A DNA stretch of 64,000 nt, taken from the NCBI RefSeq assembly GCF_000813725.1, contig NZ_JWLD01000022.1:1-64000 (forward strand). Direction: 5' to 3'. A program made the position numbers and the translations under genes. The stretch comes from Leisingera sp. ANG-Vp (lineage in GTDB: Bacteria; Pseudomonadota; Alphaproteobacteria; Rhodobacterales; Rhodobacteraceae). Positions 1 through 64,000 of this stretch are shown here, in pieces (the first letter of the stretch is position 1; each line of letters begins with the position of its first letter). The notes under the pieces were generated by a model. It worked only from the letters and a program-made list of their open reading frames with translations. It was not told the origin of the DNA and did no database searches.

Positions 1-20
1 AAATCCTGCTCCCGCAACCA
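1..20 (+). tRNA. 3' end of a tRNA, probably tRNA-Met(CAU)/initiator type (partial)
   Basis: The first 20 bases read as the 3' half of a T-arm, an acceptor strand and an encoded CCA (AAATCCTGCTCCCGCAACCA). The acceptor 3' strand fits initiator-type tRNA-Met of alphaproteobacteria, and a terminator-like hairpin follows at once. The rest of the gene lies before the window, so the identity cannot be confirmed here. The recombinase remnant on the other strand reads through these bases (residues WLREQD), an arrangement typical of integrated elements whose recombinase end abuts a tRNA. Confidence 0.6.
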
Positions 21-32
21 GCGTTTCCGGCT

Positions 33-60
33 AAGCCTCCGCAAAATGCGGGGCTTTCTC
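33..60 (+). terminator. Rho-independent terminator after the partial tRNA
   Basis: AAGCC-T-CCGCA pairs with TGCGG-GGCTT around an AAA loop, giving 10 base pairs with one bulged T. A pyrimidine-rich tail (TTTCTCGTTT) follows. It lies 13 nt after the tRNA CCA end. Confidence 0.5.
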
Positions 61-988
61 GTTTCAGGGTTCCCCAAAGCCATCAGACCGGCCAATTCTC
101 CAACAAGTTCAAGCTGATGGCCGCCCGGCGCAGCACCGTCCGGAACCATCCGCACTTCTGAAATCAAAGCCCGCAGCGACGCCGTCGCCGCCCGACGCAC
201 TTCCGGTGCATTCAAAGCGCCAGCAAGATCCTCGATCAGCTCCCGGTACCGAGCCGACAGGCTCGGATGAAGCCTCAGGGCAGGGGGGGGGCGGGTTGTC
301 CGTGATGAGCGCCTCAAGGCGGGCCTTCTCACCTTCCAGCTCAGACATTTTGTCCTTCATCGAGGCGGAGTACATGCCGTCCTCGATGGCTGTCAGGATG
401 TTGGCGATCCGGCTCTCCACCTTCTTGAGGGAGCGTTCGGCCTTCTGTCGGTCCTGGCAGGCCCCCACGGCGGCGTCGTTGAAGGCCTTGCGGTACTCCT
501 CCGCGAACTGCGCCAGCAGGTCCGGTGCCAGAAGCCGCTGCTTCAGCCCGGAAAGCACCCGCTCTTCCACTTCTGCCCGGCCAATGGTGGCGCAGTTGGT
601 GCAGACCGCAGCGCCCTTGTTGCGGGCACCAGCGTAGCCATAGCGCGTCTTGTTGATCAGCGTGTAGCTGGCGCCGCAGCAGGCGCAGCGCAGGAGGCCT
701 GACAGCAGGTAGGTGGGGCGGCGCGCACGTTCCAGCTTCGGCCGTTCCGTCAGAACACCCGCCGGGTTCATCGCCAGCCGCCCTTATCGAGCGAACCTTG
801 CGATGGCCACTTTGCAACGGTTGGTGACGAGCTGCGCGCGCAAAATCCTGGCAAGCGATCAGGGTTCGCATAGGGCTCTTCCGCCTGCCCAAGCTCGCAG
901 CGAACGTCAGGATCGTGCGCCTAGTGACTTGGATTGACCAGGTGATTTAAAGTGTTCCTCATACAACAATAGGAATAGCCCTCTGCTG

Positions 989-1429
989 ATGATGAAGCTT
1001 TCTAGCAGCACGCTCCGACGACTGCTCTTCGTCTCCCTCAATCTTGCGTTTCTTGCTGGATCCGTCGCGATTGGCGAAGAAAGCTCAGAACTGATTTTGG
1101 AACTCGACTGCGCACTCAACAACACTGAAGGAGAAGAAATTTCAATCGCTGTTCGAGCGACTATCGAGAGTGAAATACAACTTAAAATCAACGAACTGAT
1201 CGTAGATGCCGTTTTCGTTCCAAACCTGATTAGCCACCCGCCAACTATTACCTTTTCAGCTTCATTCGGCGAGGGTGTTTATACGCTAGTCGTGCACAGG
1301 GACTACTTTTTGCCTCATCCAGAGGGATACGATCCATCGAAGCCGCCAGCTAGTTTGACGGTTCAATCTTCAGATACAGATGTGACGCCTGTCGTAGACG
1401 TGTTCTTGGGCAATTGCTCTGGGATGTAG
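989..1429 (+). CDS. Hypothetical secreted protein
   Basis: The 146-residue product is not recognised. It starts with a basic N-terminus and a hydrophobic stretch (RRLLFVSLNLAFLAGSVA) that reads as a signal peptide, followed by an acidic mature part of about 115 residues rich in beta-prone segments, with one Cys early (LDCALNN) and one near the end (GNCSGM) that could form a disulphide. Two consecutive ATGs (989, 992) compete for the start and only a weak AGGAA lies upstream. It stands alone, with AT-richer codons than the catabolic genes to the right, consistent with acquired DNA. Function unknown. Confidence 0.5.
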   Translation: MMKLSSSTLRRLLFVSLNLAFLAGSVAIGEESSELILELDCALNNTEGEEISIAVRATIESEIQLKINELIVDAVFVPNLISHPPTITFSASFGEGVYTLVVHRDYFLPHPEGYDPSKPPASLTVQSSDTDVTPVVDVFLGNCSGM

Positions 1430-1968
1430 CCGGTTCTGAGCGGCAAACTTGTCCCGCATAGCGGCGAGTCCGGGGCCCGGTGTTGAGCGTCCGCTTCGCG
1501 CCGTTCACGGCTTGCTGCAGGGGCGAGGGCTTGCCTGGTGATCAGTGACCGGAATGGGCTCAGAGCACCCGTCTGCGCTCCCCGCAGCGGGCAACCGGAT
1601 CGAGCCCAAAGCGACGGATGCTGCAAGGCGCGCGATCGCCCGCTTTTCGGATAGTCACCGACACGAGGCAAGTCTAAGAAAGTTTTGCCAAAGGTTTGTG
1701 GCACCAAAATTTCAACGATCTAGGTGGCGATGCCATCCGTGCCAAAAGCGACCATCCGAGTTTGCGGCCTCCAATGAGAACAACTTTGACCGACCTTCAA
1801 GCAACACATATGTCGACGTAGCTCCCGCTAAGGTACCTTTTGAAACAGGGTCACGCTACATGCGCCGCGAATCCATTGTTTAGCTGAATAGCTTCTTTAC
1901 CACTGAAACTGCCTCGGAGAGCTCCTTTAAAGCAGGTGCAGCAGAAATTGTTGCGTCCCATAACGCTT
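1430..1968. other. Intergenic stretch with decayed repeats
   Basis: I see no convincing gene. It holds an 18-bp string (1502-1519, CGTTCACGGCTTGCTGCA) that recurs exactly at 5042-5059, with looser similarity downstream in both places. The open frames across it have no recognisable composition or family pattern. Confidence 0.5.
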
Positions 1969-2508
1969 TCAGAATAGTTTTGTTGGGTCCTTTCTTCTCA
2001 TGTTCCTCCAAAATTCTTCAAAATTTTCAGCAGCTTCTTCATTTTTGGAATTCTCAATAAATTCAATAATTTCCGCTATTGCTTGAGCTAGAATTGGGTC
2101 GCTAGACTGCACTCCCCGAGTGATTTCAATCGTACCAGATCCGACAACAATCGCGGCATCAGGTGAGTTGATTATGATATCGCCCATTTGTATTGAGTTT
2201 TCACGAATTTTGGACATAGACTCTTTGATCTTCTCCAGAGTTTGATTGGTCGCTTTCTCGCGCTCCGCCAAAGAGTTAGTGCTTTTTGCAGTCGTTTTTG
2301 ACAAGCGGCGCACCTCTTCGGTCTTATCTACTCCTACTCGCCTTTGATGATTAGACACTTGTTCCGCCCGAGACAGAAATTTAAACCAAAAGCCGAGAGC
2401 GGGCACAAAAGCAATTCCTGCAATGACTATAGGTGTGGCGGTTGCTGCAGTTGGAGCGATGATAAAAAAACTACAATAGAAACCATAGTGAGCGCAAATG
2501 ACCACCAA
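1969..2508 (-). CDS. Hypothetical membrane-anchored coiled-coil protein
   Basis: The 179-residue product is not recognised. The first 45 residues contain two hydrophobic stretches (CSFFIIAPTAATATPIVIAG and IAFVPALGFWFKFL) that could form a hairpin or one long anchor. They are followed by a basic, coiled-coil-like region (TEEVRRLSKTTAKSTNSLAE to MSKIRENSIQMGD) and an acidic C-terminus (ENSKNEEAAENFEEFWRNM). Base composition is clearly AT-richer than the catabolic operons. No neighbour suggests a role. The start is uncertain because no strong ribosome-binding site is visible. Confidence 0.5.
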   Translation of the reverse strand: MVVICAHYGFYCSFFIIAPTAATATPIVIAGIAFVPALGFWFKFLSRAEQVSNHQRRVGVDKTEEVRRLSKTTAKSTNSLAEREKATNQTLEKIKESMSKIRENSIQMGDIIINSPDAAIVVGSGTIEITRGVQSSDPILAQAIAEIIEFIENSKNEEAAENFEEFWRNMRRKDPTKLF

Positions 2509-3086
2509 TATGGAGACCGCAGGTAGCCTGAAGGCCTGCCTTGCTCGTCGGACATCTCAAAATATGAATGAGCCTTGAAAATGTTCATTTCGTACACCTA
2601 CCCAAAACGATATGCGCTATTCGATCCTATATTCGCCTGACTATCTTCAGGGTCAAGGAGTGTTGCTAAGCGACGGCTTTGCCTTGCGTCTATCCGAAAG
2701 CGGACGTTGGTGCAGACGCAGCGAAGGTTAACTTCGTCCCGGTAGCGGCCTTACCGGAACCAGGCGTTGGGTGTCCGCTATGCGCCGGGTTTGCGCCGTG
2801 CTGAAGATGCGAGGGGGTGACTGGCGGCCAACGGCGGCAATGGGCTCGATGCGGCCGTCCGCTGCCGCAAGCCCGAACGTCCGCTGGTCGCGACTTGCTA
2901 CACATGCGCTGGCGGACACCGTGGCAAATGTCTGCAGAGGGCTCCTCTGCCCCTTGTTCTGACCGTGTCCGCTAATCCTATGCTTCGTGACGATCACCTC
3001 GCTGGGTCTACTAGGTGTTGTAGATGCTAAATCTCGCGTCCTATAAATCCAGCGAGTCGTAGCATCTTTTTTCATTGAGGAACACA
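2509..3086. other. Intergenic stretch with short AGCGGAC/GTCCGCT elements
   Basis: No gene is apparent. Several TCCGCT or AGCGGAC strings in both orientations lie between about 2698 and 2975, resembling the short intergenic elements also seen near 3577, 5177 and 6323. TTGAGG at 3075-3080 is the ribosome-binding site of the next gene. Confidence 0.4.
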
Positions 3087-3458
3087 ATGCGATTTATCCT
3101 TTCAATTCTTTTGGTCTGCGGGTTGAGCAGTGCCCAAGCAGAAACCCTAAGCGGCGTCGAACTAAAGGCGAAACTTAGCGATACAACTGTGATGCTCTCG
3201 AAGAACGGACGCAAAGTCAGGCGACGTCTGGAGATGACTTTACTTAAAAATGGGGCAGGCCAGTCGCTTCATGTGCCGTCAGGACAGTCAATTCCAGTGG
3301 AATGGGAAGTCAGAGGGCAGGAACTGTGCATTCTCAAAGGGCGAAACGGTCAAGACGCCTGTTATGCAACTGAAATTGAAGGTAATAGCATCCGGCTTCA
3401 AGCGAGAACGAGCAGCGGTAAAATTCGCCAACTTAAGGGGACGATCTCCCCACTTTAA
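3087..3458 (+). CDS. Small hypothetical periplasmic protein
   Basis: The 123-residue product is not recognised. ATG at 3087 is preferred over the in-frame TTG at 3075 because TTGAGG sits 6 nt before it and a good signal peptide begins there (MRFILSILLVCGLSSAQA, likely cleaved before ET). The mature part of about 105 residues contains ELKAKLSDTTVMLSKNGRKV, two Cys (ELCILKG and QDACYATE) that may form a disulphide, and a basic end. It is probably exported to the periplasm. No neighbour gives a functional clue. Confidence 0.55.
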   Translation: MRFILSILLVCGLSSAQAETLSGVELKAKLSDTTVMLSKNGRKVRRRLEMTLLKNGAGQSLHVPSGQSIPVEWEVRGQELCILKGRNGQDACYATEIEGNSIRLQARTSSGKIRQLKGTISPL

Positions 3459-3734
3459 GATGCAAGTTTAGCCGGGCTGTCACACAACGCCCGGCAATTC
3501 CACTTGTTCTCTGCTTGGGACAGGGATCCATCTAGGCGATAGCAACGCGCGGTGTCTGCGAGGAAAGACCAAGTAATGGATGTCCGCTGTGGGCTCGGAG
3601 CGGCGGTTGCGCTGACGTGCTAAGCGGGTAAGCTGCGGCCAACAAAGGAGTTTCAGAGGCTGAGTAGGCATACTGTTTTAGCTACTTGATGATGGGTTGC
3701 CTTGAAGCTGGCTTTGCGATCGATAGGAACTGAA

Positions 3735-4703
3735 ATGCGTATGACATTTTTGCGGAAAATCTGTTGTTTGGCGACTGCTGCACTATTGGCACCCGAGGCA
3801 GCCCGCGCCTCTGATTGTATCGCAAGTTACCGGACAGAGTTGCGGGTGGGCACCCAGGAGCAGTTGGACCATCTATTGGGGCTGCTAGATGACTTGCCCA
3901 GCGATCTATCCGCCCACTTGGCTGTACAAATCGATGATAGCTTCCTCAGGGCTTTTTCGGCGCAACCCTTTGCAGCAGCCAGATTCAGTGACCTTATCTA
4001 TACCCTGGAGTTTCTAAATAAAGCCATGGGAGCAGAGTTTACACCGCAAATGCATGCGGCTGTCGTAACGCAATTTACCAGCCCGGTGACGATGCACCAA
4101 ATGATGGCTCCACTGGAGAAGGCCCTTTTGAACGCGCCGGAACGTTTCTCGGATCTTATAGATCGCCATGTGGGAGCACATAGATTTTGGGAGCGATACG
4201 GCTTATGTGCATCAAACTCACCGTATTGGTTTTATCGCAAGGTAATGGAAACAGCCCTCCTTGATGTAGATGCAGCCACAATCCACGATGCGAGGAGGTT
4301 TATTAGATCTAGAAATGCATCGATACCGATGCGAAAACTCGCCGATGAAAACCTAATTGTTCGGAGGACGTACCAGCCGCACGATACCGCGCCTCGCGTT
4401 GAATACCATCTGCCGCCTTGCAGTGATCAATTGGGCCCGAGGCGAGTGGCTTATCGTTATGATGCAGCTGCAAGAACGTGGGCCGAGACTGCTCCTGTGT
4501 ATGATTATCATGAGACGCCTAATCTAGGATTTTCGGATTGGAGTGAAATTGATTCAAGTCACAAAAGCCGGTTCAATCACTCAACGAATCCTGAGCAGTA
4601 TGCTTTGCGCCAAGCTCAGTTGGCTGTTTTGTTTCAAGACGCCCAAAGAGAACTTGGTTTGCCGGTTAAGCTGCCTAAAGTTGATCTTTTACGTTGTAAT
4701 TAA
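3735..4703 (+). CDS. Hypothetical secreted protein
   Basis: The 322-residue product is not recognised. ATG at 3735 follows TAGGA by 6 nt and opens a signal peptide (FLRKICCLATAALLAPEAARA, then SDC). The upstream TTG at 3702 is less likely. The mature protein is mainly helical in appearance and contains Cys at about 36, 174, 242 and at the penultimate position, suggesting an extracytoplasmic, disulphide-stabilised protein. A middle region (LGPRRVAYRYDAAARTWAET) and an SDWSEIDSSHKSRFNHS segment are distinctive but match no family I know. Codon use is AT-richer than the catabolic genes. It stands alone. Confidence 0.55.
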   Translation: MRMTFLRKICCLATAALLAPEAARASDCIASYRTELRVGTQEQLDHLLGLLDDLPSDLSAHLAVQIDDSFLRAFSAQPFAAARFSDLIYTLEFLNKAMGAEFTPQMHAAVVTQFTSPVTMHQMMAPLEKALLNAPERFSDLIDRHVGAHRFWERYGLCASNSPYWFYRKVMETALLDVDAATIHDARRFIRSRNASIPMRKLADENLIVRRTYQPHDTAPRVEYHLPPCSDQLGPRRVAYRYDAAARTWAETAPVYDYHETPNLGFSDWSEIDSSHKSRFNHSTNPEQYALRQAQLAVLFQDAQRELGLPVKLPKVDLLRCN

Positions 4704-5182
4704 AGAACTTTGGACGGGGTGCTTTTCTAATACCTCTCCAGGCTCAGGACACATAACCAATAATTGACGATTGCTGCTAGAGCTATGGCGGACCGGAAGA
4801 CCTTTGGGCATTTGTCGCACCCGCAGCTGTCGATGGGCTTTTCCATTCGAACTAATTGACGGATGTGCCTATTTCTCCAGAACAGTTGCTCTGCCGCTTG
4901 AATCCGCAGACCAACAACTGAAGTCACCTTTGGCCTCAATACATATTGGTCGCTTTCAGCTGCGTTGATGAGGCAATTGGATTGGCAGTTTTGCCCCGAC
5001 TGTAGTTTTTCGTTGGTAGTATTTGACTGACGGCTTTACGTCGTTCACGGCTTGCTGCACACGCGAGGAGCCGCAAACCGACCAATGACTGGTGAGGGCT
5101 CGCTCCTGCCGTACGCCGCACCTGGCGCAGTCGGCCGGAAGGAGCCCTTAGTGACAGATGCCGCAGAAAGAACCGACGTCCG
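4704..5182. other. Intergenic stretch with repeat copy
   Basis: I see no gene. The second copy of the 18-bp string CGTTCACGGCTTGCTGCA lies at 5042-5059, and GACGTCCGCT at 5176-5185 belongs to the short TCCGCT element family. Confidence 0.45.
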
Positions 5183-6238
5183 CTAACGCTTGACCGCCAG
5201 CATTGCCCAGTAGTCAGGGATTAACGCAATTGTTGCGGTTAAGGCCGGATCCTCCGATGTGATTTGCTCGCGACGTGCGCCAAGGGTTGCGCTCACTCCA
5301 GCTGCCAGATCGAAGGAGAGCCTGCAGCTTGCGCCTTGCCTATCTGTCTCCGCAGGGTCAGGACTGTAGAAGCACGTGACCCGTCCGGGACCGAGTACAG
5401 TGCCGGTATAGCGTGCCGCCAGTTCTGGTTCGTCGCGATCAGATGGGCCAGGTGTTGCATCCTTTCGCAACTCAAACTGCATCGCTGGTGCGTCCTGGCA
5501 CCAGATGCTACCTGCCTGGTCAGGGCGGATCTCGAGGCACCAGCGGTCGATCTTCTCTTGTGTGAGGCAGTAATCATTGCTTGGGCGGCAGTCGTGCTCA
5601 GTTGCAGAAACACTGATGGTCCGAAAGATGATCGGATCGCTACGTTCGTTAAGGAGCACTTCATCAGGTTTGGTGAAAATGGAAACGGGATTGGTCAGGC
5701 TCGTCGAACAACCAAAGAGTCCAGATTGGACACCTGGCGCACAGTCATCGAACAAGTGCAAGCGAGGGCTGGCCGGAAAAGCCAGCTGATGTCCAGCCAG
5801 CATGCCTTTGAAATCTGAGCGGATAATTGCTTCGGCGCGCGTTTCGCGGTTCTCGGCGAGCTGGTGTTTTGTTATCTCACTTTTCGCAACGGGCAGCAGG
5901 GTCAACGAGGCCAGCAGCCCTAGGATCGCCGCTCCCGTGGCCCAGCTTACCCGCCTCGCACGCCCTTGCCCGGCCCAAAGCACAACAGAAGCGGCAGCCA
6001 TGCCCAGAGCTGCACTGCTGGCCGCAAATGGAACCAGCATGATGGGTCCAAGTGCGAAGAAAGCGAAGTTCAGAACCGAGCCGATGCCTTGAAGCGGCGC
6101 ATTACCTGGCCCAAGCAGCAGCGCCAGAGGCACGCCACCCAGTGCCATCCCCCAGATCAGTGCTCTTCGTGGCTTGCCGACAAAGCGTAGGGCAAGAGTG
6201 AAGCCGATGAGAAATCCTAAAAAAATGAATACAAGCAT
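5183..6238 (-). CDS. Hypothetical membrane protein with large extracytoplasmic domain
   Basis: The 351-residue product is not recognised. The first 120 residues hold about four membrane segments (MLVFIFLGFLIGFTLALRF; ALIWGMALGGVPLALLL; LNFAFFALGPIMLVPFAA; WATGAAILGLLASLTLLPV). A soluble domain of about 230 residues follows with at least seven Cys (DDCAPGV, GCSTS, EHDCRP, DYCLT, RWCLEI, WCQDA, TCFYSP), probably oxidised outside the cytoplasm. ATG at 6238 begins the first membrane segment directly. It is isolated between repeat-bearing gaps. The composition is close to the host genome, so it may be older than its AT-rich neighbours. Confidence 0.6.
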   Translation of the reverse strand: MLVFIFLGFLIGFTLALRFVGKPRRALIWGMALGGVPLALLLGPGNAPLQGIGSVLNFAFFALGPIMLVPFAASSAALGMAAASVVLWAGQGRARRVSWATGAAILGLLASLTLLPVAKSEITKHQLAENRETRAEAIIRSDFKGMLAGHQLAFPASPRLHLFDDCAPGVQSGLFGCSTSLTNPVSIFTKPDEVLLNERSDPIIFRTISVSATEHDCRPSNDYCLTQEKIDRWCLEIRPDQAGSIWCQDAPAMQFELRKDATPGPSDRDEPELAARYTGTVLGPGRVTCFYSPDPAETDRQGASCRLSFDLAAGVSATLGARREQITSEDPALTATIALIPDYWAMLAVKR

Positions 6239-6832
6239 GGTGTCCCTGTGGCTATCGCGCTGAACCCATACTGAGGGTCAACTGACACATAACTGAGTTT
6301 TAACAAGACTGGTGGAGAACACAAAAGCGGACATTGGGGCAATCGCAGTGAAAGAGCGCTTTGTCCCGACTACCGTCATTCATTTCATTGCGATGCTGAT
6401 CGACTAATAAAAGCACCGCTATGATGGGTTGCTTCGTGGTATCGTGAAAGTTCGCTGGAGGTAGGTATCCCGAACTCAGTGAAGACGGCTACACGAATGC
6501 GGAGAGGGCGGGTAGAAAGCGGCGGTTGCCTGCTCCCGCAACCAAAATTACCACAATGGAAACAGAATCTTACGCCCCGCAGCCGTGGGGCATTCTGCGT
6601 TCGCCCCCTCACCGCTGGAAGCACTGTGGAAGCAAATGGGGCGGAATGGCGCTGTGGCGGGCTGGCAACAGTTGAAGTTTTCGGGTGGCGGTTTGCGGAC
6701 CTTCTCCGCAAGTGCGAGATCTCGTGGCGTCATTCAAGGAAGCTGACGTCCGGGCGTTCAAATAAATTCGTACTATTGCGCACCGCTGCCGAGTACAGGT
6801 CCGCGGGAAGATAGACGAGGACATGAAGCCCG
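6239..6832. other. Repeat-bearing intergenic stretch
   Basis: No gene is supported. It contains AAAGCGGACATTGG (6322-6335, short AGCGGAC family), the 46-bp repeat at 6499-6544, and a terminator-like hairpin at 6574-6591 (GCCCCGC-AGCC-GTGGGGC). The 6833 gene ends to the right, so the hairpin lies downstream of that operon and may end its transcript. Confidence 0.45.
6499..6544 (+). repeat. 46-bp repeat containing the tRNA-like 16-mer (copy A)
   Basis: About 39 of 46 positions match 31859-31904. Its last 16 bases, CCTGCTCCCGCAACCA (6529-6544), are identical to bases 5-20 at the tRNA end that opens the window. GGTTGC (6524-6529) and GCAACC (6538-6543) can pair as a 6-bp hairpin. It could be a secondary attachment-site scar or a dispersed repeat that resembles the tRNA end by chance. 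Confidence 0.5.
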
Positions 6833-7663
6833 TCATTCTGGCTCCCCGGCAAATTCGGCGAGCAGGCGGTTGAATTCCGCGGCCTGCTCGATGTTGACCA
6901 GATGGCCGGTCCCGGGAAACTGGTGCCACACGGCGTTGGGCAAAATGTCTTGCAGGAAGGCATTTGTCTCGCCCACCAGGTAGTAATCCTCGTCTCCGGT
7001 CACCAGAAGCACTGGCTTTTCGAAGGCTTTCAGCCGCGCCTGATCCTCAAACAGAGACCGCCGGTTCCAATGCACGGTCGACAGCACATGAACCGCGCCT
7101 TCGGATGATTGGCCGCGCAGGTTCTTTGCATAGACGGCCCAATTCCCGGGGTCGTTCTTCTGAAAGCTCAGATAGGCAGGATCATCCTCGAGCACGGCAA
7201 CCGCGCCGTCACCGCCGCGCTCTTCGCGCAGCTTGGCTTCGTGGCTGACCCACTCCTGCCGGTAGCGGATCCGCTCCTGGCCGTCGCGGGGGCCGGAGCT
7301 GTTGCCGACAAGGGTCACGCTGGCAACACGGCCCGGATGGTTAAGTGCGAAATCGAGGCTGGTGAAGCTGCCCATGGAGGTCCCGGCCACGTGGGCCTGG
7401 TCCAGCCCGAGATGGTCCATCAGGGCCAGAAGATCTCCTGTCGAGCAGGATTGCCCGTATTGGCTGCGGTCCTGCGGAACCGCGGAAGGCAGAAAACCGC
7501 GGGCGCTGTAGGTGATGCAGCGGAAGGATTGGCTCAATTCCGCCACCTGCAGGTGCCAGCTGCGGTAGTCGCCGCCGAATTCATGAACTAAGACAATAGG
7601 GGCGCCGCTTCCGGTCTCTTCAAAGTAGATCGAAATGCCGTCTGAGGTTTGAAATTCGGGCAT
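6833..7663 (-). CDS. Alpha/beta hydrolase
   Basis: This is a 276-residue single-domain alpha/beta-hydrolase with the nucleophile elbow GTSMGS (Ser96), an acid candidate in VTGDEDYY (Asp224 or Asp226) and the catalytic His in PGTGHL (His254). HEFGG near residue 28 replaces the usual HGFGG oxyanion turn. It is the last gene of the minus-strand operon that begins with the Rieske oxygenase, 22 bp after the CoA-transferase gene. The family includes ester, enol-lactone and C-C bond hydrolases, and the context suggests cleavage of an ester, lactone or thioester intermediate. The exact reaction cannot be told. Confidence 0.8.
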   Translation of the reverse strand: MPEFQTSDGISIYFEETGSGAPIVLVHEFGGDYRSWHLQVAELSQSFRCITYSARGFLPSAVPQDRSQYGQSCSTGDLLALMDHLGLDQAHVAGTSMGSFTSLDFALNHPGRVASVTLVGNSSGPRDGQERIRYRQEWVSHEAKLREERGGDGAVAVLEDDPAYLSFQKNDPGNWAVYAKNLRGQSSEGAVHVLSTVHWNRRSLFEDQARLKAFEKPVLLVTGDEDYYLVGETNAFLQDILPNAVWHQFPGTGHLVNIEQAAEFNRLLAEFAGEPE

Positions 7664-7685
7664 ATGCTGTGTCCTGAATTGGCCG

Positions 7686-8846
7686 TTAGGAAGTTTCTGC
7701 GGTCAGCGCATCGATGGCCGCCTGGGCATAGCCCAGATCGGCCAGAACCTCGCGGGTGTGCTGTCCCAGCTGCGGTGCCGGGCTTTCCTGCAGATCCTTT
7801 TCTGCAATCGGGTTGCGCGCAAACTGCATGTCGCGCCCGTTCGCGTTCACGGTAGAAAATGCTGCATATTCACTGGCAATCGGGCTGTCGGCAATGGTCT
7901 GGATGTTTTCCACCACCGAACAGGGGATCGCGCTGCCGATCAGGGTCTTTGTCCAATAGGCTGAAGGGTGCTGTTTCAGATGCGCACCCAGCACCTGGTC
8001 CAGGGCGTCGCGGTTTTCCAGCCGCGCCTCATCACCCTGAAACCGCGGGTCGTTCAGCAATTCGGTATAGCCAATGGCTTCGCAGAACCGCGGCCAGTCC
8101 TTGTCGCTGCCAAGGCCAATGACAATGTCCCGGTCGGCGGTCGGATAGGGTTCGAACGGCGTCATCGACGGGTGACGCGAACCGATCGGCCCCGGAACGA
8201 TGCCCGCATTCAGGTAGCGGGCAAAGGCGTTTTCCAGGCACACCCACTGGCAAGCCAGCATGGAGACATCCAGGTGGCTGGTTTCCTCCGCCCCTTTGGC
8301 ATCGCGCTCATAGAGGCGCTGCATAATGCCAATGGTGGTAAACAGCGCGGCGGCGATGTCGCCAACCGAGAAGCCGACACGGGTCGGATCGCCGTCCAGC
8401 TCGCCGTTGATGCTCATCATGCCGCTCATCGCCTGCACCACGATGTCATAGGCAGGGCGGTGCGACAGGCTGCCGGTCTGGCCGAAGCCGCTGATCGAGG
8501 CGGAAATCAGCCGGGGATTGATCCGCTTGAGGTCGGCGTCGCTGCAGCCCAGCCGGTCGCGCACTCCCGGGCGCATATTCTCGACAAACACATCGGCGGT
8601 GGCCAGCAGCTTGTGCAGGGCTTCCTTGCCCTCCTCGGTTTTCAGATCCAGTTTCACCGAGCGTTTGTTGCGGTTCAGCGAGGCAAAATAGAGGCTGATG
8701 CCGTCCTCGAACGGCGGCGTGGTGCGGGCCAGATCGCCGTTCGGATTTTCCACCTTGATCACATCGGCGCCGAGGCTGGAGAGCAGCCAGGTGCAGAAAG
8801 GACCGGACAGGACCGAAGTCATATCAACAACGCGGATGCCCTTCAT
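7686..8846 (-). CDS. CaiB/BaiF family (class III) CoA-transferase
   Basis: The 386-residue product spans the usual family length. N-terminal GIRVVDMTSVLSGPFCTWLL and LGADVIKVENP are the CoA-binding-fold signature. RPAYDIVVQAMSG is conserved, and Asp163 in GFSVGDIAAALF aligns with the catalytic Asp of formyl-CoA transferase. Such enzymes move CoA from one acyl-CoA to a carboxylic acid, here presumably to the acid formed by the upstream oxygenase and aldolase-like steps. Its ATG overlaps the stop of the hydratase-like gene by 4 bp (ATGA), which implies translational coupling. The substrate is unknown. Confidence 0.85.
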   Translation of the reverse strand: MKGIRVVDMTSVLSGPFCTWLLSSLGADVIKVENPNGDLARTTPPFEDGISLYFASLNRNKRSVKLDLKTEEGKEALHKLLATADVFVENMRPGVRDRLGCSDADLKRINPRLISASISGFGQTGSLSHRPAYDIVVQAMSGMMSINGELDGDPTRVGFSVGDIAAALFTTIGIMQRLYERDAKGAEETSHLDVSMLACQWVCLENAFARYLNAGIVPGPIGSRHPSMTPFEPYPTADRDIVIGLGSDKDWPRFCEAIGYTELLNDPRFQGDEARLENRDALDQVLGAHLKQHPSAYWTKTLIGSAIPCSVVENIQTIADSPIASEYAAFSTVNANGRDMQFARNPIAEKDLQESPAPQLGQHTREVLADLGYAQAAIDALTAETS

Positions 8847-9490
8847 GATGAGCCTCCCTTCAGCATGGATTTCAAGGTCTTCAGATGCGCGCCCTCGGCG
8901 GCCAGGGCTGTGGCGCAGAGGCTGCGGCAGGTCTCCTCCAGCGCGTCACGAGAAACCATCCGGTCCGCCAGCCCCCAAGCCGCGGCGTCTTCAGCGCTCA
9001 CCGCGGCACCGCCAAGCAGAATTGCGGCGCTGCGGCCCGTTCCGGCCAGCGCCGTCAGTGTATCAACGTCGTATTGCCCGGGCAGCACCTTGTTCTTGAG
9101 CACGGGGTAAGAGAACCGGGCTTCCGGCACGCAGACGCGGATGTCGCAGCCAAGCGCCAGGGTCAGCCCGCCGCCGATACAGGGTCCGTTGATCGCCGCC
9201 ACCGTCAGCACCGGAACCGCGCGCAGCGCCGCGGCCATTTCGTCCCAGGGATCGGGGCCGTTTTGCACATCGTACAGCGTGTTCAGGTCCGCGCCGGCGC
9301 AAAACACCCGTTCTCCGGCGCCGGTGATGAGGACGACCCGCAATCCGTCGTCGCTGGCCGCCGTGCGGAAGATGTCCCGCAGCGCGGTCAGCATCTCCGT
9401 GGTCAGCGAATTGGCCTTGTCCGGCCGGTTGATGGTCACCGTCAGACAGGCGCCCTCGCGCCGGGTGAGGATCAGGCTGCCTGCACTCAT
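8843..9490 (-). CDS. Enoyl-CoA hydratase/isomerase-family (crotonase) protein
   Basis: ATG at 9490 (MSAGSLILTRREG) is chosen because it overlaps the stop of the preceding gene by 4 bp. An ATG 51 bp upstream in frame is less likely. The 215-residue product is shorter than typical crotonases (about 260), ending soon after the middle of the usual C-terminal helices. The oxyanion-hole pieces are present (CAGADLNTLYD and GPCIGGGLTLALGCDIRV). The segment that normally carries the first catalytic Glu (PE..LG..PG) reads PVLKNKVLPGQ, so classical hydration is doubtful. It may be an isomerase, decarboxylase or hydrolase of the superfamily. Confidence 0.8.
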   Translation of the reverse strand: MSAGSLILTRREGACLTVTINRPDKANSLTTEMLTALRDIFRTAASDDGLRVVLITGAGERVFCAGADLNTLYDVQNGPDPWDEMAAALRAVPVLTVAAINGPCIGGGLTLALGCDIRVCVPEARFSYPVLKNKVLPGQYDVDTLTALAGTGRSAAILLGGAAVSAEDAAAWGLADRMVSRDALEETCRSLCATALAAEGAHLKTLKSMLKGGSS

Positions 9491-10215
9491 GACCGGTACT
9501 CCGGCACCGTGCGCTCCAGCATCCGGAGAAGCGAGGGCCATTGCACATCGCCATGCGGGCCGTTCTTTGGCGCTCCCCAGTCGTGCAGTGCAGCCATGGC
9601 GTCCTCGGTGATGGCAATTGGCTTGTCTGTGGCACCCAGAATATCCACCTGAATTTTGCAGGCCATCTCAAGGTAGTAGTGATAGGTGAAGGCCTCGGCC
9701 GCGGTTCGCCCGACGGCCAGCAGCCCGTGGTTCTGCAGCAGCATGGCGAAATTGCCGCCCAAGTCATGCGCCAGCAGCGCGCCCTCATCTTCGACCGCAG
9801 TCGAGTCCTGATAGCGATGGCTCGACAGAGTGCCGAGCACAAATCCAGCGTGCTGCGACAAGGGCAGCAGCCCCTCCGGCATCGCTGAGACCGCTACTCC
9901 GGCGCGGGTGTGGCTGTGGATCACGTAGTTCACATCGGGCCGCGCATTCAGGATGCCGGAATGAATGATATGCCCCGCCAGATTGATGACCTTGCCGCTG
10001 CCCGGCTGATCATCCACTGCCGCGCCGTCAAACGACATGCGGGTCAGGTTCGACGCGGTGATCTCGTCGAACATCAGGTCATGCGAATTCAACAGGTAAT
10101 GCCCCGGGTCCTGCGGCAGGCGCGCCGAGATATGGGTGGAGGTCAGGTCGGTCCAGCCAAAGTGATGCGCCAGTCTGTACAGCGCGGCCAATTCCTGGCG
10201 GATTGCAATGCTCAT
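9487..10215 (-). CDS. Class II aldolase/adducin-family protein
   Basis: The 242-residue product has the metal-binding histidines of the class II aldolase fold: YVIHSHTRAG (His100, His102) and LLQNHGLL (His163). WTDLTSTHISAR and NPDV-like ARPDVNYVIH match the adducin-type subfamily. The position of the fuculose-aldolase catalytic Glu appears to be a small residue (VINLAGHIIHSG), so retro-aldol chemistry is not assured, and the enzyme could be a decarboxylase or lyase. The start overlaps the Rieske gene stop and the end overlaps the hydratase-like start, each by 4 bp. It probably cleaves or decarboxylates a hydroxylated intermediate. Confidence 0.8.
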   Translation of the reverse strand: MSIAIRQELAALYRLAHHFGWTDLTSTHISARLPQDPGHYLLNSHDLMFDEITASNLTRMSFDGAAVDDQPGSGKVINLAGHIIHSGILNARPDVNYVIHSHTRAGVAVSAMPEGLLPLSQHAGFVLGTLSSHRYQDSTAVEDEGALLAHDLGGNFAMLLQNHGLLAVGRTAAEAFTYHYYLEMACKIQVDILGATDKPIAITEDAMAALHDWGAPKNGPHGDVQWPSLLRMLERTVPEYRS

Positions 10216-11303
10216 TTGCTCTCTCCCAAAGCATCCCGGTAGAGATTGTGGAAATGGCGCAGGCCCACCTCGCTCATCGCGCCGCAGCCGTCTCCGATAA
10301 CATATGGCCCCGGCTCAAAGGCGCGGCTCTGCATCCCCTTCTGGATCTTGGAGACAACAACCTCATCTTCGGCTCCGGTGGTTGCCTTGTGCTTGTGCAT
10401 CAGCGCAATCACGTCCTCGTCCGCGATATCGCCGCTGGAGAACCAGCGGTAGCGGTAGACCGTCTTGTTCCAGGCGATGGGCAGGAACTGGCGGATGGTG
10501 AAGTACCCCCCCGGATAGCAGCACATCGAGACATTGGGGAAAATCCAATAGGCCCCGTAGTCACCGGCGCGCGGACTGGCGGTCAGGTCGTAATCGTATT
10601 GCTTTTCGTTTCTGGTCTGCGCCTTGCCGTCATGCCAGATCGTCTTGCCCTTCGGGATGGTGGTATAGCCTTCCATCTCGAGCACGCCATGGGTCAGCGA
10701 GGAAGCATGCACCGTCGGGCAATGATAGCACTCGTTGTAGTTTTCGACCGAGAGCTTCCAGTTGCTGTCATGCGCAATCTCGGTTTCGCAGACAAACTTC
10801 AGCTTGGTTGGATCGGGGTGAAAGCTGAGCATATTCTGGCGGTACTCTTCCAGCTCTTCCCCCATCGGCGCGGCATCTTCGTCAAGATTGACAAAGACAA
10901 AGCCGCAGAATTCCTCGACCCGGATGGTGCGCAGATTAATCTGATCACAGCTCAGCCCATCGCTCTCCACCGATCCGGGCGCGCGGCGCAGCCTGCCGTT
11001 AATCTCATAGGTCCAGGCGTGATAGGGGCAAACCAGCACCCGCTTGCCCTTGCCGCTGCCTTCGACAATCGGATGGCCGCGGTGGCGGCAGATGTTGTAA
11101 TAGGCCTTGATCCCGCCGTCCTGCGCGCGGATGACAAAGACGTCCTCATCAACAATGGCGAAGGTCTTGTAATCACCCGGTTCCGCGATCTCGGACACAT
11201 GGCAGACGCATTGCCAGCTGCGGAAGAAGATCTGCTCCTTGTCCCGCTCGAAGTATTCCGGCTCGACGTAATACCGCGCAGCTAATGGCGTATCCCGTGG
11301 CAT
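10212..11303 (-). CDS. Rieske non-heme iron oxygenase, quaternary-ammonium-type alpha subunit
   Basis: First gene of the operon, 363 residues. The Rieske cluster ligands are ICRHRGH (Cys72, His74) and VCPYHAW (Cys92, His95). The mononuclear iron site is in VENYNECYHCPTVH (His194, His199). The residue bridging the two centres is Glu191 rather than the Asp of ring-hydroxylating dioxygenases, a feature of choline, betaine and carnitine-type oxygenases. Together with ECYHC this places it with oxygenases acting on N-methylated or quaternary amines. No reductase is encoded beside it, so electrons must come from a partner elsewhere. It is divergent from the LysR gene at 11442, its likely regulator. 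Confidence 0.85.
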   Translation of the reverse strand: MPRDTPLAARYYVEPEYFERDKEQIFFRSWQCVCHVSEIAEPGDYKTFAIVDEDVFVIRAQDGGIKAYYNICRHRGHPIVEGSGKGKRVLVCPYHAWTYEINGRLRRAPGSVESDGLSCDQINLRTIRVEEFCGFVFVNLDEDAAPMGEELEEYRQNMLSFHPDPTKLKFVCETEIAHDSNWKLSVENYNECYHCPTVHASSLTHGVLEMEGYTTIPKGKTIWHDGKAQTRNEKQYDYDLTASPRAGDYGAYWIFPNVSMCCYPGGYFTIRQFLPIAWNKTVYRYRWFSSGDIADEDVIALMHKHKATTGAEDEVVVSKIQKGMQSRAFEPGPYVIGDGCGAMSEVGLRHFHNLYRDALGESK

Positions 11304-11383
11304 CTGCCCTCCGCTTCTGGCGGATATTTCCCGGCTCCGCCGCGTTGCTTGTTCCCTGTCGAGCCGCAGCCTGCCTTGTTGTT

Positions 11384-11399
11384 ATCGATGTGAATAGAT
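11384..11399. promoter_or_regulatory. Possible LysR-type operator
   Basis: ATC-N10-GAT (ATCGATGTGAATAGAT) lies in the 138-bp gap between the Rieske operon and the divergent LysR gene, where such regulators bind. The symmetry is weak. Confidence 0.3.
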
Positions 11400-11441
11400 A
11401 GAAAGATTTTACACCTAGGGTAATTTTAAGTTGGCCTATTC

Positions 11442-12341
11442 ATGCTGAATCCTTCGGATCAGGCTCCGCTCGGGGCAGTGCGTGTCTTTGCCGTTGCCGC
11501 GCGCTACGGGAACTTCAAGCGCGCCGCAGCTGAGCTGAGCGTGACGCCAACGGCCGTCAGCTCCCAGATCAAGTCGCTTGAGGCCTACCTCGGCTGCCGG
11601 CTGTTTGACCGCAGCGCCCAGTCGGTCACGCTGAACGAGACTGGCCGCCAGTTCGCAGAGGCTTGTGAAGCGGTCTTTGCACGGCTGGACAAGGCGGTGC
11701 AGGAGGTGCGCCAATCCGCCAGCCGCACCTCAATCACGGTGGGGGTCGGCGCGCTGATCGGTTCACAGTGGCTCTCAAAGAGACTGTTCAGCTTCTGGCA
11801 GCGCTTTCCCGAAACCGGGCTGCACCTGCAGTACTCTCCCGGCGGGGTGGAATTCTCGGACGGGCAGACAGACATGATGCTGGCCTGGGGCGATGGCCGC
11901 TGGCCTGGGCTGATCTCCGAGCCGTTGCTGCGGTTCAAGACATCGCCAGTGATCAGCCCTTCGCTGCTGTATAGCAAACCGCATCCAGCCAGACCGGCGG
12001 ATATGCTGACTTTGCCGCTGCTGCACTGGAAAGACCAGTTCGACTGGCTGGAATGGTTCGCCGCCATGGGGGTAGAAACCGGCGGCCGGTTGCCTGGCGT
12101 CGTCATAGATGACTCCAGCGTCCTTCTCAGAGCCGTACTGTCCGGCCAGGGGGTCTCGCTCGGACTGCTGCCGCTCATTGAAAGTGAACTGCGGTCTGGC
12201 CAGTTGATCCGGCCTTTCAAAGAAGATTTTGCGCCGTCACGTTCCTACCACCTGGTCTACCCGCCTGATGCCATGGATCAGCTGCAGCTGAAGGCTTTCC
12301 GGAATTGGATTATCGAAGAAGCCGGTTTGAAAAACCCCTAG
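11442..12341 (+). CDS. LysR-family transcriptional regulator (GcvA-like)
   Basis: The 299-residue product has the N-terminal winged HTH of the family (GNFKRAAAELSVTPTAVSSQIKS is split by the turn; LGCRLFDRS and VTLNETGRQF follow) and a C-terminal co-inducer domain (TSITVGVGALIGSQWL ... SEPLLRFKTSPVISP). DSSVLLRAVLSGQGVSLGLLPLI near residue 225-250 is typical of the GcvA/AmpR branch. Its gene diverges from the Rieske operon, so it most likely activates that operon in response to the substrate or an intermediate. Confidence 0.85.
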   Translation: MLNPSDQAPLGAVRVFAVAARYGNFKRAAAELSVTPTAVSSQIKSLEAYLGCRLFDRSAQSVTLNETGRQFAEACEAVFARLDKAVQEVRQSASRTSITVGVGALIGSQWLSKRLFSFWQRFPETGLHLQYSPGGVEFSDGQTDMMLAWGDGRWPGLISEPLLRFKTSPVISPSLLYSKPHPARPADMLTLPLLHWKDQFDWLEWFAAMGVETGGRLPGVVIDDSSVLLRAVLSGQGVSLGLLPLIESELRSGQLIRPFKEDFAPSRSYHLVYPPDAMDQLQLKAFRNWIIEEAGLKNP

Positions 12342-12682
12342 CCAGTAAGATTGGACAGCGCATCTAGCCTGTGAGCCCTTGGCTTCAAGAGATTTGGGCA
12401 GTGCTTTCAACTTGCTCCCGCAGCAAATTACTAGACAGTCTCGGGTGTTTGTTCGCCTGATCCTGAACCATGCACCTGCAGCTAATGTCTCTTCTGACGG
12501 GTCGCACCGCAGCGCCCTGTTGCTGTGGCGAGTGACCGTTCTGGGCCGTCCTCAAACTCGGTTCGTCAAGCCTGCCTTGAATCGATGCTGCACCACCGCA
12601 TGACCGTTTCGAGCCCTTCTAGGAATTGCTGCGACTGTCCTGAACGACTGCTATTGCTGCTTGGGTTTGCCGCGTCACTGAA
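12342..12682. other. Intergenic stretch with dispersed repeat
   Basis: No gene is visible. Bases 12524-12548 match 15691-15715 at 24 of 25 positions (TGTGGCGAGTGACCG, then YTCTGGGCCG), and weaker similarity precedes both copies, so the EamA-GST-TetR-TrmO block is flanked by the two copies in direct orientation. Confidence 0.5.
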
Positions 12683-12702
12683 AACATACTCTTCGGTATG
12701 AT
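12683..12702. promoter_or_regulatory. TetR-type operator, copy 1
   Basis: AACATACT-CTTC-GGTATGAT, an inverted repeat fitting the consensus ATCANACT-N4-AGTRTGAT shared by four sites around this block. It lies 102-121 bp before the EamA start. Confidence 0.55.
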
Positions 12703-12731
12703 TTCATTGACTGACGACTCGAATTCCCATA

Positions 12732-12751
12732 ATCACACTTAAAAGTATGAT
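12732..12751. promoter_or_regulatory. TetR-type operator, copy 2
   Basis: ATCACACT-TAAA-AGTATGAT, seven of eight arm positions symmetric. It ends 52 bp before the EamA start, where it would block a promoter. Confidence 0.65.
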
Positions 12752-12803
12752 TTTCTGGTGCCCGCACTTCCGCGGCCCCTCCTGCAAAACGAAGGGTATG
12801 GCA

Positions 12804-13688
12804 ATGTCTGAAACAACAAGCATCCAACCAAGCCGGAACATGCGCCTCAAAGGCGTTGGCATCGCGCTCATTGGAGCAGCGCTGATGAGCCTCGATCCGG
12901 TTTTCATCCGGTTTTCCGGCGTAGAAGAACTTGAAACCTCGTTCCTCTTCGGTCTCTTCACCGCGATCTCAATGGCTGTCGTCATTCAGCTGAAAGACAA
13001 GCGAGGCCTTCTCAGAGTATTGCGTGAAAGCGGGTGGCCCTTGCTGGCAGCAGGCATCTTGATGCTTGGAAGCGCCAGCGGGCTGGTGTTTGCGATTAAG
13101 AACACCTCTGTCGCAAACACGTTTCTGATCTTCAGCACGACACCAGCGATTGCAGCGGTGTTCAGCTGGATCCTCCTGCGTGAAAAAGTGTCCAGGCAAA
13201 CATTGTTCGCCATTGCCGGGGTGTTTGCCGGCATTGCAGTTGTGGTTTCCGGCTCGACCGGCACCAGCAGCTGGTTCGGCGACATGCTGGCTGTGTTTGC
13301 GGTCTCCTGCCTCGCCCTGATGATGACACTCTTGCGCAAATTTCCCGGCGTGAGCCGCATGGGGGCAGTGGGTGTTGGAGGCTTCCTGCTGGCAGTGACA
13401 ATGTTCTTCTTCACCGAGCCATCGGCCTTCAGCTTGAACACATGGCTGATCATGGGCGCGATGGGCCTGCTTACTGCTCCGTTTGGCCGGGTTCTGTCGA
13501 TGGTCGCAACCCGCTATGCCACTGCGACCGAAGTGTCGATGACGCTGATGCTGGAAACTGTCCTGGCTCCGATCTGGGCATTCATTTTCTTCACTGAGGT
13601 CCTGGGTGCCAACAGCCTGGCCGGCGGTGCCATCATCCTGGTCACGATCGTGGCCTACACACTGCATCTAACCAGAGAGGAAGGCTGA
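12804..13688 (+). CDS. EamA/DMT-family transporter (10 membrane segments)
   Basis: ATG at 12804 follows GAAGGG by 7 nt; an ATG at 12798 is too close to that site, and the longer frame from 12747 overlaps operator copy 2. The 294-residue product has about ten membrane helices in two EamA repeats (for example VGIALIGAALMSLDPVFIRFSG and TLFAIAGVFAGIAVVVSG). LREKVSRQTLFAIAGV and FFTEVLGANSLAGGAII are the conserved repeat ends. The family exports or imports small metabolites at the inner membrane. Tandem TetR-type operators in front and a glutathione S-transferase behind (91 bp) suggest an inducible efflux and detoxification pair. Confidence 0.85.
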   Translation: MSETTSIQPSRNMRLKGVGIALIGAALMSLDPVFIRFSGVEELETSFLFGLFTAISMAVVIQLKDKRGLLRVLRESGWPLLAAGILMLGSASGLVFAIKNTSVANTFLIFSTTPAIAAVFSWILLREKVSRQTLFAIAGVFAGIAVVVSGSTGTSSWFGDMLAVFAVSCLALMMTLLRKFPGVSRMGAVGVGGFLLAVTMFFFTEPSAFSLNTWLIMGAMGLLTAPFGRVLSMVATRYATATEVSMTLMLETVLAPIWAFIFFTEVLGANSLAGGAIILVTIVAYTLHLTREEG

Positions 13689-13779
13689 AGCTAAGCGCTC
13701 GGCATCATTGTGCGCCCTGCTGCACGCACAGCAAGCGCTGACTGATCTTCCTGACCAAATCCTGAACTAAGGGGCCGCT

Positions 13780-14466
13780 ATGATCAATCTTGAAATCGTG
13801 GGTTATGACTTTTGCCCCTTCATCCAGCCCGCGATTGTTACCTTGAAGGAAAAGGGTGCCGCATTCACCATGACCTACATCGAGCCCCATGAAAAGCCGG
13901 ACTGGGTGCGCCAGGTTTCGCCGGAAGGCATGACGCCGTTTCTGTTGGGGGACGGTAAGGTTCTCTTTGAATCCGCTGCCATAAATGAATTCGTCAACGA
14001 GGCAATCAGCGGCGATCTGCATCCCCGAGATGCGTTCCTGAAAGCGCAAAACCGTATGTGGATCAGCCGCAGCTATGATCTGCTGGACTATATCTACGAG
14101 CTGAAAACCACGGATAGCCAGAATGTATTCCACGCTGAGAAAATGAAGCTGAGAACGAAGCTTCGTGCCCTCGATGAAGCGATTGGTGAGAACACATTTT
14201 TCAATGGCGCAGATTTCAGCTTGATTGATGGGGCCTTTGCTCCTGTGTTCAGGTCCATCGCCTTGCTTGATGGCCAGTTCGCTGCGGGCATTCTTGACGC
14301 TTTGCCGAATGTCGCAAGGTGGTCAATGAACATCCTTGACAGACCGTCGGTGCAAGCCTCTGTCGTAGAGAGCTTCGACGCAAGATCGGCAGAAAAAATC
14401 CTGCGAAGCCATGCTATTGCAGCCCGATTGCATTCAAGCTCTGCGGCTGCATCAGACGTTTTTTAG
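13780..14466 (+). CDS. Glutathione S-transferase family protein
   Basis: The 228-residue product has a thioredoxin-fold N-domain starting IVGYDFCPFIQPA, with Cys12 in the position of the omega/beta-class catalytic Cys. PEGMTPFLL carries the cis-Pro, and ESAAINEFV the glutathione-binding Glu-Ser. The all-helical C-domain includes NTFFNGADFSLIDGAFAPVF, the usual hydrophobic staple and N-cap region. A Cys-type enzyme would favour thiol transfer or reductive deglutathionylation rather than classical conjugation. It follows the EamA gene in the same direction and ends convergent with the TetR gene, overlapping it by 15 bp. Confidence 0.85.
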   Translation: MINLEIVGYDFCPFIQPAIVTLKEKGAAFTMTYIEPHEKPDWVRQVSPEGMTPFLLGDGKVLFESAAINEFVNEAISGDLHPRDAFLKAQNRMWISRSYDLLDYIYELKTTDSQNVFHAEKMKLRTKLRALDEAIGENTFFNGADFSLIDGAFAPVFRSIALLDGQFAAGILDALPNVARWSMNILDRPSVQASVVESFDARSAEKILRSHAIAARLHSSSAAASDVF

Positions 14467-15042
14467 ATCGGCCAGCAGCACCCGTGTTGCGGCCTCAGCA
14501 AGCCGGACGATTTCTTGTTCGTCCGGTCGCCCTCTTCCGAACAGAACGTCATCCCGGAACGCGAAAAGCATCGACGTAAAAAGAAGCACAGCCTCGTTTG
14601 GATTGGCAACGGATAGCCGTTCCTTCAGAAATTGTGACAAAGCCGCACTCGTCTCATCCGGCGCCACGGCAAAAAAGCTTTCTATGATCTCAGGCGACTT
14701 GGCGCTTTCGGCGACCAGTAATCTGAATATGCGCAAGGGCTCATCTGCAATGTGCCAGCGGATAAATCCCTGGGCGAAGCCAGCCAGCGCTTTCCGGGTG
14801 TCAGGATCTGTCAAGTGACGCGCGAAATCAGCCTTGCTCGATTGCCCCACAAACCTGACAGTAGCTTCGAACAGCTCGATCTTGGACGGAAAATAGCGAT
14901 AGACGGTTTGTTTGGTAACGGCCGCGAGTGACGCAATCCTGTCCATGTTCGCGGCTTCGTAGCCTGCTGAGAGAAATTCTTCCCGCGCTGCGTTCAAGAT
15001 TGAGAGGCGCTTCGCTTCTCTTTTTTCTTCCATTCTACCCAT
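14452..15042 (-). CDS. TetR-family transcriptional regulator
   Basis: From ATG at 15042 (or ATG at 15033) the product is 196 residues. The N-terminal HTH is clear: KRLSILNAAREEFLSAGYE, MDRIASLAAVTKQTVYRYF and PSKIELFEATV. The C-terminal ligand domain (GFIRWHIADEPLRIFRLLVAESAKSP is split here by length only) resembles the AcrR_C-type group with HLTDPDTRKALAGFA. Longer open frames upstream run into the divergent gene and both operators, so they are rejected. Four matching inverted repeats, two before the EamA gene and two in the TetR/TrmO-like divergent region, indicate that it represses the exporter and GST genes, itself and the TrmO-like gene. Confidence 0.85.
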   Translation of the reverse strand: MGRMEEKREAKRLSILNAAREEFLSAGYEAANMDRIASLAAVTKQTVYRYFPSKIELFEATVRFVGQSSKADFARHLTDPDTRKALAGFAQGFIRWHIADEPLRIFRLLVAESAKSPEIIESFFAVAPDETSAALSQFLKERLSVANPNEAVLLFTSMLFAFRDDVLFGRGRPDEQEIVRLAEAATRVLLADLKNV

Positions 15043-15066
15043 AGTGCTAAAGCCGGCCTCCAATTT

Positions 15067-15086
15067 ATCATCCTCATTAGTATGAA
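15067..15086. promoter_or_regulatory. TetR-type operator, copy 3
   Basis: ATCATCCT-CATT-AGTATGAA, 24 bp upstream of the TetR start at 15042, fits the four-site consensus and would give autoregulation. Confidence 0.55.
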
Positions 15087-15115
15087 AATTTTGGCTGCAG
15101 CTCAAGCGCAAGATA

Positions 15116-15135
15116 ATCAAACTCAAGAGTGTGAT
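15116..15135. promoter_or_regulatory. TetR-type operator, copy 4
   Basis: ATCAAACT-CAAG-AGTGTGAT, 16 bp before the ATG of the TrmO-like gene, fits the four-site consensus. Confidence 0.6.
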
Positions 15136-15151
15136 TGTGGAGGCGGGGCCA

Positions 15152-15540
15152 ATGGCTGAACTCAACCAGATCGGCTGTATCAAAACGCCCTGCAAGCGAC
15201 TTGAAGATTGTCCGAACAATTCCCAGGCGGGTGGGCCTGAATGTGAGGTCATCTTGGATGAAGAGTTTGCACCCGGCCTGAACGGTCTGCGAGTGGGCCA
15301 ATCGGTTCTTTTGTTGTATTGGTTCGAGGGTGTTGACAGAACTCTGGTCACGCAAGCGCACCGATCGCGTGCTGACGGAAGAGAGGTTGGCACATTCGCC
15401 CTCCGTTCACCGCATCGGCCAAACCCAATAGCGGCCTCAACAGTGCCGATCCAATGGATTGCAGAAGGCAAGCTAAGGGTCGGGGATTGGACTGCCTTAG
15501 CGGCACAAAGCTCCTGGATATCAAACCGGCGAAGAGATAA
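15152..15540 (+). pseudogene. TrmO-like (TsaA/UPF0066 family) tRNA methyltransferase, frameshifted
   Basis: ATG at 15152 follows TGGAGG by 8 nt. The frame encodes the beta-barrel methyltransferase pattern IGCIKTPCK, LLLYWFEGVDRT and VGTFALRSPHRPNPIAAS, the family hallmark (SPHRPNPI). After GKLRV the frame changes near 15480: the family continuation GLDCLSGTKLLDIKPAKR is encoded one frame over and ends at TAA 15538-15540. A single-base loss in GTCGGGG explains it. Repaired, the protein would be about 130 residues, near the short end of the family. TrmO homologues methylate N6-threonylcarbamoyl-adenosine in tRNA; the short type beside TetR may do something else. It may be a decayed gene or a sequencing error. 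Confidence 0.7.
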
Positions 15541-15888
15541 GTCAGCGGTTTCCGGAAGGCCGGCGTTCGCGCAAAGGCCGCGAATACCCATGCTTCGTCC
15601 CGCAGTGTATGGGCTCTCATGTCGCGTGACTTCGCGGGCGCAGCGAATGTCTTCTCTGACTGGACGGGACGGGCCGCGACTCTTGGTTATTGTGGCGAGT
15701 GACCGCTCTGGGCCGATCGTGCCTGCTGCTTGGAAGCTTCCGGATTGCCTAGGACTTTTTGCACCTTCAGCTGATTAGCTTCAGACGGTTTTCCGATATA
15801 GTTTGCAAGCTGCAAAAACTGAGAACAGACCTCTAAGTCAAGCGCGCCGACTTCCGCATTGGAAGCTCCTATTGTACGGGATAACGCG
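15541..15888. other. Intergenic stretch with dispersed repeat
   Basis: No gene is seen. Bases 15691-15715 are the second copy of the repeat at 12524-12548 (one mismatch in 25). Confidence 0.5.
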
Positions 15889-16704
15889 TCAGAATGAAAT
15901 TCTTCCTTCTAAGGTAACCACTGCATTGCCTCCGAGAACAACTTTGGCGCCGTCATGGTGACACAAGACCGTGCCGCCCCGGGATGACAATTGACGCCCC
16001 CTTAATTGCTGCTTGCCCAGACGCGAAGACCAAAAAGTAGCGAGGCAACAATGCGCAACACCGGAGACAGAATCCTCCGGAACACCGTTGGCCGGAGCAA
16101 AAAAGCGCGAAACAAAGTCGTCCTCGCCCTGGCTTTTTGCTGTGACGATGACTGCCGGCAAGGGGAGCTTGGAAAGTACGTCAAAGTCCGGCCGAAGGCG
16201 GAGCACATCGTCCGCGTTTTCAAACACAGCCAGGTAGTGTTTTGCAGCCAGAACTTGTTGAGGTTTTGCTCCCAAGGCCTGGCTCAGGCCGTCAGGTTCT
16301 TCGACTGCCGCAGGTAACAACGCCGGCATCTGCAGTTTCAATAGCCCGTTTTCCCGGTGGACTGACATCTCGGCAGAAGAGGAAAAAAAGCGGATCTCTT
16401 CAAGCGCGGGTGCAAGACGGTTCAACAGTAGGTGGCCCGCCGCCAAAGTTGCATGACCGATCATGTCGACTTCCCGGGTTGGTGTGAACCAGCGCACGTC
16501 ACACTCCCGGTGCGTTTCGGTACCTGCGCCTTCTCCTCGCGGGACAAAGAAGACAGTTTCCGATTGGTTCATCTCGGCCGCAATGGATTGCATCACCGCG
16601 TCCGGCAGCCAGCGGTCAAGCGGGCAAACAGCAGCCGGGTTGCCGGTCAGCGGCTTGTCCGCAAAGGCATCTACAAGGTAAACAGGTATTTGCATGTCAG
16701 ACAC
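15889..16704 (-). CDS. PhzF-family isomerase/epimerase
   Basis: The 271-residue product has the PhzF/DapF-like double-domain fold pattern. VDAFADKPLTGNPAAVCPLD is the N-terminal signature, NQSETVFF holds the catalytic Glu49, and DVRWFTPTREVDMIGHATLAAGHLLL is the family GHAT motif. DSVSGVAHCCLATFW in the second half replaces the common DPVTGSAH. Family members move a proton on cyclic or unsaturated acids without cofactor. GTG at 16704 or ATG at 16695 may be the start. It lies 68 bp after the nitrilase gene in the same direction and probably belongs to the TRAP operon, suggesting an isomerisation step for the imported compound. Confidence 0.8.
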   Translation of the reverse strand: MSDMQIPVYLVDAFADKPLTGNPAAVCPLDRWLPDAVMQSIAAEMNQSETVFFVPRGEGAGTETHRECDVRWFTPTREVDMIGHATLAAGHLLLNRLAPALEEIRFFSSSAEMSVHRENGLLKLQMPALLPAAVEEPDGLSQALGAKPQQVLAAKHYLAVFENADDVLRLRPDFDVLSKLPLPAVIVTAKSQGEDDFVSRFFAPANGVPEDSVSGVAHCCLATFWSSRLGKQQLRGRQLSSRGGTVLCHHDGAKVVLGGNAVVTLEGRISF

Positions 16705-16772
16705 TTAGTTCTCATTAATTAGCAAGTGCAGGGTGGTCGGTATGCAGTCTGGAGCCCGTGTTTCGAAGCAGG

Positions 16773-17567
16773 TCAGCCAGATAGGTCGGGCAGTTTCACC
16801 CGATCTTCGAGATACGGCAGGCGGGCCTGAGCTATGGAAATTTCACTTTTTTCGGCCTGCACGCACAGCAGTTCTTCTCCTTCGCCTGCTCTGGCCAGTT
16901 CCTGCCCGTTGGGGGCAATGACGCAGCTGCCACCGAAGAAACCCATGCCGTTCTCATGGCCGCAGGAATTCGCGTAGCAGACATAGATGCCGTTCTCAAA
17001 AGCCCGCGCCGGAATGATGTTATTGGCTACTACGCCCCACTGCGTGCCCAAGGCTGTGGGAACCAGGACAATCTCGGCACCGGCCTGGGCAACTGCGCGA
17101 AAGGTTTCCGGAAATTCGGCGTCATAGCAGATCAGCGTGGCGGCTTTGAACCCATTCAGTTCGAACAGCGTGTAGCTGCTGCCGGGGCAGAAGTGATTGC
17201 CTTCAAAGCCGGGCGGCAGCAGCAGCTTGCGGTGGGTTGCCAGACGCGCCCCGTCCTTGCCGATGCAGGAGGCGGAATTGTAAAAGCGTCCGTTCCTTTG
17301 TTCGGCAAAGCCGTAGTGGATGGCGACCCGGTGCGCCCGTGCAAGCGCTGCAATTTCCTGGGCGGAGGGTCCGTCAGCGGTTTCCGCCCATTCGGCAACC
17401 CGGCTTCCGATGTTATAGCCGGTCAGGAACAGCTCTGGCAGGGCAAGCAAGTCCGTTTGCTGGCCGTCCAGCCGGGACAGGCAGTCCCGCAGCCAGGTCA
17501 GCCGCGCCTGCGGACCCTCAAGGTCCGCAGGGCTTTGGGCAACAGCGATATTCAGGCTGTCAGTCAT
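16773..17567 (-). CDS. Carbon-nitrogen hydrolase (nitrilase superfamily amidase)
   Basis: The 264-residue product carries the complete Glu-Lys-Cys triad: LALPELFLTGYN (Glu45), THRKLLLPP (Lys114) and LICYDAEFPE (Cys147). Length and motifs point to the amidase/omega-amidase side of the superfamily rather than true nitrilases. It acts in the cytoplasm on a C-N bond of an amide or N-carbamoyl compound. The gene follows the M24 gene by only 3 bp, so the two are co-translated and the enzyme probably processes the product of that hydrolase or the imported substrate. N-carbamoyl-amino-acid hydrolysis is a reasonable guess because the M24 protein is creatinase-like. Confidence 0.85.
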   Translation of the reverse strand: MTDSLNIAVAQSPADLEGPQARLTWLRDCLSRLDGQQTDLLALPELFLTGYNIGSRVAEWAETADGPSAQEIAALARAHRVAIHYGFAEQRNGRFYNSASCIGKDGARLATHRKLLLPPGFEGNHFCPGSSYTLFELNGFKAATLICYDAEFPETFRAVAQAGAEIVLVPTALGTQWGVVANNIIPARAFENGIYVCYANSCGHENGMGFFGGSCVIAPNGQELARAGEGEELLCVQAEKSEISIAQARLPYLEDRVKLPDLSG

Positions 17568-17570
17568 GGC

Positions 17571-18728
17571 TCAGCCCTTGCTCAGCAGGATTTCGCGGGG
17601 GTAGCTGGTGATGTAGTTGGTGCCGGTTTCGGTCACCACCACGGAATCCCCGATCCGGCCTGCGGTCACACCATCAACCGAGATGCCCCCATCCACCGCA
17701 AATGTCATACCGGGCTGCAGCACTGTCTTATCGCCTTCCTTCAGCTCGGGGGCCTCCAGGTAGGCAACGCCAATGGAGCGGCCGGTGCGGTAGCCGGTTT
17801 CATAGCCGCGGGCGCGGTAGACCTCATTGGCTGCAGCGGCGACCTCTTCGGCCAGGACGCCGGGTCGCATCACCGCAATCGCGGCCTGCTGGGCTTCGAT
17901 GGCGGCCTCCTGCACGTCGCGGGCCTGGTCCGTCACATCACCGATGTGGAACATGCGGTCAAAGCCCAGTTTATACTGTTTGAACTGCGCCATGTTGCAG
18001 AAGCAGAAATAGACCGGGTCGAACTTCTCGTAAGCCTTCACGCTGGCACGGCGGTGCACCATCGAGGCGTCTTTGCCGCTCTGCAGGATTTGCAGGTTGT
18101 GGATCATCGGTGAAACAAAGCGGTCCCAGCCCTTGGCGGTCAGGAAGGTGGCCGCCTTGCGCGAGCCTGCCTCAATCACGGCCAGAGCGCTTTCATACTC
18201 CTGCGCGCCTTCGCGCAGACTGTCATGGGCGGCAGCCATCATTGCGCCGGCGATCTGGCCTGCTTCCTTCATGACGCCGATCTCGAACGGTGTCTTAATA
18301 GTGCGCATGGCGCCCAGCACCGGCGAGATATCTTTCAGCGGCATGCCGGGATAGGTGTCATCCAGATGGTTCCGCACGATAGCGGGGATAGAACCGCGCT
18401 CGATCCAGATCTCCTTGGGGTTTTCACCCAGGGCGCCCGCCAGAGCACGGCCCCAGCTGCGCTGGCCGATGTCTTCCCAGGTACGCACGTCCTCGACCCA
18501 GGTCATTTCCGCCACCATTTCGGATTCCATCAGCGGGGTGATGACGATGGGGGCATCATTGGCGTCGACAACCAGCATGGTGGGGCGGCCGAACTCGATC
18601 CCAAGATAGCCCCAGAACCCGGCCAGATAGGCGATAGAGCTTTCGTCGGTAAAGACGGCCTTGGCGATACCCTCTTGGCGCATGCGGTCCTGCAGGCCGA
18701 GGGTCCGTGTCTTGGCTTCTTCCAGCAT
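17571..18728 (-). CDS. M24-fold (creatinase-like) hydrolase lacking the metal site
   Basis: The 385-residue product has a creatinase N-domain (KAVFTDESSIAYLAGFWGYL, GIEFGRPTMLVV) and a pita-bread C-domain. The five metal ligands of M24 peptidases are mostly missing: the first Asp region reads YFCFCNMAQ, the His in GHG.G is Arg in TGYRTGRSIGVA, EPG is VDGG, and the last Glu is Gly in RIGDSVVVTE. Only the second Asp (GFDRMF) stays. Metal-free members such as creatinase and ectoine hydrolase still hydrolyse amidine, guanidine or cyclic C-N bonds, so this is likely a similar non-peptidase. It is 40 bp after dctM and 3 bp before the amidase. The N-domain resembles the M24 gene at 63443. Confidence 0.8.
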   Translation of the reverse strand: MLEEAKTRTLGLQDRMRQEGIAKAVFTDESSIAYLAGFWGYLGIEFGRPTMLVVDANDAPIVITPLMESEMVAEMTWVEDVRTWEDIGQRSWGRALAGALGENPKEIWIERGSIPAIVRNHLDDTYPGMPLKDISPVLGAMRTIKTPFEIGVMKEAGQIAGAMMAAAHDSLREGAQEYESALAVIEAGSRKAATFLTAKGWDRFVSPMIHNLQILQSGKDASMVHRRASVKAYEKFDPVYFCFCNMAQFKQYKLGFDRMFHIGDVTDQARDVQEAAIEAQQAAIAVMRPGVLAEEVAAAANEVYRARGYETGYRTGRSIGVAYLEAPELKEGDKTVLQPGMTFAVDGGISVDGVTAGRIGDSVVVTETGTNYITSYPREILLSKG

Positions 18729-18768
18729 GAGGTGGTTTCCTTCTTTTTGAGGTGTTGAGCGTTATTGG

Positions 18769-20064
18769 TCAGTCCAGCAAACTCGGCAGGAACAGGGCGA
18801 CGGGCGGCACGAAGGTCACGATCAGGACCATCGGCAGGTGCCCCAGCAGCAGGAATTTCATGGTCGGGCCGACGTAGACCGACAGCGGCTGGCGGGTGAC
18901 GCCGCCGGCCATGTAGAGGAGCGGTGCGCAGGGCGGGGAGATGTTGCCAAGCCCGAGGTTGGTGCCGACGATAGCGGCGAAGTGGATCGGGTCCAGGCCG
19001 ATCTTCTGGGTGACCGGCAGCAGGATGATGGCTGCCAGCACGCCGCCGGAGACATCGTCGATGATCATGCCCATGATCAGCAACAAGAGGTTGATCAGCA
19101 AGAGGATGACGATCTTGTTGTCTGAGATCGTCAGCAGCAGGTCGGCAAATTGCGTGGGCACCTTGGCCAGCACCATGCCGCGGCTCATTACAAACAGGAA
19201 GAACAACACCATCAGGATTGCGCCGGTCAGCCGGGCGGCCTCAACCGTTGAGTTGAACAGCATCTGCATCGGCAGAGAGCGGTAGATCGCAATGCCCACG
19301 ATCAGCGTATAGACCAGCGCCACAGCACCTGCCTCAGTCGGGGTGGCGATGCCGCTGTAGATACCGCCCAGCACGATCACCGGCATGATGATGGCCAGGC
19401 TCGCTTTCTTGCCGGTTGTTGCGGCCTCGGCCAGGGTGTCACGCAAGGGCAGCTTGGGCGCGGTGGTGATAGTTGTGTTATTGCGCAAAAAGAAGAAGTT
19501 CAACCCGCAGTAGATCAGCGCCAGCAGCACGCCCGGCCCCATGGTGGCGAGGAAGCACTTGGCGACGGATTCCCGGATCGCAATGGCAAAGACGATCATC
19601 GGGATCGAGGGCGGGATCATCAGTGCCAGCACCGAAGAGACCGCGACCAGCGCGGTGGCATGGCCGGGCGGATAGCCCTCCTTGATCATCCGCGGCACCA
19701 TGATCTTGCCGATTGCGGCAATGGCGGCCGAGGCGCTGCCGGAGATTGCACCGAACAGCGCACAAGTGATGACGGTGACGGCGCCCAGCCCGCCCTTGGC
19801 ACGGCCGACAAAGCTGTTCACGAAGTTCAAGAGCCGCTCGGAAATGCCAGAGGCGCCCATCAGCGTGCCCGACAGGATGAACAGCGGGATCGCCAGCAGC
19901 GAGAAGGCGCTGACCTGGGAATAGCCAAAGCCGGCATGGAAAGAGATATTGGTGCCGGACATCAGCCCATAGGCCAGCGCACCGGCACCGAAGGCGAAGC
20001 CGACGGGAACTTCGATCAGCAGCAGCAGGATAATGGCCAGGAAGGCGATAAGGAATACGGTCAT
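18769..20064 (-). CDS. TRAP transporter large permease (DctM family)
   Basis: The 431-residue product has about 12 membrane helices and DctM signatures such as ALFGAISGSASAAIAAIGKIMVP (split by residues), MIKEGYPPGHATALVAVSS, LALMIPPSIPMIVFAI and NLGLGNISPPCAPLLY. It forms the sodium-driven channel subunit for the DctP-bound substrate in the inner membrane. The start lies 4 bp after the small-permease stop. Upstream partners are dctQ (20069) and dctP (20734), and downstream are the M24, nitrilase and PhzF genes, all in one transcript. The substrate is not known; TRAP systems favour organic anions. Confidence 0.9.
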   Translation of the reverse strand: MTVFLIAFLAIILLLLIEVPVGFAFGAGALAYGLMSGTNISFHAGFGYSQVSAFSLLAIPLFILSGTLMGASGISERLLNFVNSFVGRAKGGLGAVTVITCALFGAISGSASAAIAAIGKIMVPRMIKEGYPPGHATALVAVSSVLALMIPPSIPMIVFAIAIRESVAKCFLATMGPGVLLALIYCGLNFFFLRNNTTITTAPKLPLRDTLAEAATTGKKASLAIIMPVIVLGGIYSGIATPTEAGAVALVYTLIVGIAIYRSLPMQMLFNSTVEAARLTGAILMVLFFLFVMSRGMVLAKVPTQFADLLLTISDNKIVILLLINLLLLIMGMIIDDVSGGVLAAIILLPVTQKIGLDPIHFAAIVGTNLGLGNISPPCAPLLYMAGGVTRQPLSVYVGPTMKFLLLGHLPMVLIVTFVPPVALFLPSLLD

Positions 20065-20068
20065 AGGG

Positions 20069-20674
20069 TCAGTCTCCGCCTTTTCCGGTAAGCAGCGCGC
20101 GCGCTTCCAGGAAGACTTGCAAAATCAGATAGAGGACCATCAGGGCGAAGCCGCTCACCATGCTGAAGTCCCAGATGTATTTGGGCAGCCGCATGTAGGT
20201 GCTCTTGCGGTTCAAAGAGAGGTTGTAGGCCGCAAAATCCCAGGCGAACCAGGCAAAGACCGCAACCGTCACCAGGCAGCACAGGGTACCGAACAGGCGG
20301 ACAGTTAGCAGCGTTTCGCGGTTCTGTGTCAGGAGCGTCAGTACGCCGCCCTCGATATGGTCGCGCTCGCGGGTGCAATAGGCCATGCCGATGAAGTAGA
20401 TCCAGAGGGCCAGCATCGGTGCCAGCTCCTCGATCCCCAGGAAGGGCGAGGCGATCACGTAGCGCATGAACACCTGGGCCGCCATCAGCAATCCCAGGGC
20501 GATCATGGCGGCGAACAGCACCACCCGCATTAGCAGCGCCACCCTGTCCTCAATGGCAAAAAGCCCGCCAAGCCCGCGGTAGACAGCTGCCGATGGATCA
20601 CTGCCGACCGGCATGATCGGCTCTGGGGTCAGGACGTTGTCCAAGCTGTCCGTGTGTAAAAGCTCTTTGGTCAT
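20069..20674 (-). CDS. TRAP transporter small permease (DctQ family)
   Basis: The 201-residue product has four membrane segments (LLMRVVLFAAMIALGLLMAA; APMLALWIYFIGMAY; LFGTLCCLVTVAVFAWFAW; FSMVSGFALMVLYLILQVF) with the DctQ pattern AQVFMRYVIASPFLGIEELA. The N-terminal 35 residues before the first helix are longer than usual. It joins DctM in the membrane. A strong hairpin separates it from dctP upstream. Confidence 0.88.
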   Translation of the reverse strand: MTKELLHTDSLDNVLTPEPIMPVGSDPSAAVYRGLGGLFAIEDRVALLMRVVLFAAMIALGLLMAAQVFMRYVIASPFLGIEELAPMLALWIYFIGMAYCTRERDHIEGGVLTLLTQNRETLLTVRLFGTLCCLVTVAVFAWFAWDFAAYNLSLNRKSTYMRLPKYIWDFSMVSGFALMVLYLILQVFLEARALLTGKGGD

Positions 20675-20696
20675 GCGCCGTTCTCCTCAGCCGGTG

Positions 20697-20724
20697 CAGT
20701 GCCCGGGCCGCTGCCCGGGCACTG
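20697..20724 (-). promoter_or_regulatory. Intercistronic hairpin between dctP and dctQ
   Basis: CAGTGCCCGGGC pairs perfectly with GCCCGGGCACTG over a 4-nt loop (12 bp). It lacks a T tract, so it probably protects the upstream dctP mRNA or lowers read-through rather than ending the operon. Confidence 0.7.
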
Positions 20725-20733
20725 GGTTTCGGA

Positions 20734-21738
20734 TCAGTTGCCGCCTGCGGCAGCCTTGATCTGGCCCATCACTTCGGCGCCGATGATCTGCTCCATGTAG
20801 GGGTATTCCACCGCGGTCACCTGCTGGCGGTAGGCGTCCAGCTGCTCGGGCGTCAGCTCGACAACCTCAATTCCGGCCTCTTTCATCTGGGCAAACCACT
20901 TGGGGCTTTCGGCTTCGGCGTTTTCCCAGGCCCAGGCCACAGCCTCATCCGCAGCAGTGCGGATCCAGCCCTGCTGTTCTTCGCTCAGGCCATCGAACCA
21001 GCGCTTGTTGGCGGTCCAAAACGTGTGCTCGAAGTTCTCGCGGGTGAAGACGTAGGCGCTGACCACATCCTTGAACAGCAGCACTTCGGAGGGCGGCGAA
21101 TAGGCACGGCCGTCGACGGCGCCGGTCTGCAGGGCTGTATGCACCTCACTGAAGGCCATCGGGACGGGCGCAAAGCCAGTGGCTTTGTAACGCTCAATGG
21201 CCATCGGCATGCCGGGTACCCGCATTTTGAAGCCCTCAGCCTCTTCCGGGAAGCTGGTCGGCACCTCAACGCCCTTGCGCACCACAAAGCCGGTGAAATC
21301 GGTCGGGATCGTGCCCAGAAGCACCATGCCCAGGTCGTTCATGATGCCGTCATAGACGGAGTTCATGACCGAGCCCGGTCCATAGACTTCGCGCCCGGTT
21401 TCCCAGTCTCTGGCGACATAACCCAGCACTGACACATCCCACCGCGGGTCCAGCTCGGAATGGTTCCAGGACATGGTCATTTGCACCGCGCCCTGCGACA
21501 CCTGCTCGACGATCGAGGTCCAATCCCCCAGGTCGCCGCCTGGATGGTAGTCAACGTTCAGCGTGCCGCCGGACAGTTCCTCCAGCCGCGCCGAGAAGCG
21601 CTCGGATACCTGATGGAAGATGTGCTGGGTGTCCATCACATGGCCCAGAATGATGTCCTCAGCCCGCGCCGCAGGCAGCGTGGCGGCCAGAACGCCAGCC
21701 GCCGCGGCACCCGCTTTTATTAGTGTTGCGATCCCCAC
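20734..21738 (-). CDS. TRAP transporter solute-binding protein (DctP family)
   Basis: GTG at 21738 follows GAGGAAACC and opens a signal peptide (LIKAGAAAAGVLAATLPAARA, then EDIILGHV). The 334-residue precursor shows DctP features: FHQVSERFSARLEELSGGTL, SMTMSWNHSE-type strand, and VRKGVEVPTSFPEEAEGFKMRVPG, where the Arg of KMRVPG is the conserved carboxylate-binding residue. FAPVPMAFSEVHTALQTGAVDG is the second signature. It captures an acidic substrate in the periplasm for the DctQM permease. It diverges from the EutA-like gene at 21902 across a promoter region with a GntR-type palindrome. Confidence 0.9.
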   Translation of the reverse strand: MGIATLIKAGAAAAGVLAATLPAARAEDIILGHVMDTQHIFHQVSERFSARLEELSGGTLNVDYHPGGDLGDWTSIVEQVSQGAVQMTMSWNHSELDPRWDVSVLGYVARDWETGREVYGPGSVMNSVYDGIMNDLGMVLLGTIPTDFTGFVVRKGVEVPTSFPEEAEGFKMRVPGMPMAIERYKATGFAPVPMAFSEVHTALQTGAVDGRAYSPPSEVLLFKDVVSAYVFTRENFEHTFWTANKRWFDGLSEEQQGWIRTAADEAVAWAWENAEAESPKWFAQMKEAGIEVVELTPEQLDAYRQQVTAVEYPYMEQIIGAEVMGQIKAAAGGN

Positions 21739-21806
21739 GAAGGTTTCCTCCCTGTTCGTATTTCAGTCGCGGCTCGAATCGAAACTCCAGCCCTGCAATT
21801 TGCTAT

Positions 21807-21818
21807 GCTGTATACAGC
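21807..21818. promoter_or_regulatory. GntR-type operator palindrome
   Basis: GCTGTATACAGC is a perfect 12-bp palindrome in the divergent dctP/EutA-like promoter region. Its TGTATACA core fits FCD-type GntR regulators, here most likely the one encoded at 22702. Confidence 0.6.
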
Positions 21819-21901
21819 TATGGCGTCAATACTTGTTTTTGTTCGAAAATTGCCCTCATATTTGCCATGCTGCATGCATCGGTTCAATTTGCGGAGAGAA
21901 A

Positions 21902-22627
21902 ATGTTTGATGAAGGCCGCCACCACCGGGCGAAGATCGGCTTTGTCCTGCTGGCCACGGAACAGACAATTGAGGATGACATGTTCCTCCTGTGCCCCAAC
22001 GGGGTTGGAGTGCATTTCGCCCGCGCCTGGATCGGGGACAGCATAACGGTCAACAGCCTCAGCCAGCATGCCGAGGATCTGGCTCGAGCTGCCTCAACGC
22101 TGCTGCCGGATGGCAGCCTCGATGTGATCTGCTACGGCTGCACCTCCGGCAGCCTGGTCATCGGAGAAGACCGGGTTGCCGCGGAATTGAAAAAGGGCGC
22201 GCCAAACTCCAAGGCCACCAGCCTGATCACTGCCGTCCTGGAGGCCCTGCGCGCTGTTGGCGCCAAACGTGTTGCAATTGCTACGCCCTACCTGGACGAG
22301 ATCAACGATCAGGAAGCCCAATACCTGGAAAAGGCGGGGGTTCAGGTCGCACGGATTCACGGGCTGCAGCTGGAAAAAGACAGCGACATGATACGTGTCA
22401 GCCCTAGGTATCTGGCCGAGTTTGCCAAGAAGGCAGACACGCCAGACAGCGACGCGCTGTTCATCAGCTGTGGGGCGTTGCGATCGCTGGAGATCGTGGA
22501 TCGGCTGGAACAGCAGCTGGGAAAGCCGGTGATCTGCTCCAACCAGGCAATGATGTGGCATGTGTTGCGCCTAGTCGGTGTCCCGGACCAGATCAAAGGA
22601 TACGGCCGGCTGCTCCGGGAGCACTGA
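21902..22627 (+). CDS. EutA / maleate isomerase / arylmalonate decarboxylase superfamily protein
   Basis: ATG at 21902 lies 4 nt after GGAGAG; the longer frame upstream overlaps dctP and is rejected. The 241-residue product has the two catalytic cysteines of the Asp/Glu-racemase-like superfamily: YGCTSGS (Cys80) and FISCGAL (Cys190), plus the family end pattern GKPVICSNQAMMWHVLR. Known members isomerise maleate, decarboxylate arylmalonates, or (EutA) take part in hydroxyectoine use. It diverges from the TRAP operon and precedes the GntR gene. The reaction is probably a proton transfer or C-C/C=C rearrangement on the imported acid. Two paralogues occur at 39448 and 54570. Confidence 0.8.
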   Translation: MFDEGRHHRAKIGFVLLATEQTIEDDMFLLCPNGVGVHFARAWIGDSITVNSLSQHAEDLARAASTLLPDGSLDVICYGCTSGSLVIGEDRVAAELKKGAPNSKATSLITAVLEALRAVGAKRVAIATPYLDEINDQEAQYLEKAGVQVARIHGLQLEKDSDMIRVSPRYLAEFAKKADTPDSDALFISCGALRSLEIVDRLEQQLGKPVICSNQAMMWHVLRLVGVPDQIKGYGRLLREH

Positions 22628-22701
22628 AATTGGCTCTTCTTTGCTATCAAACGCCTTGATATGACTTCTGAAGCCGTCGCCGTCCCGGAAAGGAAGCTCA
22701 C

Positions 22702-23400
22702 TTGTCTGCAGAGGCCGTACCACTGACACCACCAGTTTGGGGAGACCGCAAGCCGGGTGTTGAGGACATTCAGCGCCTGATCCTGAAACGGATCTGCTTT
22801 CTGGAGTACACGCCTGGAGACCGGCTGAAGGAGGCGGAACTGGCCGAGGAATTCGGAGTGAGCCGCACCCCGGTGCGCGATGCGATCAGCCGGATCAGTC
22901 ACCTAGGCTTGGTGGAAACGATCAACGGTGTCGGCAACGTCGTGATGGAGCTGCCACCGGAAAAGATTGCCCATGTCTACGATATGCGTCTGCATCTGGC
23001 TTCGCTGATTGGCGCAACGGCGCCCGCTGAGATCGAAGACAGCCACCTGGAACGCGCCCGCGACCTTCTAGAGCAGGCTCATCAGCTCAGCGGGCAAGTG
23101 GATTCCCGCCAATATGTCATCGTGAACGATCAGCTGAACACGCTGATCAGCGATCTGATCGGCAATTCGGTCCTGCGCTCTTTCTGGACCCAGGCCTATT
23201 ACCAAGCGGCCAGCACCTGGCACAGGGTTGTCGACTGCGCAGGTGCGGAAGTGGCGGATGCTTTGGTTGCCGAACTTGTGGATCTCGAAAACGCCTTGAT
23301 CGAGAAGGATATCCAGGCTGTCGGGTACATTCAACGCATCCACATTGGCTATGGATATGCCCGCATCAGGAAGTTTCTGTTCAGCGAAACAGCTAAGTAA
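22702..23400 (+). CDS. GntR-family regulator (FCD type)
   Basis: TTG at 22702 follows AAGGAAG by 5 nt, and no ATG gives a full HTH. The 232-residue product has the winged HTH (GDRLKEAELAEEFGVSRTPV, RDAISRISHLGLVETING) and an all-helical FCD ligand domain (YDMRLHLASLIGA ... FWTQAYYQAASTWHRVVD). The metal-binding His set of FCD domains is only partly visible (HIGYGY near the end). It follows the EutA-like gene by 74 bp and likely controls the TRAP operon and the EutA-like gene through the palindrome at 21807. Confidence 0.82.
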   Translation: MSAEAVPLTPPVWGDRKPGVEDIQRLILKRICFLEYTPGDRLKEAELAEEFGVSRTPVRDAISRISHLGLVETINGVGNVVMELPPEKIAHVYDMRLHLASLIGATAPAEIEDSHLERARDLLEQAHQLSGQVDSRQYVIVNDQLNTLISDLIGNSVLRSFWTQAYYQAASTWHRVVDCAGAEVADALVAELVDLENALIEKDIQAVGYIQRIHIGYGYARIRKFLFSETAK

Positions 23401-23656
23401 CTTCCATGGTCATTGTTTGGGCGTAATGAACGAGCCTTTTCTAAAACTAAAGTACCTCAGCTTTGCTGCATACCTGCTTCATTCTAAAGTAATTCGCATC
23501 CAGAACGCGAAGAAGGTTTGGCGAGGCCCGAGCTGCCTCATTTACCTATTTGAAATGCTGCGTGGTAGAGCGAGGTCCGGTTTGGCGGGCTGCACTGCCG
23601 CAAGGAACGAAGCCGCTAAAGGTCAGCTTTGGGCCGCTGTCGACGGCCCTTTGCAA

Positions 23657-24288
23657 CTAAATTTCAATGGCTTCAAAGATTGCCAAGGCATCTTCGAGTT
23701 CAACACCGAGATACCGAACTGTGCTGTCCATCTTGGTGTGGCCAAGCAGAAGCTGGACCGCACGCAGATTGCCGGTTTTTCGGTTGAAATACGCAACTTT
23801 GGTCCGCCTCATCGAGTGCGTTCCGTATGAAGTCGGATCCAGGCCGATGGACTTGCCCCATTCGCGGACCAGCCGTGCGTACTGGCGCGTGGAAATATGC
23901 GGCCTTTCGTGAAACCGCCCCGGCCAGAGGTATTCGGATCCGATCAAAAGAGGTTCCTTCATCCACCGCATTATCGAGTTGCGCGTTCCGTCAGTGATCT
24001 CAAACCTGACCGGCCGCCGGGTTTGCACTAAATGATTGAGGCGCGTTCCTTGACCTGACCGGAGGCGAACACATCTGCGACTTTCAGCTTCACGAGGTCG
24101 CAACTGCGTAACTTGCTGTCTAAAGCCAGATTGAAGAGAGCCAGCTCGCGATGGTTCTCCGCGATTTCCAATCGGACACCGATGGCCCAAACATGTTTCG
24201 GCATCAGCGGACGCTTCTGTCCAACAACCCGCCCTTTGTTCCAGGCGGGGCGGCAGGCGCGTATGGCCGGTAGGTTTGCAATAGTCAT
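23657..24288 (-). pseudogene. Tyrosine recombinase (integrase), nonsense and frameshift
   Basis: The N-terminal part in one frame starts MTIANLPAIRACRPAWNKGR and includes DSKLRSCDLVKLKVADVFASG with the first catalytic Arg region. The C-terminal part in another frame has RPVRFEITDGTR, GTHSMRRTKVAYFN (the His-x-x-Arg box), LLLGHTKMDSTVRYLG (second His and nucleophile Tyr). Between them, ERASII is followed by a TAG where the family has Gln, and one base is missing just after (about 24020-24030). Otherwise the product would be near the family length of 205-210 residues. It is a dead chromosomal integrase-like gene, isolated between two catabolic loci, and marks past mobility. Confidence 0.8.
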
Positions 24289-24489
24289 GGCGGCTCCTCC
24301 GGTCCGCCACGTTCCGCCGCATCGCCAATCCGTCATTGGCAGTTCTGAGTAACACGATGAAAGCTGGTCTTTTAATGATTACAGACCAGCCAAAACCAGA
24401 CGACAGCGGTAGCGCGAAGCTTTGCATACGTAGCACCTCTTGAACAGGGTCAAGCAGACATTGACCTAGGGAGGAACTTTGGTGGCAAT

Positions 24490-25164
24490 CTATTCAGCGG
24501 CATTCTTTAAAGTGGCCATCAGCTGATGGAACTTCTCACCCTGGACGGCCACGTGCTCTCGCAGTGTATTGGCAGCAAGGTCCGACGTTCCCATTTCCAG
24601 TGCCCGAACGATATGTTCATGTTCGGCCATTGATTGTGCCATCCGGCCGCGGAAGCGCAGCTGCTGGCGGCGGAACGGTTTCAGCCGTTTGTGCAGTTTT
24701 GTAGCTTCCTGAGCCAAAAAACCGTTGCCCGACTGCTGGTAGATGATTCTGTGGAAGCGCTCGTTTTCGGCGTAGTAGGCGTCCGAGTCGCGGGCGTCGA
24801 CTGCGGCCTGGCAGTTTGAATTGGCGTCCCGCAGCTCCTCAAGCGCTTGGTCGGTGATCCGCAAGGCCGCAAGCCGGCCGCAAACCGCCTCCAGCTCTGC
24901 CATCACCTCGAACATCTCCATTAGCTCCACCGGTCCGGGCTGGCGCACAAAGGCGCCGCGGCGCGGGATCAGCTCGACCAGACCGGAAAGGGCAAGCCGT
25001 TGAAAGGCTTCGCGAAGCGGCGTGCGCGAAACGCCAAACTGCTCGGCCAGCCGGACCTCGTCCAACCGGTCACCGTCAGAAAAAGTTCCGTTGAATATCA
25101 GCTCTTCCAGCTGCTCGGCGATGTTGTCGGCGCGGCGTTGTTCCATGGTTTCAGGTTTACTCAT
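24490..25164 (-). CDS. matR: GntR-family regulator (FCD type), probable MatR
   Basis: ATG at 25164 (MSKPETMEQRRADNIAEQL) gives 224 residues; the longer frame would run through the operator and into the divergent transporter gene. The winged HTH is clear (GDRLDEVRLAEQFGVSRTPL, REAFQRLALSGLVELIPRRG), and the C-terminal FCD domain has the metal-type residues in NERFHRIIYQQSGN and MAEHEHIVRALE. It diverges from the malonate TRAP and matAB genes and is presumably their malonate- or malonyl-CoA-responsive repressor. The perfect palindrome at 25194 lies 30 bp upstream of its start. Confidence 0.8.
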   Translation of the reverse strand: MSKPETMEQRRADNIAEQLEELIFNGTFSDGDRLDEVRLAEQFGVSRTPLREAFQRLALSGLVELIPRRGAFVRQPGPVELMEMFEVMAELEAVCGRLAALRITDQALEELRDANSNCQAAVDARDSDAYYAENERFHRIIYQQSGNGFLAQEATKLHKRLKPFRRQQLRFRGRMAQSMAEHEHIVRALEMGTSDLAANTLREHVAVQGEKFHQLMATLKNAAE

Positions 25165-25193
25165 GGCGCGGGTAAAATTCAACCTTGGCATTC

Positions 25194-25203
25194 TTGTATA
25201 CAA
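25194..25203. promoter_or_regulatory. Probable MatR operator
   Basis: TTGTATACAA is a perfect palindrome between matR and the divergent TRAP binding-protein gene, fitting the FCD-GntR half-site pattern TTGTA. Confidence 0.65.
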
Positions 25204-25283
25204 AAACATTGACTTGAAAAACAAAGAACGTTTACCCTTTTGCCATCCCCTGGTCCGCCAGGAGAGTTTTAAGGGAGGAAAAA

Positions 25284-26270
25284 ATGAAATCTGTTTTGAA
25301 GGCCGCCGTGGCCGGACTGGCGCTTGCTGCTGCGGGCAGCCTGGCAAACGCAACCGAGCTGCGCCTGTCGCATCAATGGTCCAATAAGGACATCCGCCAT
25401 CAGGTCGCTCAGATTGTCGCCGACGAGGTGGCTGCTGCGGATGTGGATCTGAACATCAAGATCTTCGGCTCGAAATCGCTGTTCAAGCCGCGCGAGCAGT
25501 ATAAGCCGCTGAGCCGCGGCCAGCTGGACATGACGGTGCTGCCGCTTTCATACGCCGGCGGCCAGCAGCCTGCCTATAACCTTACCCTGATGCCGGGACT
25601 GGTGAAAAACCACGATCACGCGGCGCGCCTGAGCGACTCGCCCTTCATGGAGGCGCTGGAGGCCAAGATGGCCGAGGATGGTGTGATGGTGCTGGTGCAT
25701 GGCTACCTGGCAGGCGGTTTTGCCGGCAAGGACAAGTGCATCACCAAGCCCGAGGACGTGAAAGGGTTGCAAACCCGGGCAGCCGGCAAGTCGTTTGAGC
25801 AGATGCTGGCCGGTGCAAGTGCATCGATTGCTTCAATGGCGTCTTCCGAGATCTACAACGCTATGCAGACCGGAGTCTTGCAGGCGGCCAATACCTCTTC
25901 TTCGTCCTTCGTCTCCTACCGGATCTACGAGCAGGTCAGCTGCTACACCCCCGCAGGCGATGTGGCTCTGTGGTTCATGTATCAGCCGCTCTTGATGAAC
26001 AAGCGCACCTTCGACGGCCTCAGCGAAGACCAGCAAAACGCCTTGCTGGCGGCCTCGGAAAAGGCGCAGGCCTTCTATCTGGAAGAGGCCAAGAAGCAGG
26101 ACGCCGCCTCGGCCAAGATTTTTGCCGATGCCGGTGTCGAGATTGCCGAGATGTCGGCGGAGGACTTTGAAGCCTGGCGCAAGCTGGCGATGGAGACCTC
26201 CTACCAGAAGTTCGTCGATGAGGTTCCGGACGGGCAGACACTGCTCGACCTGGCGCTGGCAGTTGAGTGA
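25284..26270 (+). CDS. TRAP transporter solute-binding protein for malonate (DctP family)
   Basis: ATG at 25284 follows GGGAGGA. The 328-residue precursor has a signal peptide (MKSVLKAAVAGLALAAAGSL, then ANATELRLSH). DctP signatures include LQTRAAGKSFEQMLAGASAS (the conserved Arg is the carboxylate anchor) and SSEIYNAMQTGVLQAANTSS. Two Cys (KDKCITK and QVSCYTP) may form a disulphide. It probably binds malonate in the periplasm, since the operon continues into malonyl-CoA synthetase and decarboxylase genes. A hairpin follows it. Confidence 0.88.
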   Translation: MKSVLKAAVAGLALAAAGSLANATELRLSHQWSNKDIRHQVAQIVADEVAAADVDLNIKIFGSKSLFKPREQYKPLSRGQLDMTVLPLSYAGGQQPAYNLTLMPGLVKNHDHAARLSDSPFMEALEAKMAEDGVMVLVHGYLAGGFAGKDKCITKPEDVKGLQTRAAGKSFEQMLAGASASIASMASSEIYNAMQTGVLQAANTSSSSFVSYRIYEQVSCYTPAGDVALWFMYQPLLMNKRTFDGLSEDQQNALLAASEKAQAFYLEEAKKQDAASAKIFADAGVEIAEMSAEDFEAWRKLAMETSYQKFVDEVPDGQTLLDLALAVE

Positions 26271-26291
26271 CCCCCTCGCCTGACTGCCGCC

Positions 26292-26313
26292 GGAGCGGCC
26301 CCTGCGCCGCTCC
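26292..26313 (+). promoter_or_regulatory. Intercistronic hairpin after dctP-type gene
   Basis: GGAGCGGC pairs with GCCGCTCC over a 6-nt loop in the 76-bp gap before the small permease gene, with no T tract. It likely raises binding-protein mRNA over permease mRNA. Confidence 0.6.
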
Positions 26314-26346
26314 GCTCCCCCTCAACTTCTTCAACAACGGGAGGCG

Positions 26347-26892
26347 ATGATGGCCAGCCAAAGCAATGCAGCCATTGCCCATGCCGGCAACAATCCCTTT
26401 CTTCGCCTGGTCGCGGCGCTTTCGACCCTTGCGGGCTGGTGCTCGGCCGGCATGATCGTCGCCGCGGTCGCCATCACCTGCCAGATGATCGTGGTGCGTT
26501 TTGTGCTGAACGGCTCCACCATCTGGCAGACCGAGGCCGTAATCTATTTGATCATCGCAGCCACTCTGGTGGGGCTGCCTTATGTGCAGCGCCTGCGCGG
26601 CCATGTGAATGTTGACCTGATCCCGCTGTCGCTGGCGCCGCGCGGGCGCTTTGCCTTGGCGGTGCTCACCTCAGGGCTCTCAATCGTCATCGTCGCGATC
26701 ATGCTCTGGTACGGCTTTGAGTACTGGCATTTCGCCTGGGAGCGCGGCTGGCGGTCGGACACCGTCTGGGGCGTGCGCCTGTGGATCCCCTACCTCGCGA
26801 TCCCTGTCGGGTTCGGCCTGCTGCTGCTGCAACTGATTGCAGATCTGGTGGCCGTGCTGACCGGCATCGATAAACCCTTTGGACTGGAGTAA
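26347..26892 (+). CDS. TRAP transporter small permease for malonate (DctQ family)
   Basis: The 181-residue product has four membrane helices (CSAGMIVAAVAITCQMIVVRF; EAVIYLIIAATLVGLPYVQ; LAVLTSGLSIVIVAIMLWYG; LAIPVGFGLLLLQLIADLV) with DctQ marks NGSTIWQTEAVIYL and RGHVNVDLIP. ATG at 26347 or 26350, after GGGAGGCG. It ends 5 bp before the large permease gene. Confidence 0.87.
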   Translation: MMASQSNAAIAHAGNNPFLRLVAALSTLAGWCSAGMIVAAVAITCQMIVVRFVLNGSTIWQTEAVIYLIIAATLVGLPYVQRLRGHVNVDLIPLSLAPRGRFALAVLTSGLSIVIVAIMLWYGFEYWHFAWERGWRSDTVWGVRLWIPYLAIPVGFGLLLLQLIADLVAVLTGIDKPFGLE

Positions 26893-26897
26893 AGCCG

Positions 26898-28214
26898 ATG
26901 GACCCGCTTCTGCTTGGCGGCATTGTGGCGCTGGCCACCATTCTCGTACTGTTCTCCGGCGTCTCCGTGGCCATTGGCCTGCTGATTGTCTCCGCCGGTT
27001 TCCTGATCACCTTTGACGGTCCCCGCTCGCTGGAGCTGATGCCGGAAATCCTGTTCGGCAAGCTCGACAACTTCGCGCTGCTGTCGATCCCGATGTTCAT
27101 CATCATGGGCGCCTCGATCGCCTCCACCCGGGCTGGCGCCGACCTTTATGAGGCGCTGGAGCGCTGGCTCACCCGCATTCCCGGCGGGCTGGTGGTTTCG
27201 AACCTTGGCGCCTGCGCCCTGTTTGCCGCCATGTCCGGCTCCTCGCCTGCAACCTGTGCCGCCATCGGCAAGATGGGCATCCCGGAAATGCGCAAGCGCG
27301 GCTATCCGGATGGCGTGGCAGCCGGCTCCATCGCTGCGGGCGGTACTCTGGGCATCCTGATCCCGCCCTCGGTTACCATGATCGTTTACGGCATCGCCAC
27401 TGAGACCTCGATCGGCCGCCTGTTCCTGGCCGGGGTGATCCCGGGGCTGATGCTGGTCGGCCTGTTCATGGCCTGGTCGCTCTATTCGACTTGGCGTTCA
27501 GGCGATGCCACCCGCCTTGGCTCGGGCAGCTACACCTGGAGCCAGCGGTTTGAGATCCTGCCCCGCGTTCTGCCTTTCCTGGCGATCATCCTCGGCGTGC
27601 TCTACGCCATGTACGGTGGCATCGCCACGCCGTCGGAAACCGCTGCGGTTGGCGCGCTCCTCTGCCTGATGATCGCGATGATTATCTACAAGCTGTGGAA
27701 TCCGCGCGATCTGTGGGTGGTACTGCGCGACAGCACCAAGGAAAGCGTGATGATACTCTTCATCATCGCTGCCGCCGGTGTGTTCTCCTACATGCTGTCC
27801 TCGCTGTTCATCACCCAGGCGATTGCCGAATGGATCGGCACGCTGGATGTGAACCGCTGGGTGCTGATGGGAGCGGTCAACGTCTTCCTGCTGATCGCCG
27901 GCTTCTTCCTGCCGCCGGTTGCGGTGATCCTGATGGCGGCGCCGATCCTGCTGCCGATCATCACCACTGCTGGCTTCGACCCGATCTGGTTTGCTGTGGT
28001 GCTGACCATCAACATGGAAATCGGCCTGATCTCGCCGCCCGTCGGCCTCAACCTCTATGTGATCAATGGCATTGCTCCGGACATTTCGCTGAAGACCATC
28101 CTCACCGGCTCGCTGCCCTTCGTGGCCTGCATGGCGGTGGCAATTGTCCTCCTCTGCCTGTTCCCGGGCCTGGCCACCTGGCTGCCCGACCTGGTGATGG
28201 GAGCGGCGCTATGA
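26898..28214 (+). CDS. TRAP transporter large permease for malonate (DctM family)
   Basis: The 438-residue product shows about 12 membrane helices and DctM signatures: FAAMSGSSPATCAAIGKMGI, PEMRKRGYPDGVAAGSIAAG, GILIPPSVTMIVYGIATET and EIGLISPPVGLNLYVING. It forms the substrate channel with the small permease. Its stop overlaps the ATG of matA (ATGA), so transport and malonyl-CoA decarboxylase synthesis are coupled. Confidence 0.9.
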   Translation: MDPLLLGGIVALATILVLFSGVSVAIGLLIVSAGFLITFDGPRSLELMPEILFGKLDNFALLSIPMFIIMGASIASTRAGADLYEALERWLTRIPGGLVVSNLGACALFAAMSGSSPATCAAIGKMGIPEMRKRGYPDGVAAGSIAAGGTLGILIPPSVTMIVYGIATETSIGRLFLAGVIPGLMLVGLFMAWSLYSTWRSGDATRLGSGSYTWSQRFEILPRVLPFLAIILGVLYAMYGGIATPSETAAVGALLCLMIAMIIYKLWNPRDLWVVLRDSTKESVMILFIIAAAGVFSYMLSSLFITQAIAEWIGTLDVNRWVLMGAVNVFLLIAGFFLPPVAVILMAAPILLPIITTAGFDPIWFAVVLTINMEIGLISPPVGLNLYVINGIAPDISLKTILTGSLPFVACMAVAIVLLCLFPGLATWLPDLVMGAAL

Positions 28215-29455
28215 CCCTCTTTGCTGATCTCCTGTCCACGGTGTTCGAGCGGCGCCAGCGTCGCGAGACCGCCGCGGAGCCGGACGGCCGCCCGCTGGAG
28301 GAGCTGGCCAGCGCGCTGGTCGGCTCCACCGGGGAAACCTCGGGGCTGGCTTTGGCAGAGCAAATCCTGACCCGCTTTGCCGCGCTGGAGGACGAGGGCA
28401 AATCCGCCTTCTTCCGCCAGCTGGCCAGCGGCATGAACATCGCGCCCGAAACTGTCCGTAAAACGCTGGAGGCCTACGAGAAGAACACCTCCAAGGACAC
28501 CTACCGCGCTTTCATGGAGGCCTCTGAGCCGCGCCGGCAGGAGCTGATACGCCGCCTGAACCGGGTGCCCAATGCCACCGGCGCGCTGGTGCGGATGCGG
28601 GCGGACCTGCTGCGGCTGGGCCGGGGAGAGCCAGAGCTGGAGGCGCTGGATCTCGATTTCCGCCATCTCTTTGCAAGCTGGTTCAACCGCGGTTTCCTGG
28701 TGCTGCGCCCGATCAGCTGGGAAAGCCCGGCGCATATCCTGGAAAAAATCATCGCCTACGAGGCGGTGCATGCCATCGGCAGCTGGGACGACCTGCGCCG
28801 CCGGTTGGAGCCCTCGGACCGGCGCTGCTTTGCCTTCTTCCACCCGTCAATGCCGGACGAGCCGCTGATCTTTGTCGAAGTGGCCCTGACCAAGGGCATT
28901 CCTGTCTCGGTGCAGGCGCTGCTGACCGAGGACCGCGAGGCGATGCCCGCCGAAGACGCCACCACCGCGGTGTTCTACTCGATCTCCAACTGCCAGGCCG
29001 GGCTGGCCAGCATCTCCTTCGGCAACTCGCTGATCAAGCAAGTGGCGAGCGATCTGGCGGCCGAGCTGTCGGGGCTTGATACTTTCGTCACCCTCTCGCC
29101 CATCCCCGGCCTGACCAAATGGGTGAAACAGGAAGGGCTGCGTTGGAATGAGGAAGACCCGGAAGAAATGCGCGCCACCGCCGCCCGATACCTGCTGACG
29201 GCCAAGGGCAAGGGCGGGCTGCCCTATGACCCGGTCGCCCGCTTCCACCTGGGCAACGGCGCCATCGTGCATGCGGTCCACGCCGATGCAGACACCTCGG
29301 ACAAGGGCCGCGCCCAGTCCGGCAGCACCATGGTCAACTACCTCTACGACCTCAAGAAAACCGCCCAGAACCACGAGCACTTCGCCGCCACCCAACAGGT
29401 CGCGGCCTCCGCCGAGGTGCAATCCCTTGCGGCATCCGCCAGTGCACAGGCTTAA
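28211..29455 (+). CDS. matA: Malonyl-CoA decarboxylase
   Basis: The 414-residue product matches the MCD family in layout: a helical N-terminal domain (to about residue 150) and a GNAT-like catalytic domain. Family motifs include CFAFFHPSMPDEPLIFVEVA, VFYSISNCQAGLASISFGN with the catalytic Ser region, LSPIPGLTKWV, and FHLGNGAIVHAVHADADTSD with the conserved HLGNGA His. It converts malonyl-CoA to acetyl-CoA and CO2 in the cytoplasm. ATG at 28211 overlaps the permease stop, and the malonyl-CoA synthetase gene follows by 15 bp, completing malonate use. Confidence 0.92.
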   Translation: MTLFADLLSTVFERRQRRETAAEPDGRPLEELASALVGSTGETSGLALAEQILTRFAALEDEGKSAFFRQLASGMNIAPETVRKTLEAYEKNTSKDTYRAFMEASEPRRQELIRRLNRVPNATGALVRMRADLLRLGRGEPELEALDLDFRHLFASWFNRGFLVLRPISWESPAHILEKIIAYEAVHAIGSWDDLRRRLEPSDRRCFAFFHPSMPDEPLIFVEVALTKGIPVSVQALLTEDREAMPAEDATTAVFYSISNCQAGLASISFGNSLIKQVASDLAAELSGLDTFVTLSPIPGLTKWVKQEGLRWNEEDPEEMRATAARYLLTAKGKGGLPYDPVARFHLGNGAIVHAVHADADTSDKGRAQSGSTMVNYLYDLKKTAQNHEHFAATQQVAASAEVQSLAASASAQA

Positions 29456-29470
29456 GAAAGGCAAAACCCC

Positions 29471-30985
29471 ATGGTAAATCCATTGTTTGACCGGCTTTTC
29501 GGCATCCACGCTGGCAAGGCCACGCCCTTCCTGCATCTGCTGAACGGCGAAGTGATCACCCATCAGGACTTCCTCGGCATGGCTGCCCAGATCGCCAATG
29601 TCCTGGCCCAGACCGGGCTGAAGCCGGGCGACCGGGTGGCGGCGCAGGTGGAGAAATCTCCCGAGGCGCTGGCGCTTTATGCCGCCTGCGCACAGGCCGG
29701 GCTGATCTTTCTGCCGCTGAACACCGCCTACACCGCCGATGAACTCACCTATTTCATCGAAAACAGTGGTGCATCAGTGGTGATTTGCGATGCTCGCAGC
29801 GAGGTCACTCTAGCCCCCATCGCCAGCGGTCTCGGCGCCGGGATCGAGACGCTGAACGCCAACGGTTCCGGAACTTTGATGGACCAGGCCGCTGCTATGC
29901 CCCTCTCCTATGCCACGGTTGACCGGGATGGCGATGATCTTGCCGCCTTCCTCTACACCTCCGGCACCACCGGCCGCTCCAAGGGGGCGATGTTGACCCA
30001 GAACAATCTCTTGTCTAATGCCGAGACCCTGGCACAGGAGTGGCGGTTCACTAGCGATGACGTGCTGCTGCACGCGCTGCCGATCTTCCACACCCACGGG
30101 CTGTTCGTGGCCACCAACGTGACCCTGGCGGCGGGCGGCAGCCTGATCTTCATGCCGAAATTCGACCTCGACGCGGTGTTGCAGCACATGCCGCAGGCGA
30201 CCAGCCTGATGGGGGTGCCGACTTTCTACACACGGCTTTTGAGCGATGATCGCTTCACCCGTGAGCTCACGCAGCATATGCGCCTCTTCGTTTCCGGCTC
30301 AGCGCCTCTGCTGGCGGAGACCCATGTCCAGTTCGAAGAGCGAACCGGCCACCGGATCCTCGAACGCTACGGCATGACCGAGACCAATATGAACACTTCC
30401 AACCCGTTTGAAGGCGACCGCCGTGCAGGCACCGTTGGCTTCCCGCTGCCCAGCGTCGAGCTGAAAATCACCGACCCGGCCAGCGGCGAGACCCTGTCGC
30501 AAGGGGATGTCGGCCAAATCGAAGTGCGCGGCCCCAATGTTTTCAAGGGCTACTGGCAGATGCCGGAGAAGACCGCCGCGGAACTGCGCGAAGACGGGTT
30601 CTTCATCACAGGAGACCTCGGCAAGATCGACGGAGACGGCTATGTCCATATCGTCGGCCGCAACAAGGATCTGATCATCTCGGGTGGCTACAACATCTAT
30701 CCCAAGGAGATTGAGCTGATGCTGGACGACCAGCCCGGCGTGCTGGAAAGCGCTGTCATCGGTGTGCCGCACCCGGATTTTGGCGAGACCGTGCTGGGTG
30801 TTGTCATCGCTGAGCCCGGCCAGTCTCCCGATCTGGACGCCATGATGGAGGCTGTGCGCCAGGCGCTGGCCCGCTTCAAGCATCCGCGCCAGCTGATCCT
30901 GCTGGATGAACTGCCCCGCAATACCATGGGCAAGGTCCAGAAGAACATTCTGCGCGACCAGTACAAAGACATGTTTGCGTCCTGA
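29471..30985 (+). CDS. matB: Malonyl-CoA synthetase
   Basis: The 504-residue product is an acyl-CoA synthetase with the AMP-binding P-loop YTSGTTGRSKGAML, the motif RYGMTETNMNTSNPFEGDRR, the hinge TGDLGKIDGDGYVHIVGRNK and a C-terminal catalytic Lys in NTMGKVQKNILRD. GDRRAGTVGFPLP with MTETNM are typical of MatB rather than acetyl- or fatty-acyl-CoA synthetases. It makes malonyl-CoA from malonate, CoA and ATP for the adjacent decarboxylase. The gene is in the TRAP-matAB operon. Confidence 0.9.
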   Translation: MVNPLFDRLFGIHAGKATPFLHLLNGEVITHQDFLGMAAQIANVLAQTGLKPGDRVAAQVEKSPEALALYAACAQAGLIFLPLNTAYTADELTYFIENSGASVVICDARSEVTLAPIASGLGAGIETLNANGSGTLMDQAAAMPLSYATVDRDGDDLAAFLYTSGTTGRSKGAMLTQNNLLSNAETLAQEWRFTSDDVLLHALPIFHTHGLFVATNVTLAAGGSLIFMPKFDLDAVLQHMPQATSLMGVPTFYTRLLSDDRFTRELTQHMRLFVSGSAPLLAETHVQFEERTGHRILERYGMTETNMNTSNPFEGDRRAGTVGFPLPSVELKITDPASGETLSQGDVGQIEVRGPNVFKGYWQMPEKTAAELREDGFFITGDLGKIDGDGYVHIVGRNKDLIISGGYNIYPKEIELMLDDQPGVLESAVIGVPHPDFGETVLGVVIAEPGQSPDLDAMMEAVRQALARFKHPRQLILLDELPRNTMGKVQKNILRDQYKDMFAS

Positions 30986-31056
30986 CACTCCTCTCCCTGG
31001 GCAGGCGCCTCGGCTTTGCGGAGCGTCCGCCGCCTTTTTCACCGGAGAAACTCACT

Positions 31057-31470
31057 ATGCCGAAATACAACAACATTCTGGTCCCGGTCTCTTTTGAAGC
31101 CGGCCGCAATGCCGCCCAAGCGCTGGAAATCGCTGACGCCATCCGCGCCAGCGGCGGCCGGATCACCGTGCTGCACGTGCTGGAGCAGCTGCCGCAATAT
31201 GCCAGCGACCAGCTGCCGGAGGACCACATGGAAACCGCGCGCTCAACCGTCACTGGAAAACTTGCCCCCCTGGCAAGAGACTTGCGGGATGCGGAGATCG
31301 TGGTGGTGGAAGGCCACAGCGCCCGCAGCATCCTCGATTACGCCGAAGAGAACGCGAAGGATTGCATCGTCCTGGCCAGCCATCGACCAGGAATGCAGGA
31401 TCTTTTCCTTGGTTCCACAGCTGCACGCGTCGTGCGCCAGGCACGGTGCTCAGTTCACGTAGTCCGGTGA
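31057..31470 (+). CDS. Universal stress protein (UspA family)
   Basis: The 137-residue single-domain protein begins KYNNILVPVSFEAGRNAAQAL and has the nucleotide-loop pattern near the end (ASHRPGMQDLFLGSTAARVV and ARCSVHVVR), so it may bind ATP. Usp genes commonly accompany TRAP operons in marine alphaproteobacteria and may modulate the transporter. It lies 71 bp after matB and probably ends the transcript. Confidence 0.85.
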   Translation: MPKYNNILVPVSFEAGRNAAQALEIADAIRASGGRITVLHVLEQLPQYASDQLPEDHMETARSTVTGKLAPLARDLRDAEIVVVEGHSARSILDYAEENAKDCIVLASHRPGMQDLFLGSTAARVVRQARCSVHVVR

Positions 31471-32168
31471 AGGCTTGCCTTTCGGGGAAGCCGCATCGTG
31501 ACGCGTCATTTCGGCCACCGGCCGGTGTCGGACAGGTCGAGTCAATTAACCCGGAACGGTGAACGCGAGTTTGCAATGGTTGCCTTCGTGCTCAAAGCTG
31601 ACGCATAATCACAACAACCAGATGAGCCAGATCCTCTCTTAGCTCAGACAGCCATCTGTCCCAATATCCCTGACGACGGACACGTTTCTTCGGCCTTCCG
31701 AAATGCTGCGCAATGCACGAACTGTTGAATCGTAAAAGCTGCGCTGCGGCGTTCGGCCAGCCTCAAGGCGTCAACCAGGTGTGTTTGCAGGCTTCCGCAA
31801 ACTCCAGTTCCAGCGTTAAGCTGCCGTTATCTGTGCGCTACCACGCGTTTAAATGACTGCGGAGAGGGCAGGTGGGATACTGCGGTTGCCTGCTCCTGCA
31901 ACCAACATCTCCCGCGAGATGCAGGCAGACACACATCCCCTTCGTCAGGCTGTATGCGTTTGGCGCTAAGTTGCTAATGGTTTTTGTTATAGTTTAGAGT
32001 GCTCTGCCGCAACGCGGCTGCTTTCCTGCGAAGTGCCGAGCGACAGGATACCCGAAATTCGGGTGAGAGCTCAATCAATGATGCATTTCATGGAAACCTA
32101 GCTTGAAGCAGACTTTATCTTGTTGCCTTTGGGAACGGGTCGTCTTGGAACGGGTGCACGGGGCGGCC
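31471..32168. other. Long intergenic stretch with repeat copy B
   Basis: No gene is supported. It holds the 46-bp repeat at 31859-31904. Base composition varies, with an AT-rich patch near 31975-32000. Open frames here lack any family pattern. Confidence 0.45.
31859..31904 (+). repeat. 46-bp repeat containing a tRNA-like 16-mer (copy B)
   Basis: It matches 6499-6544 at about 39 of 46 positions. Its last 16 bases differ by one from the tRNA end at 5-20. GGTTGC (31884-31889) and GCAACC (31898-31903) can form a hairpin. Confidence 0.5.
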
Positions 32169-32789
32169 TTATCTTGACCAGTGCGGCTGGCAGTCACCGT
32201 CCAGCCGACGTGCCATACGGAAGGTGGTAATGCCGTGATATCCCGGATGGGCGCGTCCGCCAGTGATTTCAAACCCCAGGGCGCGGAATTTGGCCTGGTT
32301 CTCCACCAATGCGGTGCGGGTTTCCAGCACCAGATGGCTTTTGCCGCGCTGACGGGCGAGGGTGGCGGCGCAGCTGATCATCCGGCGGGCCAGCCCGCCG
32401 CCCATGTAATCTGATTGAATGGCAAACCGGCCCAGGAACAGTGCGTTCTCCTGTTCCTTCAGGAACAGGCAGCCGGCCAGCCGGTTGCCTTCTATGGCAA
32501 TCATCAAGTGCTCGCTTGCGGCCCGCTGCGCTAAGTCTGCTGCGGTGCAGCAGTAGACGGTGCTGGGCGGGTCGACCCTGCCAACAGTGCGGGCAAACGC
32601 GTGGCGCAACAGCCCCAGCAAGCCAGGCCAATCGTCGAAATTTTCGGGATTGAGCGTGATCTTTACTCCTTTGTCATCCGCCAGAGCTTCAGCTGCGGCG
32701 GGTGCCGGGGTGTCTGCGGGACTGGTATTCAACGGGAGCAATGCCAAATTTCCTTTTAAAGTTGCGGGCAAAGGCGGAAGTGCTGGCAA
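32169..32789 (-). CDS. GNAT-family N-acetyltransferase
   Basis: The C-terminal 160 residues carry the GNAT fold: LMIAIEGNRLAGCLFLKEQE, FLGRFAIQSDYMGGGLARRM (acetyl-CoA loop in the Q/R-x-x-G-x-G/A style) and SHLVLETRTALVENQAKFRA followed by LGFEITGG. The end GYHGITTFRMARRL is typical of small-molecule acetyltransferases. The frame opens at 32789 inside the AraC-type gene; TTG codons near 32752 or 32746, after AAAAGGA, are possible true starts. It ends the minus-strand operon led by the cyclodeaminase-like gene. It may acetylate an amine intermediate or protect against one. Confidence 0.7.
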   Translation of the reverse strand: MPALPPLPATLKGNLALLPLNTSPADTPAPAAAEALADDKGVKITLNPENFDDWPGLLGLLRHAFARTVGRVDPPSTVYCCTAADLAQRAASEHLMIAIEGNRLAGCLFLKEQENALFLGRFAIQSDYMGGGLARRMISCAATLARQRGKSHLVLETRTALVENQAKFRALGFEITGGRAHPGYHGITTFRMARRLDGDCQPHWSR

Positions 32790-33774
32790 AGCCGCAGGCG
32801 GCGGAAATCGCCGGCAGCCGGTAGTCGGTTTCGCTCAGCAGTTTACGGCCGCGTTCCAGGCGCAGATCGCGGTAGTAATGCGCGGGAGTGCGGCCGGTGT
32901 GGTTGCTGAACAGCCGCTCCATATGGCGGCGCGAGATGGCTGCACGCCGGGCGACTTCCTGCAAAGGCAAGGGGTCTTCCAGATTTTCGGCCATAATGCC
33001 CGCGGCCTTCACCAGATGCGGGCTGCGGCTGCCGAGCACATAGGAAAGCGAGCTTTGCGGCCGCTCCTGCCCGCTGCGCAGGCCTGCATGGACGCACATG
33101 TCTGATACGGTCCGGGCAAAGCGCTGGCCGTGGTGGGTGGCAATCAGGTGCAGCGACAGGTCCAGCGCTGCTGTGCCGCCGCTGCAGGTAAGAATCTGGC
33201 CATCAGCACAGAACAGCTGGTCCTGCGGCTCCAGTTCTGGGAAGCGTTCGCAAAAGCCCAGACGGTCCTCCCAATGTAGGGTGAAGCCGCCGGATTTCAG
33301 CAGGCCTGCCTCGGCCAGCATCCTGGTGCCGCCAGAGACGGCGCCAACTGTGCCGCCAAACCGCGCTTTGCGCCGCAGCCAACTGATTACAGGGTCTTGC
33401 GCGGTCTGCTGCGTTGCGGAGCCTGCAACGATGAGGGAGTAATCGGCCTGCGGAGCATTGGAGAGCGGCCCGTCAACGGCCAGTTCAGTGCCGTTGGAGC
33501 AAGTTACGCTGCCGCCGTCTTCGGACACTGTGTGCCAGGTGTAAAGCGTCTGTGCCACCAGCTGATTGGCAATCCGGAGGGGTTCGATTGCCGAGCTGAA
33601 ACTAAGCATGGAAGCGCCGGGCAGAAGGAAGAACGCAAAAGACTTTTGCGCCAGGTCCCGGGGGAGAGAGGGGGCGGGCGCCAGCACATTGCCATTGCCA
33701 GATCCGGCGCTTCCAGCTGAGCACGGCCCCAAGGAGCCAGGGGGCCGTGCAGAGAGATTCCGGTCAGCCTTCAT
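32689..33774 (-). CDS. GlxA-type AraC-family regulator (DJ-1/PfpI domain plus HTH)
   Basis: The 361-residue product starts with about 40 low-complexity residues, then an amidotransferase-like DJ-1/PfpI domain (KSFAFFLLPGASMLSFSSAI to LHLIATHHGQ) in which the usual Cys nucleophile region reads VGAVSGGTRMLA, so it is a sensor rather than an enzyme. A C-terminal AraC HTH pair follows (LPLQEVARRAAISRRHMERL, YRLPAISAACGFASTSAFAR). This is the group of GbdR, CdhR and ArgR-type regulators that sense betaine, carnitine or arginine. The gene overlaps the deacylase gene by 11 bp, so the regulator is made with the pathway it probably controls. Confidence 0.85.
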   Translation of the reverse strand: MKADRNLSARPPGSLGPCSAGSAGSGNGNVLAPAPSLPRDLAQKSFAFFLLPGASMLSFSSAIEPLRIANQLVAQTLYTWHTVSEDGGSVTCSNGTELAVDGPLSNAPQADYSLIVAGSATQQTAQDPVISWLRRKARFGGTVGAVSGGTRMLAEAGLLKSGGFTLHWEDRLGFCERFPELEPQDQLFCADGQILTCSGGTAALDLSLHLIATHHGQRFARTVSDMCVHAGLRSGQERPQSSLSYVLGSRSPHLVKAAGIMAENLEDPLPLQEVARRAAISRRHMERLFSNHTGRTPAHYYRDLRLERGRKLLSETDYRLPAISAACGFASTSAFARNFKRKFGIAPVEYQSRRHPGTRRS

Positions 33775-34789
33775 AATCGCTGAGGGTGAAGAACAGGGTA
33801 TCGCCGATTTCGCAGAGCGCTGGCGTGCGTTTGCAGAACACCACGCCGCCTTTGTTGAAATGCAGCTCTTCCGGCTTTTCCCACGGCTCTTTCAGGTTCC
33901 AGATGTAGCCTGCCAGCTGGCCGTCTTCGACCACATCGCCCAGGTTCACAACCGGCTCGAACATGCCGTCCTTGCCTGCAAAGATATAGTGGTCGCCGGT
34001 CTGCATCGCCTTGAGCGCAACCTTGTGCTCGGGCTCGGGCAGGTGCTCATCTTTGACGAAGAGGCCCATTTCCCGCATGCAGCGCTTCATGCCGTTGAAG
34101 CCGAATTCGCGGATCCAGGGGCGGATCTTGCCGGCCCCGCCGAGTTCGGTGGAGAGATAGATCTTGTCCTGGGGCAGGATCTCGCCAGACAGGGTGGTTT
34201 CATGCACCCGGTCGCCGACGATGCCCAGCGGCGCGCCGAACAGCTCCAGGAACTTCATCTGCATCGCGTCCTTCTGGGCGTCGCCCATCAGACGGATTTT
34301 CACCGAGGGGTGGTGGTCGATTGACTTGCCGGCCGAGTGCAGGTCAAAGAAGGCGTCGCCGCGCGGCACGATGTGATTGGTGATGTACCAGGCGATCATC
34401 TCGGTCGGGGAGCCGTACTGGTTGCCCGGGAACATCCGGTTCAGGTTGGCTTCGCCGGTCCAGTCCAGCGGCGAGGTGCGGCGGCCGGCATAGAAGGCGG
34501 GCGCATTGGCTGCGGGCAGGAAGATGATCTGGCCTTTGATGTCCTCGGGCTCCAGCTCCTGATAGAGGCCGTTGCAGATCGAGACACCTTCGTATTCGTC
34601 GCCATGGTTGGCGCCGATGATCACGGCAACCGGGCCGTCGCCGTTTTTGATCGACATGATCGGCATCGGCAGCCAGCCATAGGCCGAGCGGTCGGAGGAG
34701 AACTGGATGCGCACGTAGCCGTGCTGCTTGCCTTCGGCGTCCAGATCGATCTCGCATGAAGGTGCGAGGGAGACTTTGGGGCAGGGCAT
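33764..34789 (-). CDS. DoeB/EutE-like deacylase (succinylglutamate desuccinylase/aspartoacylase family)
   Basis: The 341-residue product is an M14-type zinc deacylase. GANHGDEYEG carries the His and Glu ligands, AFFDLHSAGKS the second His, and FLPAANAPAFYAGRRTSPLD with GEANLNRMFPG the substrate-binding Arg and Asn. The C-terminal domain holds AGKDGMFEPVVNLGDVVEDG, a lipoyl-like fold seen in DoeB. In ectoine breakdown this family removes the acetyl group from N-acetyl-diaminobutyrate. Here, beside an aminotransferase and a cyclodeaminase-like gene, it likely deacylates an N-acyl diamino acid. It ends overlapping the AraC-type gene. Confidence 0.82.
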   Translation of the reverse strand: MPCPKVSLAPSCEIDLDAEGKQHGYVRIQFSSDRSAYGWLPMPIMSIKNGDGPVAVIIGANHGDEYEGVSICNGLYQELEPEDIKGQIIFLPAANAPAFYAGRRTSPLDWTGEANLNRMFPGNQYGSPTEMIAWYITNHIVPRGDAFFDLHSAGKSIDHHPSVKIRLMGDAQKDAMQMKFLELFGAPLGIVGDRVHETTLSGEILPQDKIYLSTELGGAGKIRPWIREFGFNGMKRCMREMGLFVKDEHLPEPEHKVALKAMQTGDHYIFAGKDGMFEPVVNLGDVVEDGQLAGYIWNLKEPWEKPEELHFNKGGVVFCKRTPALCEIGDTLFFTLSDYEG

Positions 34790-34806
34790 GGGAATATTCC
34801 TTCTTT

Positions 34807-35991
34807 TTATGCCGCTTGAGCTTGGGATTGGAGTTTGCGCCAGGCCGCGCCGAGCTTGGCGATGCCGTCCTTGATGTCGTCCACCGTGATGAAGCTGTAG
34901 GCCATGCGGATGCAGTTGCCGGGATCGTCATTGGGGAAGCTGAGGCGGCCCGAGGAGACCTCGACGCCTTCCGCGATGCCCAGTTCGACCAGCCGCTCGG
35001 CATCGGTGCCTTCGGGCAGGGTCGCCCAAAGGAAATAGCCGCCTTTGGGGGCCTTGATGATGGCTTCGGGGATGTGTTCGGCAAAGGCTTCGATCATCGC
35101 GTCGCGGTGGATGCGCATCTGGTGGATCATCTCGTCGATGTGATGCGCCATCTTGTTGGACTGCATCAGCTGCACCACGATCCGCTGTGCAAAGGCGTTG
35201 GAGCCGCCATCGGCCTTTTGCATCGCCATGCGGCGGATCACGCCGGCGTCGCCGATCGCCCAGCCGACGCGCAGGCCAGGGGCGAGGATCTTGGACACGG
35301 TGCCGAGGCTGATCACATGGCCGGTGGTGTCCAGGGATTTGATTGAGGGGATCACGTCACCCTCAAAGCGGATACGGCGGTAAGGGTCGTCCTCGCAGAT
35401 CACGAAGTTATAGCGCTGCGCCAGTTCCAGCATCTTTTTGCGGCGCGCCAGCGAGGTGGTGACGCCGGTCGGGTTGTGGAAGTCCGGCACGTCGAACAGG
35501 AGCTTGGGCATCGCTTCCGCGTTGTTTTCCATCCGCTGCAGTTTTTCTTCCAGCTCGTCGGCGCAGAAGCCTTCCTCATCCTGACCGATGTCCAGGAAGC
35601 GCACATTGTGGGTGCGCATGATGTGGACAGCAGTCATATAGGTCGGGCGGGTGACGATCACGGTGTCGCCTGCCTCGCAGAAGGTGCGCAGGGCAAGATC
35701 AAAGGCGCTTTTGGAGCCGTAGGTGACCAGCACGTTCTCGCGGCTGGCCTTGATGCCGTCCTCGGCCACAAAGTTGCAGATCTCGTCGCGCAGGTCATCG
35801 AGGCCCATCAGCGGCGCGTATTGCATGGCTTCTTCGCGCAGGGGGCCCACGGCCTCGGTCGCCTCGCACACCACGTCGGGCAGGCAGGGCGGGTAGGCGG
35901 CGCCGGAATTCAGGGCGATAGTGCCCGGCGCGTGGTCAAACACCGATTTGCCAAGAATGGCAGAGCGGCGGGCGAATCTGAAATCAGTCAT
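34807..35991 (-). CDS. PLP-dependent aminotransferase (class I/II, 2-aminoadipate type)
   Basis: ATG at 35991 (MTDFRFARRSAILGKSVFDH) gives 394 residues; the upstream frame extension lies in the cyclodeaminase gene. Fold-type I motifs: YGSKSAFDLALRTFCEAGDT, FDVPDFHNPTGVTTSLARRK, CEDDPYRRIRF and SLGTVSKILAPGLRVGWAIG, where Lys forms the PLP aldimine. GNCIRMAYSF carries the carboxylate-binding Arg. It resembles LysN-type enzymes and the catalytic half of MocR regulators but has no HTH. It likely deaminates an amino acid released by the neighbouring deacylase to a semialdehyde or keto acid. It is 17 bp after the cyclodeaminase gene. Confidence 0.87.
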   Translation of the reverse strand: MTDFRFARRSAILGKSVFDHAPGTIALNSGAAYPPCLPDVVCEATEAVGPLREEAMQYAPLMGLDDLRDEICNFVAEDGIKASRENVLVTYGSKSAFDLALRTFCEAGDTVIVTRPTYMTAVHIMRTHNVRFLDIGQDEEGFCADELEEKLQRMENNAEAMPKLLFDVPDFHNPTGVTTSLARRKKMLELAQRYNFVICEDDPYRRIRFEGDVIPSIKSLDTTGHVISLGTVSKILAPGLRVGWAIGDAGVIRRMAMQKADGGSNAFAQRIVVQLMQSNKMAHHIDEMIHQMRIHRDAMIEAFAEHIPEAIIKAPKGGYFLWATLPEGTDAERLVELGIAEGVEVSSGRLSFPNDDPGNCIRMAYSFITVDDIKDGIAKLGAAWRKLQSQAQAA

Positions 35992-36008
35992 TGTCTTTCC
36001 AGTCAGGT

Positions 36009-36938
36009 TCAGGATGCGGCGGCCATGCGGGCGGCGGTAAAATCCTCGATCGCGGCCCCCACGGATTTGAAAACGGTGATTTGGCTGTCCGAGGTGCGCG
36101 GCTGCGCCTCGCCGCGGCACAACTCGGCCATGTCGCCCACGATGTCAGCGCGGGTGATGGTGCCCTCAGCAAGCGGCTGGGTGATGTCGCCGGCCTCAGC
36201 CATGGCGCCATCATAGGTGTCAACGATGATGCCGCCGGCGGCGCGTTTCAGCGCCTCGCTGTCGGCCTCGCGCATCTCAGTCGTGAAGCCGCCGACCAGA
36301 TCCAGATGCGCGCCGTCTTTCAGCAGAGCCCCTTTGATCAGCGGCTCATTGGTGATGGTGGCGGCGGCGATCACATCTGCCTCGGCGACGGCGGCGTCTA
36401 GATCGGCGGCCACAGTGACGGCCTCGTCGAACTGACCGGCCAGCGCCTGGGCCTGCTCGGGGCGGCGGGCCCAGATCTTGACCGTTTCATAGTCGCGCAC
36501 CGCGCAGTGGGCCGGGATCAGGTTTCCTGCGATGGTGCCCGCGCCGACGATCAGCAGCGATTTTGCATCTTTGCGCGCCATCTGATCTGCGGCGAGGGCA
36601 GAGGTGGCGGCAGTGCGCCGCGCGGTCAGCTCGCCGCCTTCCATCACCGCCTCGGCCTGGCCGGTCACCGCATCGAACACCATCACGCTGGCGTTCACCG
36701 CGGGCAGATTGCGGGCTGAGTTGCCCGGGGCGATGAACAGGATCTTCACCGCCAGCTTGCCGCCTTCCTCCCAGGCGGGCATTGCCAGGAAAGTGGCGTC
36801 CGGCTCGCCCGGCACCGGCACGGCATGCGAGGTGCGCAGGGGCTGCGAGACGCCTTTGGCAAAAGCCTCCTTCAGTTCGGAAATCAGCGCAGCCCAAGGC
36901 AGGGCGGCCTGCATGTCGCTGTCGGTGAAGAGTTTCAA
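36009..36938 (-). CDS. Ornithine cyclodeaminase/mu-crystallin family protein (EutC-like)
   Basis: TTG at 36938, 8 nt after GGGAGGA, gives 309 residues. The NAD-binding Rossmann core is SLLIVGAGTIAGNLIPAHCA, the catalytic-domain pattern AVMEGGELTARRTAATSALA holds the substrate Arg, and DLVGGFTTEMREADSEALKR is the family end of the nucleotide domain. Members cyclise or deaminate basic amino acids, reduce cyclic imines, or (EutC) serve hydroxyectoine use. It leads the minus-strand operon and its promoter carries an ATAATATATTAT palindrome shared with the divergent M24 operon. Confidence 0.85.
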   Translation of the reverse strand: MKLFTDSDMQAALPWAALISELKEAFAKGVSQPLRTSHAVPVPGEPDATFLAMPAWEEGGKLAVKILFIAPGNSARNLPAVNASVMVFDAVTGQAEAVMEGGELTARRTAATSALAADQMARKDAKSLLIVGAGTIAGNLIPAHCAVRDYETVKIWARRPEQAQALAGQFDEAVTVAADLDAAVAEADVIAAATITNEPLIKGALLKDGAHLDLVGGFTTEMREADSEALKRAAGGIIVDTYDGAMAEAGDITQPLAEGTITRADIVGDMAELCRGEAQPRTSDSQITVFKSVGAAIEDFTAARMAAAS

Positions 36939-36969
36939 CTGGCTATCCTCCCGCTGCCGGTTTTGTCGG

Positions 36970-36988
36970 ATAATATATTATCTAGTAT
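36970..36988. promoter_or_regulatory. GntR-type operator box, copy 1
   Basis: ATAATATATTATCTAGTAT, whose first 12 bases are a perfect palindrome. It begins 32 bp upstream of the TTG start at 36938. The same 19 bases recur at 37266. Confidence 0.7.
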
Positions 36989-37265
36989 CAAGCGGCGTCA
37001 AGCGTTGTGACTGCCCGCGCAAAAGCGCCCGCCCGGCCCTGCACAGCAAGGCCGGGCGGGCGTTCGCCTGCGGATAGAGTTGGGATGCCGTTTTGAGAAT
37101 CAGCCTTGCGGGATTGCGGATTCGATCCTGTGATTCTCCGGGGCGCCGCCTGTTTCGGCAGATGGTGCGGCTGAGGAGGGGTTGCGCTGAGAGGCCCTGT
37201 TTTCTTGGGCAATTGGCCCTTTGCAGATGCTGCTTCTGCCAATTCGCAGAAAATTCTTGCTCTGA

Positions 37266-37284
37266 ATAATATATTATCTAGTAT
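37266..37284. promoter_or_regulatory. GntR-type operator box, copy 2
   Basis: Exact copy of the box at 36970 in the same orientation, ending 35 bp before the M24 start. The GntR protein encoded at 44731 in this operon is the probable binder. Confidence 0.7.
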
Positions 37285-37319
37285 GACGGCACGCAAACAC
37301 AGCTCGTGTAAGGTACGAC

Positions 37320-38483
37320 ATGACAGCCCCATACGCAGATTTCACCAAAGAAGAGTTCGAAGCGCGCTACGCCAAAACCCGTGCGCTGATGGCCGAGAAG
37401 AACCTCGACGCCATGCTGATCACCGAACGTCTGAACTATCAGTATTATACCGGCCACCGCTCGGAGCAGTGCGCCGTGGACAAGATCCGCTCCTACATGT
37501 TCATCCTGCCCAAGGATGGCGACCCGACCCTGATCACCATGCCCTTCGAAGTGGCGCAGGTGGAGCAGACCTCCTTCATCACCGATATCCGCACCACTGG
37601 CGGGCTGATGGGCCATCCGGAATTCATCATTGGTGTGCTCAAGGACCTGGATCTTTCCAAGGCGCGCATCGGCGCCGAACTGGGCCGTGAGCAGTATCTG
37701 GGTATTTCCTACCTGGGCCTGCAGGAAGTGATGAAGGGCCTGCCGGAGGCGCAGTTCATCGACGCCGCCGACATCATCCTGAAGGTGCGCAACGTGAAGT
37801 CGCCGCAGGAAATCGAATACCTGCGCCGCGCCTCGATCATCTCGGCCGAAGCGCAGAAGAAGACCTTCCAGGAGGTGCGCGCGGGCATGACCGAAAACGA
37901 GGTCGCCCAGATCCTGCGCCAGAACCTGATTGCCAATGGCGCCGAGAAGATCTCGCTGCTATGCGTGCTGTCCGGTGCTAACGAAAAGGGCATTGTGCTG
38001 CTGCCGACCGACCGGGTGATCCAGAAGGGTGAGACCCTCGGCTTCGATGTGGGCGTCAGCTACAAGGGCTACTGGTCCGACCTGGCCCGGACCGCGTCAA
38101 TCGGCAAACCCTCGGATGCGCTCAGCGAATTCTACACCTGGGCGATGCAGCTGCGCCATGACTGCAACATGCAGCTGACCGCGGGCAACACCCCGGCGCA
38201 TGTGATCGAAGTGGTCGATAAATACCTGTCCGAGCGCGGCCTCAAGACCATGGGCGTCGGCCGGGTCGGCCACGGCGTTGGCATCGAGACCACCGAATAC
38301 CCGTCGCTGGCCGCGTTTGAGGACATCCAGTTCGAAGTCGGCAACGTCTTTGCCTGCAACCCGAACTTTTCGAACGAGCTGGGATTCATCAACGCCGAGG
38401 ACAACTGGGCGGTGACAGAAGGCGAGCCGGACCTGCTGTCGGCTCCGGTGGCTGAATGGGAGATCCCGGTCATCGAAGCCTGA
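37320..38483 (+). CDS. M24-family hydrolase (Xaa-Pro peptidase/creatinase fold)
   Basis: The 387-residue product has a creatinase N-domain (ARYAKTRALMAEKNLDAMLI, ERLNYQYYTGHRSEQC) and a pita-bread domain. Metal ligands are largely kept: GFDVGVSYKGYWSDLART (both Asp), GRVGHGVGIETTEYP (His) and FINAEDNWAVTE (last Glu). The fourth ligand, Glu of the EPG motif, is Asn in FACNPNFSNE. The site is therefore altered and the reaction may not be peptide cleavage. The sequence does not look like ectoine hydrolase (EutD/DoeA), whose N-terminus differs. It leads the right-going operon of transporter, EutA-like, amidase and GMC genes, so it probably opens or cleaves the imported compound. Confidence 0.83.
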   Translation: MTAPYADFTKEEFEARYAKTRALMAEKNLDAMLITERLNYQYYTGHRSEQCAVDKIRSYMFILPKDGDPTLITMPFEVAQVEQTSFITDIRTTGGLMGHPEFIIGVLKDLDLSKARIGAELGREQYLGISYLGLQEVMKGLPEAQFIDAADIILKVRNVKSPQEIEYLRRASIISAEAQKKTFQEVRAGMTENEVAQILRQNLIANGAEKISLLCVLSGANEKGIVLLPTDRVIQKGETLGFDVGVSYKGYWSDLARTASIGKPSDALSEFYTWAMQLRHDCNMQLTAGNTPAHVIEVVDKYLSERGLKTMGVGRVGHGVGIETTEYPSLAAFEDIQFEVGNVFACNPNFSNELGFINAEDNWAVTEGEPDLLSAPVAEWEIPVIEA

Positions 38484-38543
38484 TGAAGATGTGAACCATG
38501 GGCGTCACGGGAAAACCGTGGCGCCGCACCAAGGGAGGACACA

Positions 38544-39398
38544 ATGGAATTCAACAAACTGCGCCGGACACTGCTCAAGACAGTGGCGGCTGCTGCATTG
38601 GCCGGAGTGCCCGCGATGGGCCTGGCCGAGACGCTGGAGGACCGCGGCAAGGCGGATGGTCTGCGCGTTGCCTATTACAACTTTGCCCCCTTCGCCTATG
38701 TCGATGGCGACGGCAAGGTGATCGGCGAGCAGGTGGAAATCCTGCGCCATGTGCTGGGCGAAATGGGCCTGAGCATCGCCTCTGAAACCTCGACCGAATG
38801 GGGCAACCTGATACCGGGGCTGAAGGCGGACCGGTTCGATATCGTGGCGGCAGCGATGTTCGTTACGCCCAAGCGCTGCAACGAGGTGGCGTTTTCCGAG
38901 CCGACCTTCGGTATCCAGCAGGCGCTGGTGGTGAAAAACGGCAACCCTTCGGGCCTGGCGGAATATGAAAGCGTGCGCGAAGCGGGCGTGACGATGGCTG
39001 CGATCTCCGGCACTGCACAGGTCGACTGGGCCAAGAGCGTTGGCGTCGAAGAGGCTAGCATCATGCAGGTGCCGGATACGCCGACCGGACTGGCGGCTGT
39101 GCGCGCGGGCCGGGCGGATGCTTTTGCTATTGATGCACCCGGCGCGCGCCTGGCGGTGGCCAGCAATGAGGGCGGCGAGTTTGAGATGCTGCAGCCCTTT
39201 GCCGAGGTGGACGGCAAGCCTGCCAGCCCGCATGGCGCCTATGCAGTGCGCCCGGATGAGACGGCTTTTGTCGCGGCGTTCAACGCCAAGCTGGCCGAAT
39301 ACATCGGCACGCCGGAGCACCTGAAGATCATGGAAGCGCATGGACTGCAGCCCAGCGAGCTGCCGTCGCGCAGCACCGCCGATCTTTGCAAAGGCTAA
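38544..39398 (+). CDS. Polar amino acid/ectoine-type ABC transporter binding protein (EhuB-like), copy 1
   Basis: ATG at 38544 follows GGGAGGACAC. The 284-residue precursor has a twin-Arg-like but Sec-type signal (KLRRTLLKTVAAAALAGVPA, then MGLAETLEDR). The class-F binding fold shows LRVAYYNFAPFAYVDGDGKV, EWGNLIPGLKADRFDIVAAA and MFVTPKRCNEVAFSEPTFG, where Arg is the carboxylate anchor and Phe part of the aromatic box in EhuB. Cys in KRC and STADLC near the end probably pair. It shares the two-Cys pattern with EhuB. A paralogue lies at 40240. Both probably feed the same permease. Confidence 0.85.
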   Translation: MEFNKLRRTLLKTVAAAALAGVPAMGLAETLEDRGKADGLRVAYYNFAPFAYVDGDGKVIGEQVEILRHVLGEMGLSIASETSTEWGNLIPGLKADRFDIVAAAMFVTPKRCNEVAFSEPTFGIQQALVVKNGNPSGLAEYESVREAGVTMAAISGTAQVDWAKSVGVEEASIMQVPDTPTGLAAVRAGRADAFAIDAPGARLAVASNEGGEFEMLQPFAEVDGKPASPHGAYAVRPDETAFVAAFNAKLAEYIGTPEHLKIMEAHGLQPSELPSRSTADLCKG

Positions 39399-39402
39399 CC
39401 CG

Positions 39403-39425
39403 GGAGGGGCCTGCGGGCCCCCTCC
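39403..39425 (+). promoter_or_regulatory. Intercistronic hairpin after binding-protein gene 1
   Basis: GGAGGGGCC and GGCCCCCTCC form a strong stem with one bulge around TGCG, starting 5 bp after the stop, without a T tract. Confidence 0.55.
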
Positions 39426-39447
39426 GCTGACTGCTCAAGGCCGGAAG

Positions 39448-40212
39448 ATGACGATGCAAGACCAGACCCCGCTGACAGAGACCGTGCTGGGCAACAGCCC
39501 CGGCCCGTTCCGCGTGGGCGTGCTGGCGCTGGCCAATGATCAGGTGATTGAGCGCGACCTGGCGCGGCTTCTGCCGCCGGAGGTGCTGACGTTCACCACC
39601 CGCATCGCCTTTGGCGGCGATTGCACGATGGAGCAGCTGGCAAAGATGGCGCCGCAGCTGGCAGAGGCTGCACAATTGCTGAATCCGGAAGTGGCCTTGG
39701 ATGCGGTCATTTTCGGCTGCACGTCGGGCACGATTGCGATCGGCCCGGAGACAATCCGCGATGCCATCCAATCCGTGCGTCCCGGCGCCTTGGCAGTGAA
39801 CCCGGTAGAGGCCGCTTCAGGTGCGCTGCGCCACCTGGGCTCGCGGCGCATCAACCTGGTGACGCCCTACGAACCTGAAATCGCTGCCCGCATGGCGGCG
39901 CAGTTTGAGGCGGCGGGCTTTGCCATCAACCGCAGGTATGACTTCGGCATCACTGCCTCGGAAGACATCAGCCGGGTCCAGCCTGAGGCGATCCTTGAAG
40001 CGGCCGCCCGGCTGGGCGGGGAGGGGGCGGAGGCTACCTTTATCTCCTGCACGGATTTCCAGTCTCTGGACGTGCTGGAGCGGATTGAAACCAAGACCGG
40101 GATTCCGGCGGTGTCCAGCAACCAGGCAATGGCCTGGGACATTCTGGCGTCGCTGGGGGTTGCGAACGGCGTGCCGGGATATGGCCGGCTGCTGAGCGGC
40201 ATACCGAGCTGA
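39448..40212 (+). CDS. EutA / maleate isomerase superfamily protein
   Basis: ATG at 39448 (or 39454) after AAGG/GGAAG; the longer frame overlaps the binding-protein gene. The 255-residue product has both catalytic cysteines, FGCTSGTIAIG (Cys91) and FISCTDFQSLD (Cys201), and the end motif IPAVSSNQAMAWDIL with GYGRLL. It sits between two EhuB-like genes. In hydroxyectoine pathways EutA of this family works with EutB and EutC; here a EutC-like gene is divergent but no EutB-like dehydratase is seen. Its likely role is a proton transfer or racemisation on a carboxylated intermediate. Confidence 0.82.
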   Translation: MTMQDQTPLTETVLGNSPGPFRVGVLALANDQVIERDLARLLPPEVLTFTTRIAFGGDCTMEQLAKMAPQLAEAAQLLNPEVALDAVIFGCTSGTIAIGPETIRDAIQSVRPGALAVNPVEAASGALRHLGSRRINLVTPYEPEIAARMAAQFEAAGFAINRRYDFGITASEDISRVQPEAILEAAARLGGEGAEATFISCTDFQSLDVLERIETKTGIPAVSSNQAMAWDILASLGVANGVPGYGRLLSGIPS

Positions 40213-40239
40213 CGACACAATAAAACAGGGAGAAAACTC

Positions 40240-41097
40240 ATGACATTCAACAAGATCCGCAGAACCGTGCTGAAAGGCGCCCTGGCGGCAAGCGTGGCAA
40301 TGCTGCCCGCAATGGCGGCCCATGCCGAAAGCCTGATGGACCGCGCCAAAGGCGAGGGCCTGCGCGTCGCCTTCTACAACTTCAAGCCATATGCTTATAA
40401 GGATGACAGCGGCAATCTGACGGGCACCGATGTGGAAACCCTCCGCGCTGTGCTGGACGCGATGGGCGGCAAGATCGCCGAGGCGAAATCCACTGATTGG
40501 GGCGCGCTGATCCCTGGTGTCAAAGCCGACCGTTTCGACGTGGTGGCCGCCGGCATGTTCGTCACCCCCAAGCGCTGCGCCGAAGTGCAGTTTTCGGAGC
40601 CGACCTTTGGCATCCAGCAGGCGATGGTGGTGGCCAAGGGCAATCCCAAAGGCGTCACCAATTATGAATCCGTGGCCGATCAGGGGCTGAAGATCGGTGT
40701 GGTCTCGGGCTCAGCCCAGAAAGGCTATGCCGAGGCGGTGGGCCTAAGCGACGCCAGCATCTCGCAGCTGCCCGACAACCCGACCGGGGTGGCTGCCCTG
40801 CGCGCAGGCCGCATCGACGCCTGGGCGGTCTCGGCCCCCGGCGTGCGCCAGATCATTGCCAGCCTGCCGGATGCGCCGATTGAATCGACCGCGCCCTTTG
40901 CCGAGGTGGCAGGTTCGGCAGCGGTTTCGCACGGTGCCTTTGCTTTCCGCCCGGAAGACGCGGAGTTTGTTGCGGCCTTCAATGCTGAGCTGACAAAATT
41001 CATCGGTTCCGACGCGCATATCGCGCTGCTGCAGGAACACGGCATGACCGCCGATGAGCTGCCGATCAGCGCCACTGCCGAGCTCTGCGGCAGCTAA
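40240..41097 (+). CDS. Polar amino acid/ectoine-type ABC transporter binding protein (EhuB-like), copy 2
   Basis: The 285-residue precursor begins TFNKIRRTVLKGALAASVAM with a signal peptide ending near AAHA-ES. It is clearly paralogous to the gene at 38544 (shared YNF.P.AY, WG.LIPG.KADRFD, MFVTPKRC, FSEPTFGIQQA and a terminal Cys in TAELC). The ligand Arg in PKRC is kept, but positions between the lobes differ (SAQKGYAEAVGLSDASISQL), so ligand preference may differ. A strong hairpin follows, immediately before the permease genes. Duplicated binding proteins around the EutA-like gene suggest two related substrates for one transporter. Confidence 0.85.
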   Translation: MTFNKIRRTVLKGALAASVAMLPAMAAHAESLMDRAKGEGLRVAFYNFKPYAYKDDSGNLTGTDVETLRAVLDAMGGKIAEAKSTDWGALIPGVKADRFDVVAAGMFVTPKRCAEVQFSEPTFGIQQAMVVAKGNPKGVTNYESVADQGLKIGVVSGSAQKGYAEAVGLSDASISQLPDNPTGVAALRAGRIDAWAVSAPGVRQIIASLPDAPIESTAPFAEVAGSAAVSHGAFAFRPEDAEFVAAFNAELTKFIGSDAHIALLQEHGMTADELPISATAELCGS

Positions 41098-41105
41098 GAC
41101 CAACA

Positions 41106-41135
41106 GCCTCCTCCGGCTCCGGACCCGGGGGAGGC
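41106..41135 (+). promoter_or_regulatory. Intercistronic hairpin after binding-protein gene 2
   Basis: GCCTCCTCCGG pairs with CCGGGGGAGGC (11 bp, one T-G). The stem abuts an ATG at 41136, which argues for the ATG at 41157 as the permease start. Confidence 0.65.
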
Positions 41136-41156
41136 ATGACGGATGGGGAGGGCCGG

Positions 41157-41879
41157 ATGGTACCAAGAATAGCCATTGTCATTGGCTTGGCCGCCTTTTT
41201 GGCGGGCCTGTCGGTGGCGACTTTTGCCGAGCTGAAGATGTTTCTGCCCGCGATCCTGAAAGGCGCGGTGGTGACGGTTCAGATCTCGGTGCTGTCCTGG
41301 CTTGTCTTTATGGCAATGTCGCTGATTGCCGGTGTCGCCCGGGCCCGGTCAACCGGCCCGGTGCTGTGGCTGGCCGTTGGATACATTGAGATTTTCCGCG
41401 GCACCTCGCTGCTGGTCATTCTGTTCTGGCTGTTCTTCGTAATGCCCGAATTCGGCCTTACCATGTCGCCGGTGCTGGCGGGTGTGCTGGGCATTGGGCT
41501 GAACTTCGGTGCCTATGGCGCGGAGATCGCCCGCGGTGCCATTGGCGCAGTCCCGCGCGGCCAGACCGAGGCGACCATTGCCCTCAACATCTCGCCCTGG
41601 AACCGGATGACCCGGATCGTCCTGCCGCAGGCCATCGCCATCATGATCCCCGGCATGGTCAACCTGACAATCGAGCTGATCAAGGCGACCGCGCTGGTCT
41701 CGGCCGTTACATTGGTCGACATCACCTATGCCAGCGTGCAGCAGAACCAGCTGCATTTCCGCACCGTGGAGATCTTCGCGATCACGCTGATGCTGTATTA
41801 CTGCTTTGCCCAGTTCGTGCGCTTTGGCGGCGACGCATTGGAAGAGCGCTTCTCCCGCCACCTGAGCAAAAGGGTCTGA
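41157..41879 (+). CDS. ABC transporter permease (EhuC-like, HisM/GlnP family)
   Basis: ATG at 41157 has GGGAGGG 6 nt upstream, whereas ATG at 41136 touches a hairpin. The 240-residue product has about five membrane segments and the amino-acid permease motifs EIFRGTSLLVILFWLFFVMP and the EAA-type loop GAIGAVPRGQTEATIALNIS followed by RIVLPQA. It pairs with the permease at 41883 in the inner membrane to move the compound bound by the two EhuB-like proteins. Confidence 0.87.
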   Translation: MVPRIAIVIGLAAFLAGLSVATFAELKMFLPAILKGAVVTVQISVLSWLVFMAMSLIAGVARARSTGPVLWLAVGYIEIFRGTSLLVILFWLFFVMPEFGLTMSPVLAGVLGIGLNFGAYGAEIARGAIGAVPRGQTEATIALNISPWNRMTRIVLPQAIAIMIPGMVNLTIELIKATALVSAVTLVDITYASVQQNQLHFRTVEIFAITLMLYYCFAQFVRFGGDALEERFSRHLSKRV

Positions 41880-41882
41880 GCC

Positions 41883-42548
41883 ATGGACTGGAGATGGGAT
41901 TTCACATTCGACGTGGTGCTGCCCAAGATGTGGGAAGCCGCAGGCGTCACCGTCTGGGCCACGGTTGCAAGTTTTGTGCTGGCGCTGATCGGCGGTCTGA
42001 TCCTGATGCTGCTGAAGACGCACCGCTCGCCCTGGATCAGCAGGCCGGCCACCGAGTTCATCGAGTTCATCCGGGCCACGCCCCTCCTGGTGCAGATCTT
42101 CTTTCTGTTTTTCCTGCTGCCCGATTTCGGCATCACCCTGCCGCCGCTGACCACCGGCATTCTGGCCATCGGCATCTATAACTCGGCCCTCTGCGCCGAG
42201 GTCTACCGGGCCGGGTTTCAGGCCGTGCCCAAAGGCCAGTGGGAGGCCTGCATTGCGCTGAACCTTTCGACCTACCGCACCTTTAGGGATGTGATCATCC
42301 CGCAGTCGCTGCCGCCGATCGTGCCTGCGCTGGGCAATTACTTGGTGGCGATTTTCAAGGAAACGCCGCTGCTGTCCTTCGTGGCGGTTGCGGAAATCAT
42401 GCAAATCTCCAAGCTGATCGGCGCGGAATACTACCGCTTTACCGAAGCCGTCACCATTGCCGGGATCTTCTTCCTGGTGATGAGCCTGATCGCCGCCTTC
42501 CTGATCCGCCTGGTTGAGAACTACGTCAAGAGGAGCATCCTGCATTGA
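41883..42548 (+). CDS. ABC transporter permease (EhuD-like, HisM/GlnP family)
   Basis: The 221-residue product starts MDWRWDFTFDVVLPKMWEAA, typical of EhuD-type permeases, with about five membrane segments, EFIEFIRATPLLVQIFFLFF and the EAA loop RAGFQAVPKGQWEACIALNL followed by DVIIPQSLPP. Start 4 bp after the partner permease. Its TGA overlaps the TTG start of the ATPase gene. Confidence 0.88.
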   Translation: MDWRWDFTFDVVLPKMWEAAGVTVWATVASFVLALIGGLILMLLKTHRSPWISRPATEFIEFIRATPLLVQIFFLFFLLPDFGITLPPLTTGILAIGIYNSALCAEVYRAGFQAVPKGQWEACIALNLSTYRTFRDVIIPQSLPPIVPALGNYLVAIFKETPLLSFVAVAEIMQISKLIGAEYYRFTEAVTIAGIFFLVMSLIAAFLIRLVENYVKRSILH

Positions 42549-43321
42549 CCCATCCCATGATCCAATTCGACAAGGTACTGAAAGCCTATGGCGCGCTGCA
42601 GGTTCTGAAGGATCTCGATTTCAGTGTGGACAAAGGCGAGGTGGTTTCGATCATCGGCCCCTCCGGTTCCGGCAAGACCACGGTGCTCAGGGTGCTGATG
42701 ACGCTGGAGGGGATCCAGGGCGGCACCATGTATGTGAACGGCGAGCCGCTGAACCGGATGCAGAAGAACGGCACGCTGGTGGATGCCAGCAAGGCGCATG
42801 TGCGCCGGATCCGTTCGAAGATCGGCATGGTGTTTCAGAACTTCAACCTGTTCCCGCATATGACGGCGCTGGAGAACTGCATCGAGGCACCGGTGCACAC
42901 GCTGGGCCAGGCGAAGGCCGAGGCGAACGAAGAGGCGATGCGGCTGCTGACCATGGTCGGGCTGGCCGACAAGGCGGGCCATTACCCCAGCCAGCTGTCG
43001 GGCGGCCAGCAGCAGCGGGTGGCGATTGCCCGTACCCTGGCGATGCACCCGGAAATCCTGCTGTTTGACGAGCCGACCTCGGCGCTGGACCCGGAAATGG
43101 TGGGCGAGGTGCTGGAAGTGATCCGCGATCTGGCCAAATCAGGGCGCTATACCATCCTGCTGGTCACCCACCAGATGGGCTTTGCCAAGGAAGTGTCCGA
43201 CCGGGTGTGCTTCTTTGACGGCGGCCGCATGGTCGAGCAAGGGGCGCCGGATCAGCTGTTCGACAACCCGCAGAACGCGCGGCTGCAGCAATTCCTGTCC
43301 AAGGTGCTGGAGGCGGGGTGA
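42545..43321 (+). CDS. ABC transporter ATP-binding protein (EhuA-like)
   Basis: TTG at 42545 overlaps the permease stop and has AGGAG 9 nt before it; ATG at 42557 is an alternative. The 258-residue product has Walker A GPSGSGKTTVLR, Q-loop FQNFNLFPHMTALEN, ABC signature LSGGQQQRVAIAR, Walker B ILLFDEPTSALDPE and switch His VTHQMGFA. RMQKNGTLVDASKAHVRRIR is an insertion shared with the ATPase at 61614 and with EhuA-type proteins. It drives import by the two adjacent permeases. Confidence 0.9.
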   Translation: MTHPMIQFDKVLKAYGALQVLKDLDFSVDKGEVVSIIGPSGSGKTTVLRVLMTLEGIQGGTMYVNGEPLNRMQKNGTLVDASKAHVRRIRSKIGMVFQNFNLFPHMTALENCIEAPVHTLGQAKAEANEEAMRLLTMVGLADKAGHYPSQLSGGQQQRVAIARTLAMHPEILLFDEPTSALDPEMVGEVLEVIRDLAKSGRYTILLVTHQMGFAKEVSDRVCFFDGGRMVEQGAPDQLFDNPQNARLQQFLSKVLEAG

Positions 43322-44718
43322 GCCGGGCTGTGGCATATCCTCTGCCGGAGGGTGTCCTGCCCGATGCGGTGGCGCTGCGTCGGGCGCTGGCGCAGGGGGC
43401 ACTCTCCGCGCGCGCAGCGCTGGAGAGCTGTTTCGCGGCCATCGACCGGGCAAACGGCATCCTGAACGCGGTGGTCTATCAGGACCGGGCCGGGGCGCGT
43501 GCGGTTGCTGATGCTTGTGATGCGGCGCCTGCGCCCATCGGGCCGCTGCATGGGGTGCCGGTGACGGTGAAGGAGTGCTTTGACTGGCATGGCCATCCTA
43601 CCACCTGGGGTGATCCGGCCCGGACGGATGACATTGCCGCCGAGGATTCGGCCGTGGTGGCGGCACTGAAACGGGCCGGAGGGGTGATCCTCGGGAAGAC
43701 CAATATCCCGCCGTACCTGTCCGACTGGGAAACCGCCAACCCGCTGTTCGGGGCCACCCGCAACCCGCATGATCCGAAGCGCAGCGCGGGCGGGTCGTCC
43801 GGCGGGTCGGCAGCGGCGGTGGCTTCGGGCATGTCTTACATCGACATCGGCAGCGACCAAGGCGGCTCGATCCGCCTGCCGGCCCATAACTGCGGCGTGC
43901 ATGGGCTGAAGCCGAGCTGGGGGTGGATTTCCCTTCGCGGCCACAGCCCCTTGGGCGAGCTGCGGGAGCCGGATATCGGCGCGGCAGGGCCGCTGGCGCG
44001 TTCAGCACGGGACGCGGCACTGGTCTATTCGGTTCTCAGCGGCGACGCTGGGGAGGCTGCAGTGGACATCGAAGAGCTGCGGATTGCGCTGCTGCCCGAT
44101 TTGCCTGGCTGCCCGGTTGATGACTGCTACCGCACCGCCATAGAAATGTTTGCCTGCCGGTTGCGCTGCGCCGGTGCCGAGGTTGCGGAAACCGCACCGG
44201 AGATAGATTTTACCCGCGCAACCGAGCTGATGAACCTGCTGGTGCGGGCGGAAACCGCGCGCAAGGCGGAACTGGCGGCAGAGTTCCGTGCCCGCCAGGG
44301 CGCTGACGCCCCCGCAGGCGCCTATGCGGCGCTGAATGAACGCGGCAATGCGCTGAGCCACCGCGATTGGCTGGTGCTGCATGAAGAAAGGCTGCAGCTG
44401 TGCCGCAAGCTTAAGGGCTTTTTCGCAGACTCCGACCTGCTGCTCTGCCCGGCGGCAGCCGGGGCAGCGGCACCTCTGCGCCCAGATTGCGATGTCACCG
44501 CCCGCACAGTGGTGGTGAACGGGCGCGAAGAACCCATACTCAAGCAGCATATGCTGCACATGCTGGGCAGCCTGTGCTATCTGCCCGCGCATGTGATGCC
44601 AATCGGGGGGCTGCCTTCCGGCCTGCCGCTTGGTATTCAGCTGATTGGCGCTTTGGGGCAGGACCATAAGGTCCTGGCGGCGGCCGAGGCCTTTGGCCGC
44701 CTGGAATGTGACGAATAG
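43318..44718 (+). CDS. Amidase signature family hydrolase
   Basis: GTG at 43318 overlaps the ATPase stop. The 466-residue product has the Ser-cisSer-Lys machinery: GVPVTVKECFD (Lys), RSAGGSSGGSAAAVASGMSY (cis-Ser) and GSDQGGSIRLPAHNCGVHGL (nucleophile Ser). It hydrolyses an amide in the cytoplasm; the family spans acetamidase, indole-acetamide and aryl-acyl amidases, so the substrate is open. Co-translation with the transporter points to the imported compound or its cyclodeaminase/M24 product as the amide. Confidence 0.88.
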   Translation: MSRAVAYPLPEGVLPDAVALRRALAQGALSARAALESCFAAIDRANGILNAVVYQDRAGARAVADACDAAPAPIGPLHGVPVTVKECFDWHGHPTTWGDPARTDDIAAEDSAVVAALKRAGGVILGKTNIPPYLSDWETANPLFGATRNPHDPKRSAGGSSGGSAAAVASGMSYIDIGSDQGGSIRLPAHNCGVHGLKPSWGWISLRGHSPLGELREPDIGAAGPLARSARDAALVYSVLSGDAGEAAVDIEELRIALLPDLPGCPVDDCYRTAIEMFACRLRCAGAEVAETAPEIDFTRATELMNLLVRAETARKAELAAEFRARQGADAPAGAYAALNERGNALSHRDWLVLHEERLQLCRKLKGFFADSDLLLCPAAAGAAAPLRPDCDVTARTVVVNGREEPILKQHMLHMLGSLCYLPAHVMPIGGLPSGLPLGIQLIGALGQDHKVLAAAEAFGRLECDE

Positions 44719-44730
44719 GTACGGTGGATC

Positions 44731-45432
44731 ATGAAGAACATCCTCAACTACGGTGATGGCCCCAAGGCGATCTATGAAGTGCTGAAGCAGCAGATCATTG
44801 CAGGCGAATTGAAGGCCGGGGAAGAGCTGAAGATCATGCCGCTGGCCAAGGAGATGGACATCTCCATCGTGCCGCTGCGCGAGGCGATCCGGATGCTGGC
44901 GGCGGAAAGCCTGGTGGAGCTGCGCCCGCGCCGCAGCCCGATCATTGCCAAGATGAACGAGCGCGAGCTGATCGAGATGAACCAGATCCGCGGCGCGCTG
45001 GAGCCGATTGTGCTGGCCGATGCGGTGCCGCGTCACACCGAGGCGACCATCGCCGCCTGCCAGGCGCTGATCGAGCAGGATGAGCGCTCCACCGACCTGT
45101 GGGAAAAGGTGGAGCTGAACCGCCAGTTCCACCTGGCGCTGCTCGAGCCCTCGATCATGAAGCGCTCGCTGGCGATTATTGGCGACCAGTATGACGGCAT
45201 CGCCCGCATCACCCAGTTCCGGGTGGTCGATCACGGCGGCATGGTCGGCAAGCATAACTTCGAGCATGAGGCGATCCTGGATGCGGTCCGGGTGGCCAAT
45301 GTGGAAAAGGCGGTGGTGCTGATGACCCGCCATATCGATCACGCAACAGTGCGTGCCAAGCACGAGCTGAGCCAAGCGGTGGAGGCGGGCCCGGCTGCGG
45401 GCGGCTCCGCTGCGCAAGCGACCAAGGGCTGA
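44731..45432 (+). CDS. GntR-family regulator (FCD type)
   Basis: The 233-residue product has the winged HTH (AGEELKIMPLAKEMDISIVP, LREAIRMLAAESLVELRPRR) and an FCD domain with likely metal-binding residues (NRQFHLALLEPS, HNFEHEAILDAV, TRHIDHATVR). It lies 12 bp after the amidase gene within the right-going operon. The ATAATATATTAT palindromes before the cyclodeaminase, M24 and aldehyde dehydrogenase genes are its probable targets, giving one regulon of three transcripts. Confidence 0.85.
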   Translation: MKNILNYGDGPKAIYEVLKQQIIAGELKAGEELKIMPLAKEMDISIVPLREAIRMLAAESLVELRPRRSPIIAKMNERELIEMNQIRGALEPIVLADAVPRHTEATIAACQALIEQDERSTDLWEKVELNRQFHLALLEPSIMKRSLAIIGDQYDGIARITQFRVVDHGGMVGKHNFEHEAILDAVRVANVEKAVVLMTRHIDHATVRAKHELSQAVEAGPAAGGSAAQATKG

Positions 45433-45459
45433 TCCAGCCCTCAACAGGGAAGACAACAG

Positions 45460-47103
45460 ATGAAGACCTGCGACTATGTCGTGGTGGGAGCCGGCAGTGC
45501 CGGCGCCATCATTGCTGCACGCCTTGCGGAAGACCCCTCGGTCTCTGTCCTGCTGCTGGAGGCGGGGCCGAGGGACAGCAGCCCCTTGTTCCATGTCCCG
45601 GCGGCGATGCGCTATGCCTACAACGCGCCGAAGTACAATTGGAACTACGAGACCGAGCCGGAGCCGTTCCTGAACAACCGGGTGCTGGTGCAGCCGCGCG
45701 GCAAGGTTCTGGGCGGCTCAAGTTCGATCAACGGCCAGCTGTACCTGCGCGGCCACCCGATGGATTACGAGGGCTGGGCAGAGGCGGGCGCACGCGGCTG
45801 GTCTTATGCCGACGTGCTGCCCTATTTCAAACGGCTGGAAACCCGGGTGGATGGCGCCAGCGACTACCGCGGGGGCGAGGGCAGGGTTCGCGCTTCGACG
45901 ATGGGTGCGGACAATCCGCTGACCCAGGCCTTCCTGCAGGCGGGCAGCGAGGCGGGATATCTGCGCACCGATGATGTGAACGGCGGCCAGCAGGATGGCT
46001 TTGGCCTGCTGCCCAAGAACGTGGCCGATGGCCGCCGCTCCTCCACCGCGCACTGCTACCTGCGCAATCCGTCTGCCAACCTGACCATCGAGACCGGCTG
46101 CCATGTGCGCAGCATCGTGATGGAAGGGCGCAAGGCCACCGGCCTGCGGATGGTGCAGAACGGTCAGGAGGTGGCGGTCAAGGCCAACCGCGAAGTGATC
46201 CTGTCGGCGGGCGCCTTCAACAGCCCGATGATCCTGATGCACTCCGGCATCGGCCCCGCGGCGCAGCTGCGCGGGCAGGGGATTGAGGTGCTGCACGACC
46301 TTCCGGGCGTGGGCGAGAACCTGATGGACCACCCGCTGACCTCGCTGCAGGTGGCCTGCACCCAGCCGGTAACCCTCTACAAGCATCTGAACCTGTTCTC
46401 GCAGGCGAAGGGCGTGCTGGACTGGCTTCTGACCCGTAAGGGGCTGCTGGCCAATAACCACTTCGATGCGGTGGGTTTTGTGCGTACCAAGGCGGGGGTG
46501 CGCTTCCCCAACCTGCAGATCGCCTTGTTCCAGATCGCGGTGGCCGAGGGTTCGGCGGATTTTGTCAAGGAACACGCATTTCAGCTGCAATTTGCCAACC
46601 AGCGCCCGCAAAGCCGCGGCTATGTTCGGCTGGCGTCAAACGATCCCTTCGCCGCGCCGCGCATCCGTTACAACATGCTGGAGCACCCAGAAGATGTGGA
46701 GGAACTTAAGGCCGGCTTCCGCCTCAGCCGCGAGCTGGTGCAGCAGCCCTCGCTGGCGGCCTTTACCGGCAAGGAGATTTTCCCCGGCTCAAAAGTCGAA
46801 AGCGATGCGGATCTGGAAGCCTGGCTGCGCGAGACCTGCCATTCCTCCTATCATCCCTGCGGCACCTGCAAGATGGGCAGCGATCCGATGGCGGTGGTCG
46901 ATCCCGAATGCCGGGTGCATGGGATCGAAGGGCTGCGGGTTGCAGATGCCTCGGTGATGCCCATCATCCCCTCGGCCAACCTCAACTGCCCGTCGATGAT
47001 GATCGGCGAGAAGGCCGCGGACATGATTGCCGGCAAGGACCCGCAGCCGCCGTCGAACCTGCCCTATTACAGCGATCCGAACTGGGAAACCTCCCAGCGC
47101 TAA
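45460..47103 (+). CDS. GMC-family FAD oxidoreductase (choline-dehydrogenase-like)
   Basis: The 547-residue product starts with the FAD dinucleotide fold (YVVVGAGSAGAIIAARLAED), then PRGKVLGGSSSINGQLYLRG and ILSAGAFNSPMILMHSGIGP, the GMC signatures. HPCGTCKMG and NLNCPSMMIGEKAADMI near the end carry the active-site His and the C-terminal motif. It oxidises an alcohol to an aldehyde in the cytoplasm or at the membrane. With the aldehyde dehydrogenase converging at 47285 this gives an alcohol-to-acid pair. BetA-like choline oxidation is possible but the context points to an amino-alcohol intermediate. Confidence 0.88.
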   Translation: MKTCDYVVVGAGSAGAIIAARLAEDPSVSVLLLEAGPRDSSPLFHVPAAMRYAYNAPKYNWNYETEPEPFLNNRVLVQPRGKVLGGSSSINGQLYLRGHPMDYEGWAEAGARGWSYADVLPYFKRLETRVDGASDYRGGEGRVRASTMGADNPLTQAFLQAGSEAGYLRTDDVNGGQQDGFGLLPKNVADGRRSSTAHCYLRNPSANLTIETGCHVRSIVMEGRKATGLRMVQNGQEVAVKANREVILSAGAFNSPMILMHSGIGPAAQLRGQGIEVLHDLPGVGENLMDHPLTSLQVACTQPVTLYKHLNLFSQAKGVLDWLLTRKGLLANNHFDAVGFVRTKAGVRFPNLQIALFQIAVAEGSADFVKEHAFQLQFANQRPQSRGYVRLASNDPFAAPRIRYNMLEHPEDVEELKAGFRLSRELVQQPSLAAFTGKEIFPGSKVESDADLEAWLRETCHSSYHPCGTCKMGSDPMAVVDPECRVHGIEGLRVADASVMPIIPSANLNCPSMMIGEKAADMIAGKDPQPPSNLPYYSDPNWETSQR

Positions 47104-47239
47104 GGCGGTTGTAAGGCTTTCTGAGACGTCTTTGACCATCCGCCCGGCGGCAACGCCGGGCAGCGCCCGACCCGCCCCATGGGCGGGCGCTGCCCTAGTC
47201 CCATGACTGCAGGTGTCCGGCCTGTTTGCGCACAAAAAG

Positions 47240-47261
47240 AGGGCGCCCGGTTGGGCGCCCT
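47240..47261. terminator. Bidirectional terminator between GMC and aldehyde dehydrogenase genes
   Basis: AGGGCGCCC-GGTT-GGGCGCCCT forms a 9-bp perfect stem. AAAAAG on the left gives a T tract for the minus strand and TTT follows on the right for the plus strand, fitting the convergent genes. Confidence 0.8.
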
Positions 47262-47284
47262 TTCCAGTCGGGGGAGTTTCCGGC

Positions 47285-48712
47285 CTATTGCGCAGCCGCC
47301 GTCAGCCGCGGGAAGAGATACTCCTTCACTGCGGCTTCTCCTCCAACGCAGCCCAGCCCGCTCTGCTTAATGCCGCCAAAGGGCACGTCGATATATGCGG
47401 TCGTCAGCTGGTTCACCGCGACGCTGCCGACCTGCAGCCGGGCACCAACGGATTCGGCTTCAGCCTGATCGGGTCCATAGACATAGCCGGACAGCGCCAG
47501 CTCGCAGTTGTTGGCCTCGGCAATCACCGCTTCAAGGTCGTCATAGGGGGTGATGCAGGCAATCGGGCCAAAGATCTCCTCGCGCAGGCCCAGGGCGTCC
47601 CAGGGCACATCGGCAAAGACCTTGGGCGAGACCCAATTGCCGCCTTCCTGCGGTGCGGGGTCATTCACGATGGCGGTTGCGCCCTTGGCCATGGCATCTT
47701 CGGCAATCCGCTGCATTGAGGCGACGCGCTCGGTGGTGGCCAGCGGCCCCATGGTGGTCGCGTCTTCCAGCCCGTGGCCCAGAACCAGATTGCGCACATA
47801 GGCACCGGCGGCCTCGGCAAAGGCATCATGCTGGGCGCGGTTCACGAAGATCCGGTTCGGTGCGGTGCAGACCTGGCCTGCGTTCCAGAACCGCTTGGAA
47901 ATTAGCGCTTTGGCGGCGGCTTCCACATCTGAACCCGGCAGCACAATGGCGGGTGCATTGCCGCCCAGTTCCAGTGTGCAGCGCATGATCTCGGCACCGC
48001 ATTGCGCCGCCAGTTGGCGGCCCACCCGCACCGAGCCGGTATAGGACAGATGCCGGGTGGCGGGGTGCTTGATCAGCGCCTCCGACAGCACCGCCGAAGA
48101 CCCCATCAAGAGGTTCACTGCGCCCTCCGGCAGGCCCGCCTCATGCATCAGACCGATCAGCCGGGCCACCGAGGCCGGGGTGGAGTTGTTGGCGATCACC
48201 ACCGCGGTGCAGCCCGCCGCCAATGCTGGCGCCAGGTGCACGGCTGCGGTCTCAACCGGGAAGTTCCAGGTGGTGATGATGATCACCGGCCCGGCCGGGA
48301 TCATGTCGATGGTGCGGTTGGTGCCCTTGTCGGGGCGCTCATAGCGGAACGCCATGGTTTCCGCGAGTGAGGCGAAATGCTCGAACATCTCGACCACTCC
48401 ATCCATCTCCATCCGTGCTTCGGCCAGCGGCTTACCCTGCTCTGCGGTGATCAGGCGCGACAGCTCTTCATGCGCCTCCTGTACCCGCTGAGCTATGGCG
48501 CCCAGCATCCGTGCCCGCTGCTTTGGCGGCAAGGCAGACCAGGCGGGGAAGGCCTTGGCCGCTGCGTCGGCTGCCAATCGGGCGTCGTCTGCAGTCGCGC
48601 AGACCACAGTCCCAATAGGTGCACCTGTTGAAGGGGATAGATTGTTGCGAATTTCACGATCAGCTGACGGCTGCCAAGTTCCGTTGATCAAAGGTGCGCA
48701 GTTTTGGGCCAT
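47285..48712 (-). CDS. NAD(P)-dependent aldehyde dehydrogenase (succinate-semialdehyde type)
   Basis: The 475-residue product has the ALDH catalytic Glu in TLELGGNAPAIVLPG and Cys in FWNAGQVCTAPNRIFV, plus the Asn of ITTWNFPVE and the end PFGGIKQSGLGCVGGEAAVKEYL. It resembles GabD/DoeC-type semialdehyde dehydrogenases. It converges on the GMC gene but its promoter has the same ATAATATATTAT palindrome as the cluster, so it is likely co-regulated and oxidises the aldehyde made by the aminotransferase or GMC enzyme. Confidence 0.88.
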   Translation of the reverse strand: MAQNCAPLINGTWQPSADREIRNNLSPSTGAPIGTVVCATADDARLAADAAAKAFPAWSALPPKQRARMLGAIAQRVQEAHEELSRLITAEQGKPLAEARMEMDGVVEMFEHFASLAETMAFRYERPDKGTNRTIDMIPAGPVIIITTWNFPVETAAVHLAPALAAGCTAVVIANNSTPASVARLIGLMHEAGLPEGAVNLLMGSSAVLSEALIKHPATRHLSYTGSVRVGRQLAAQCGAEIMRCTLELGGNAPAIVLPGSDVEAAAKALISKRFWNAGQVCTAPNRIFVNRAQHDAFAEAAGAYVRNLVLGHGLEDATTMGPLATTERVASMQRIAEDAMAKGATAIVNDPAPQEGGNWVSPKVFADVPWDALGLREEIFGPIACITPYDDLEAVIAEANNCELALSGYVYGPDQAEAESVGARLQVGSVAVNQLTTAYIDVPFGGIKQSGLGCVGGEAAVKEYLFPRLTAAAQ

Positions 48713-48747
48713 CGAGGTTTCCTGAAGTCGTTCCGAGTTGCGGAAGA

Positions 48748-48759
48748 ATAATATATTAT
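48748..48759. promoter_or_regulatory. GntR-type operator box, copy 3
   Basis: ATAATATATTAT, identical to the palindromic core at 36970 and 37266, 35 bp upstream of the aldehyde dehydrogenase start. Confidence 0.7.
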
Positions 48760-48820
48760 ATGGAGTGATGGAAGGGGAAATCAGCCAGTATGTGCGTGAA
48801 TCCTGATCGGATCATTGAAA

Positions 48821-48832
48821 ATGATATATTAT
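48821..48832. promoter_or_regulatory. GntR-type operator box, copy 4 (one mismatch)
   Basis: ATGATATATTAT differs from the core by one base and lies 73 bp from copy 3, suggesting cooperative or looping repression. Confidence 0.5.
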
Positions 48833-49251
48833 AAAGGCATGGATGATTGGTTGTAAGGGCTGGCCGTATGGCTCACTCGGATCTTGAACTTGCAATCCGC
48901 AGTAATCAGCACGAACCCAGCAGCCCGGAAATCAAAGAAGAGCCTAGGTATCTGCTCCTTCTTGACTCTTCATCCTTGCTTGCCAGCGCCGCTTCAGCCC
49001 GGAGGGAAACGGTTCTTCTGCCCCGCGCGCGTATGGCATGTGTTTTTGGTTTCGGCGCCAGGATGGGGTGATGCCGCAGTTCCTGGTTTGAGACGCGACG
49101 GCTTTGTCATCGTTCCTTTGAAAAGCGGCTCGGAGCCAACCCGCTGTTCTAAGAGAATTGGGCTGCATCTGCGGGACAAGAACCTGGTCAGAAGTGAAAG
49201 CGGAGTTTGGAGCCTTCTTCCAATGGGCATTCAAAAAAATCGCAAAAAGAA

Positions 49252-49277
49252 GGGGGCATTCCGGCAGGATGCCCCCC
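49252..49277 (-). terminator. Rho-independent terminator of the VCBS gene
   Basis: On the minus strand GGGGGCAT and ATGCCCCC arms form an 8-bp stem followed by TTCTTTTTGCGATTTTTTTG, about 26 bp after the gene's stop. Confidence 0.75.
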
Positions 49278-49302
49278 CAAACAAGTGTGCTCATTGCGGA
49301 GT

Positions 49303-52300
49303 TCAGGCGATACTCACATCATCGAGGCCAAGGATCGTAACCGTGACTACTTGGCTGTCGATGCCTCCATTTCCGTCGTCCACTGTATATGTGAACGTGT
49401 CCGTGGCGCTTTCACCCGCATTCAAGTGCTCAAAGGCGCCATTGGCGGAAAAGGTAAAGGTGCCGTCGCCATTGTTGACGACAGACCCCGAAGTGGCGCT
49501 GTCATCCAGGCCGAAGGTGAAAGTATCGCTGTCTGGGTCCGTGAAATCCGCCGAAACGGTGATGTCCGGGCTGGGGCCGTTGACCGTTGCCTCGAAGGTC
49601 ATGGCATCGACGCCCAGATCATCTGTCGTGTTGATTTCGTAATCGAACGGCCCCATGTCGACCGACACATCCACGCTGCGGCCGTCTCCCAGATCGATAC
49701 CTGTGAGGGTCAGCGAAATGCTATCGACATCCTGGTTCGTATCACCGAATGCGAGCCAGACAGGGTTGGCAAGCGAGGTGGAGCCGCCGCTGGTGTCGGT
49801 GATGTCATATTCCGTGCTGGATACCGGCTGGCCGACCCCGTCGACAAAGACCTGCGACCCCAAGCTCCACCCTGAATTATTCGGGTTAGGATGCACGATC
49901 AGGCCATTCCCGGATGATAGGTGCTGCGCAGCGATCTGATCGAATGTGTTGTTCGCGCCGCCGTCGCGCGGAAGCGTGATGGCCGTACCCGTATCAAAGT
50001 CGAACACATACCAGCGGCCGATATTGCCCATCGTCGTGCTGCCAATGTTGTCGGACAGGACGGTCTGGGGATCTTCCTGAACAGAAGCTGACACGGCTTC
50101 GGCATCCGGCGCGTCATTGGCGCCGGTAACAGTTACAGTTACGGTTTTTGTGTCGCTGCCGCCATTGCCGTCGTCAACTGTCACGTCAAAGCTTTCGGTT
50201 GCCGTTTCGCCCGGCGCAAGGTGATCAAACGCGCCATTGGCGCTGTAAGCGAAGCTGCCGTCCCCGTTGTTGACCACTTGCCCCGCAAGCCCGGCGGTAT
50301 TTGCACTGTAGGTCAGGGTGTCGTTTGTATCCGCATCGGAGGCGTCAAACTGGAAGGTTGCGCTGCCGCTGTCCTCTGAGACCTGAGCGGCCTCGACTGG
50401 GGCATCGCTTTCAACGAGGCTGGTGCCAAAGTTGTTGACCGTGCGGCCGTTGGGGGACTGATCTTCGTAGCTGCCGTTCAAGGGCAGATACAATTCCAGG
50501 CCTGCCTCGCTGCCATCCAGGGGCTGATCATAGCTGGAGGCAATTTCCGAGGCATCCCGGGTAACGGACCAGATGCGGACATCAGCGATATCACCGTCAA
50601 AATAGTTGCCGCTAAAGCTGGAAGAAAAACGGCCGATGGCGATTTCCTGGCTGCCGGTCAGCGGGGAGGCTGAGCCGACGTCGAGCGATCCCGCAAACAC
50701 GCCATCGACATAGAGCGACAGAGTGTTTGTCGTGCTGTCAAAGGTGCCTGCCATGTGGTGCCAGCCGCCGTCAGCAACATCCACCGCTTCGACCTGACGG
50801 CCTGCTCCGTTGTCAAGGCGGACATGCGCCTGGCCGTTATGGACCACCAGCGAGTAGGTCTGACCGCCTCCGACCGGAGCAGAAATCACACGGTTATAGG
50901 CCGCGTCATCATCCGTTGTGCGTACCCAGGCTTCGATCGTCCAGTCGTCAGCGCGCAAGCCAGGATCAGAGGCGATGCTGAGATAGGTGTCCGACCCGTT
51001 GAAGGCGGCAGCCTGACCGGTGATCACCGGGTCGCCGAGGTCAGGTTCGTCGTTCTGGCCAGTTACGGTGACGGTCACGGTTTCGGTACCGGTTCCGCCA
51101 TTGCCGTCATCAACCGTGTAGGTGAAAGTGTCGGTTGCGGTCTCTCCGGCTGCCAGATGCTCGAATGCACCGTCTGCGTCATAGCCGAAGGTGCCGTCGC
51201 CGTTGTTGGTGACAGTCCCTTGCGTGCCTGCTGTATCGATGCTGAACGTGTGGGTGTCGGACGCGTCGGCGTCAGAGAAATCCGCACTGATGGTCACGGC
51301 CGGGCCGTCTTCGTTTGCATCGCCGCTGACTGCCAGCGCCACCGGAGCATCGTTCTGGCCGGAGACTGTGACCGTCACGGTTTCAGTATCAAAACCGCCA
51401 TTGCCGTCATCTACAGTGAAGGCGAAGGTGTCGGTTGCGGTCTCCCCGGCTGCCAGATGCTCAAAAGCACCGGCAGGGTCATAGCTGAATGTGCCGTCGC
51501 CATTGTTTGTGACAGTCCCCTGGGTGCCGGTTGTATCGACGCTGAACGTGTGAGTGTCAGACGCGTCGGCGTCAAAGAACACCGCGTCAACCGTGACCGC
51601 CGGGCCATCTTCATCCGCCGTGGCAGATACCGCGGATGCAACCGGACCGTCATTTTCGCCTTGAATAGTGATCTCATAGCTGACTTCGGTTGTGCCGCCT
51701 TCACCATCAGACAGAACCAGGGTCACGGTCTCGGTGGTTGTCTCACCGGCGGCGAGATAGTCATAGCTGCTGCCGGGGTCAAACGAGATCTGGAGGCCGC
51801 TGCTGGACCCGGTCACGGCATCTTCGGAGGCGCCTCCCTGCACAACGGCAAGGCTGCCGCCGCCGGTCACGGTGGCGGAGTCGAGCGAAACGGGGTCGCC
51901 GTCCAGATCATAGACATCCACATTGAACGCAAATGAATCATTCTCGGCTGTCTCGAGGTATTCTCTCCGCAGAACCGCCAGAGGTCCGTTGTTGCTGTTC
52001 AGGTCCAGCGTGAAGTCATCGAACACCAGCACTTCGAAGCGGTGCAGGAAATCACAGCCGTCATCGCCTGAGACAAACATCCAGCGGCCGCCAGGGAATG
52101 TTACGATTTTGTAGTCCAGCACCGAACCGGAAAAGACTGCAGTATCCCGGCCTCTGCCGCCGAACATGACGTCGTTGCCGCCGCCGCCGGTCACTGTGTC
52201 ATCGCCGGAGCCGGACATAATCCAGTCTCCGAACCCTGAACCGGTGATGTCGTCATCGCCCCGGTGTGTTCTGACAAAAGCACCATGACTGCTGCCGGAT

Positions 52301-52362
52301 AAGTCGATCTCCTGATCCTGATGCCGGCTGTTGTTCAAATAACCGCGTCCGCGATAGCCCAT
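49303..52362 (-). CDS. Large VCBS/LamG/RTX-like surface or secreted protein
   Basis: ATG at 52362 gives 1019 residues; a TTG 45 bp upstream extends the frame but lacks a ribosome-binding site. An RTX-like calcium motif region lies near the start (GDDDITGSGFGDWIMSGSGD, GGGGNDVMFGGRGRD). Four VCBS/cadherin-like repeats follow at about residues 237-336, 337-437, 655-752 and 915-1015, each with NNGDGTF.Y...GAFEHL..GE and TVDDGNGG. A LamG-like domain (about 450-640; WTIEAWVRTTDD, DGGWHHMAGTFDS) sits in the middle. Such proteins are adhesins exported by type I secretion, but no transporter genes are nearby and the typical glycine-rich C-terminal signal is not obvious. The end directly after a VCBS repeat may reflect truncation. 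Confidence 0.85.
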   Translation of the reverse strand: MGYRGRGYLNNSRHQDQEIDLSGSSHGAFVRTHRGDDDITGSGFGDWIMSGSGDDTVTGGGGNDVMFGGRGRDTAVFSGSVLDYKIVTFPGGRWMFVSGDDGCDFLHRFEVLVFDDFTLDLNSNNGPLAVLRREYLETAENDSFAFNVDVYDLDGDPVSLDSATVTGGGSLAVVQGGASEDAVTGSSSGLQISFDPGSSYDYLAAGETTTETVTLVLSDGEGGTTEVSYEITIQGENDGPVASAVSATADEDGPAVTVDAVFFDADASDTHTFSVDTTGTQGTVTNNGDGTFSYDPAGAFEHLAAGETATDTFAFTVDDGNGGFDTETVTVTVSGQNDAPVALAVSGDANEDGPAVTISADFSDADASDTHTFSIDTAGTQGTVTNNGDGTFGYDADGAFEHLAAGETATDTFTYTVDDGNGGTGTETVTVTVTGQNDEPDLGDPVITGQAAAFNGSDTYLSIASDPGLRADDWTIEAWVRTTDDDAAYNRVISAPVGGGQTYSLVVHNGQAHVRLDNGAGRQVEAVDVADGGWHHMAGTFDSTTNTLSLYVDGVFAGSLDVGSASPLTGSQEIAIGRFSSSFSGNYFDGDIADVRIWSVTRDASEIASSYDQPLDGSEAGLELYLPLNGSYEDQSPNGRTVNNFGTSLVESDAPVEAAQVSEDSGSATFQFDASDADTNDTLTYSANTAGLAGQVVNNGDGSFAYSANGAFDHLAPGETATESFDVTVDDGNGGSDTKTVTVTVTGANDAPDAEAVSASVQEDPQTVLSDNIGSTTMGNIGRWYVFDFDTGTAITLPRDGGANNTFDQIAAQHLSSGNGLIVHPNPNNSGWSLGSQVFVDGVGQPVSSTEYDITDTSGGSTSLANPVWLAFGDTNQDVDSISLTLTGIDLGDGRSVDVSVDMGPFDYEINTTDDLGVDAMTFEATVNGPSPDITVSADFTDPDSDTFTFGLDDSATSGSVVNNGDGTFTFSANGAFEHLNAGESATDTFTYTVDDGNGGIDSQVVTVTILGLDDVSIA
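51052..51654 (-). repeat. Two tandem VCBS-repeat coding units
   Basis: Two adjacent units of about 300 bp encode near-identical VCBS repeats (shared DEDGPAVT, DADASDTHTFS, GTQGTVTNNGDGTF, GAFEHLAAGETATDTF). The high DNA identity implies recent duplication and makes the copy number prone to change. Confidence 0.75.
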
Positions 52363-52490
52363 TGGTGCAAACCCCCATTTACCAAAAAAGGCGGCTATCC
52401 AGCTCAATTCCGGTGCTGGCGCTGCCTTTTTTCCGGCACCCCCCGCGCCGGAACTCTCAGATACAATTCAATTTGAAGGTTAACTAGGCA

Positions 52491-52508
52491 ATCACCCGTT
52501 TGGGTGAT
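52491..52508. promoter_or_regulatory. Hyphenated palindrome upstream of the VCBS gene
   Basis: ATCACCC-GTTT-GGGTGAT, 7-bp arms, 129 bp before the ATG at 52362. It may be an operator of the neighbouring response regulator or a short RNA hairpin. Confidence 0.4.
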
Positions 52509-52555
52509 ATTAGCGCTTTCGGACTAATTCTTGTGGTATTTGCGGCGTCAATTTC

Positions 52556-52572
52556 AATACTTAGGGGGTATT
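52556..52572. promoter_or_regulatory. Possible LuxR/NarL-type binding site
   Basis: AATAC-TTAGGGG-GTATT is an inverted repeat around a TTAGGGG core in the gap between the VCBS gene and the response regulator gene, a form used by some NarL-type regulators (inference). Confidence 0.35.
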
Positions 52573-52686
52573 GTCGCCTGTTGACCTATTCGCATGGAGT
52601 ACCTACAGCGTTGCGGCCCTCTGGCGGCGTGGAAGCAAAATGGTCCGGTCTGGCCAGCGGAGAAGGCGAGGAAAAGGGTCTACAGC

Positions 52687-53343
52687 TTAAATCAGCATCA
52701 GTTCCTGGGCGCGGCGTACAGCAGCCGTGCGGTTGCTGACAGAGAGTTCTCTGAAAATAGCTTTCACATGGGTTTTGACTGTGTTTTCGCTGATGGACAG
52801 AGCTGTCCCGATTTCTCTGTTCGTCTGCCCGGCTGCAAGCAGCTGCAAAATCTTCAGCTGCTGCGGGGCAAGACGCGGTGCAAGCACGTGCTCGCCGTCC
52901 ACCTTGTCCACCTGAATACGCTGTGCATTGCGCCGCATCTGTTCCTTGGACGAGGGACCGTGTTTGGCTGCAGCGTGAATCGCATTGAAAAGATCGCCGC
53001 GGCTTGCCGATTTATGTACGAACTGAAAGGCTCCGGCGCGCAGGGATTTTTCCTGAGTAGCTGCATCTTCTGATGCGGAAAGGATTACGACCGGAGCATC
53101 GAATTCCCGGGCATTCAATTCCCCGAGCAGCGCAATCCCGTTCAGGTTTTTCATGGCCAGATCTGAAATGACGACGTCGAATATGCACCCTTGATCCAGG
53201 GCGTCGAGAAATGCATTCGCACAGGAGTAGGTTTGCGGTGAAGCTGAAGGGTAGTAATGCTCTATCAGCAGCCGCATGCCATCAAGAAACAGGTTGTGGT
53301 CATCGACAATGGCAATACTGATCGGGGCCTTCGAGCTCTTCAC
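52687..53343 (-). CDS. LuxR/NarL-type response regulator (orphan)
   Basis: GTG at 53343 (VKSSKAPISIAIVDDHNLFL) with AGGGGG about 9 nt upstream is preferred over a TTG at 53418; it gives 218 residues. The receiver domain has the acidic pair IVDDH, phospho-acceptor Asp in FDVVISDLAMKN, Thr/Ser in VVILSASED and Lys in QFVHKSASRGD. The C-terminal LuxR HTH is QLKILQLLAAGQTNREIGTA and SISENTVKTHVKAIFRELSV. No histidine kinase is adjacent. It may control the VCBS gene next to it, as is frequent for surface-protein loci in this group. Confidence 0.85.
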   Translation of the reverse strand: MKSSKAPISIAIVDDHNLFLDGMRLLIEHYYPSASPQTYSCANAFLDALDQGCIFDVVISDLAMKNLNGIALLGELNAREFDAPVVILSASEDAATQEKSLRAGAFQFVHKSASRGDLFNAIHAAAKHGPSSKEQMRRNAQRIQVDKVDGEHVLAPRLAPQQLKILQLLAAGQTNREIGTALSISENTVKTHVKAIFRELSVSNRTAAVRRAQELMLI

Positions 53344-53670
53344 TATCGCGGCCCCCTGTTTCAATTGCCCCGGGAACGACCTTAATCCAATTTCAAAAAA
53401 TGATCTATGGTGCTGCAATTTCCCGCGGCTTTTGCAAGCTCAAACTACATGTTCATTGCCGCCCGTTAGGTCTCTGCAGCACTGCTGCGAGGAGACCGGC
53501 GTGGCGGGTTTGCTGCTGCAGTCTGACGGGGCCGTTTCCACCTTTGAGCGGCAGTTTTCACAGTTCGAAAAGGTTGTCTTCATAAGCGCAATTGGGATGG
53601 CGGGTATGCCCGGGCTAAATGAGCGTGATGGCGTGGCTTGGGCGGCAAGAGGTCTCTGCGGGACTGGAGG

Positions 53671-54414
53671 TCACCCTCTTACGATGGCATGCGCAGAGAA
53701 TTCTGCGAGCTCGCCCCGCCAGATTTGACGGCCAAAGCAGAACGGCTTTCCGTTCGCCCCGTAGATTACCTGCTCCAGTTCAATTCCGGCATTATAGGTG
53801 GGCAGGCCCAGCAGGCCGGCTTCGTCCTCGTTCAGCGCGCGCATCCGTATCGTGATGTCACCGGAATGCGGCGGCATGTCATACTCCTTCTCCATCAGCG
53901 TCGTGGTCGATTGCTGCAGATTGTGATCAAGCAGGCCGGGAAAGAGACGGGCGACAGCGTATTCCTCTTCAATGAAGGCAGGATGATCCTTGAGAAGAAA
54001 TACCCTGGTGTATTTGTAAAGCGCCTCGCCTTCGGCGACAGCCAGTTTGGCAGATAAAGCTGCATCAGCTTCAATCGTCTGCTGTGAAACTACCTTGATC
54101 GTCAGGCCAAGTTCTTCCTTGCCGGCCAGAGCAGAGAGGCTGACTGTCCTGCTGATATCGTAGGTCAGCCGCTGCGGTGAAACGAATCTGCCGCGGCGGC
54201 CGGAACTATAGGCCAATCCTTCCATTTCAATAGCCAGGAGCGCGCGTCGGGCGGTCATTCTGCTGATCCCGAACTGCTCTCCGATGGCTCTTTCCGAGGG
54301 CAGCGATGCGTGCGGAGCCAGTCCGCCGCTAAGGATCTGTTCCCGCAGGTGGTCAATAACCATCTGAAAAGCAGGTGTTTTCTTTTCTTCGTCCGAGTCG
54401 GTTCGATTCATCAT
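53671..54414 (-). CDS. GntR-family regulator (HutC/UTRA type)
   Basis: The 247-residue product has the winged HTH (APHASLPSERAIGEQFGISR, MTARRALLAIEMEGLAYSSG, RRGRFVSP) and a UTRA ligand domain (YKYTRVFLLKDHPAFIEEEY, VARLFPGLLDHNL, GIELEQVIYGANGKPF). ATG at 54414 or 54411. It diverges from the EutA-like, M24 and DMGDH-like genes. Two identical palindromes at 54437-54466 in the shared promoter are its obvious operators, so it probably represses both itself and the right-going operon until the substrate binds. Confidence 0.87.
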   Translation of the reverse strand: MMNRTDSDEEKKTPAFQMVIDHLREQILSGGLAPHASLPSERAIGEQFGISRMTARRALLAIEMEGLAYSSGRRGRFVSPQRLTYDISRTVSLSALAGKEELGLTIKVVSQQTIEADAALSAKLAVAEGEALYKYTRVFLLKDHPAFIEEEYAVARLFPGLLDHNLQQSTTTLMEKEYDMPPHSGDITIRMRALNEDEAGLLGLPTYNAGIELEQVIYGANGKPFCFGRQIWRGELAEFSAHAIVRG

Positions 54415-54436
54415 GCACAGGTCCGCAAGTTTTCCT

Positions 54437-54466
54437 TGGTATATACCAGCCTATTGGTATATACCA
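54437..54466. promoter_or_regulatory. Twin HutC-type operators
   Basis: TGGTATATACCA occurs twice (54437-54448 and 54455-54466), each a perfect 12-bp palindrome with centres 18 bp apart. The GGTATATACC form fits the GT-N-TA-N-AC pattern of HutC-type GntR regulators. Confidence 0.75.
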
Positions 54467-54569
54467 GATTCCAAGAGCTCTTCCCCTCTGACTGCATGGT
54501 GAGCCTGCAGTTTGCAAGGGAAGGGCAGGGGGGGCAGGCAGAAATCCCGAAGGTTTTGGAGGAAGGCCA

Positions 54570-55352
54570 ATGAATGCAGTGCCGGACATTCAATCGCTGC
54601 AGTTTGACAGTGATGGAGGGCTGGGTGGCAAAGCCAGGATTGGTCTGATCGTTCTTCAATCCGACCAGACTCTGGAGCATGAGCTCTCCGGTGTTCTCCG
54701 GCAGCCGGGTGTGGCGCTGTACCACGCGCGGATCCCGAATGAGATGGAAGTCACTTGCGGTACGCTGCAGAAGATGGAGGCGGACCTGCCGGCCGCAGCG
54801 GCGCTGCTGCCTGCTTCCTTTGAGCTGGATGCCATTGGCTATTGCTGCACTTCCGGGGCAACAATGATCGGCGAGGCGCGTGTGGATGCAATCCTGCGCA
54901 GCGTGCACCCGGCCGCAAAAACCACAAATCCACTGACCGCCTGCAAGGCGGCGCTCAAAGCGCTGAAACTAAGCCGGATTGCGCTGATAACGCCCTATGA
55001 GGCCGAGGTCACGGCCGGGATGCGGAACAATCTGGCCGCGGCCGGCATTGAAGTGAACGCTATTGGCAGCTTCAACCAGGCCGATGATTTCAAAGTCGCC
55101 CGGATTTCCTCTCAGAGCATTCTGGCGGCGGTTAAGGAGATCGGGCAGCGGACAGATTGCGACGGCGTGTTCGTCTCCTGCACCAGCCTGCGGGTCATGG
55201 GCATCCTGGCCGAGGCTGAGAGCGCACTCGGGAAACCCGTTTTGTCCAGCAATCAGGTCACAGCCTGGCATCTGGCCCGGCTCGCAGGGCTGCGCAACGG
55301 CGTGCCTGGAGCCGGCATGCTGTTCCACACCCAATTGAAGTTGCAGGATTGA
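54570..55352 (+). CDS. EutA / maleate isomerase superfamily protein
   Basis: ATG at 54570 follows GGAGGAAGG. The 260-residue product has the two catalytic cysteines, YCCTSGATMIG (Cys93) and FVSCTSLRVMG (Cys204), and the end motif KPVLSSNQVTAWHLARL. It is the third such protein in the window. It is the first gene of the right-going operon and ends 4 bp before the M24 gene. In this setting with a DMGDH-like enzyme it may isomerise or racemise an N-methylated acid so that the downstream enzymes accept it (inference). Confidence 0.82.
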   Translation: MNAVPDIQSLQFDSDGGLGGKARIGLIVLQSDQTLEHELSGVLRQPGVALYHARIPNEMEVTCGTLQKMEADLPAAAALLPASFELDAIGYCCTSGATMIGEARVDAILRSVHPAAKTTNPLTACKAALKALKLSRIALITPYEAEVTAGMRNNLAAAGIEVNAIGSFNQADDFKVARISSQSILAAVKEIGQRTDCDGVFVSCTSLRVMGILAEAESALGKPVLSSNQVTAWHLARLAGLRNGVPGAGMLFHTQLKLQD

Positions 55353-55356
55353 CACG

Positions 55357-56535
55357 ATGACGGACATGCACCCCGCTGCGGACCGCGGGTTTACCACACA
55401 GGAGTTCGAACAGCGCACCGCTGCAGCCCAGAAGATCATGGCGGGTCTCGGGCTGGATGCACTGCTGCTCACCACAGAGCCGGAAGTGCGCTATTTCACT
55501 GGCTTCGACACCATCTTCTGGCTCAGCCCCACCCGGCCCTGGTTTGTGGTGATCCCGGCAGAAGGTGCGCCGATTGCGGTGATCCCGGAGATCGGCGGCC
55601 CCAGCATGTCGCTGACCTGGATTTCGGATGTCCGGACCTGGCTGGCACCCCAGCCAGAGGATGACGGTATTTCCCTGCTGGTGGAAACTCTGCGCGAGGT
55701 GATGCCCAACGGCGGCACGCTGGGGCTGCCGATGGGCCACGAAACCCATGTGCGCATTCCGGCTGCGGATTTTCAACGGCTGCAAGAGCGCCTGGACGGT
55801 GTTTCGGTCGCCGACGGCACCGATGTTGTCCGCCGCCTGAGAATGGTGAAATCCCGCTCTGAGATCGCTAAAATCGCCCGGATTTGCAGCATTGCGTCTT
55901 CTGCCTTCGAAGAATTGCCGAATTACATCAAGGCCGGTGACACCGAACGCCAGGCCTTTGCCAAATTCAAGATCGACCTGCTGCAAAAAGGTGCCGATGA
56001 CGTGCCGTATCTGGTTGGCAGTTCGGGGCTTGGCGGGTTTGAGGATGTGATCAACCGGCCAACGGACCGGATGATTGAGGACGGCAGCATGCTGCTGCTG
56101 GATACCGGCGCGCTCTGGGGCGGTTACAGCTGCGACTTTGACCGGAATTATGCTTTTGGCCATGCCTCGGATGAGGCCAGGTCTGCTTACGATCTGGCCT
56201 GGCGTGCAACTGAGGCGGGATTGCAGGCAGCGCGTCCGGGTATCACCACCACCTACCTGTGGGGCGTGATGGCCAAGGTGCTGGAAGACGGCGGCTGCAG
56301 CGGCCATCAGATCGGCCGCATGGGGCACGGGCTGGGCATGCAGGTGACCGAATGGCCCTCGCTGATGCCTGGAGACAATACGGTGATTGAAGAGGGCATG
56401 GTGCTGACACTGGAGCCCGGACTCTCCTTCGGCGGCGGCAAGATGATGCTGCACGAAGAAAACATCGTCATCCGAGAGGATGGTGCCGAACTGCTGTCGC
56501 GCCGGGCGGCGCGTGAGCTTCCGATTATTACCTAA
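55357..56535 (+). CDS. M24-family metallohydrolase (Xaa-Pro peptidase/creatinase fold) with intact metal site
   Basis: The 392-residue product has a creatinase N-domain (MAGLGLDALLLTTEPEVRYF, TGFDTIFWLSPTRPWFVVIP) and a complete M24 metal site: LLLDTGALWGGYSCDFDRNY (two Asp), RMGHGLGMQVTEWPS (His), TLEPGLSF (Glu) and MLHEENIVI (Glu). It could therefore be a true dinuclear-metal peptidase or amidohydrolase, unlike the M24 protein at 17571. Its place between EutA-like and DMGDH-like genes suggests release of an N-methylated glycine derivative from a larger amide, guanidine or peptide. Confidence 0.85.
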   Translation: MTDMHPAADRGFTTQEFEQRTAAAQKIMAGLGLDALLLTTEPEVRYFTGFDTIFWLSPTRPWFVVIPAEGAPIAVIPEIGGPSMSLTWISDVRTWLAPQPEDDGISLLVETLREVMPNGGTLGLPMGHETHVRIPAADFQRLQERLDGVSVADGTDVVRRLRMVKSRSEIAKIARICSIASSAFEELPNYIKAGDTERQAFAKFKIDLLQKGADDVPYLVGSSGLGGFEDVINRPTDRMIEDGSMLLLDTGALWGGYSCDFDRNYAFGHASDEARSAYDLAWRATEAGLQAARPGITTTYLWGVMAKVLEDGGCSGHQIGRMGHGLGMQVTEWPSLMPGDNTVIEEGMVLTLEPGLSFGGGKMMLHEENIVIREDGAELLSRRAARELPIIT

Positions 56536-56553
56536 TCCACGGGTTTCACGAGA

Positions 56554-59028
56554 ATGACCAAACAACTCCCGTCCCACGCTCAGGTTGTCATTATCGGCGG
56601 CGGCATTCACGGCTGCTCCGTGGCTTACCATCTGGCAAAACAGGGGCTGACCGATGTTGTGCTGCTGGAGCGTAAACAGCTGACCAGCGGCACCACCTGG
56701 CATGCGGCCGGGCTGGTGGGGCAGCTGCAGGGCAGCCATGCCACCACGGCTTTTGCAAAGTACGGCATAGAGCTGCTGGAAGAGATCGAGGCCGAGACCG
56801 GCCAGAACCCTGGCTACCGGCGGTCGGGATCGATCTCGATTGCTGTCAACGAAGAGCGAATGGCCGAATTGAAGCGCAAAGCGGATTTTGCTGCTCTGTT
56901 TGGTATCGAAACGCATTACATGGAAACCGCCGCAATCAAAGAGCGCTGGCCCCTGATGAATGCGGAGGGGGTTCTGGGCGGGATCCATATGCCCAGCGAC
57001 GGCTCTGCCAACCCGGTGGATCTGACCACTGCCCTGGCCAAGGGGGCACGGATGCGCGGCGCCAAGATCTTTGAGTACACCAAGGTCGAGGAAGTGCTGA
57101 CCGAGTGCGGCAAGGCTGTCGGCGTGCGTACCGATATGGGCACGGTCAGCGCCGACTATGTGGTGAACTGCGGCGGTATGTGGGCGCGTGAGCTAGGCCG
57201 TCAGAATGGTGTCGGTGTCCCGCTGCACGCCTGCGAGCACTACTATCTGGTGACGGAAACCATCAAGAACCTGCCCGCTGACCTGCCAGTGCTGCGGTCC
57301 TATTGCGACGGTACCTACTGGAAGGAAGACGCAGGCAAGCTGCTGTTCGGCTTTGCCCATTTCCAGGCCAAGCCCTGGGGCATGAAGGGGATCTCCGACA
57401 GTTTTGAATACGACAGCCTGCCATTTATCGAGGACGATGTGATGGAGGTGCTGGAGCTGGCGATGAACCGGGTTCCGCTGTTGCAGGAAACCGGTATCCG
57501 CACCTTTTTCAACGGACCGGAAAGCTATTCCTATGATGGCCGGTTCATCCTGGGTCAGGCGCCAGACATCCCGAATTACTTTGTATTGGGCGGAGTGAAC
57601 TCCACTGGAATCCAATCCGGGTCCGGAGCGGGCCGGGCGCTGGCGCAATGGATCATTGACGGCCACCCACCGATGGATCTGAGCGAGATGGATCCCAAGC
57701 GCTGCGAGGAATTCCAGGCCCGCGACCCCTACCTGCAGGAACGCTGCCCGGAAACCCTGGTTCTGACCTATGCGATGCATTGGCCGAACCGCCAGCGCGA
57801 GACAGTCCGCAATCTGCGCCGCACGCCGTTCTATCACCCGATGAAAGCCCGCGGTGCCTGCTTCACCGAGACCCAGGGTTGGGAGCGGCCGGGCTGGTTT
57901 GCGCCCGAAGGTGTTGAGCCTGAATACGAATACAGCTTTGGCCGCCAGAATTGGTTTCCCTATGTGCTGGAAGAACAGAAGGCCGCCCGCGAAGCGGTTG
58001 CCATGATCGACTATACCATGCTCGGCAAGCTGATGGTCGAAGGCAGGGATGCCGAGAACTTCCTGCAGCGGGCCTGCACCAATGACATGGCGCTGGCAAA
58101 CGGCCGGGTAGCCTATACGCTGATGCTGAATGAACGCGGCGGCATCGAAAGCGATGTGACTGTGGCCCGTCATGGCGGCGAGAGCTTCATGGTCATGAGT
58201 TCTATCTCGCACACGCGCCGCGATTGCTTGCATCTGCGCGACCTGATCCTGCCCGGCGAGGATGTGCGTCTGCGGGATGCGACCGCTGAATATGGCGTGC
58301 TGGGCATTATGGGGCCAAGAAGCCGGGAACTGCTGCAGCAGGTCGGCGGAATTGATGCCTCAAATGAAGCGTTTCCCTTTAACAGCTTGCAGCATTTCCA
58401 CATCGGTCACGCGAAAGTCTTTGCACAGCGCCTGTCCTACTCAGGCGAGATGGGCTGGGAGATCTTCATTTCGCCTGACTTCGCCGAACATGTGTTTGAA
58501 GTGCTGGTGGAGGCCGGAGAGCAGTACGGCCTGCGGCTGATCGGCGGCGAAGCCTTGAATGCGCTGCGTTTGGAAAAGGGCTTTGTCCATTGGGGGCACG
58601 ACATGGCCTATACCGAGTCTCCGCATCAGATCGGGATGGAGTTTGTCTGCAAGACCAAGAAGGACATCCCCTTTGTCGGCCGCGATGCCTATCTGGACCG
58701 CAAGGCGGAAAACACGGGGCCGTTCCTGTGCCACATCCGGCTGAGAGATCCGGAGCCGCTGCTTTATCACAACGAACCCGTTCTGCGCGACGGGCAGATC
58801 GCAGGTTATGTCACCGCCGGCGCCTGGGGGCAGGCGGTCGGCGCGGCTGTTGGCCTTTGCCTGCTGAAGCTGCCGGACGGCGCAGCTGAAAAAGCAGCAG
58901 CGGCGCAGGGGAACTTCACTGTCCTGGTAGAAGGCCGGAGCGTTGAAGCCGAGGTCAGTCTGACGCCGTTCTACGACCCGAAAAGCAAACGGATGCTGTT
59001 TGGGAATGATGCGGGGAAAAACGCGTGA
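56554..59028 (+). CDS. Dimethylglycine/sarcosine-dehydrogenase-like flavoprotein with GcvT domains
   Basis: The 824-residue product has an N-terminal DAO-type FAD domain (VVIIGGGIHGCSVAYHLAKQ) with the covalent-flavin motif SGTTWHAAGL, seen in DMGDH and SarDH, then a FAO_M-like linker (FQARDPYLQERCPETLV) and C-terminal GcvT aminomethyltransferase domains (about residues 430-815; MIDYTMLGKLMVEGRDAENF, SYSGEMGWEIFISPDFAEHV, LEKGFVHWGHDM). The first half removes an N-methyl group as an iminium; the second passes the one-carbon unit to tetrahydrofolate. Length and order match the DMGDH family. It strongly suggests that the operon degrades an N-methylated amine or amino acid. Confidence 0.88.
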   Translation: MTKQLPSHAQVVIIGGGIHGCSVAYHLAKQGLTDVVLLERKQLTSGTTWHAAGLVGQLQGSHATTAFAKYGIELLEEIEAETGQNPGYRRSGSISIAVNEERMAELKRKADFAALFGIETHYMETAAIKERWPLMNAEGVLGGIHMPSDGSANPVDLTTALAKGARMRGAKIFEYTKVEEVLTECGKAVGVRTDMGTVSADYVVNCGGMWARELGRQNGVGVPLHACEHYYLVTETIKNLPADLPVLRSYCDGTYWKEDAGKLLFGFAHFQAKPWGMKGISDSFEYDSLPFIEDDVMEVLELAMNRVPLLQETGIRTFFNGPESYSYDGRFILGQAPDIPNYFVLGGVNSTGIQSGSGAGRALAQWIIDGHPPMDLSEMDPKRCEEFQARDPYLQERCPETLVLTYAMHWPNRQRETVRNLRRTPFYHPMKARGACFTETQGWERPGWFAPEGVEPEYEYSFGRQNWFPYVLEEQKAAREAVAMIDYTMLGKLMVEGRDAENFLQRACTNDMALANGRVAYTLMLNERGGIESDVTVARHGGESFMVMSSISHTRRDCLHLRDLILPGEDVRLRDATAEYGVLGIMGPRSRELLQQVGGIDASNEAFPFNSLQHFHIGHAKVFAQRLSYSGEMGWEIFISPDFAEHVFEVLVEAGEQYGLRLIGGEALNALRLEKGFVHWGHDMAYTESPHQIGMEFVCKTKKDIPFVGRDAYLDRKAENTGPFLCHIRLRDPEPLLYHNEPVLRDGQIAGYVTAGAWGQAVGAAVGLCLLKLPDGAAEKAAAAQGNFTVLVEGRSVEAEVSLTPFYDPKSKRMLFGNDAGKNA

Positions 59029-59355
59029 GCGCATCAAAAACCATAACATGAGGTTGTCATTAGATGCCAGGAAAGGTCGTTTAGCGCTTCAGATTTCCTC
59101 TTCTATCCTGCTGGTGAGACGCTTGGAGGGGCGGGCAGGGGGAGAGGTCTGGAGGCTGGTTGAGGAGAAGCCGCCTTTGGAAAGGAGGCAGCTGCCGGGT
59201 CGCAGGTTTTCGGATGGAGCCAAAGCGAAACTGTCAGAAGCACATGCCTTCCTCAAAACTAGAAGCACTAGCGCAAACAGCACAAAGACACTGCGGGACG
59301 AGTGTTCGCACGGCCCGCACAACGCGGAACACAAGTTAAACTCTGGGAGGACACA
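59029..59355. other. Intergenic stretch before the binding-protein gene
   Basis: I see no gene. The 327-bp gap is long enough for a separate transporter promoter; GGGAGGACAC at 59345-59354 is the ribosome-binding site of the next gene. Confidence 0.5.
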
Positions 59356-60204
59356 ATGACTTGTAAACTGATGAAAACTCTGGGCGCCGCTGCTGCCGCC
59401 GTGGTTCTGGGCGCCGTTTCGGCTGTGGCCGGCCCCATTGAGGACCGTATTGCCGCCGGTGAGCCGATCCGGATCGGCTTTTCCAATATTCCGATCTGGG
59501 GTTTTCCGGATGAAAACGGTGATGCCAAAGGCTTTGTGAATGAAATTGCGCTGGGCATCCTGGCAGAGATGGGCCACACCGACGTGGAAACCACTGTCAC
59601 CGAATGGGGCGGACTGATCCCAGGGTTGAAAGCCAACCGGTACGACATGATCACCGGCGGTCTTTATATTCTGAACAGCCGCTGCGAGAACATCTCCTTT
59701 TCAGAGCCAATCGGCTCCATGGGCGACGCTTTCCTGGTGCCTGCAGGCAATCCTAAGAACATCAACAACTATAAAGATGTGCTGGCTCAGGACGATTCCA
59801 TCCTCATCATGTACTCTGGCGCCAACACTGTTGAAGCCTCACGCAAGGAAGGCCTGACCGACGCGCAGATGATGCAGGTGCCGGGCCCGACCGAGACCCT
59901 GGCGGCGATGAAGGCCGGCCGCGCCGACGCGGCAGCTCTGACCTATTTCGAAGCGCTCTACCTGGCGGAGCAGTCCGAAGGAAAATTCGAGGTGACGGAC
60001 CCGGCGGCGCTGCCGGAATGGACCAAGAACTGGGTTGGCATCGGCTTCCGGGATGAGGATTCCGATTTCATGGCCAAATTCAACGCAGCGCTTGCGGGCT
60101 ATATCGGTTCTGACGCAATGCTGGCGGCCGTTTCTGAGTATGGCTACACCGCATCGCATCTGCCGGGTGACAAATCCGCAGAATGGGTCTGCGGCAACCG
60201 CTAA
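59356..60204 (+). CDS. Polar amino acid/ectoine-type ABC transporter binding protein (EhuB-like)
   Basis: ATG at 59356 follows GGAGG by 5 nt; the longer frame is rejected. The 282-residue precursor has a signal peptide (MKTLGAAAAAVVLGAVSAVA, then GPIEDR). Fold marks: IRIGFSNIPIWGFPDENGDA, EWGGLIPGLKANRYDMITGG and LYILNSRCENISFSEP, with the carboxylate-binding Arg next to Cys as in EhuB, and a second Cys at the end (EWVCGNR). The aromatic box residues (Phe, Trp, Tyr) suit a cationic or quaternary ligand. It serves the two permeases and the ATPase that follow. Confidence 0.86.
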   Translation: MTCKLMKTLGAAAAAVVLGAVSAVAGPIEDRIAAGEPIRIGFSNIPIWGFPDENGDAKGFVNEIALGILAEMGHTDVETTVTEWGGLIPGLKANRYDMITGGLYILNSRCENISFSEPIGSMGDAFLVPAGNPKNINNYKDVLAQDDSILIMYSGANTVEASRKEGLTDAQMMQVPGPTETLAAMKAGRADAAALTYFEALYLAEQSEGKFEVTDPAALPEWTKNWVGIGFRDEDSDFMAKFNAALAGYIGSDAMLAAVSEYGYTASHLPGDKSAEWVCGNR

Positions 60205-60212
60205 GAAAACTG

Positions 60213-60242
60213 GCGGCGGGCCCGGGCTTCTGCGTCCGCCGC
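60213..60242 (+). promoter_or_regulatory. Intercistronic hairpin after the binding-protein gene
   Basis: GCGGCGG (60213-60219) pairs with CCGCCGC (60236-60242) around a 16-nt loop, between the binding-protein and permease genes. Confidence 0.5.
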
Positions 60243-60276
60243 ATCAGGCACGTTTCTCACACGATTGAGCGGACCT

Positions 60277-60942
60277 ATGAATATCTTTGAATTTGCCGTG
60301 CAATACTGGCCGCGTCTTGCGGCCGGAACCGGCATGACGGTTGCCCAGTTCTTTCTGGCGGCCATACTTGGTGTTGCGATCGCTCTGGTCATGGGGCTGA
60401 TGAAGCTCTCCTCCAGCAAGCTGCTGCGCGGCACTGCTGTCACCTATATCGAAATCTTCCGCGGCACCTCGCTGCTGGTGCAGCTCTACTGGATTTTCTT
60501 TGTGCTGCCGCTGTTTGGTTTTTCCATTGATAAATTCACCGCCGGCTATGTGGCGGTTGGAATGAACATCGGCGGATACGGGGCGGAACTGGTCCGCGGC
60601 GGCATCCTGTCAGTGCCCAAGGGGCAATGGGAAGCTGCGCTGGCCATCAACATGTCGCCGGCCCAGCGGATGCGCCGGATCATCCTGCCGCAAGCTTTGG
60701 TCAACATGCTGCCGCCCTGGGGCAATCTGATGATCGAGCTGCTGAAAGGCACGGCGCTGGTATCGCTGATCTCGGTTGCCGATCTGATGTTTGAAACCAA
60801 ACAGATCAATGGCTCCACGTTCCTGTCGGCGCAGGCCTTTGGCGCGGCGTTGATAATCTACTACATTCTGGCCCGCTTCATGGTGACACCTTTCATGCGC
60901 TGGCTTGAGGCCTTTATGGCCCGCAAGATGGGGAGGGCGTGA
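60277..60942 (+). CDS. ABC transporter permease (EhuC-like)
   Basis: ATG at 60277 (MNIFEFAVQYWPRLAAGTGM) is preferred over a TTG 12 bp upstream. The 221-residue product has about five membrane segments, EIFRGTSLLVQLYWIFFVLP and the EAA loop RGGILSVPKGQWEAALAINM followed by RIILPQALVN. It is co-transcribed with the permease at 60946. Confidence 0.88.
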   Translation: MNIFEFAVQYWPRLAAGTGMTVAQFFLAAILGVAIALVMGLMKLSSSKLLRGTAVTYIEIFRGTSLLVQLYWIFFVLPLFGFSIDKFTAGYVAVGMNIGGYGAELVRGGILSVPKGQWEAALAINMSPAQRMRRIILPQALVNMLPPWGNLMIELLKGTALVSLISVADLMFETKQINGSTFLSAQAFGAALIIYYILARFMVTPFMRWLEAFMARKMGRA

Positions 60943-60945
60943 TCC

Positions 60946-61614
60946 ATGTTCGATTGGAAATGGGAATTCGCCTGGGAGATCCTGCCGCGGCTTGTGTCCG
61001 CCACCGGCAACACGCTGCTGGCTGCGGGAGCTGGCTATGGCATTGCGCTGGTGCTGGGGCTGGCGCTGGCAGTGGCGCAGCGCACGCAGTACCGGGTGCT
61101 GACCTTTGCGGTGCGCGAGATTGTTGAATTCGTCCGCTCGACGCCGCTGCTGCTGCAGATCTTCTTTGTCTTCTATGTGGGGCCGCAGTTCGGGATCCGG
61201 CTCAGCCCCTGGACATCGGGCATGATCGCCATTGGCGTGCACTATGCCTGCTACCTTTCCGAAGTCTACCGGGGCGGCATCGACAGCGTGCCCAAGGGGC
61301 AATGGGAGGCTGCAACTGCCCTGAATATGACCACGGTGCAGAAATACCGCCGGGTAATTATTCCCCAGGCCATTCCCCCGGCGCTGTCGGGCATGGGCAA
61401 CTATCTCGTTGGTATCTTCAAGGATACGCCAATGCTGTCGGTGATCGGGGTTGCCGAGCTCATTCACACTGCCAATGCCATCGGGTCCGAGCACTACCGC
61501 TTTCTGGAACCCTTCACGATGGTAGGCATCATCTTCCTGGCGATTTCCCTGCCTGCAGCTGGTCTTATCCGGCTGTTCGAGGGACGTGTGCGCCTCAAAC
61601 TGGGATTGAAGTAA
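60946..61614 (+). CDS. ABC transporter permease (EhuD-like)
   Basis: The 222-residue product starts MFDWKWEFAWEILPRLVSAT, like EhuD-type permeases, with EIVEFVRSTPLLLQIFFVFY and the EAA loop RGGIDSVPKGQWEAATALNM followed by RVIIPQAIPP. It starts 3 bp after its partner and its TAA overlaps the ATG of the ATPase gene (TAATG). Confidence 0.88.
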   Translation: MFDWKWEFAWEILPRLVSATGNTLLAAGAGYGIALVLGLALAVAQRTQYRVLTFAVREIVEFVRSTPLLLQIFFVFYVGPQFGIRLSPWTSGMIAIGVHYACYLSEVYRGGIDSVPKGQWEAATALNMTTVQKYRRVIIPQAIPPALSGMGNYLVGIFKDTPMLSVIGVAELIHTANAIGSEHYRFLEPFTMVGIIFLAISLPAAGLIRLFEGRVRLKLGLK

Positions 61615-62429
61615 TGCAGGACATGTCTGGCTTTCCGCTTGAACTGACAGGCGAAAACAAACCGATGGTGAGCTTTCGCAAGGTGCGCAAATCCTATGGG
61701 TCGCTGACGGTTCTGGATGATTTGGATCTCGATGTCTCCGCCGGAGAGATGGTGTCGATCATCGGTCCCTCTGGTTCAGGCAAAACCACCGTGCTGCGCA
61801 TGCTGATGACACTGGAGGAAATCAATGGCGGCGTGATCTATGTGGATGGCAAGCCGCTGACCCACATGGAAAAAAACGGCGTACTGGTGCCCGCCAATGA
61901 GCGCTATCTGCACAGCCGCCGTTCAGACATTGGCATGTGTTTTCAGCACTTTAACCTGTTCCCGCATATGACGGCTCTGGAAAACTGCATGGAGGGGCCC
62001 GTTCAGGTTCTTGGCCTGTCCAAGGCTGAGGCACGGGACCGGTCGGAAGAGCTGCTGGAGATGGTAGGTATGATCGCCAAGAAGGATCAGCACCCCTCGC
62101 GTCTCTCGGGCGGGCAGCAGCAGCGGGTGGCCATAGCCCGGGCGCTGGCCATGCGGCCCAAAGTGATGCTGTTTGACGAGGTGACCTCCGCCCTGGACCC
62201 GGAGGTGATCGGCGAGGTGACCAATGTCATCCGCCAGCTGGTGTCCGAGCATAACCTGACCATGCTGATGGTCACGCATCAGATGGGCTTTGCTTTGGAT
62301 ATCTCCGACCGTGTCTGCTTTTTCTACGGCGGCAAAATCGAAGAGCAGGGCCGGCCGGCAGATCTGTTTGGCAATCCGCAGCGCGAGCGGACACAGCAGT
62401 TCCTCAGCGCGGTCAAGGAGGCGGTCTGA
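61614..62429 (+). CDS. ABC transporter ATP-binding protein (EhuA-like)
   Basis: ATG at 61614 overlaps the permease stop; the longer frame is rejected. The 271-residue product has Walker A GPSGSGKTTVLR, Q-loop FQHFNLFPHMTALEN, signature LSGGQQQRVAIAR, Walker B VMLFDEVTSALDPE (Val in place of the usual Pro) and switch VTHQMGFA. It shares the HMEKNGVLVPANERYLHSRR insertion with the ATPase at 42545. It converges with the LysR gene 3 bp away. Confidence 0.9.
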   Translation: MQDMSGFPLELTGENKPMVSFRKVRKSYGSLTVLDDLDLDVSAGEMVSIIGPSGSGKTTVLRMLMTLEEINGGVIYVDGKPLTHMEKNGVLVPANERYLHSRRSDIGMCFQHFNLFPHMTALENCMEGPVQVLGLSKAEARDRSEELLEMVGMIAKKDQHPSRLSGGQQQRVAIARALAMRPKVMLFDEVTSALDPEVIGEVTNVIRQLVSEHNLTMLMVTHQMGFALDISDRVCFFYGGKIEEQGRPADLFGNPQRERTQQFLSAVKEAV

Positions 62430-62432
62430 ACC

Positions 62433-63311
62433 TCAAAGAGGGATTGCCACCTCCGACAAGAGGCTGCGGGTCTGCTCGCTGAGCAGGCCCGTGCGCCAGA
62501 TCACGAAATAGCTGCGCCCGGTTTTCAGCTGATAATCCGACAGCGCCACCAGCCGCCCGGCTTCGATTTCAAAATGCAGCACGTCGGGACAGCCGAGCGC
62601 AATGCCCCGTCCCCGGATTGCCGTGTCCAATGTGCTGCCGTATGAGCCCAGATTGACCTTGTTGGCCCGTTCGATCTGCGGATCGCCGGAAAGCGCCGCG
62701 AAATCACCCCAGTTGACCCACTTCGGGGTCAGCTTGTCAAAATCCAGCAGGGTTGCGGTTTCCAGGCTGGCGGTCTGCCGGGCCATCTCCGGAGCCGCGA
62801 TGGGCGTCCAGATCTCCTCAAACAGCAGTGATCCCTCCCAGCCGTCGGGGATCTCCTTGCCATAGTAAATCAGCGCGTCGGCCTCCAGGGCAAAGAGGTC
62901 TGCGTCTTTGTCCGAGGATGTCAATGTGACCGGCGCGGCGTCCTGCCCGAGTAGGTACTCATTGATTCTGGGGGTGAGCCAGAACTGGGAAACAGCGACA
63001 TTGGCTGCAAGCGACAGCCGTCCGCTGCTGCTGGTCCGGCGCAGCTGCTGAAGGCATGAGTGCAGGAAATCCAGGGCCTCGCCTGAATTGGCCGCCAGCA
63101 CCTGGCCGTTCCGGGTCAGAGACAGGTTTCGCCCGCTCCGGTTGACCAGCGTCATGCCTAGCCATTCCTCCAGAACTTTCACCCGCTTGCTGACGGCAGC
63201 CTGGCTAACATTCAGCTCCTCTGCGGCGCGGGTAAAGTTCTGATGACGGGCAACAGCTTCGAAGAACAGGAGATAGTCGAGCGGCGGCAGGGCACGGCGG
63301 TAGTTTTTCAT
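62433..63311 (-). CDS. LysR-family transcriptional regulator (GcvA-like)
   Basis: The 292-residue product has an N-terminal LysR HTH (PLDYLLFFEAVARHQNFTRA, AEELNVSQAAVSKRVKVLEE, WLGMTLVNRSGRNLSLT) and an inducer domain (GRLSLAANVAVSQFWLTPRI). It diverges from the partial M24 gene at 63443 and its start overlaps the inverted repeat at 63310. It probably controls that gene, and possibly the transporter, in response to the substrate. Confidence 0.85.
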   Translation of the reverse strand: MKNYRRALPPLDYLLFFEAVARHQNFTRAAEELNVSQAAVSKRVKVLEEWLGMTLVNRSGRNLSLTRNGQVLAANSGEALDFLHSCLQQLRRTSSSGRLSLAANVAVSQFWLTPRINEYLLGQDAAPVTLTSSDKDADLFALEADALIYYGKEIPDGWEGSLLFEEIWTPIAAPEMARQTASLETATLLDFDKLTPKWVNWGDFAALSGDPQIERANKVNLGSYGSTLDTAIRGRGIALGCPDVLHFEIEAGRLVALSDYQLKTGRSYFVIWRTGLLSEQTRSLLSEVAIPL

Positions 63312-63324
63312 AACTACTGGTTAT
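63310..63324. promoter_or_regulatory. LysR-type operator candidate
   Basis: ATAAC-TACTG-GTTAT, perfect 5-bp arms, overlapping the LysR start and facing the divergent M24 gene; such a site fits autorepression and activation. Confidence 0.45.
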
Positions 63325-63442
63325 CATAATCTCAAACGGAAAGTCACTTTGTAAAGTTTGGTTTTCCGTCTAGCCTTTTGCCTAAGCGCTGCTTTGGGCC
63401 GAGGCCAAGCTGCATGACTATCAGTAAAAACAGGGGCTCCGC

Positions 63443-64000
63443 ATGTTCTCAGAACGACTCTCCCGCTTTCAGGCGAATCTGGCCAAGGCCGGCATGGATG
63501 TTGCGCTGATCACCGACGATGACAATGTCTATTACCTGACAGGGTATTATGACTATCTGCATATGGAGTTTGGCCGTCCAACCATCCTGGTGGTGCCCAA
63601 GGATGGCGAGACATTGCTGATCACCCCGACCATTGACCTTAACAGCGCAGAAGCCGCCGCACGCGTGGACCGGATCGCTGCCTGGAACGACGGCATGGGC
63701 AGCGAATGGCGCGAGGAGCTGCCTGCCGCTGTGAAGAATGCGGGTTCTGTTGCAATTGAACCGGGCCATATGCCGCCGCCGGTGCGTGCCTATGTGAATG
63801 ATCTGGTGGATGCAGAGAAGATCACCAGCGCCACGCCGATCCTGAACGAGATGCGGATGATCAAATCGGCGGAGGAGCTGCAGCTGGCCCGCCATGCAGG
63901 GCAGGTGGCGACTGCCATGATGCAGGCGGGCCGCGCCGCAATCGGCGACGGCGTGCCGGAGTTTGAGGTGGCGATTGCCACCAGCCAGGCGGGCACCCGC
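63443..64000 (+). CDS. M24-fold creatinase-like hydrolase (N-terminal part; runs off the window)
   Basis: 186 residues are visible from ATG 63443. They form a creatinase N-domain (AKAGMDVALITDDDNVYYLT, GYYDYLHMEFGRPTILVVPK) and the start of the C-domain (EMRMIKSAEELQLARHAGQV). The pattern EFGRPTxLVV is shared with the M24 protein at 17571, so the two are probably paralogues of the metal-free type; the ligand region is beyond the window. It diverges from the LysR gene. With the DMGDH-like enzyme nearby, creatine-like hydrolysis to an N-methylated glycine is a reasonable guess. Confidence 0.8.
   Translation, partial: MFSERLSRFQANLAKAGMDVALITDDDNVYYLTGYYDYLHMEFGRPTILVVPKDGETLLITPTIDLNSAEAAARVDRIAAWNDGMGSEWREELPAAVKNAGSVAIEPGHMPPPVRAYVNDLVDAEKITSATPILNEMRMIKSAEELQLARHAGQVATAMMQAGRAAIGDGVPEFEVAIATSQAGTR

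Follow-up and report, generated by a model that had tools for sequence, protein, structure and literature searches.

We found that genes of the EutA branch and genes for M24 hydrolases are joined well beyond ectoine breakdown, and that the two partners largely co-diverge. This conclusion is supported by a 64,000-nucleotide stretch of DNA from Leisingera sp. ANG-Vp (hereafter the window), by the rest of that genome, and by a survey of 398 Proteobacteria genomes. The window contains three complete EutA-like/M24 loci, and a fourth pair begins inside it. The same genome has two further pairs. One belongs to the true ectoine genes (contig C133), the other is on contig C100. All six EutA matches above 170 bits in this genome have an M24 partner, and neither of the two matches below 100 bits has one. 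The loci may be several members of a family of modular ectoine-like catabolic pathways; we judge the chances of this whole scheme to be about even.

Results

Gene content of the loci

In locus 1, EutA-like 1 (21902-22627, plus strand; ORF open from 21620) scored 211 bits to the EutA model TIGR02990, has two cysteines, and is followed by a GntR/FCD regulator (22702-23400, plus; Pfam). On the minus strand are genes for a TRAP transporter (DctM, DctQ and DctP, 18769-21738; Pfam), for M24 hydrolase 1 (17571-18728; PF00557, 102 bits), which has lost the metal ligands in an alignment to 1pv9, and for a CN-hydrolase, a nitrilase-family amidase (16773-17567; PF00795, 153 bits) whose nearest PDB structure is the aliphatic amidase 5jqn. 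A PhzF-like isomerase (15889-16704, minus; PF02567, 166 bits) is accessory to the locus. It had been taken for a finishing enzyme of the module and turned out to be no conserved part of locus 1: by single-sequence similarity labels it was present in L126 and undetected in L168-L170 and L123.

Locus 2 is the largest. Its plus-strand genes encode M24 hydrolase 2 (37320-38483), with four of the five metal ligands in alignments to 2zsg, 3q6d and 1pv9; EutA-like 2 (39448-40212, ORF open from 39340; TIGR02990, 194 bits); two EhuB-type binding proteins (38544-39398 and 40240-41097); and an EhuC-type permease, a second permease and an ABC ATPase (41136-43321; Pfam). Downstream are an amidase of the signature family (43318-44718; PF01425, 271 bits), a GntR/FCD regulator (44731-45432; Pfam) and a GMC oxidoreductase of the choline-dehydrogenase type (45460-47103; PRK02106, 704 bits, cut-off 605). 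Both binding proteins pass the EhuB cut-off (TIGR02995, 216 and 205 bits, cut-off 190.9 bits), and the EhuC-type permease scored 221 bits to TIGR03004 (cut-off 197). The minus strand carries an AraC-type regulator with a DJ-1/PfpI domain (32689-33774; Pfam), which is kept in L160 and L166, an EutE/DoeB-like deacylase with the AstE/AspA fold (33764-34789; TIGR02994, 226 bits, cut-off 403), a PLP aminotransferase (34807-36120), a reductase (36009-36938) and an aldehyde dehydrogenase (47285-48712; PF00171, 445 bits). NCBIfam matches (MppQ, GntC and VioD) suggested that the aminotransferase was a cyclic-guanidine enzyme. We dropped this lead because its best structures are aminotransferases of the 2-aminoadipate type (PDB 1x0m, 253 bits, compared with 148 bits for MppQ, 8tn2). 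In L161, EutA was undetected by similarity labels although locus 2 genes were present.

Locus 3 starts with a GntR/UTRA regulator (53671-54414, minus; Pfam). EutA-like 3 (54570-55352; TIGR02990, 183 bits), M24 hydrolase 3 (55357-56535), which has all five metal ligands in an alignment to 4ege, and a DMGDH-like protein consisting of an FAD domain and a GcvT N-demethylase domain (56554-59028; SoxA/GcvT/ThiO-type matches in NCBIfam) follow on the plus strand. Between loci 3 and 4 is an Ehu-type ABC transporter (binding protein, two permeases and an ATPase from 61614; 59357-62429, plus). Locus 4 has a LysR regulator (62433-63311, minus; PF00126, 79 bits) adjoining M24 hydrolase 4 (plus), a metal-less protein by alignment that occupies 63443-64000 of the window and continues to 64585. 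We saw no deacylase gene in either locus 3 or locus 4. The partner of M24 4, which had not been noticed before, is EutA-like 4, at 64585-65379 in window numbering, past the window end (stretch L009; TIGR02990, 177 bits); soxB and soxA come after it. In L175, M24 4 was present and EutA 4 absent by similarity labels.

The first-pass annotation had placed EutA-like two-cysteine genes at 21902, 39448 and 54570 and M24 genes at 17571, 37320, 55357 and 63443. All seven were borne out, the former by TIGR02990 matches and by both cysteines in each. It had also described a transporter and a GntR regulator beside each EutA-like gene. This holds for locus 1. Locus 2 has an Ehu-type set and its GntR gene is ~4.5 kb from EutA; at locus 3 the regulator is in place, and the ABC transporter lies downstream of the DMGDH-like gene. 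The finishing enzymes are as it named them, apart from a 'cyclodeaminase' that scores as a delta1-pyrroline/piperideine-2-carboxylate reductase of the OCD/mu-crystallin family (the minus-strand reductase of locus 2; PRK06141, 359 bits, cut-off 322). Its view of one kit repeated three times did not hold, as the M24 subfamilies and metal sites differ. A single identical joint step therefore cannot be assumed. The idea of a general module survives in part: pairing extends beyond ectoine, the partners largely co-diverge, and transporters and finishing enzymes are swapped.

Linkage and co-divergence of EutA and M24

We surveyed the 398 genomes, scoring up to six candidates in each, and obtained 104 EutA rows outside our own genome, from 72 genomes. 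Neighbourhoods (~10 kb each side) were taken for 78 of these, the 51 highest-scoring and the 27 next, leaving the 26 lowest; some stretches stop at contig ends (L105 is 3.8 kb). Neighbour labels were based on single-sequence similarity to the window and locus genes rather than on curated models. An M24 gene was in the stretch of 39 of the 51 homologues scoring at least 133 bits, compared to about 2 expected by chance (match density was taken from per-genome match counts), so the pairing is far more frequent than by chance, the comparison that the first-pass annotation had asked for. In 21 of the 39 paired loci, M24 was within 200 bp of EutA. Excluding ectoine loci, 21 of 33 high-scoring homologues had M24 in the stretch. 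In contrast, none of the 27 lower-scoring relatives (81-111 bits), part of which have ACLVA/ACVQMP motifs, had an M24 gene in the stretch. One exception to this contrast is G451:C1:105937 (79 bits), among the 26 lowest rows and inside L051, which is ~3.7 kb from the M24 gene of the ectoine cluster there.

Divergence of EutA correlated with that of M24 across 45 pairs (r = 0.75; 0 of 2000 shuffles) and across the six pairs of this genome (r = 0.77; 3 of 720 permutations, counting the identity). These P values serve only as an indication, since related genomes are not independent of one another. For six pairs (L059-L062, L070 and L075) the two trees disagreed in group.

The association is not reciprocal for every M24 type. 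M24 genes of the locus 1/4 type (M24c) were near EutA in only 6 of 40 loci, and we rejected the notion that EutA and M24 are always together. These genes were beside a nitrilase or M20 hydrolase in 29 of the 40 loci, with a CN-hydrolase within 300 bp in 20. The 40 loci represent 40 of the 45 full-length rows outside our own genome, with the other five, as well as seven fragments and six weak matches, left aside; L120 and L076 are one locus, and the L008 row was disregarded in comparing subfamilies.

An operon type with a diaminopropionate ammonia-lyase

The pair on C100 is in an operon containing Lrp, an M20 deacylase, 2,3-diaminopropionate ammonia-lyase, M24 and EutA, a type common in roseobacters. 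The lyase scored 476 bits to NF006058 (cut-off 276) and 324 bits to the stricter TIGR03528, below its cut-off of 532. A diaminopropionate ammonia-lyase of at least 150 bits adjoined 15 of 19 surveyed pairs with this M24 type; labels at 28-43 bits were EutB-like cross-matches and were not counted. This was the best family for all ten lyase genes compared, including that of C100: six were above 276 bits and four at 248-270, and the L070 lyase also passed the strict model (571 bits). Among the best 80 of 225 loci of this type, we found within 5 kb of M24 EutA in 71, the lyase in 68 (53 at 400 bits or more), M20 in 58 and Lrp in 46; the strict order lyase-M24-EutA occurred in 46. The 80 were the best matches to a Leisingera M24, so the sample favours roseobacters. 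Most likely, this lineage ends in 2,3-diaminopropionate. In the open-licence PMC literature we found no description of a diaminopropionate lyase with M24, nor of EutA with M24 outside ectoine use.

Discussion

A proposed pathway and its alternatives

On the basis of which genes are present, how they are linked, how they co-diverge and which active-site residues they keep, we propose an order of steps, a racemase role, a substrate class and a chemistry. A dedicated TRAP or Ehu-type system would import a chiral amino-acid derivative whose nitrogen is bound up in an acyl group, an amidine or a guanidine. The C-N bond would then be broken by an M24 enzyme of the pita-bread fold. In loci 1 and 4 this enzyme would act without metal, like creatinase; in locus 3 and on C100 it has the full metal site. 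M24 3 and its C100 counterpart, at 55% identity, keep a metal site that the EutD of this genome lacks, and a ring opening like that by EutD cannot be taken for granted in these two. A second hydrolase may often take off a remaining acyl or carbamoyl group (the nitrilase of locus 1, the EutE-like deacylase of locus 2, M20 on C100). The EutA-like two-cysteine enzyme would invert the stereocentre without a cofactor, and the last step would fall to a flavin enzyme (DMGDH-like, sarcosine oxidase) or to a PLP enzyme that acts stereospecifically (on C100, 2,3-diaminopropionate ammonia-lyase). The order of racemase before PLP enzyme in ectoine breakdown is itself presented as a proposal in PMC5924519. 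The substrate class suggested previously, N-substituted or cyclic amino-acid-like compounds, is compatible with our data. Among specific substrates we considered stachydrine, homarine and BMAA and kept none; for homarine and BMAA the open-licence PMC literature gave no usable paper.

All four EutA-like proteins of the window region have cysteines at both catalytic positions, as in the two-cysteine type of the Asp/Glu racemase superfamily. The two cysteines do not set the paired proteins apart: they were present in 45 of 45 M24-paired rows, 9 of 12 unpaired rows and 7 of 9 sampled low-scoring rows. The first of these positions is Gly in arylmalonate decarboxylase (AMDase), as also named in PDB titles, and is Cys in EutA-like 1-4. 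Instead of racemases, these proteins could be cis-trans isomerases that, in the manner of maleate isomerase, convert an unsaturated intermediate formed after the hydrolytic step. They have the two cysteines, maleate isomerase is the best PDB match of EutA-like 2, and the structures closest to the predicted structure of EutA-like 3 are maleate isomerases (4fq5, 4fq7, 2xec and 2xed), not racemases. However, their frequent partners are PLP or flavin enzymes, which are normally stereospecific, and with diaminopropionate ammonia-lyase as the third enzyme no cis/trans intermediate is expected. The lack of an M24 link in the lower-scoring branch also argues against isomerization, which we consider unlikely. 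A DAO-type flavin oxidoreductase adjoins 6 of the 12 unpaired EutA genes (similarity labels), which fits a racemase that feeds a stereospecific enzyme.

We think it less likely still that every one of these clusters is an ectoine/5-hydroxyectoine system, whether redundant or variant. Locus 2 has EutE-, EutD- and EutA-like genes, and its binding proteins and one permease are above the Ehu cut-offs. So are the permeases and the ATPase of the transporter that lies between locus 3 and locus 4 (EhuC TIGR03004, 235 bits, cut-off 197; EhuD TIGR03003, 274, cut-off 205; EhuA TIGR03005, 400, cut-off 345), with the binding protein there at 176 bits to TIGR02995, below the cut-off of 191. In addition, clusters of EutD homologues from other phyla, with two eutD and without eutE, are called putative ectoine clusters in PMC13188858. 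Against this, C133 carries an ectoine cluster of its own, whose EutA is the only one in the genome to pass the TIGR02990 equivalog cut-off (407 bits, cut-off 318; EutA-like 1-4 fail it). M24 1-4 scored 59-98 bits to the EutD/DoeA models (cut-offs 613 for TIGR02993 and 575 for NF038259), no EutB-type gene was on this contig among the genome's matches to a related lyase model, and the described ectoine pathway is without diaminopropionate lyase, DMGDH or sarcosine oxidase.

It is similarly doubtful that the M24 proteins simply cleave imported dipeptides as ordinary peptidases of the Xaa-Pro type, with EutA-like genes nearby merely through the clustering of catabolic genes. M24 3 has the five ligands (D, D, H, E, E) and its best matches are PepE and prolidases; for M24 4, too, prolidases score close to creatinase. 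But the metal site is absent from two of the four M24 proteins, the linkage is limited to one EutA branch, and the partners largely co-diverge.

Least probable among these alternatives is that locus 4, and perhaps locus 3, is a plain creatine/creatinine pathway, in which M24 yields sarcosine for sarcosine oxidase and the DMGDH-like enzyme and EutA is incidental: creatinase is the best PDB match of M24 4 (1chm, 95 bits) and its first Foldseek match, and soxB (601 bits, cut-off 529) and soxA come after, but identity with creatinases is only 23-24%, prolidases score almost equally, several creatinase pocket residues differ in the alignment, and EutA 4, being 3-5 bases from M24 4 in L121, L130 and L171-L173, is hardly an incidental gene. 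The His aligned with the catalytic His of creatinase (H221) is invariant in 21 of 21 rows.

We speculate, with little confidence, that the C100-type operon degrades a natural ectoine homologue, a cyclic amidine with a five-membered ring built from 2,3-diaminopropionate. Marine microbes would then exchange a second ectoine-like solute that has escaped recognition, and loci 3 and 4 would handle its N-methylated relatives.

Comparison with known systems

Our results suggest that bacteria use the hydrolase-plus-racemase logic of ectoine breakdown on other nitrogen compounds. The role of EutA in ectoine breakdown is a proposal, and its ties to M24 in several lineages with varied third enzymes give a direct way to test it. 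Such clusters, which would be labelled as ectoine genes by automatic annotation, are probably something else. The conserved operon that finishes with diaminopropionate ammonia-lyase suggests that common marine bacteria use a nitrogen substrate not recognised so far.

Ectoine/5-hydroxyectoine use (ehuABCD or uehABC, eutABCDE, ssd, atf, asnC, enuR) has in common with these loci an M24 protein (EutD), EutA, a deacetylase (EutE or DoeB2), a PLP enzyme, an AsnC/Lrp or GntR-family regulator, and a TRAP or Ehu transporter. Unlike it, the window has M24 and EutA-like proteins far below the equivalog cut-offs, and its loci differ in finishing enzymes and M24 metal sites. In the hydantoinase/N-carbamoylase/hydantoin racemase pathway a ring is opened, a CN-hydrolase or M20 enzyme deacylates the product, and a cofactor-free racemase of the same superfamily takes part. 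The logic is alike, but here the ring hydrolase would be M24, and the EutA branch is nearer to maleate isomerase and AMDase than to hydantoin racemase. Locus 4 resembles creatinase plus sarcosine oxidase in having a metal-less M24 and then sarcosine oxidase, and differs in its low identity, its EutA partner and the Ehu-type transporter upstream. Clusters of arylmalonate decarboxylase with TRAP, ABC or TTT transporters are described in PMC4996985; the window proteins belong to the same superfamily and share the habit of lying beside transporters. They differ from the decarboxylase by Cys at both positions and by scores under the 225-bit cut-off of the AMDase model NF052327 (113, 72 and 69 bits for EutA-like 1-3).

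Linkage of EutA-like and M24 genes

The first-pass annotation described a catabolic kit present three times in the window, made up of EutA-like genes (at 21902, 39448 and 54570; loci 1, 2 and 3), M24 hydrolase genes (at 17571, 37320, 55357 and 63443), transporters and GntR regulators. All of these genes were present, at those positions or very near them. At 211, 194 and 183 bits against the EutA model TIGR02990 (cut-off 318), EutA-like 1, 2 and 3 are members of the EutA branch, yet not EutA equivalogs. M24 1-4 scored 59-98 bits with the EutD and DoeA models (cut-offs 613 and 575). The contig extends 3.5 kb beyond the window, and a fourth EutA-like gene (177 bits) overlaps the 3' end of the M24 gene from 63443 by one base (locus 4). 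Downstream are soxB (601 bits; cut-off 529) and soxA, whose first 190 residues are on the contig and score 279 bits against the corresponding stretch of the model; a full-length relative in L172 exceeds the model cut-off.

The genome has 14 M24 matches and eight EutA-family matches. All six EutA matches above 170 bits were near an M24 gene: four on the window contig, one in the true ectoine cluster on contig C133 and one in an M24/EutA/lyase operon on contig C100. Neither of the two below 100 bits was near one.

We found that the pairing is commoner than chance. A TIGR02990 profile search over 398 Proteobacteria genomes gave matches in 72; for 78 of the 104 matches from other genomes, we retrieved the surrounding sequence, at most 20 kb each. 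An M24 gene was in the stretch for 39 of 51 EutA matches scoring at least 133 bits (within 200 bp in 21), compared to about 2 of 51 expected from the same-genus M24 density of 1.86 per Mb (per-genome counts). In contrast, none of the 27 matches scoring 81-111 bits had one. An exception is a still weaker match (79 bits), outside the 78 retrieved, which is near the ectoine M24 in L051. Without the 18 loci that we ourselves assigned to the ectoine type (L040-L053, L060-L063), 21 of 33 matches were still paired. The nominal P values (4e-45 for all, 3e-22 for non-ectoine loci) are too small, the genomes being related; the lower-scoring EutA branch is a fair control despite this relatedness. In one stretch (L079, genome G142), a EutA match with one in-frame TAG adjoins three M24 genes in 6 kb.

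The partners have also largely diverged together. The EutA and M24 trees contain similar groups: an ectoine group in each, one with the proteins of loci 1 and 4, and one joining EutA-like 3 to the C100 pair and to numerous pairs of adjacent genes. The locus 2 proteins are each alone on a long branch, and L059-L062, L070 and L075 are exceptions in that the group of their EutA does not match that of their M24. EutA and M24 distances were correlated over 45 pairs (r = 0.75) and over 26 non-ectoine pairs (r = 0.73; 0/2000 shuffles each). For the six pairs of the Leisingera genome, r = 0.77 (3/720 permutations, identity included); these pairs are all from one genome, so species history is not the cause.

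Conservation and partners of the loci

We searched 295 family genomes for M24 genes of the locus 1/4 type and fetched 40 of 45 full-length loci. A nitrilase-family gene was within 300 bp in 20 and an M20 gene within 600 bp in nine, whereas EutA was in the stretch in six. Therefore, a second amidohydrolase, rather than EutA, is the commoner partner of this M24 type. Three same-genus genomes and L123 retain the locus 1 set (EutA, GntR, TRAP, M24, nitrilase); in L126 the nitrilase is missing, and PhzF and soxB/soxA-like genes are present. A phage integrase match adjoining locus 1 (23657-24436; 36 bits, cut-off 27) may be a sign of mobility.

Locus 2 is conserved as an island. All 15 labelled genes are in L166, in the same order, and 13 are in L160. 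L161 has M24 2, the deacylase, aminotransferase, transporter and regulator; the locus 2 EutA and reductase were not detected there. In L167 and L162, GMC, GntR and EutA 2-like genes are combined with different neighbours (ALDH, aminotransferase, deacylase, or a weak M24 2 match), which suggests that locus 2 itself has variants.

Loci 3 and 4 are a single block in L171, L172 and L173. In L174, L175 and L177, locus 3 and the transporter are present; L175 also has M24 4, and EutA 4 was not found in it. The neighbours of the locus 4 unit in L130 include a diaminopropionate lyase and an M24 of the C100 type. Between loci 3 and 4, the transporter scores above the EhuC, EhuD and EhuA cut-offs, and its binding protein falls just short of that for EhuB.

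Elsewhere in the window, 6833-12341 resembles a catabolic cluster of the aromatic or cyclic-acid type (alpha/beta hydrolase, CoA-transferase III, enoyl-CoA hydratase, class II aldolase, Rieske ring-hydroxylating oxygenase, divergent LysR). Between loci 1 and 2, 24490-30985 has a second TRAP transporter, GntR/FCD and an AMP-dependent acid-CoA ligase, with no EutA or M24 match. A 1034-aa protein (49303-52407) with Big_9/cadherin-like repeats, a LamG-type domain and a calcium-binding RTX repeat is a probable secreted adhesin.

Active sites and unpaired EutA homologues

Both cysteines were present in 45/45 M24-paired EutA rows, and also in 9/12 unpaired and 7/9 sampled low-scoring rows. Thus, they mark the EutA family and not the pairing. 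Three of the 12 unpaired high-scoring proteins (L084, L089, L090) carry Gly instead of the first Cys, and the genes in L084 and L090 adjoin TRAP genes; these proteins may be decarboxylases with an origin independent of known AMDases. Six of the 12 (L054, L056, L057, L058, L066, L069) are beside a DAO-type flavin oxidoreductase gene (36-692 bp away, or overlapping; one such gene was checked against Pfam), possibly a racemase/oxidase pair. For the EutA-like 3 model (pLDDT 93.2), maleate isomerases were the closest structures, followed by arylmalonate decarboxylases and, after these, racemases.

The set of five metal ligands is complete in M24 3, which shares 55% identity with the C100 M24. M24 2 has lost one ligand, and M24 1 and M24 4 have lost the metal site; the motif CFC.M..F...KLGFDR occurs in these two and in the remaining 19 rows of a 21-row alignment. 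For the M24 4 model (mean pLDDT 89.8), the first Foldseek match was creatinase 1kp0; prolidases followed closely, and EutD appeared from rank 33 onward.

The C100-type operon

A diaminopropionate ammonia-lyase-like gene was within 10 kb of 15 of 19 surveyed C100-type M24 pairs. This was the best NCBIfam family for all ten lyase genes checked (two from outside the pair survey, one from C100); six scored above the 276-bit cut-off, four scored 248-270, and one passes the strict model. The C100 lyase is the only gene of its genome above that cut-off. A second gene of the family (G000:C64:105673-106572; 272 bits) is on a contig, C64, without EutA or M24 matches.

We also scanned named genomes with the C100 M24 as query and kept the best 80 of 225 loci, mostly from roseobacters, as the query would favour. 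Among these 80, EutA was within 5 kb of M24 in 71 loci, as were the lyase in 68 (scoring at least 400 in 53), a DoeB2-like M20 deacylase in 58 and an Lrp regulator in 46. EutA was within 400 bp of M24 in 67, and 46 had the strict order lyase-M24-EutA. This conserved operon and its substrate are most worth following.

Proposed pathway and relation to ectoine systems

We propose that a substrate would be taken up and its C-N bond broken by M24; often a deacylase (EutE-like, M20 or nitrilase) would follow, then the EutA-like enzyme and then a PLP or flavin enzyme, normally stereospecific. The hydantoin pathway resembles this order only in its logic. In the C100 lineage, deacylation is predicted to yield 2,3-diaminopropionate. 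The sarcosine oxidase of locus 4 suggests an N-methyl amino acid as product, and the Ehu-type transporters suggest substrates resembling ectoine. The simplest role that the EutA-like proteins could share would be that of a racemase, given that the order recurs with another PLP enzyme on C100 and with flavin enzymes in loci 3 and 4 and the six unpaired loci. In hydroxyectoine breakdown, EutA is proposed to invert a stereocentre, enabling the PLP enzyme EutB; the review with this proposal states that it still awaited biochemical evaluation (PMC5924519).

We found no description of EutA/M24 pairing outside ectoine use among open-licence PMC papers. It is unlikely that the clusters are simply variant ectoine systems, a reading given slightly more weight because of the Ehu-type transporter between loci 3 and 4, with its scores above the Ehu cut-offs. 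The observation of repeated pairs held, and was extended by the fourth pair, C100 and C133. Its interpretation, a general module for N-substituted or cyclic amino-acid-like compounds, was partly right. We regard the module as a form of ectoine-type catabolism and not as a categorically new system. Clusters for ectoine use that contain EutA, EutD and EutE are already well documented (PMC3187862, PMC5924519, PMC5320631). In a 2026 paper, gene clusters from other phyla that have two eutD homologues but lack eutE are labelled putative ectoine clusters and called tentative (PMC13188858); some of these may be pathways of the present kind.
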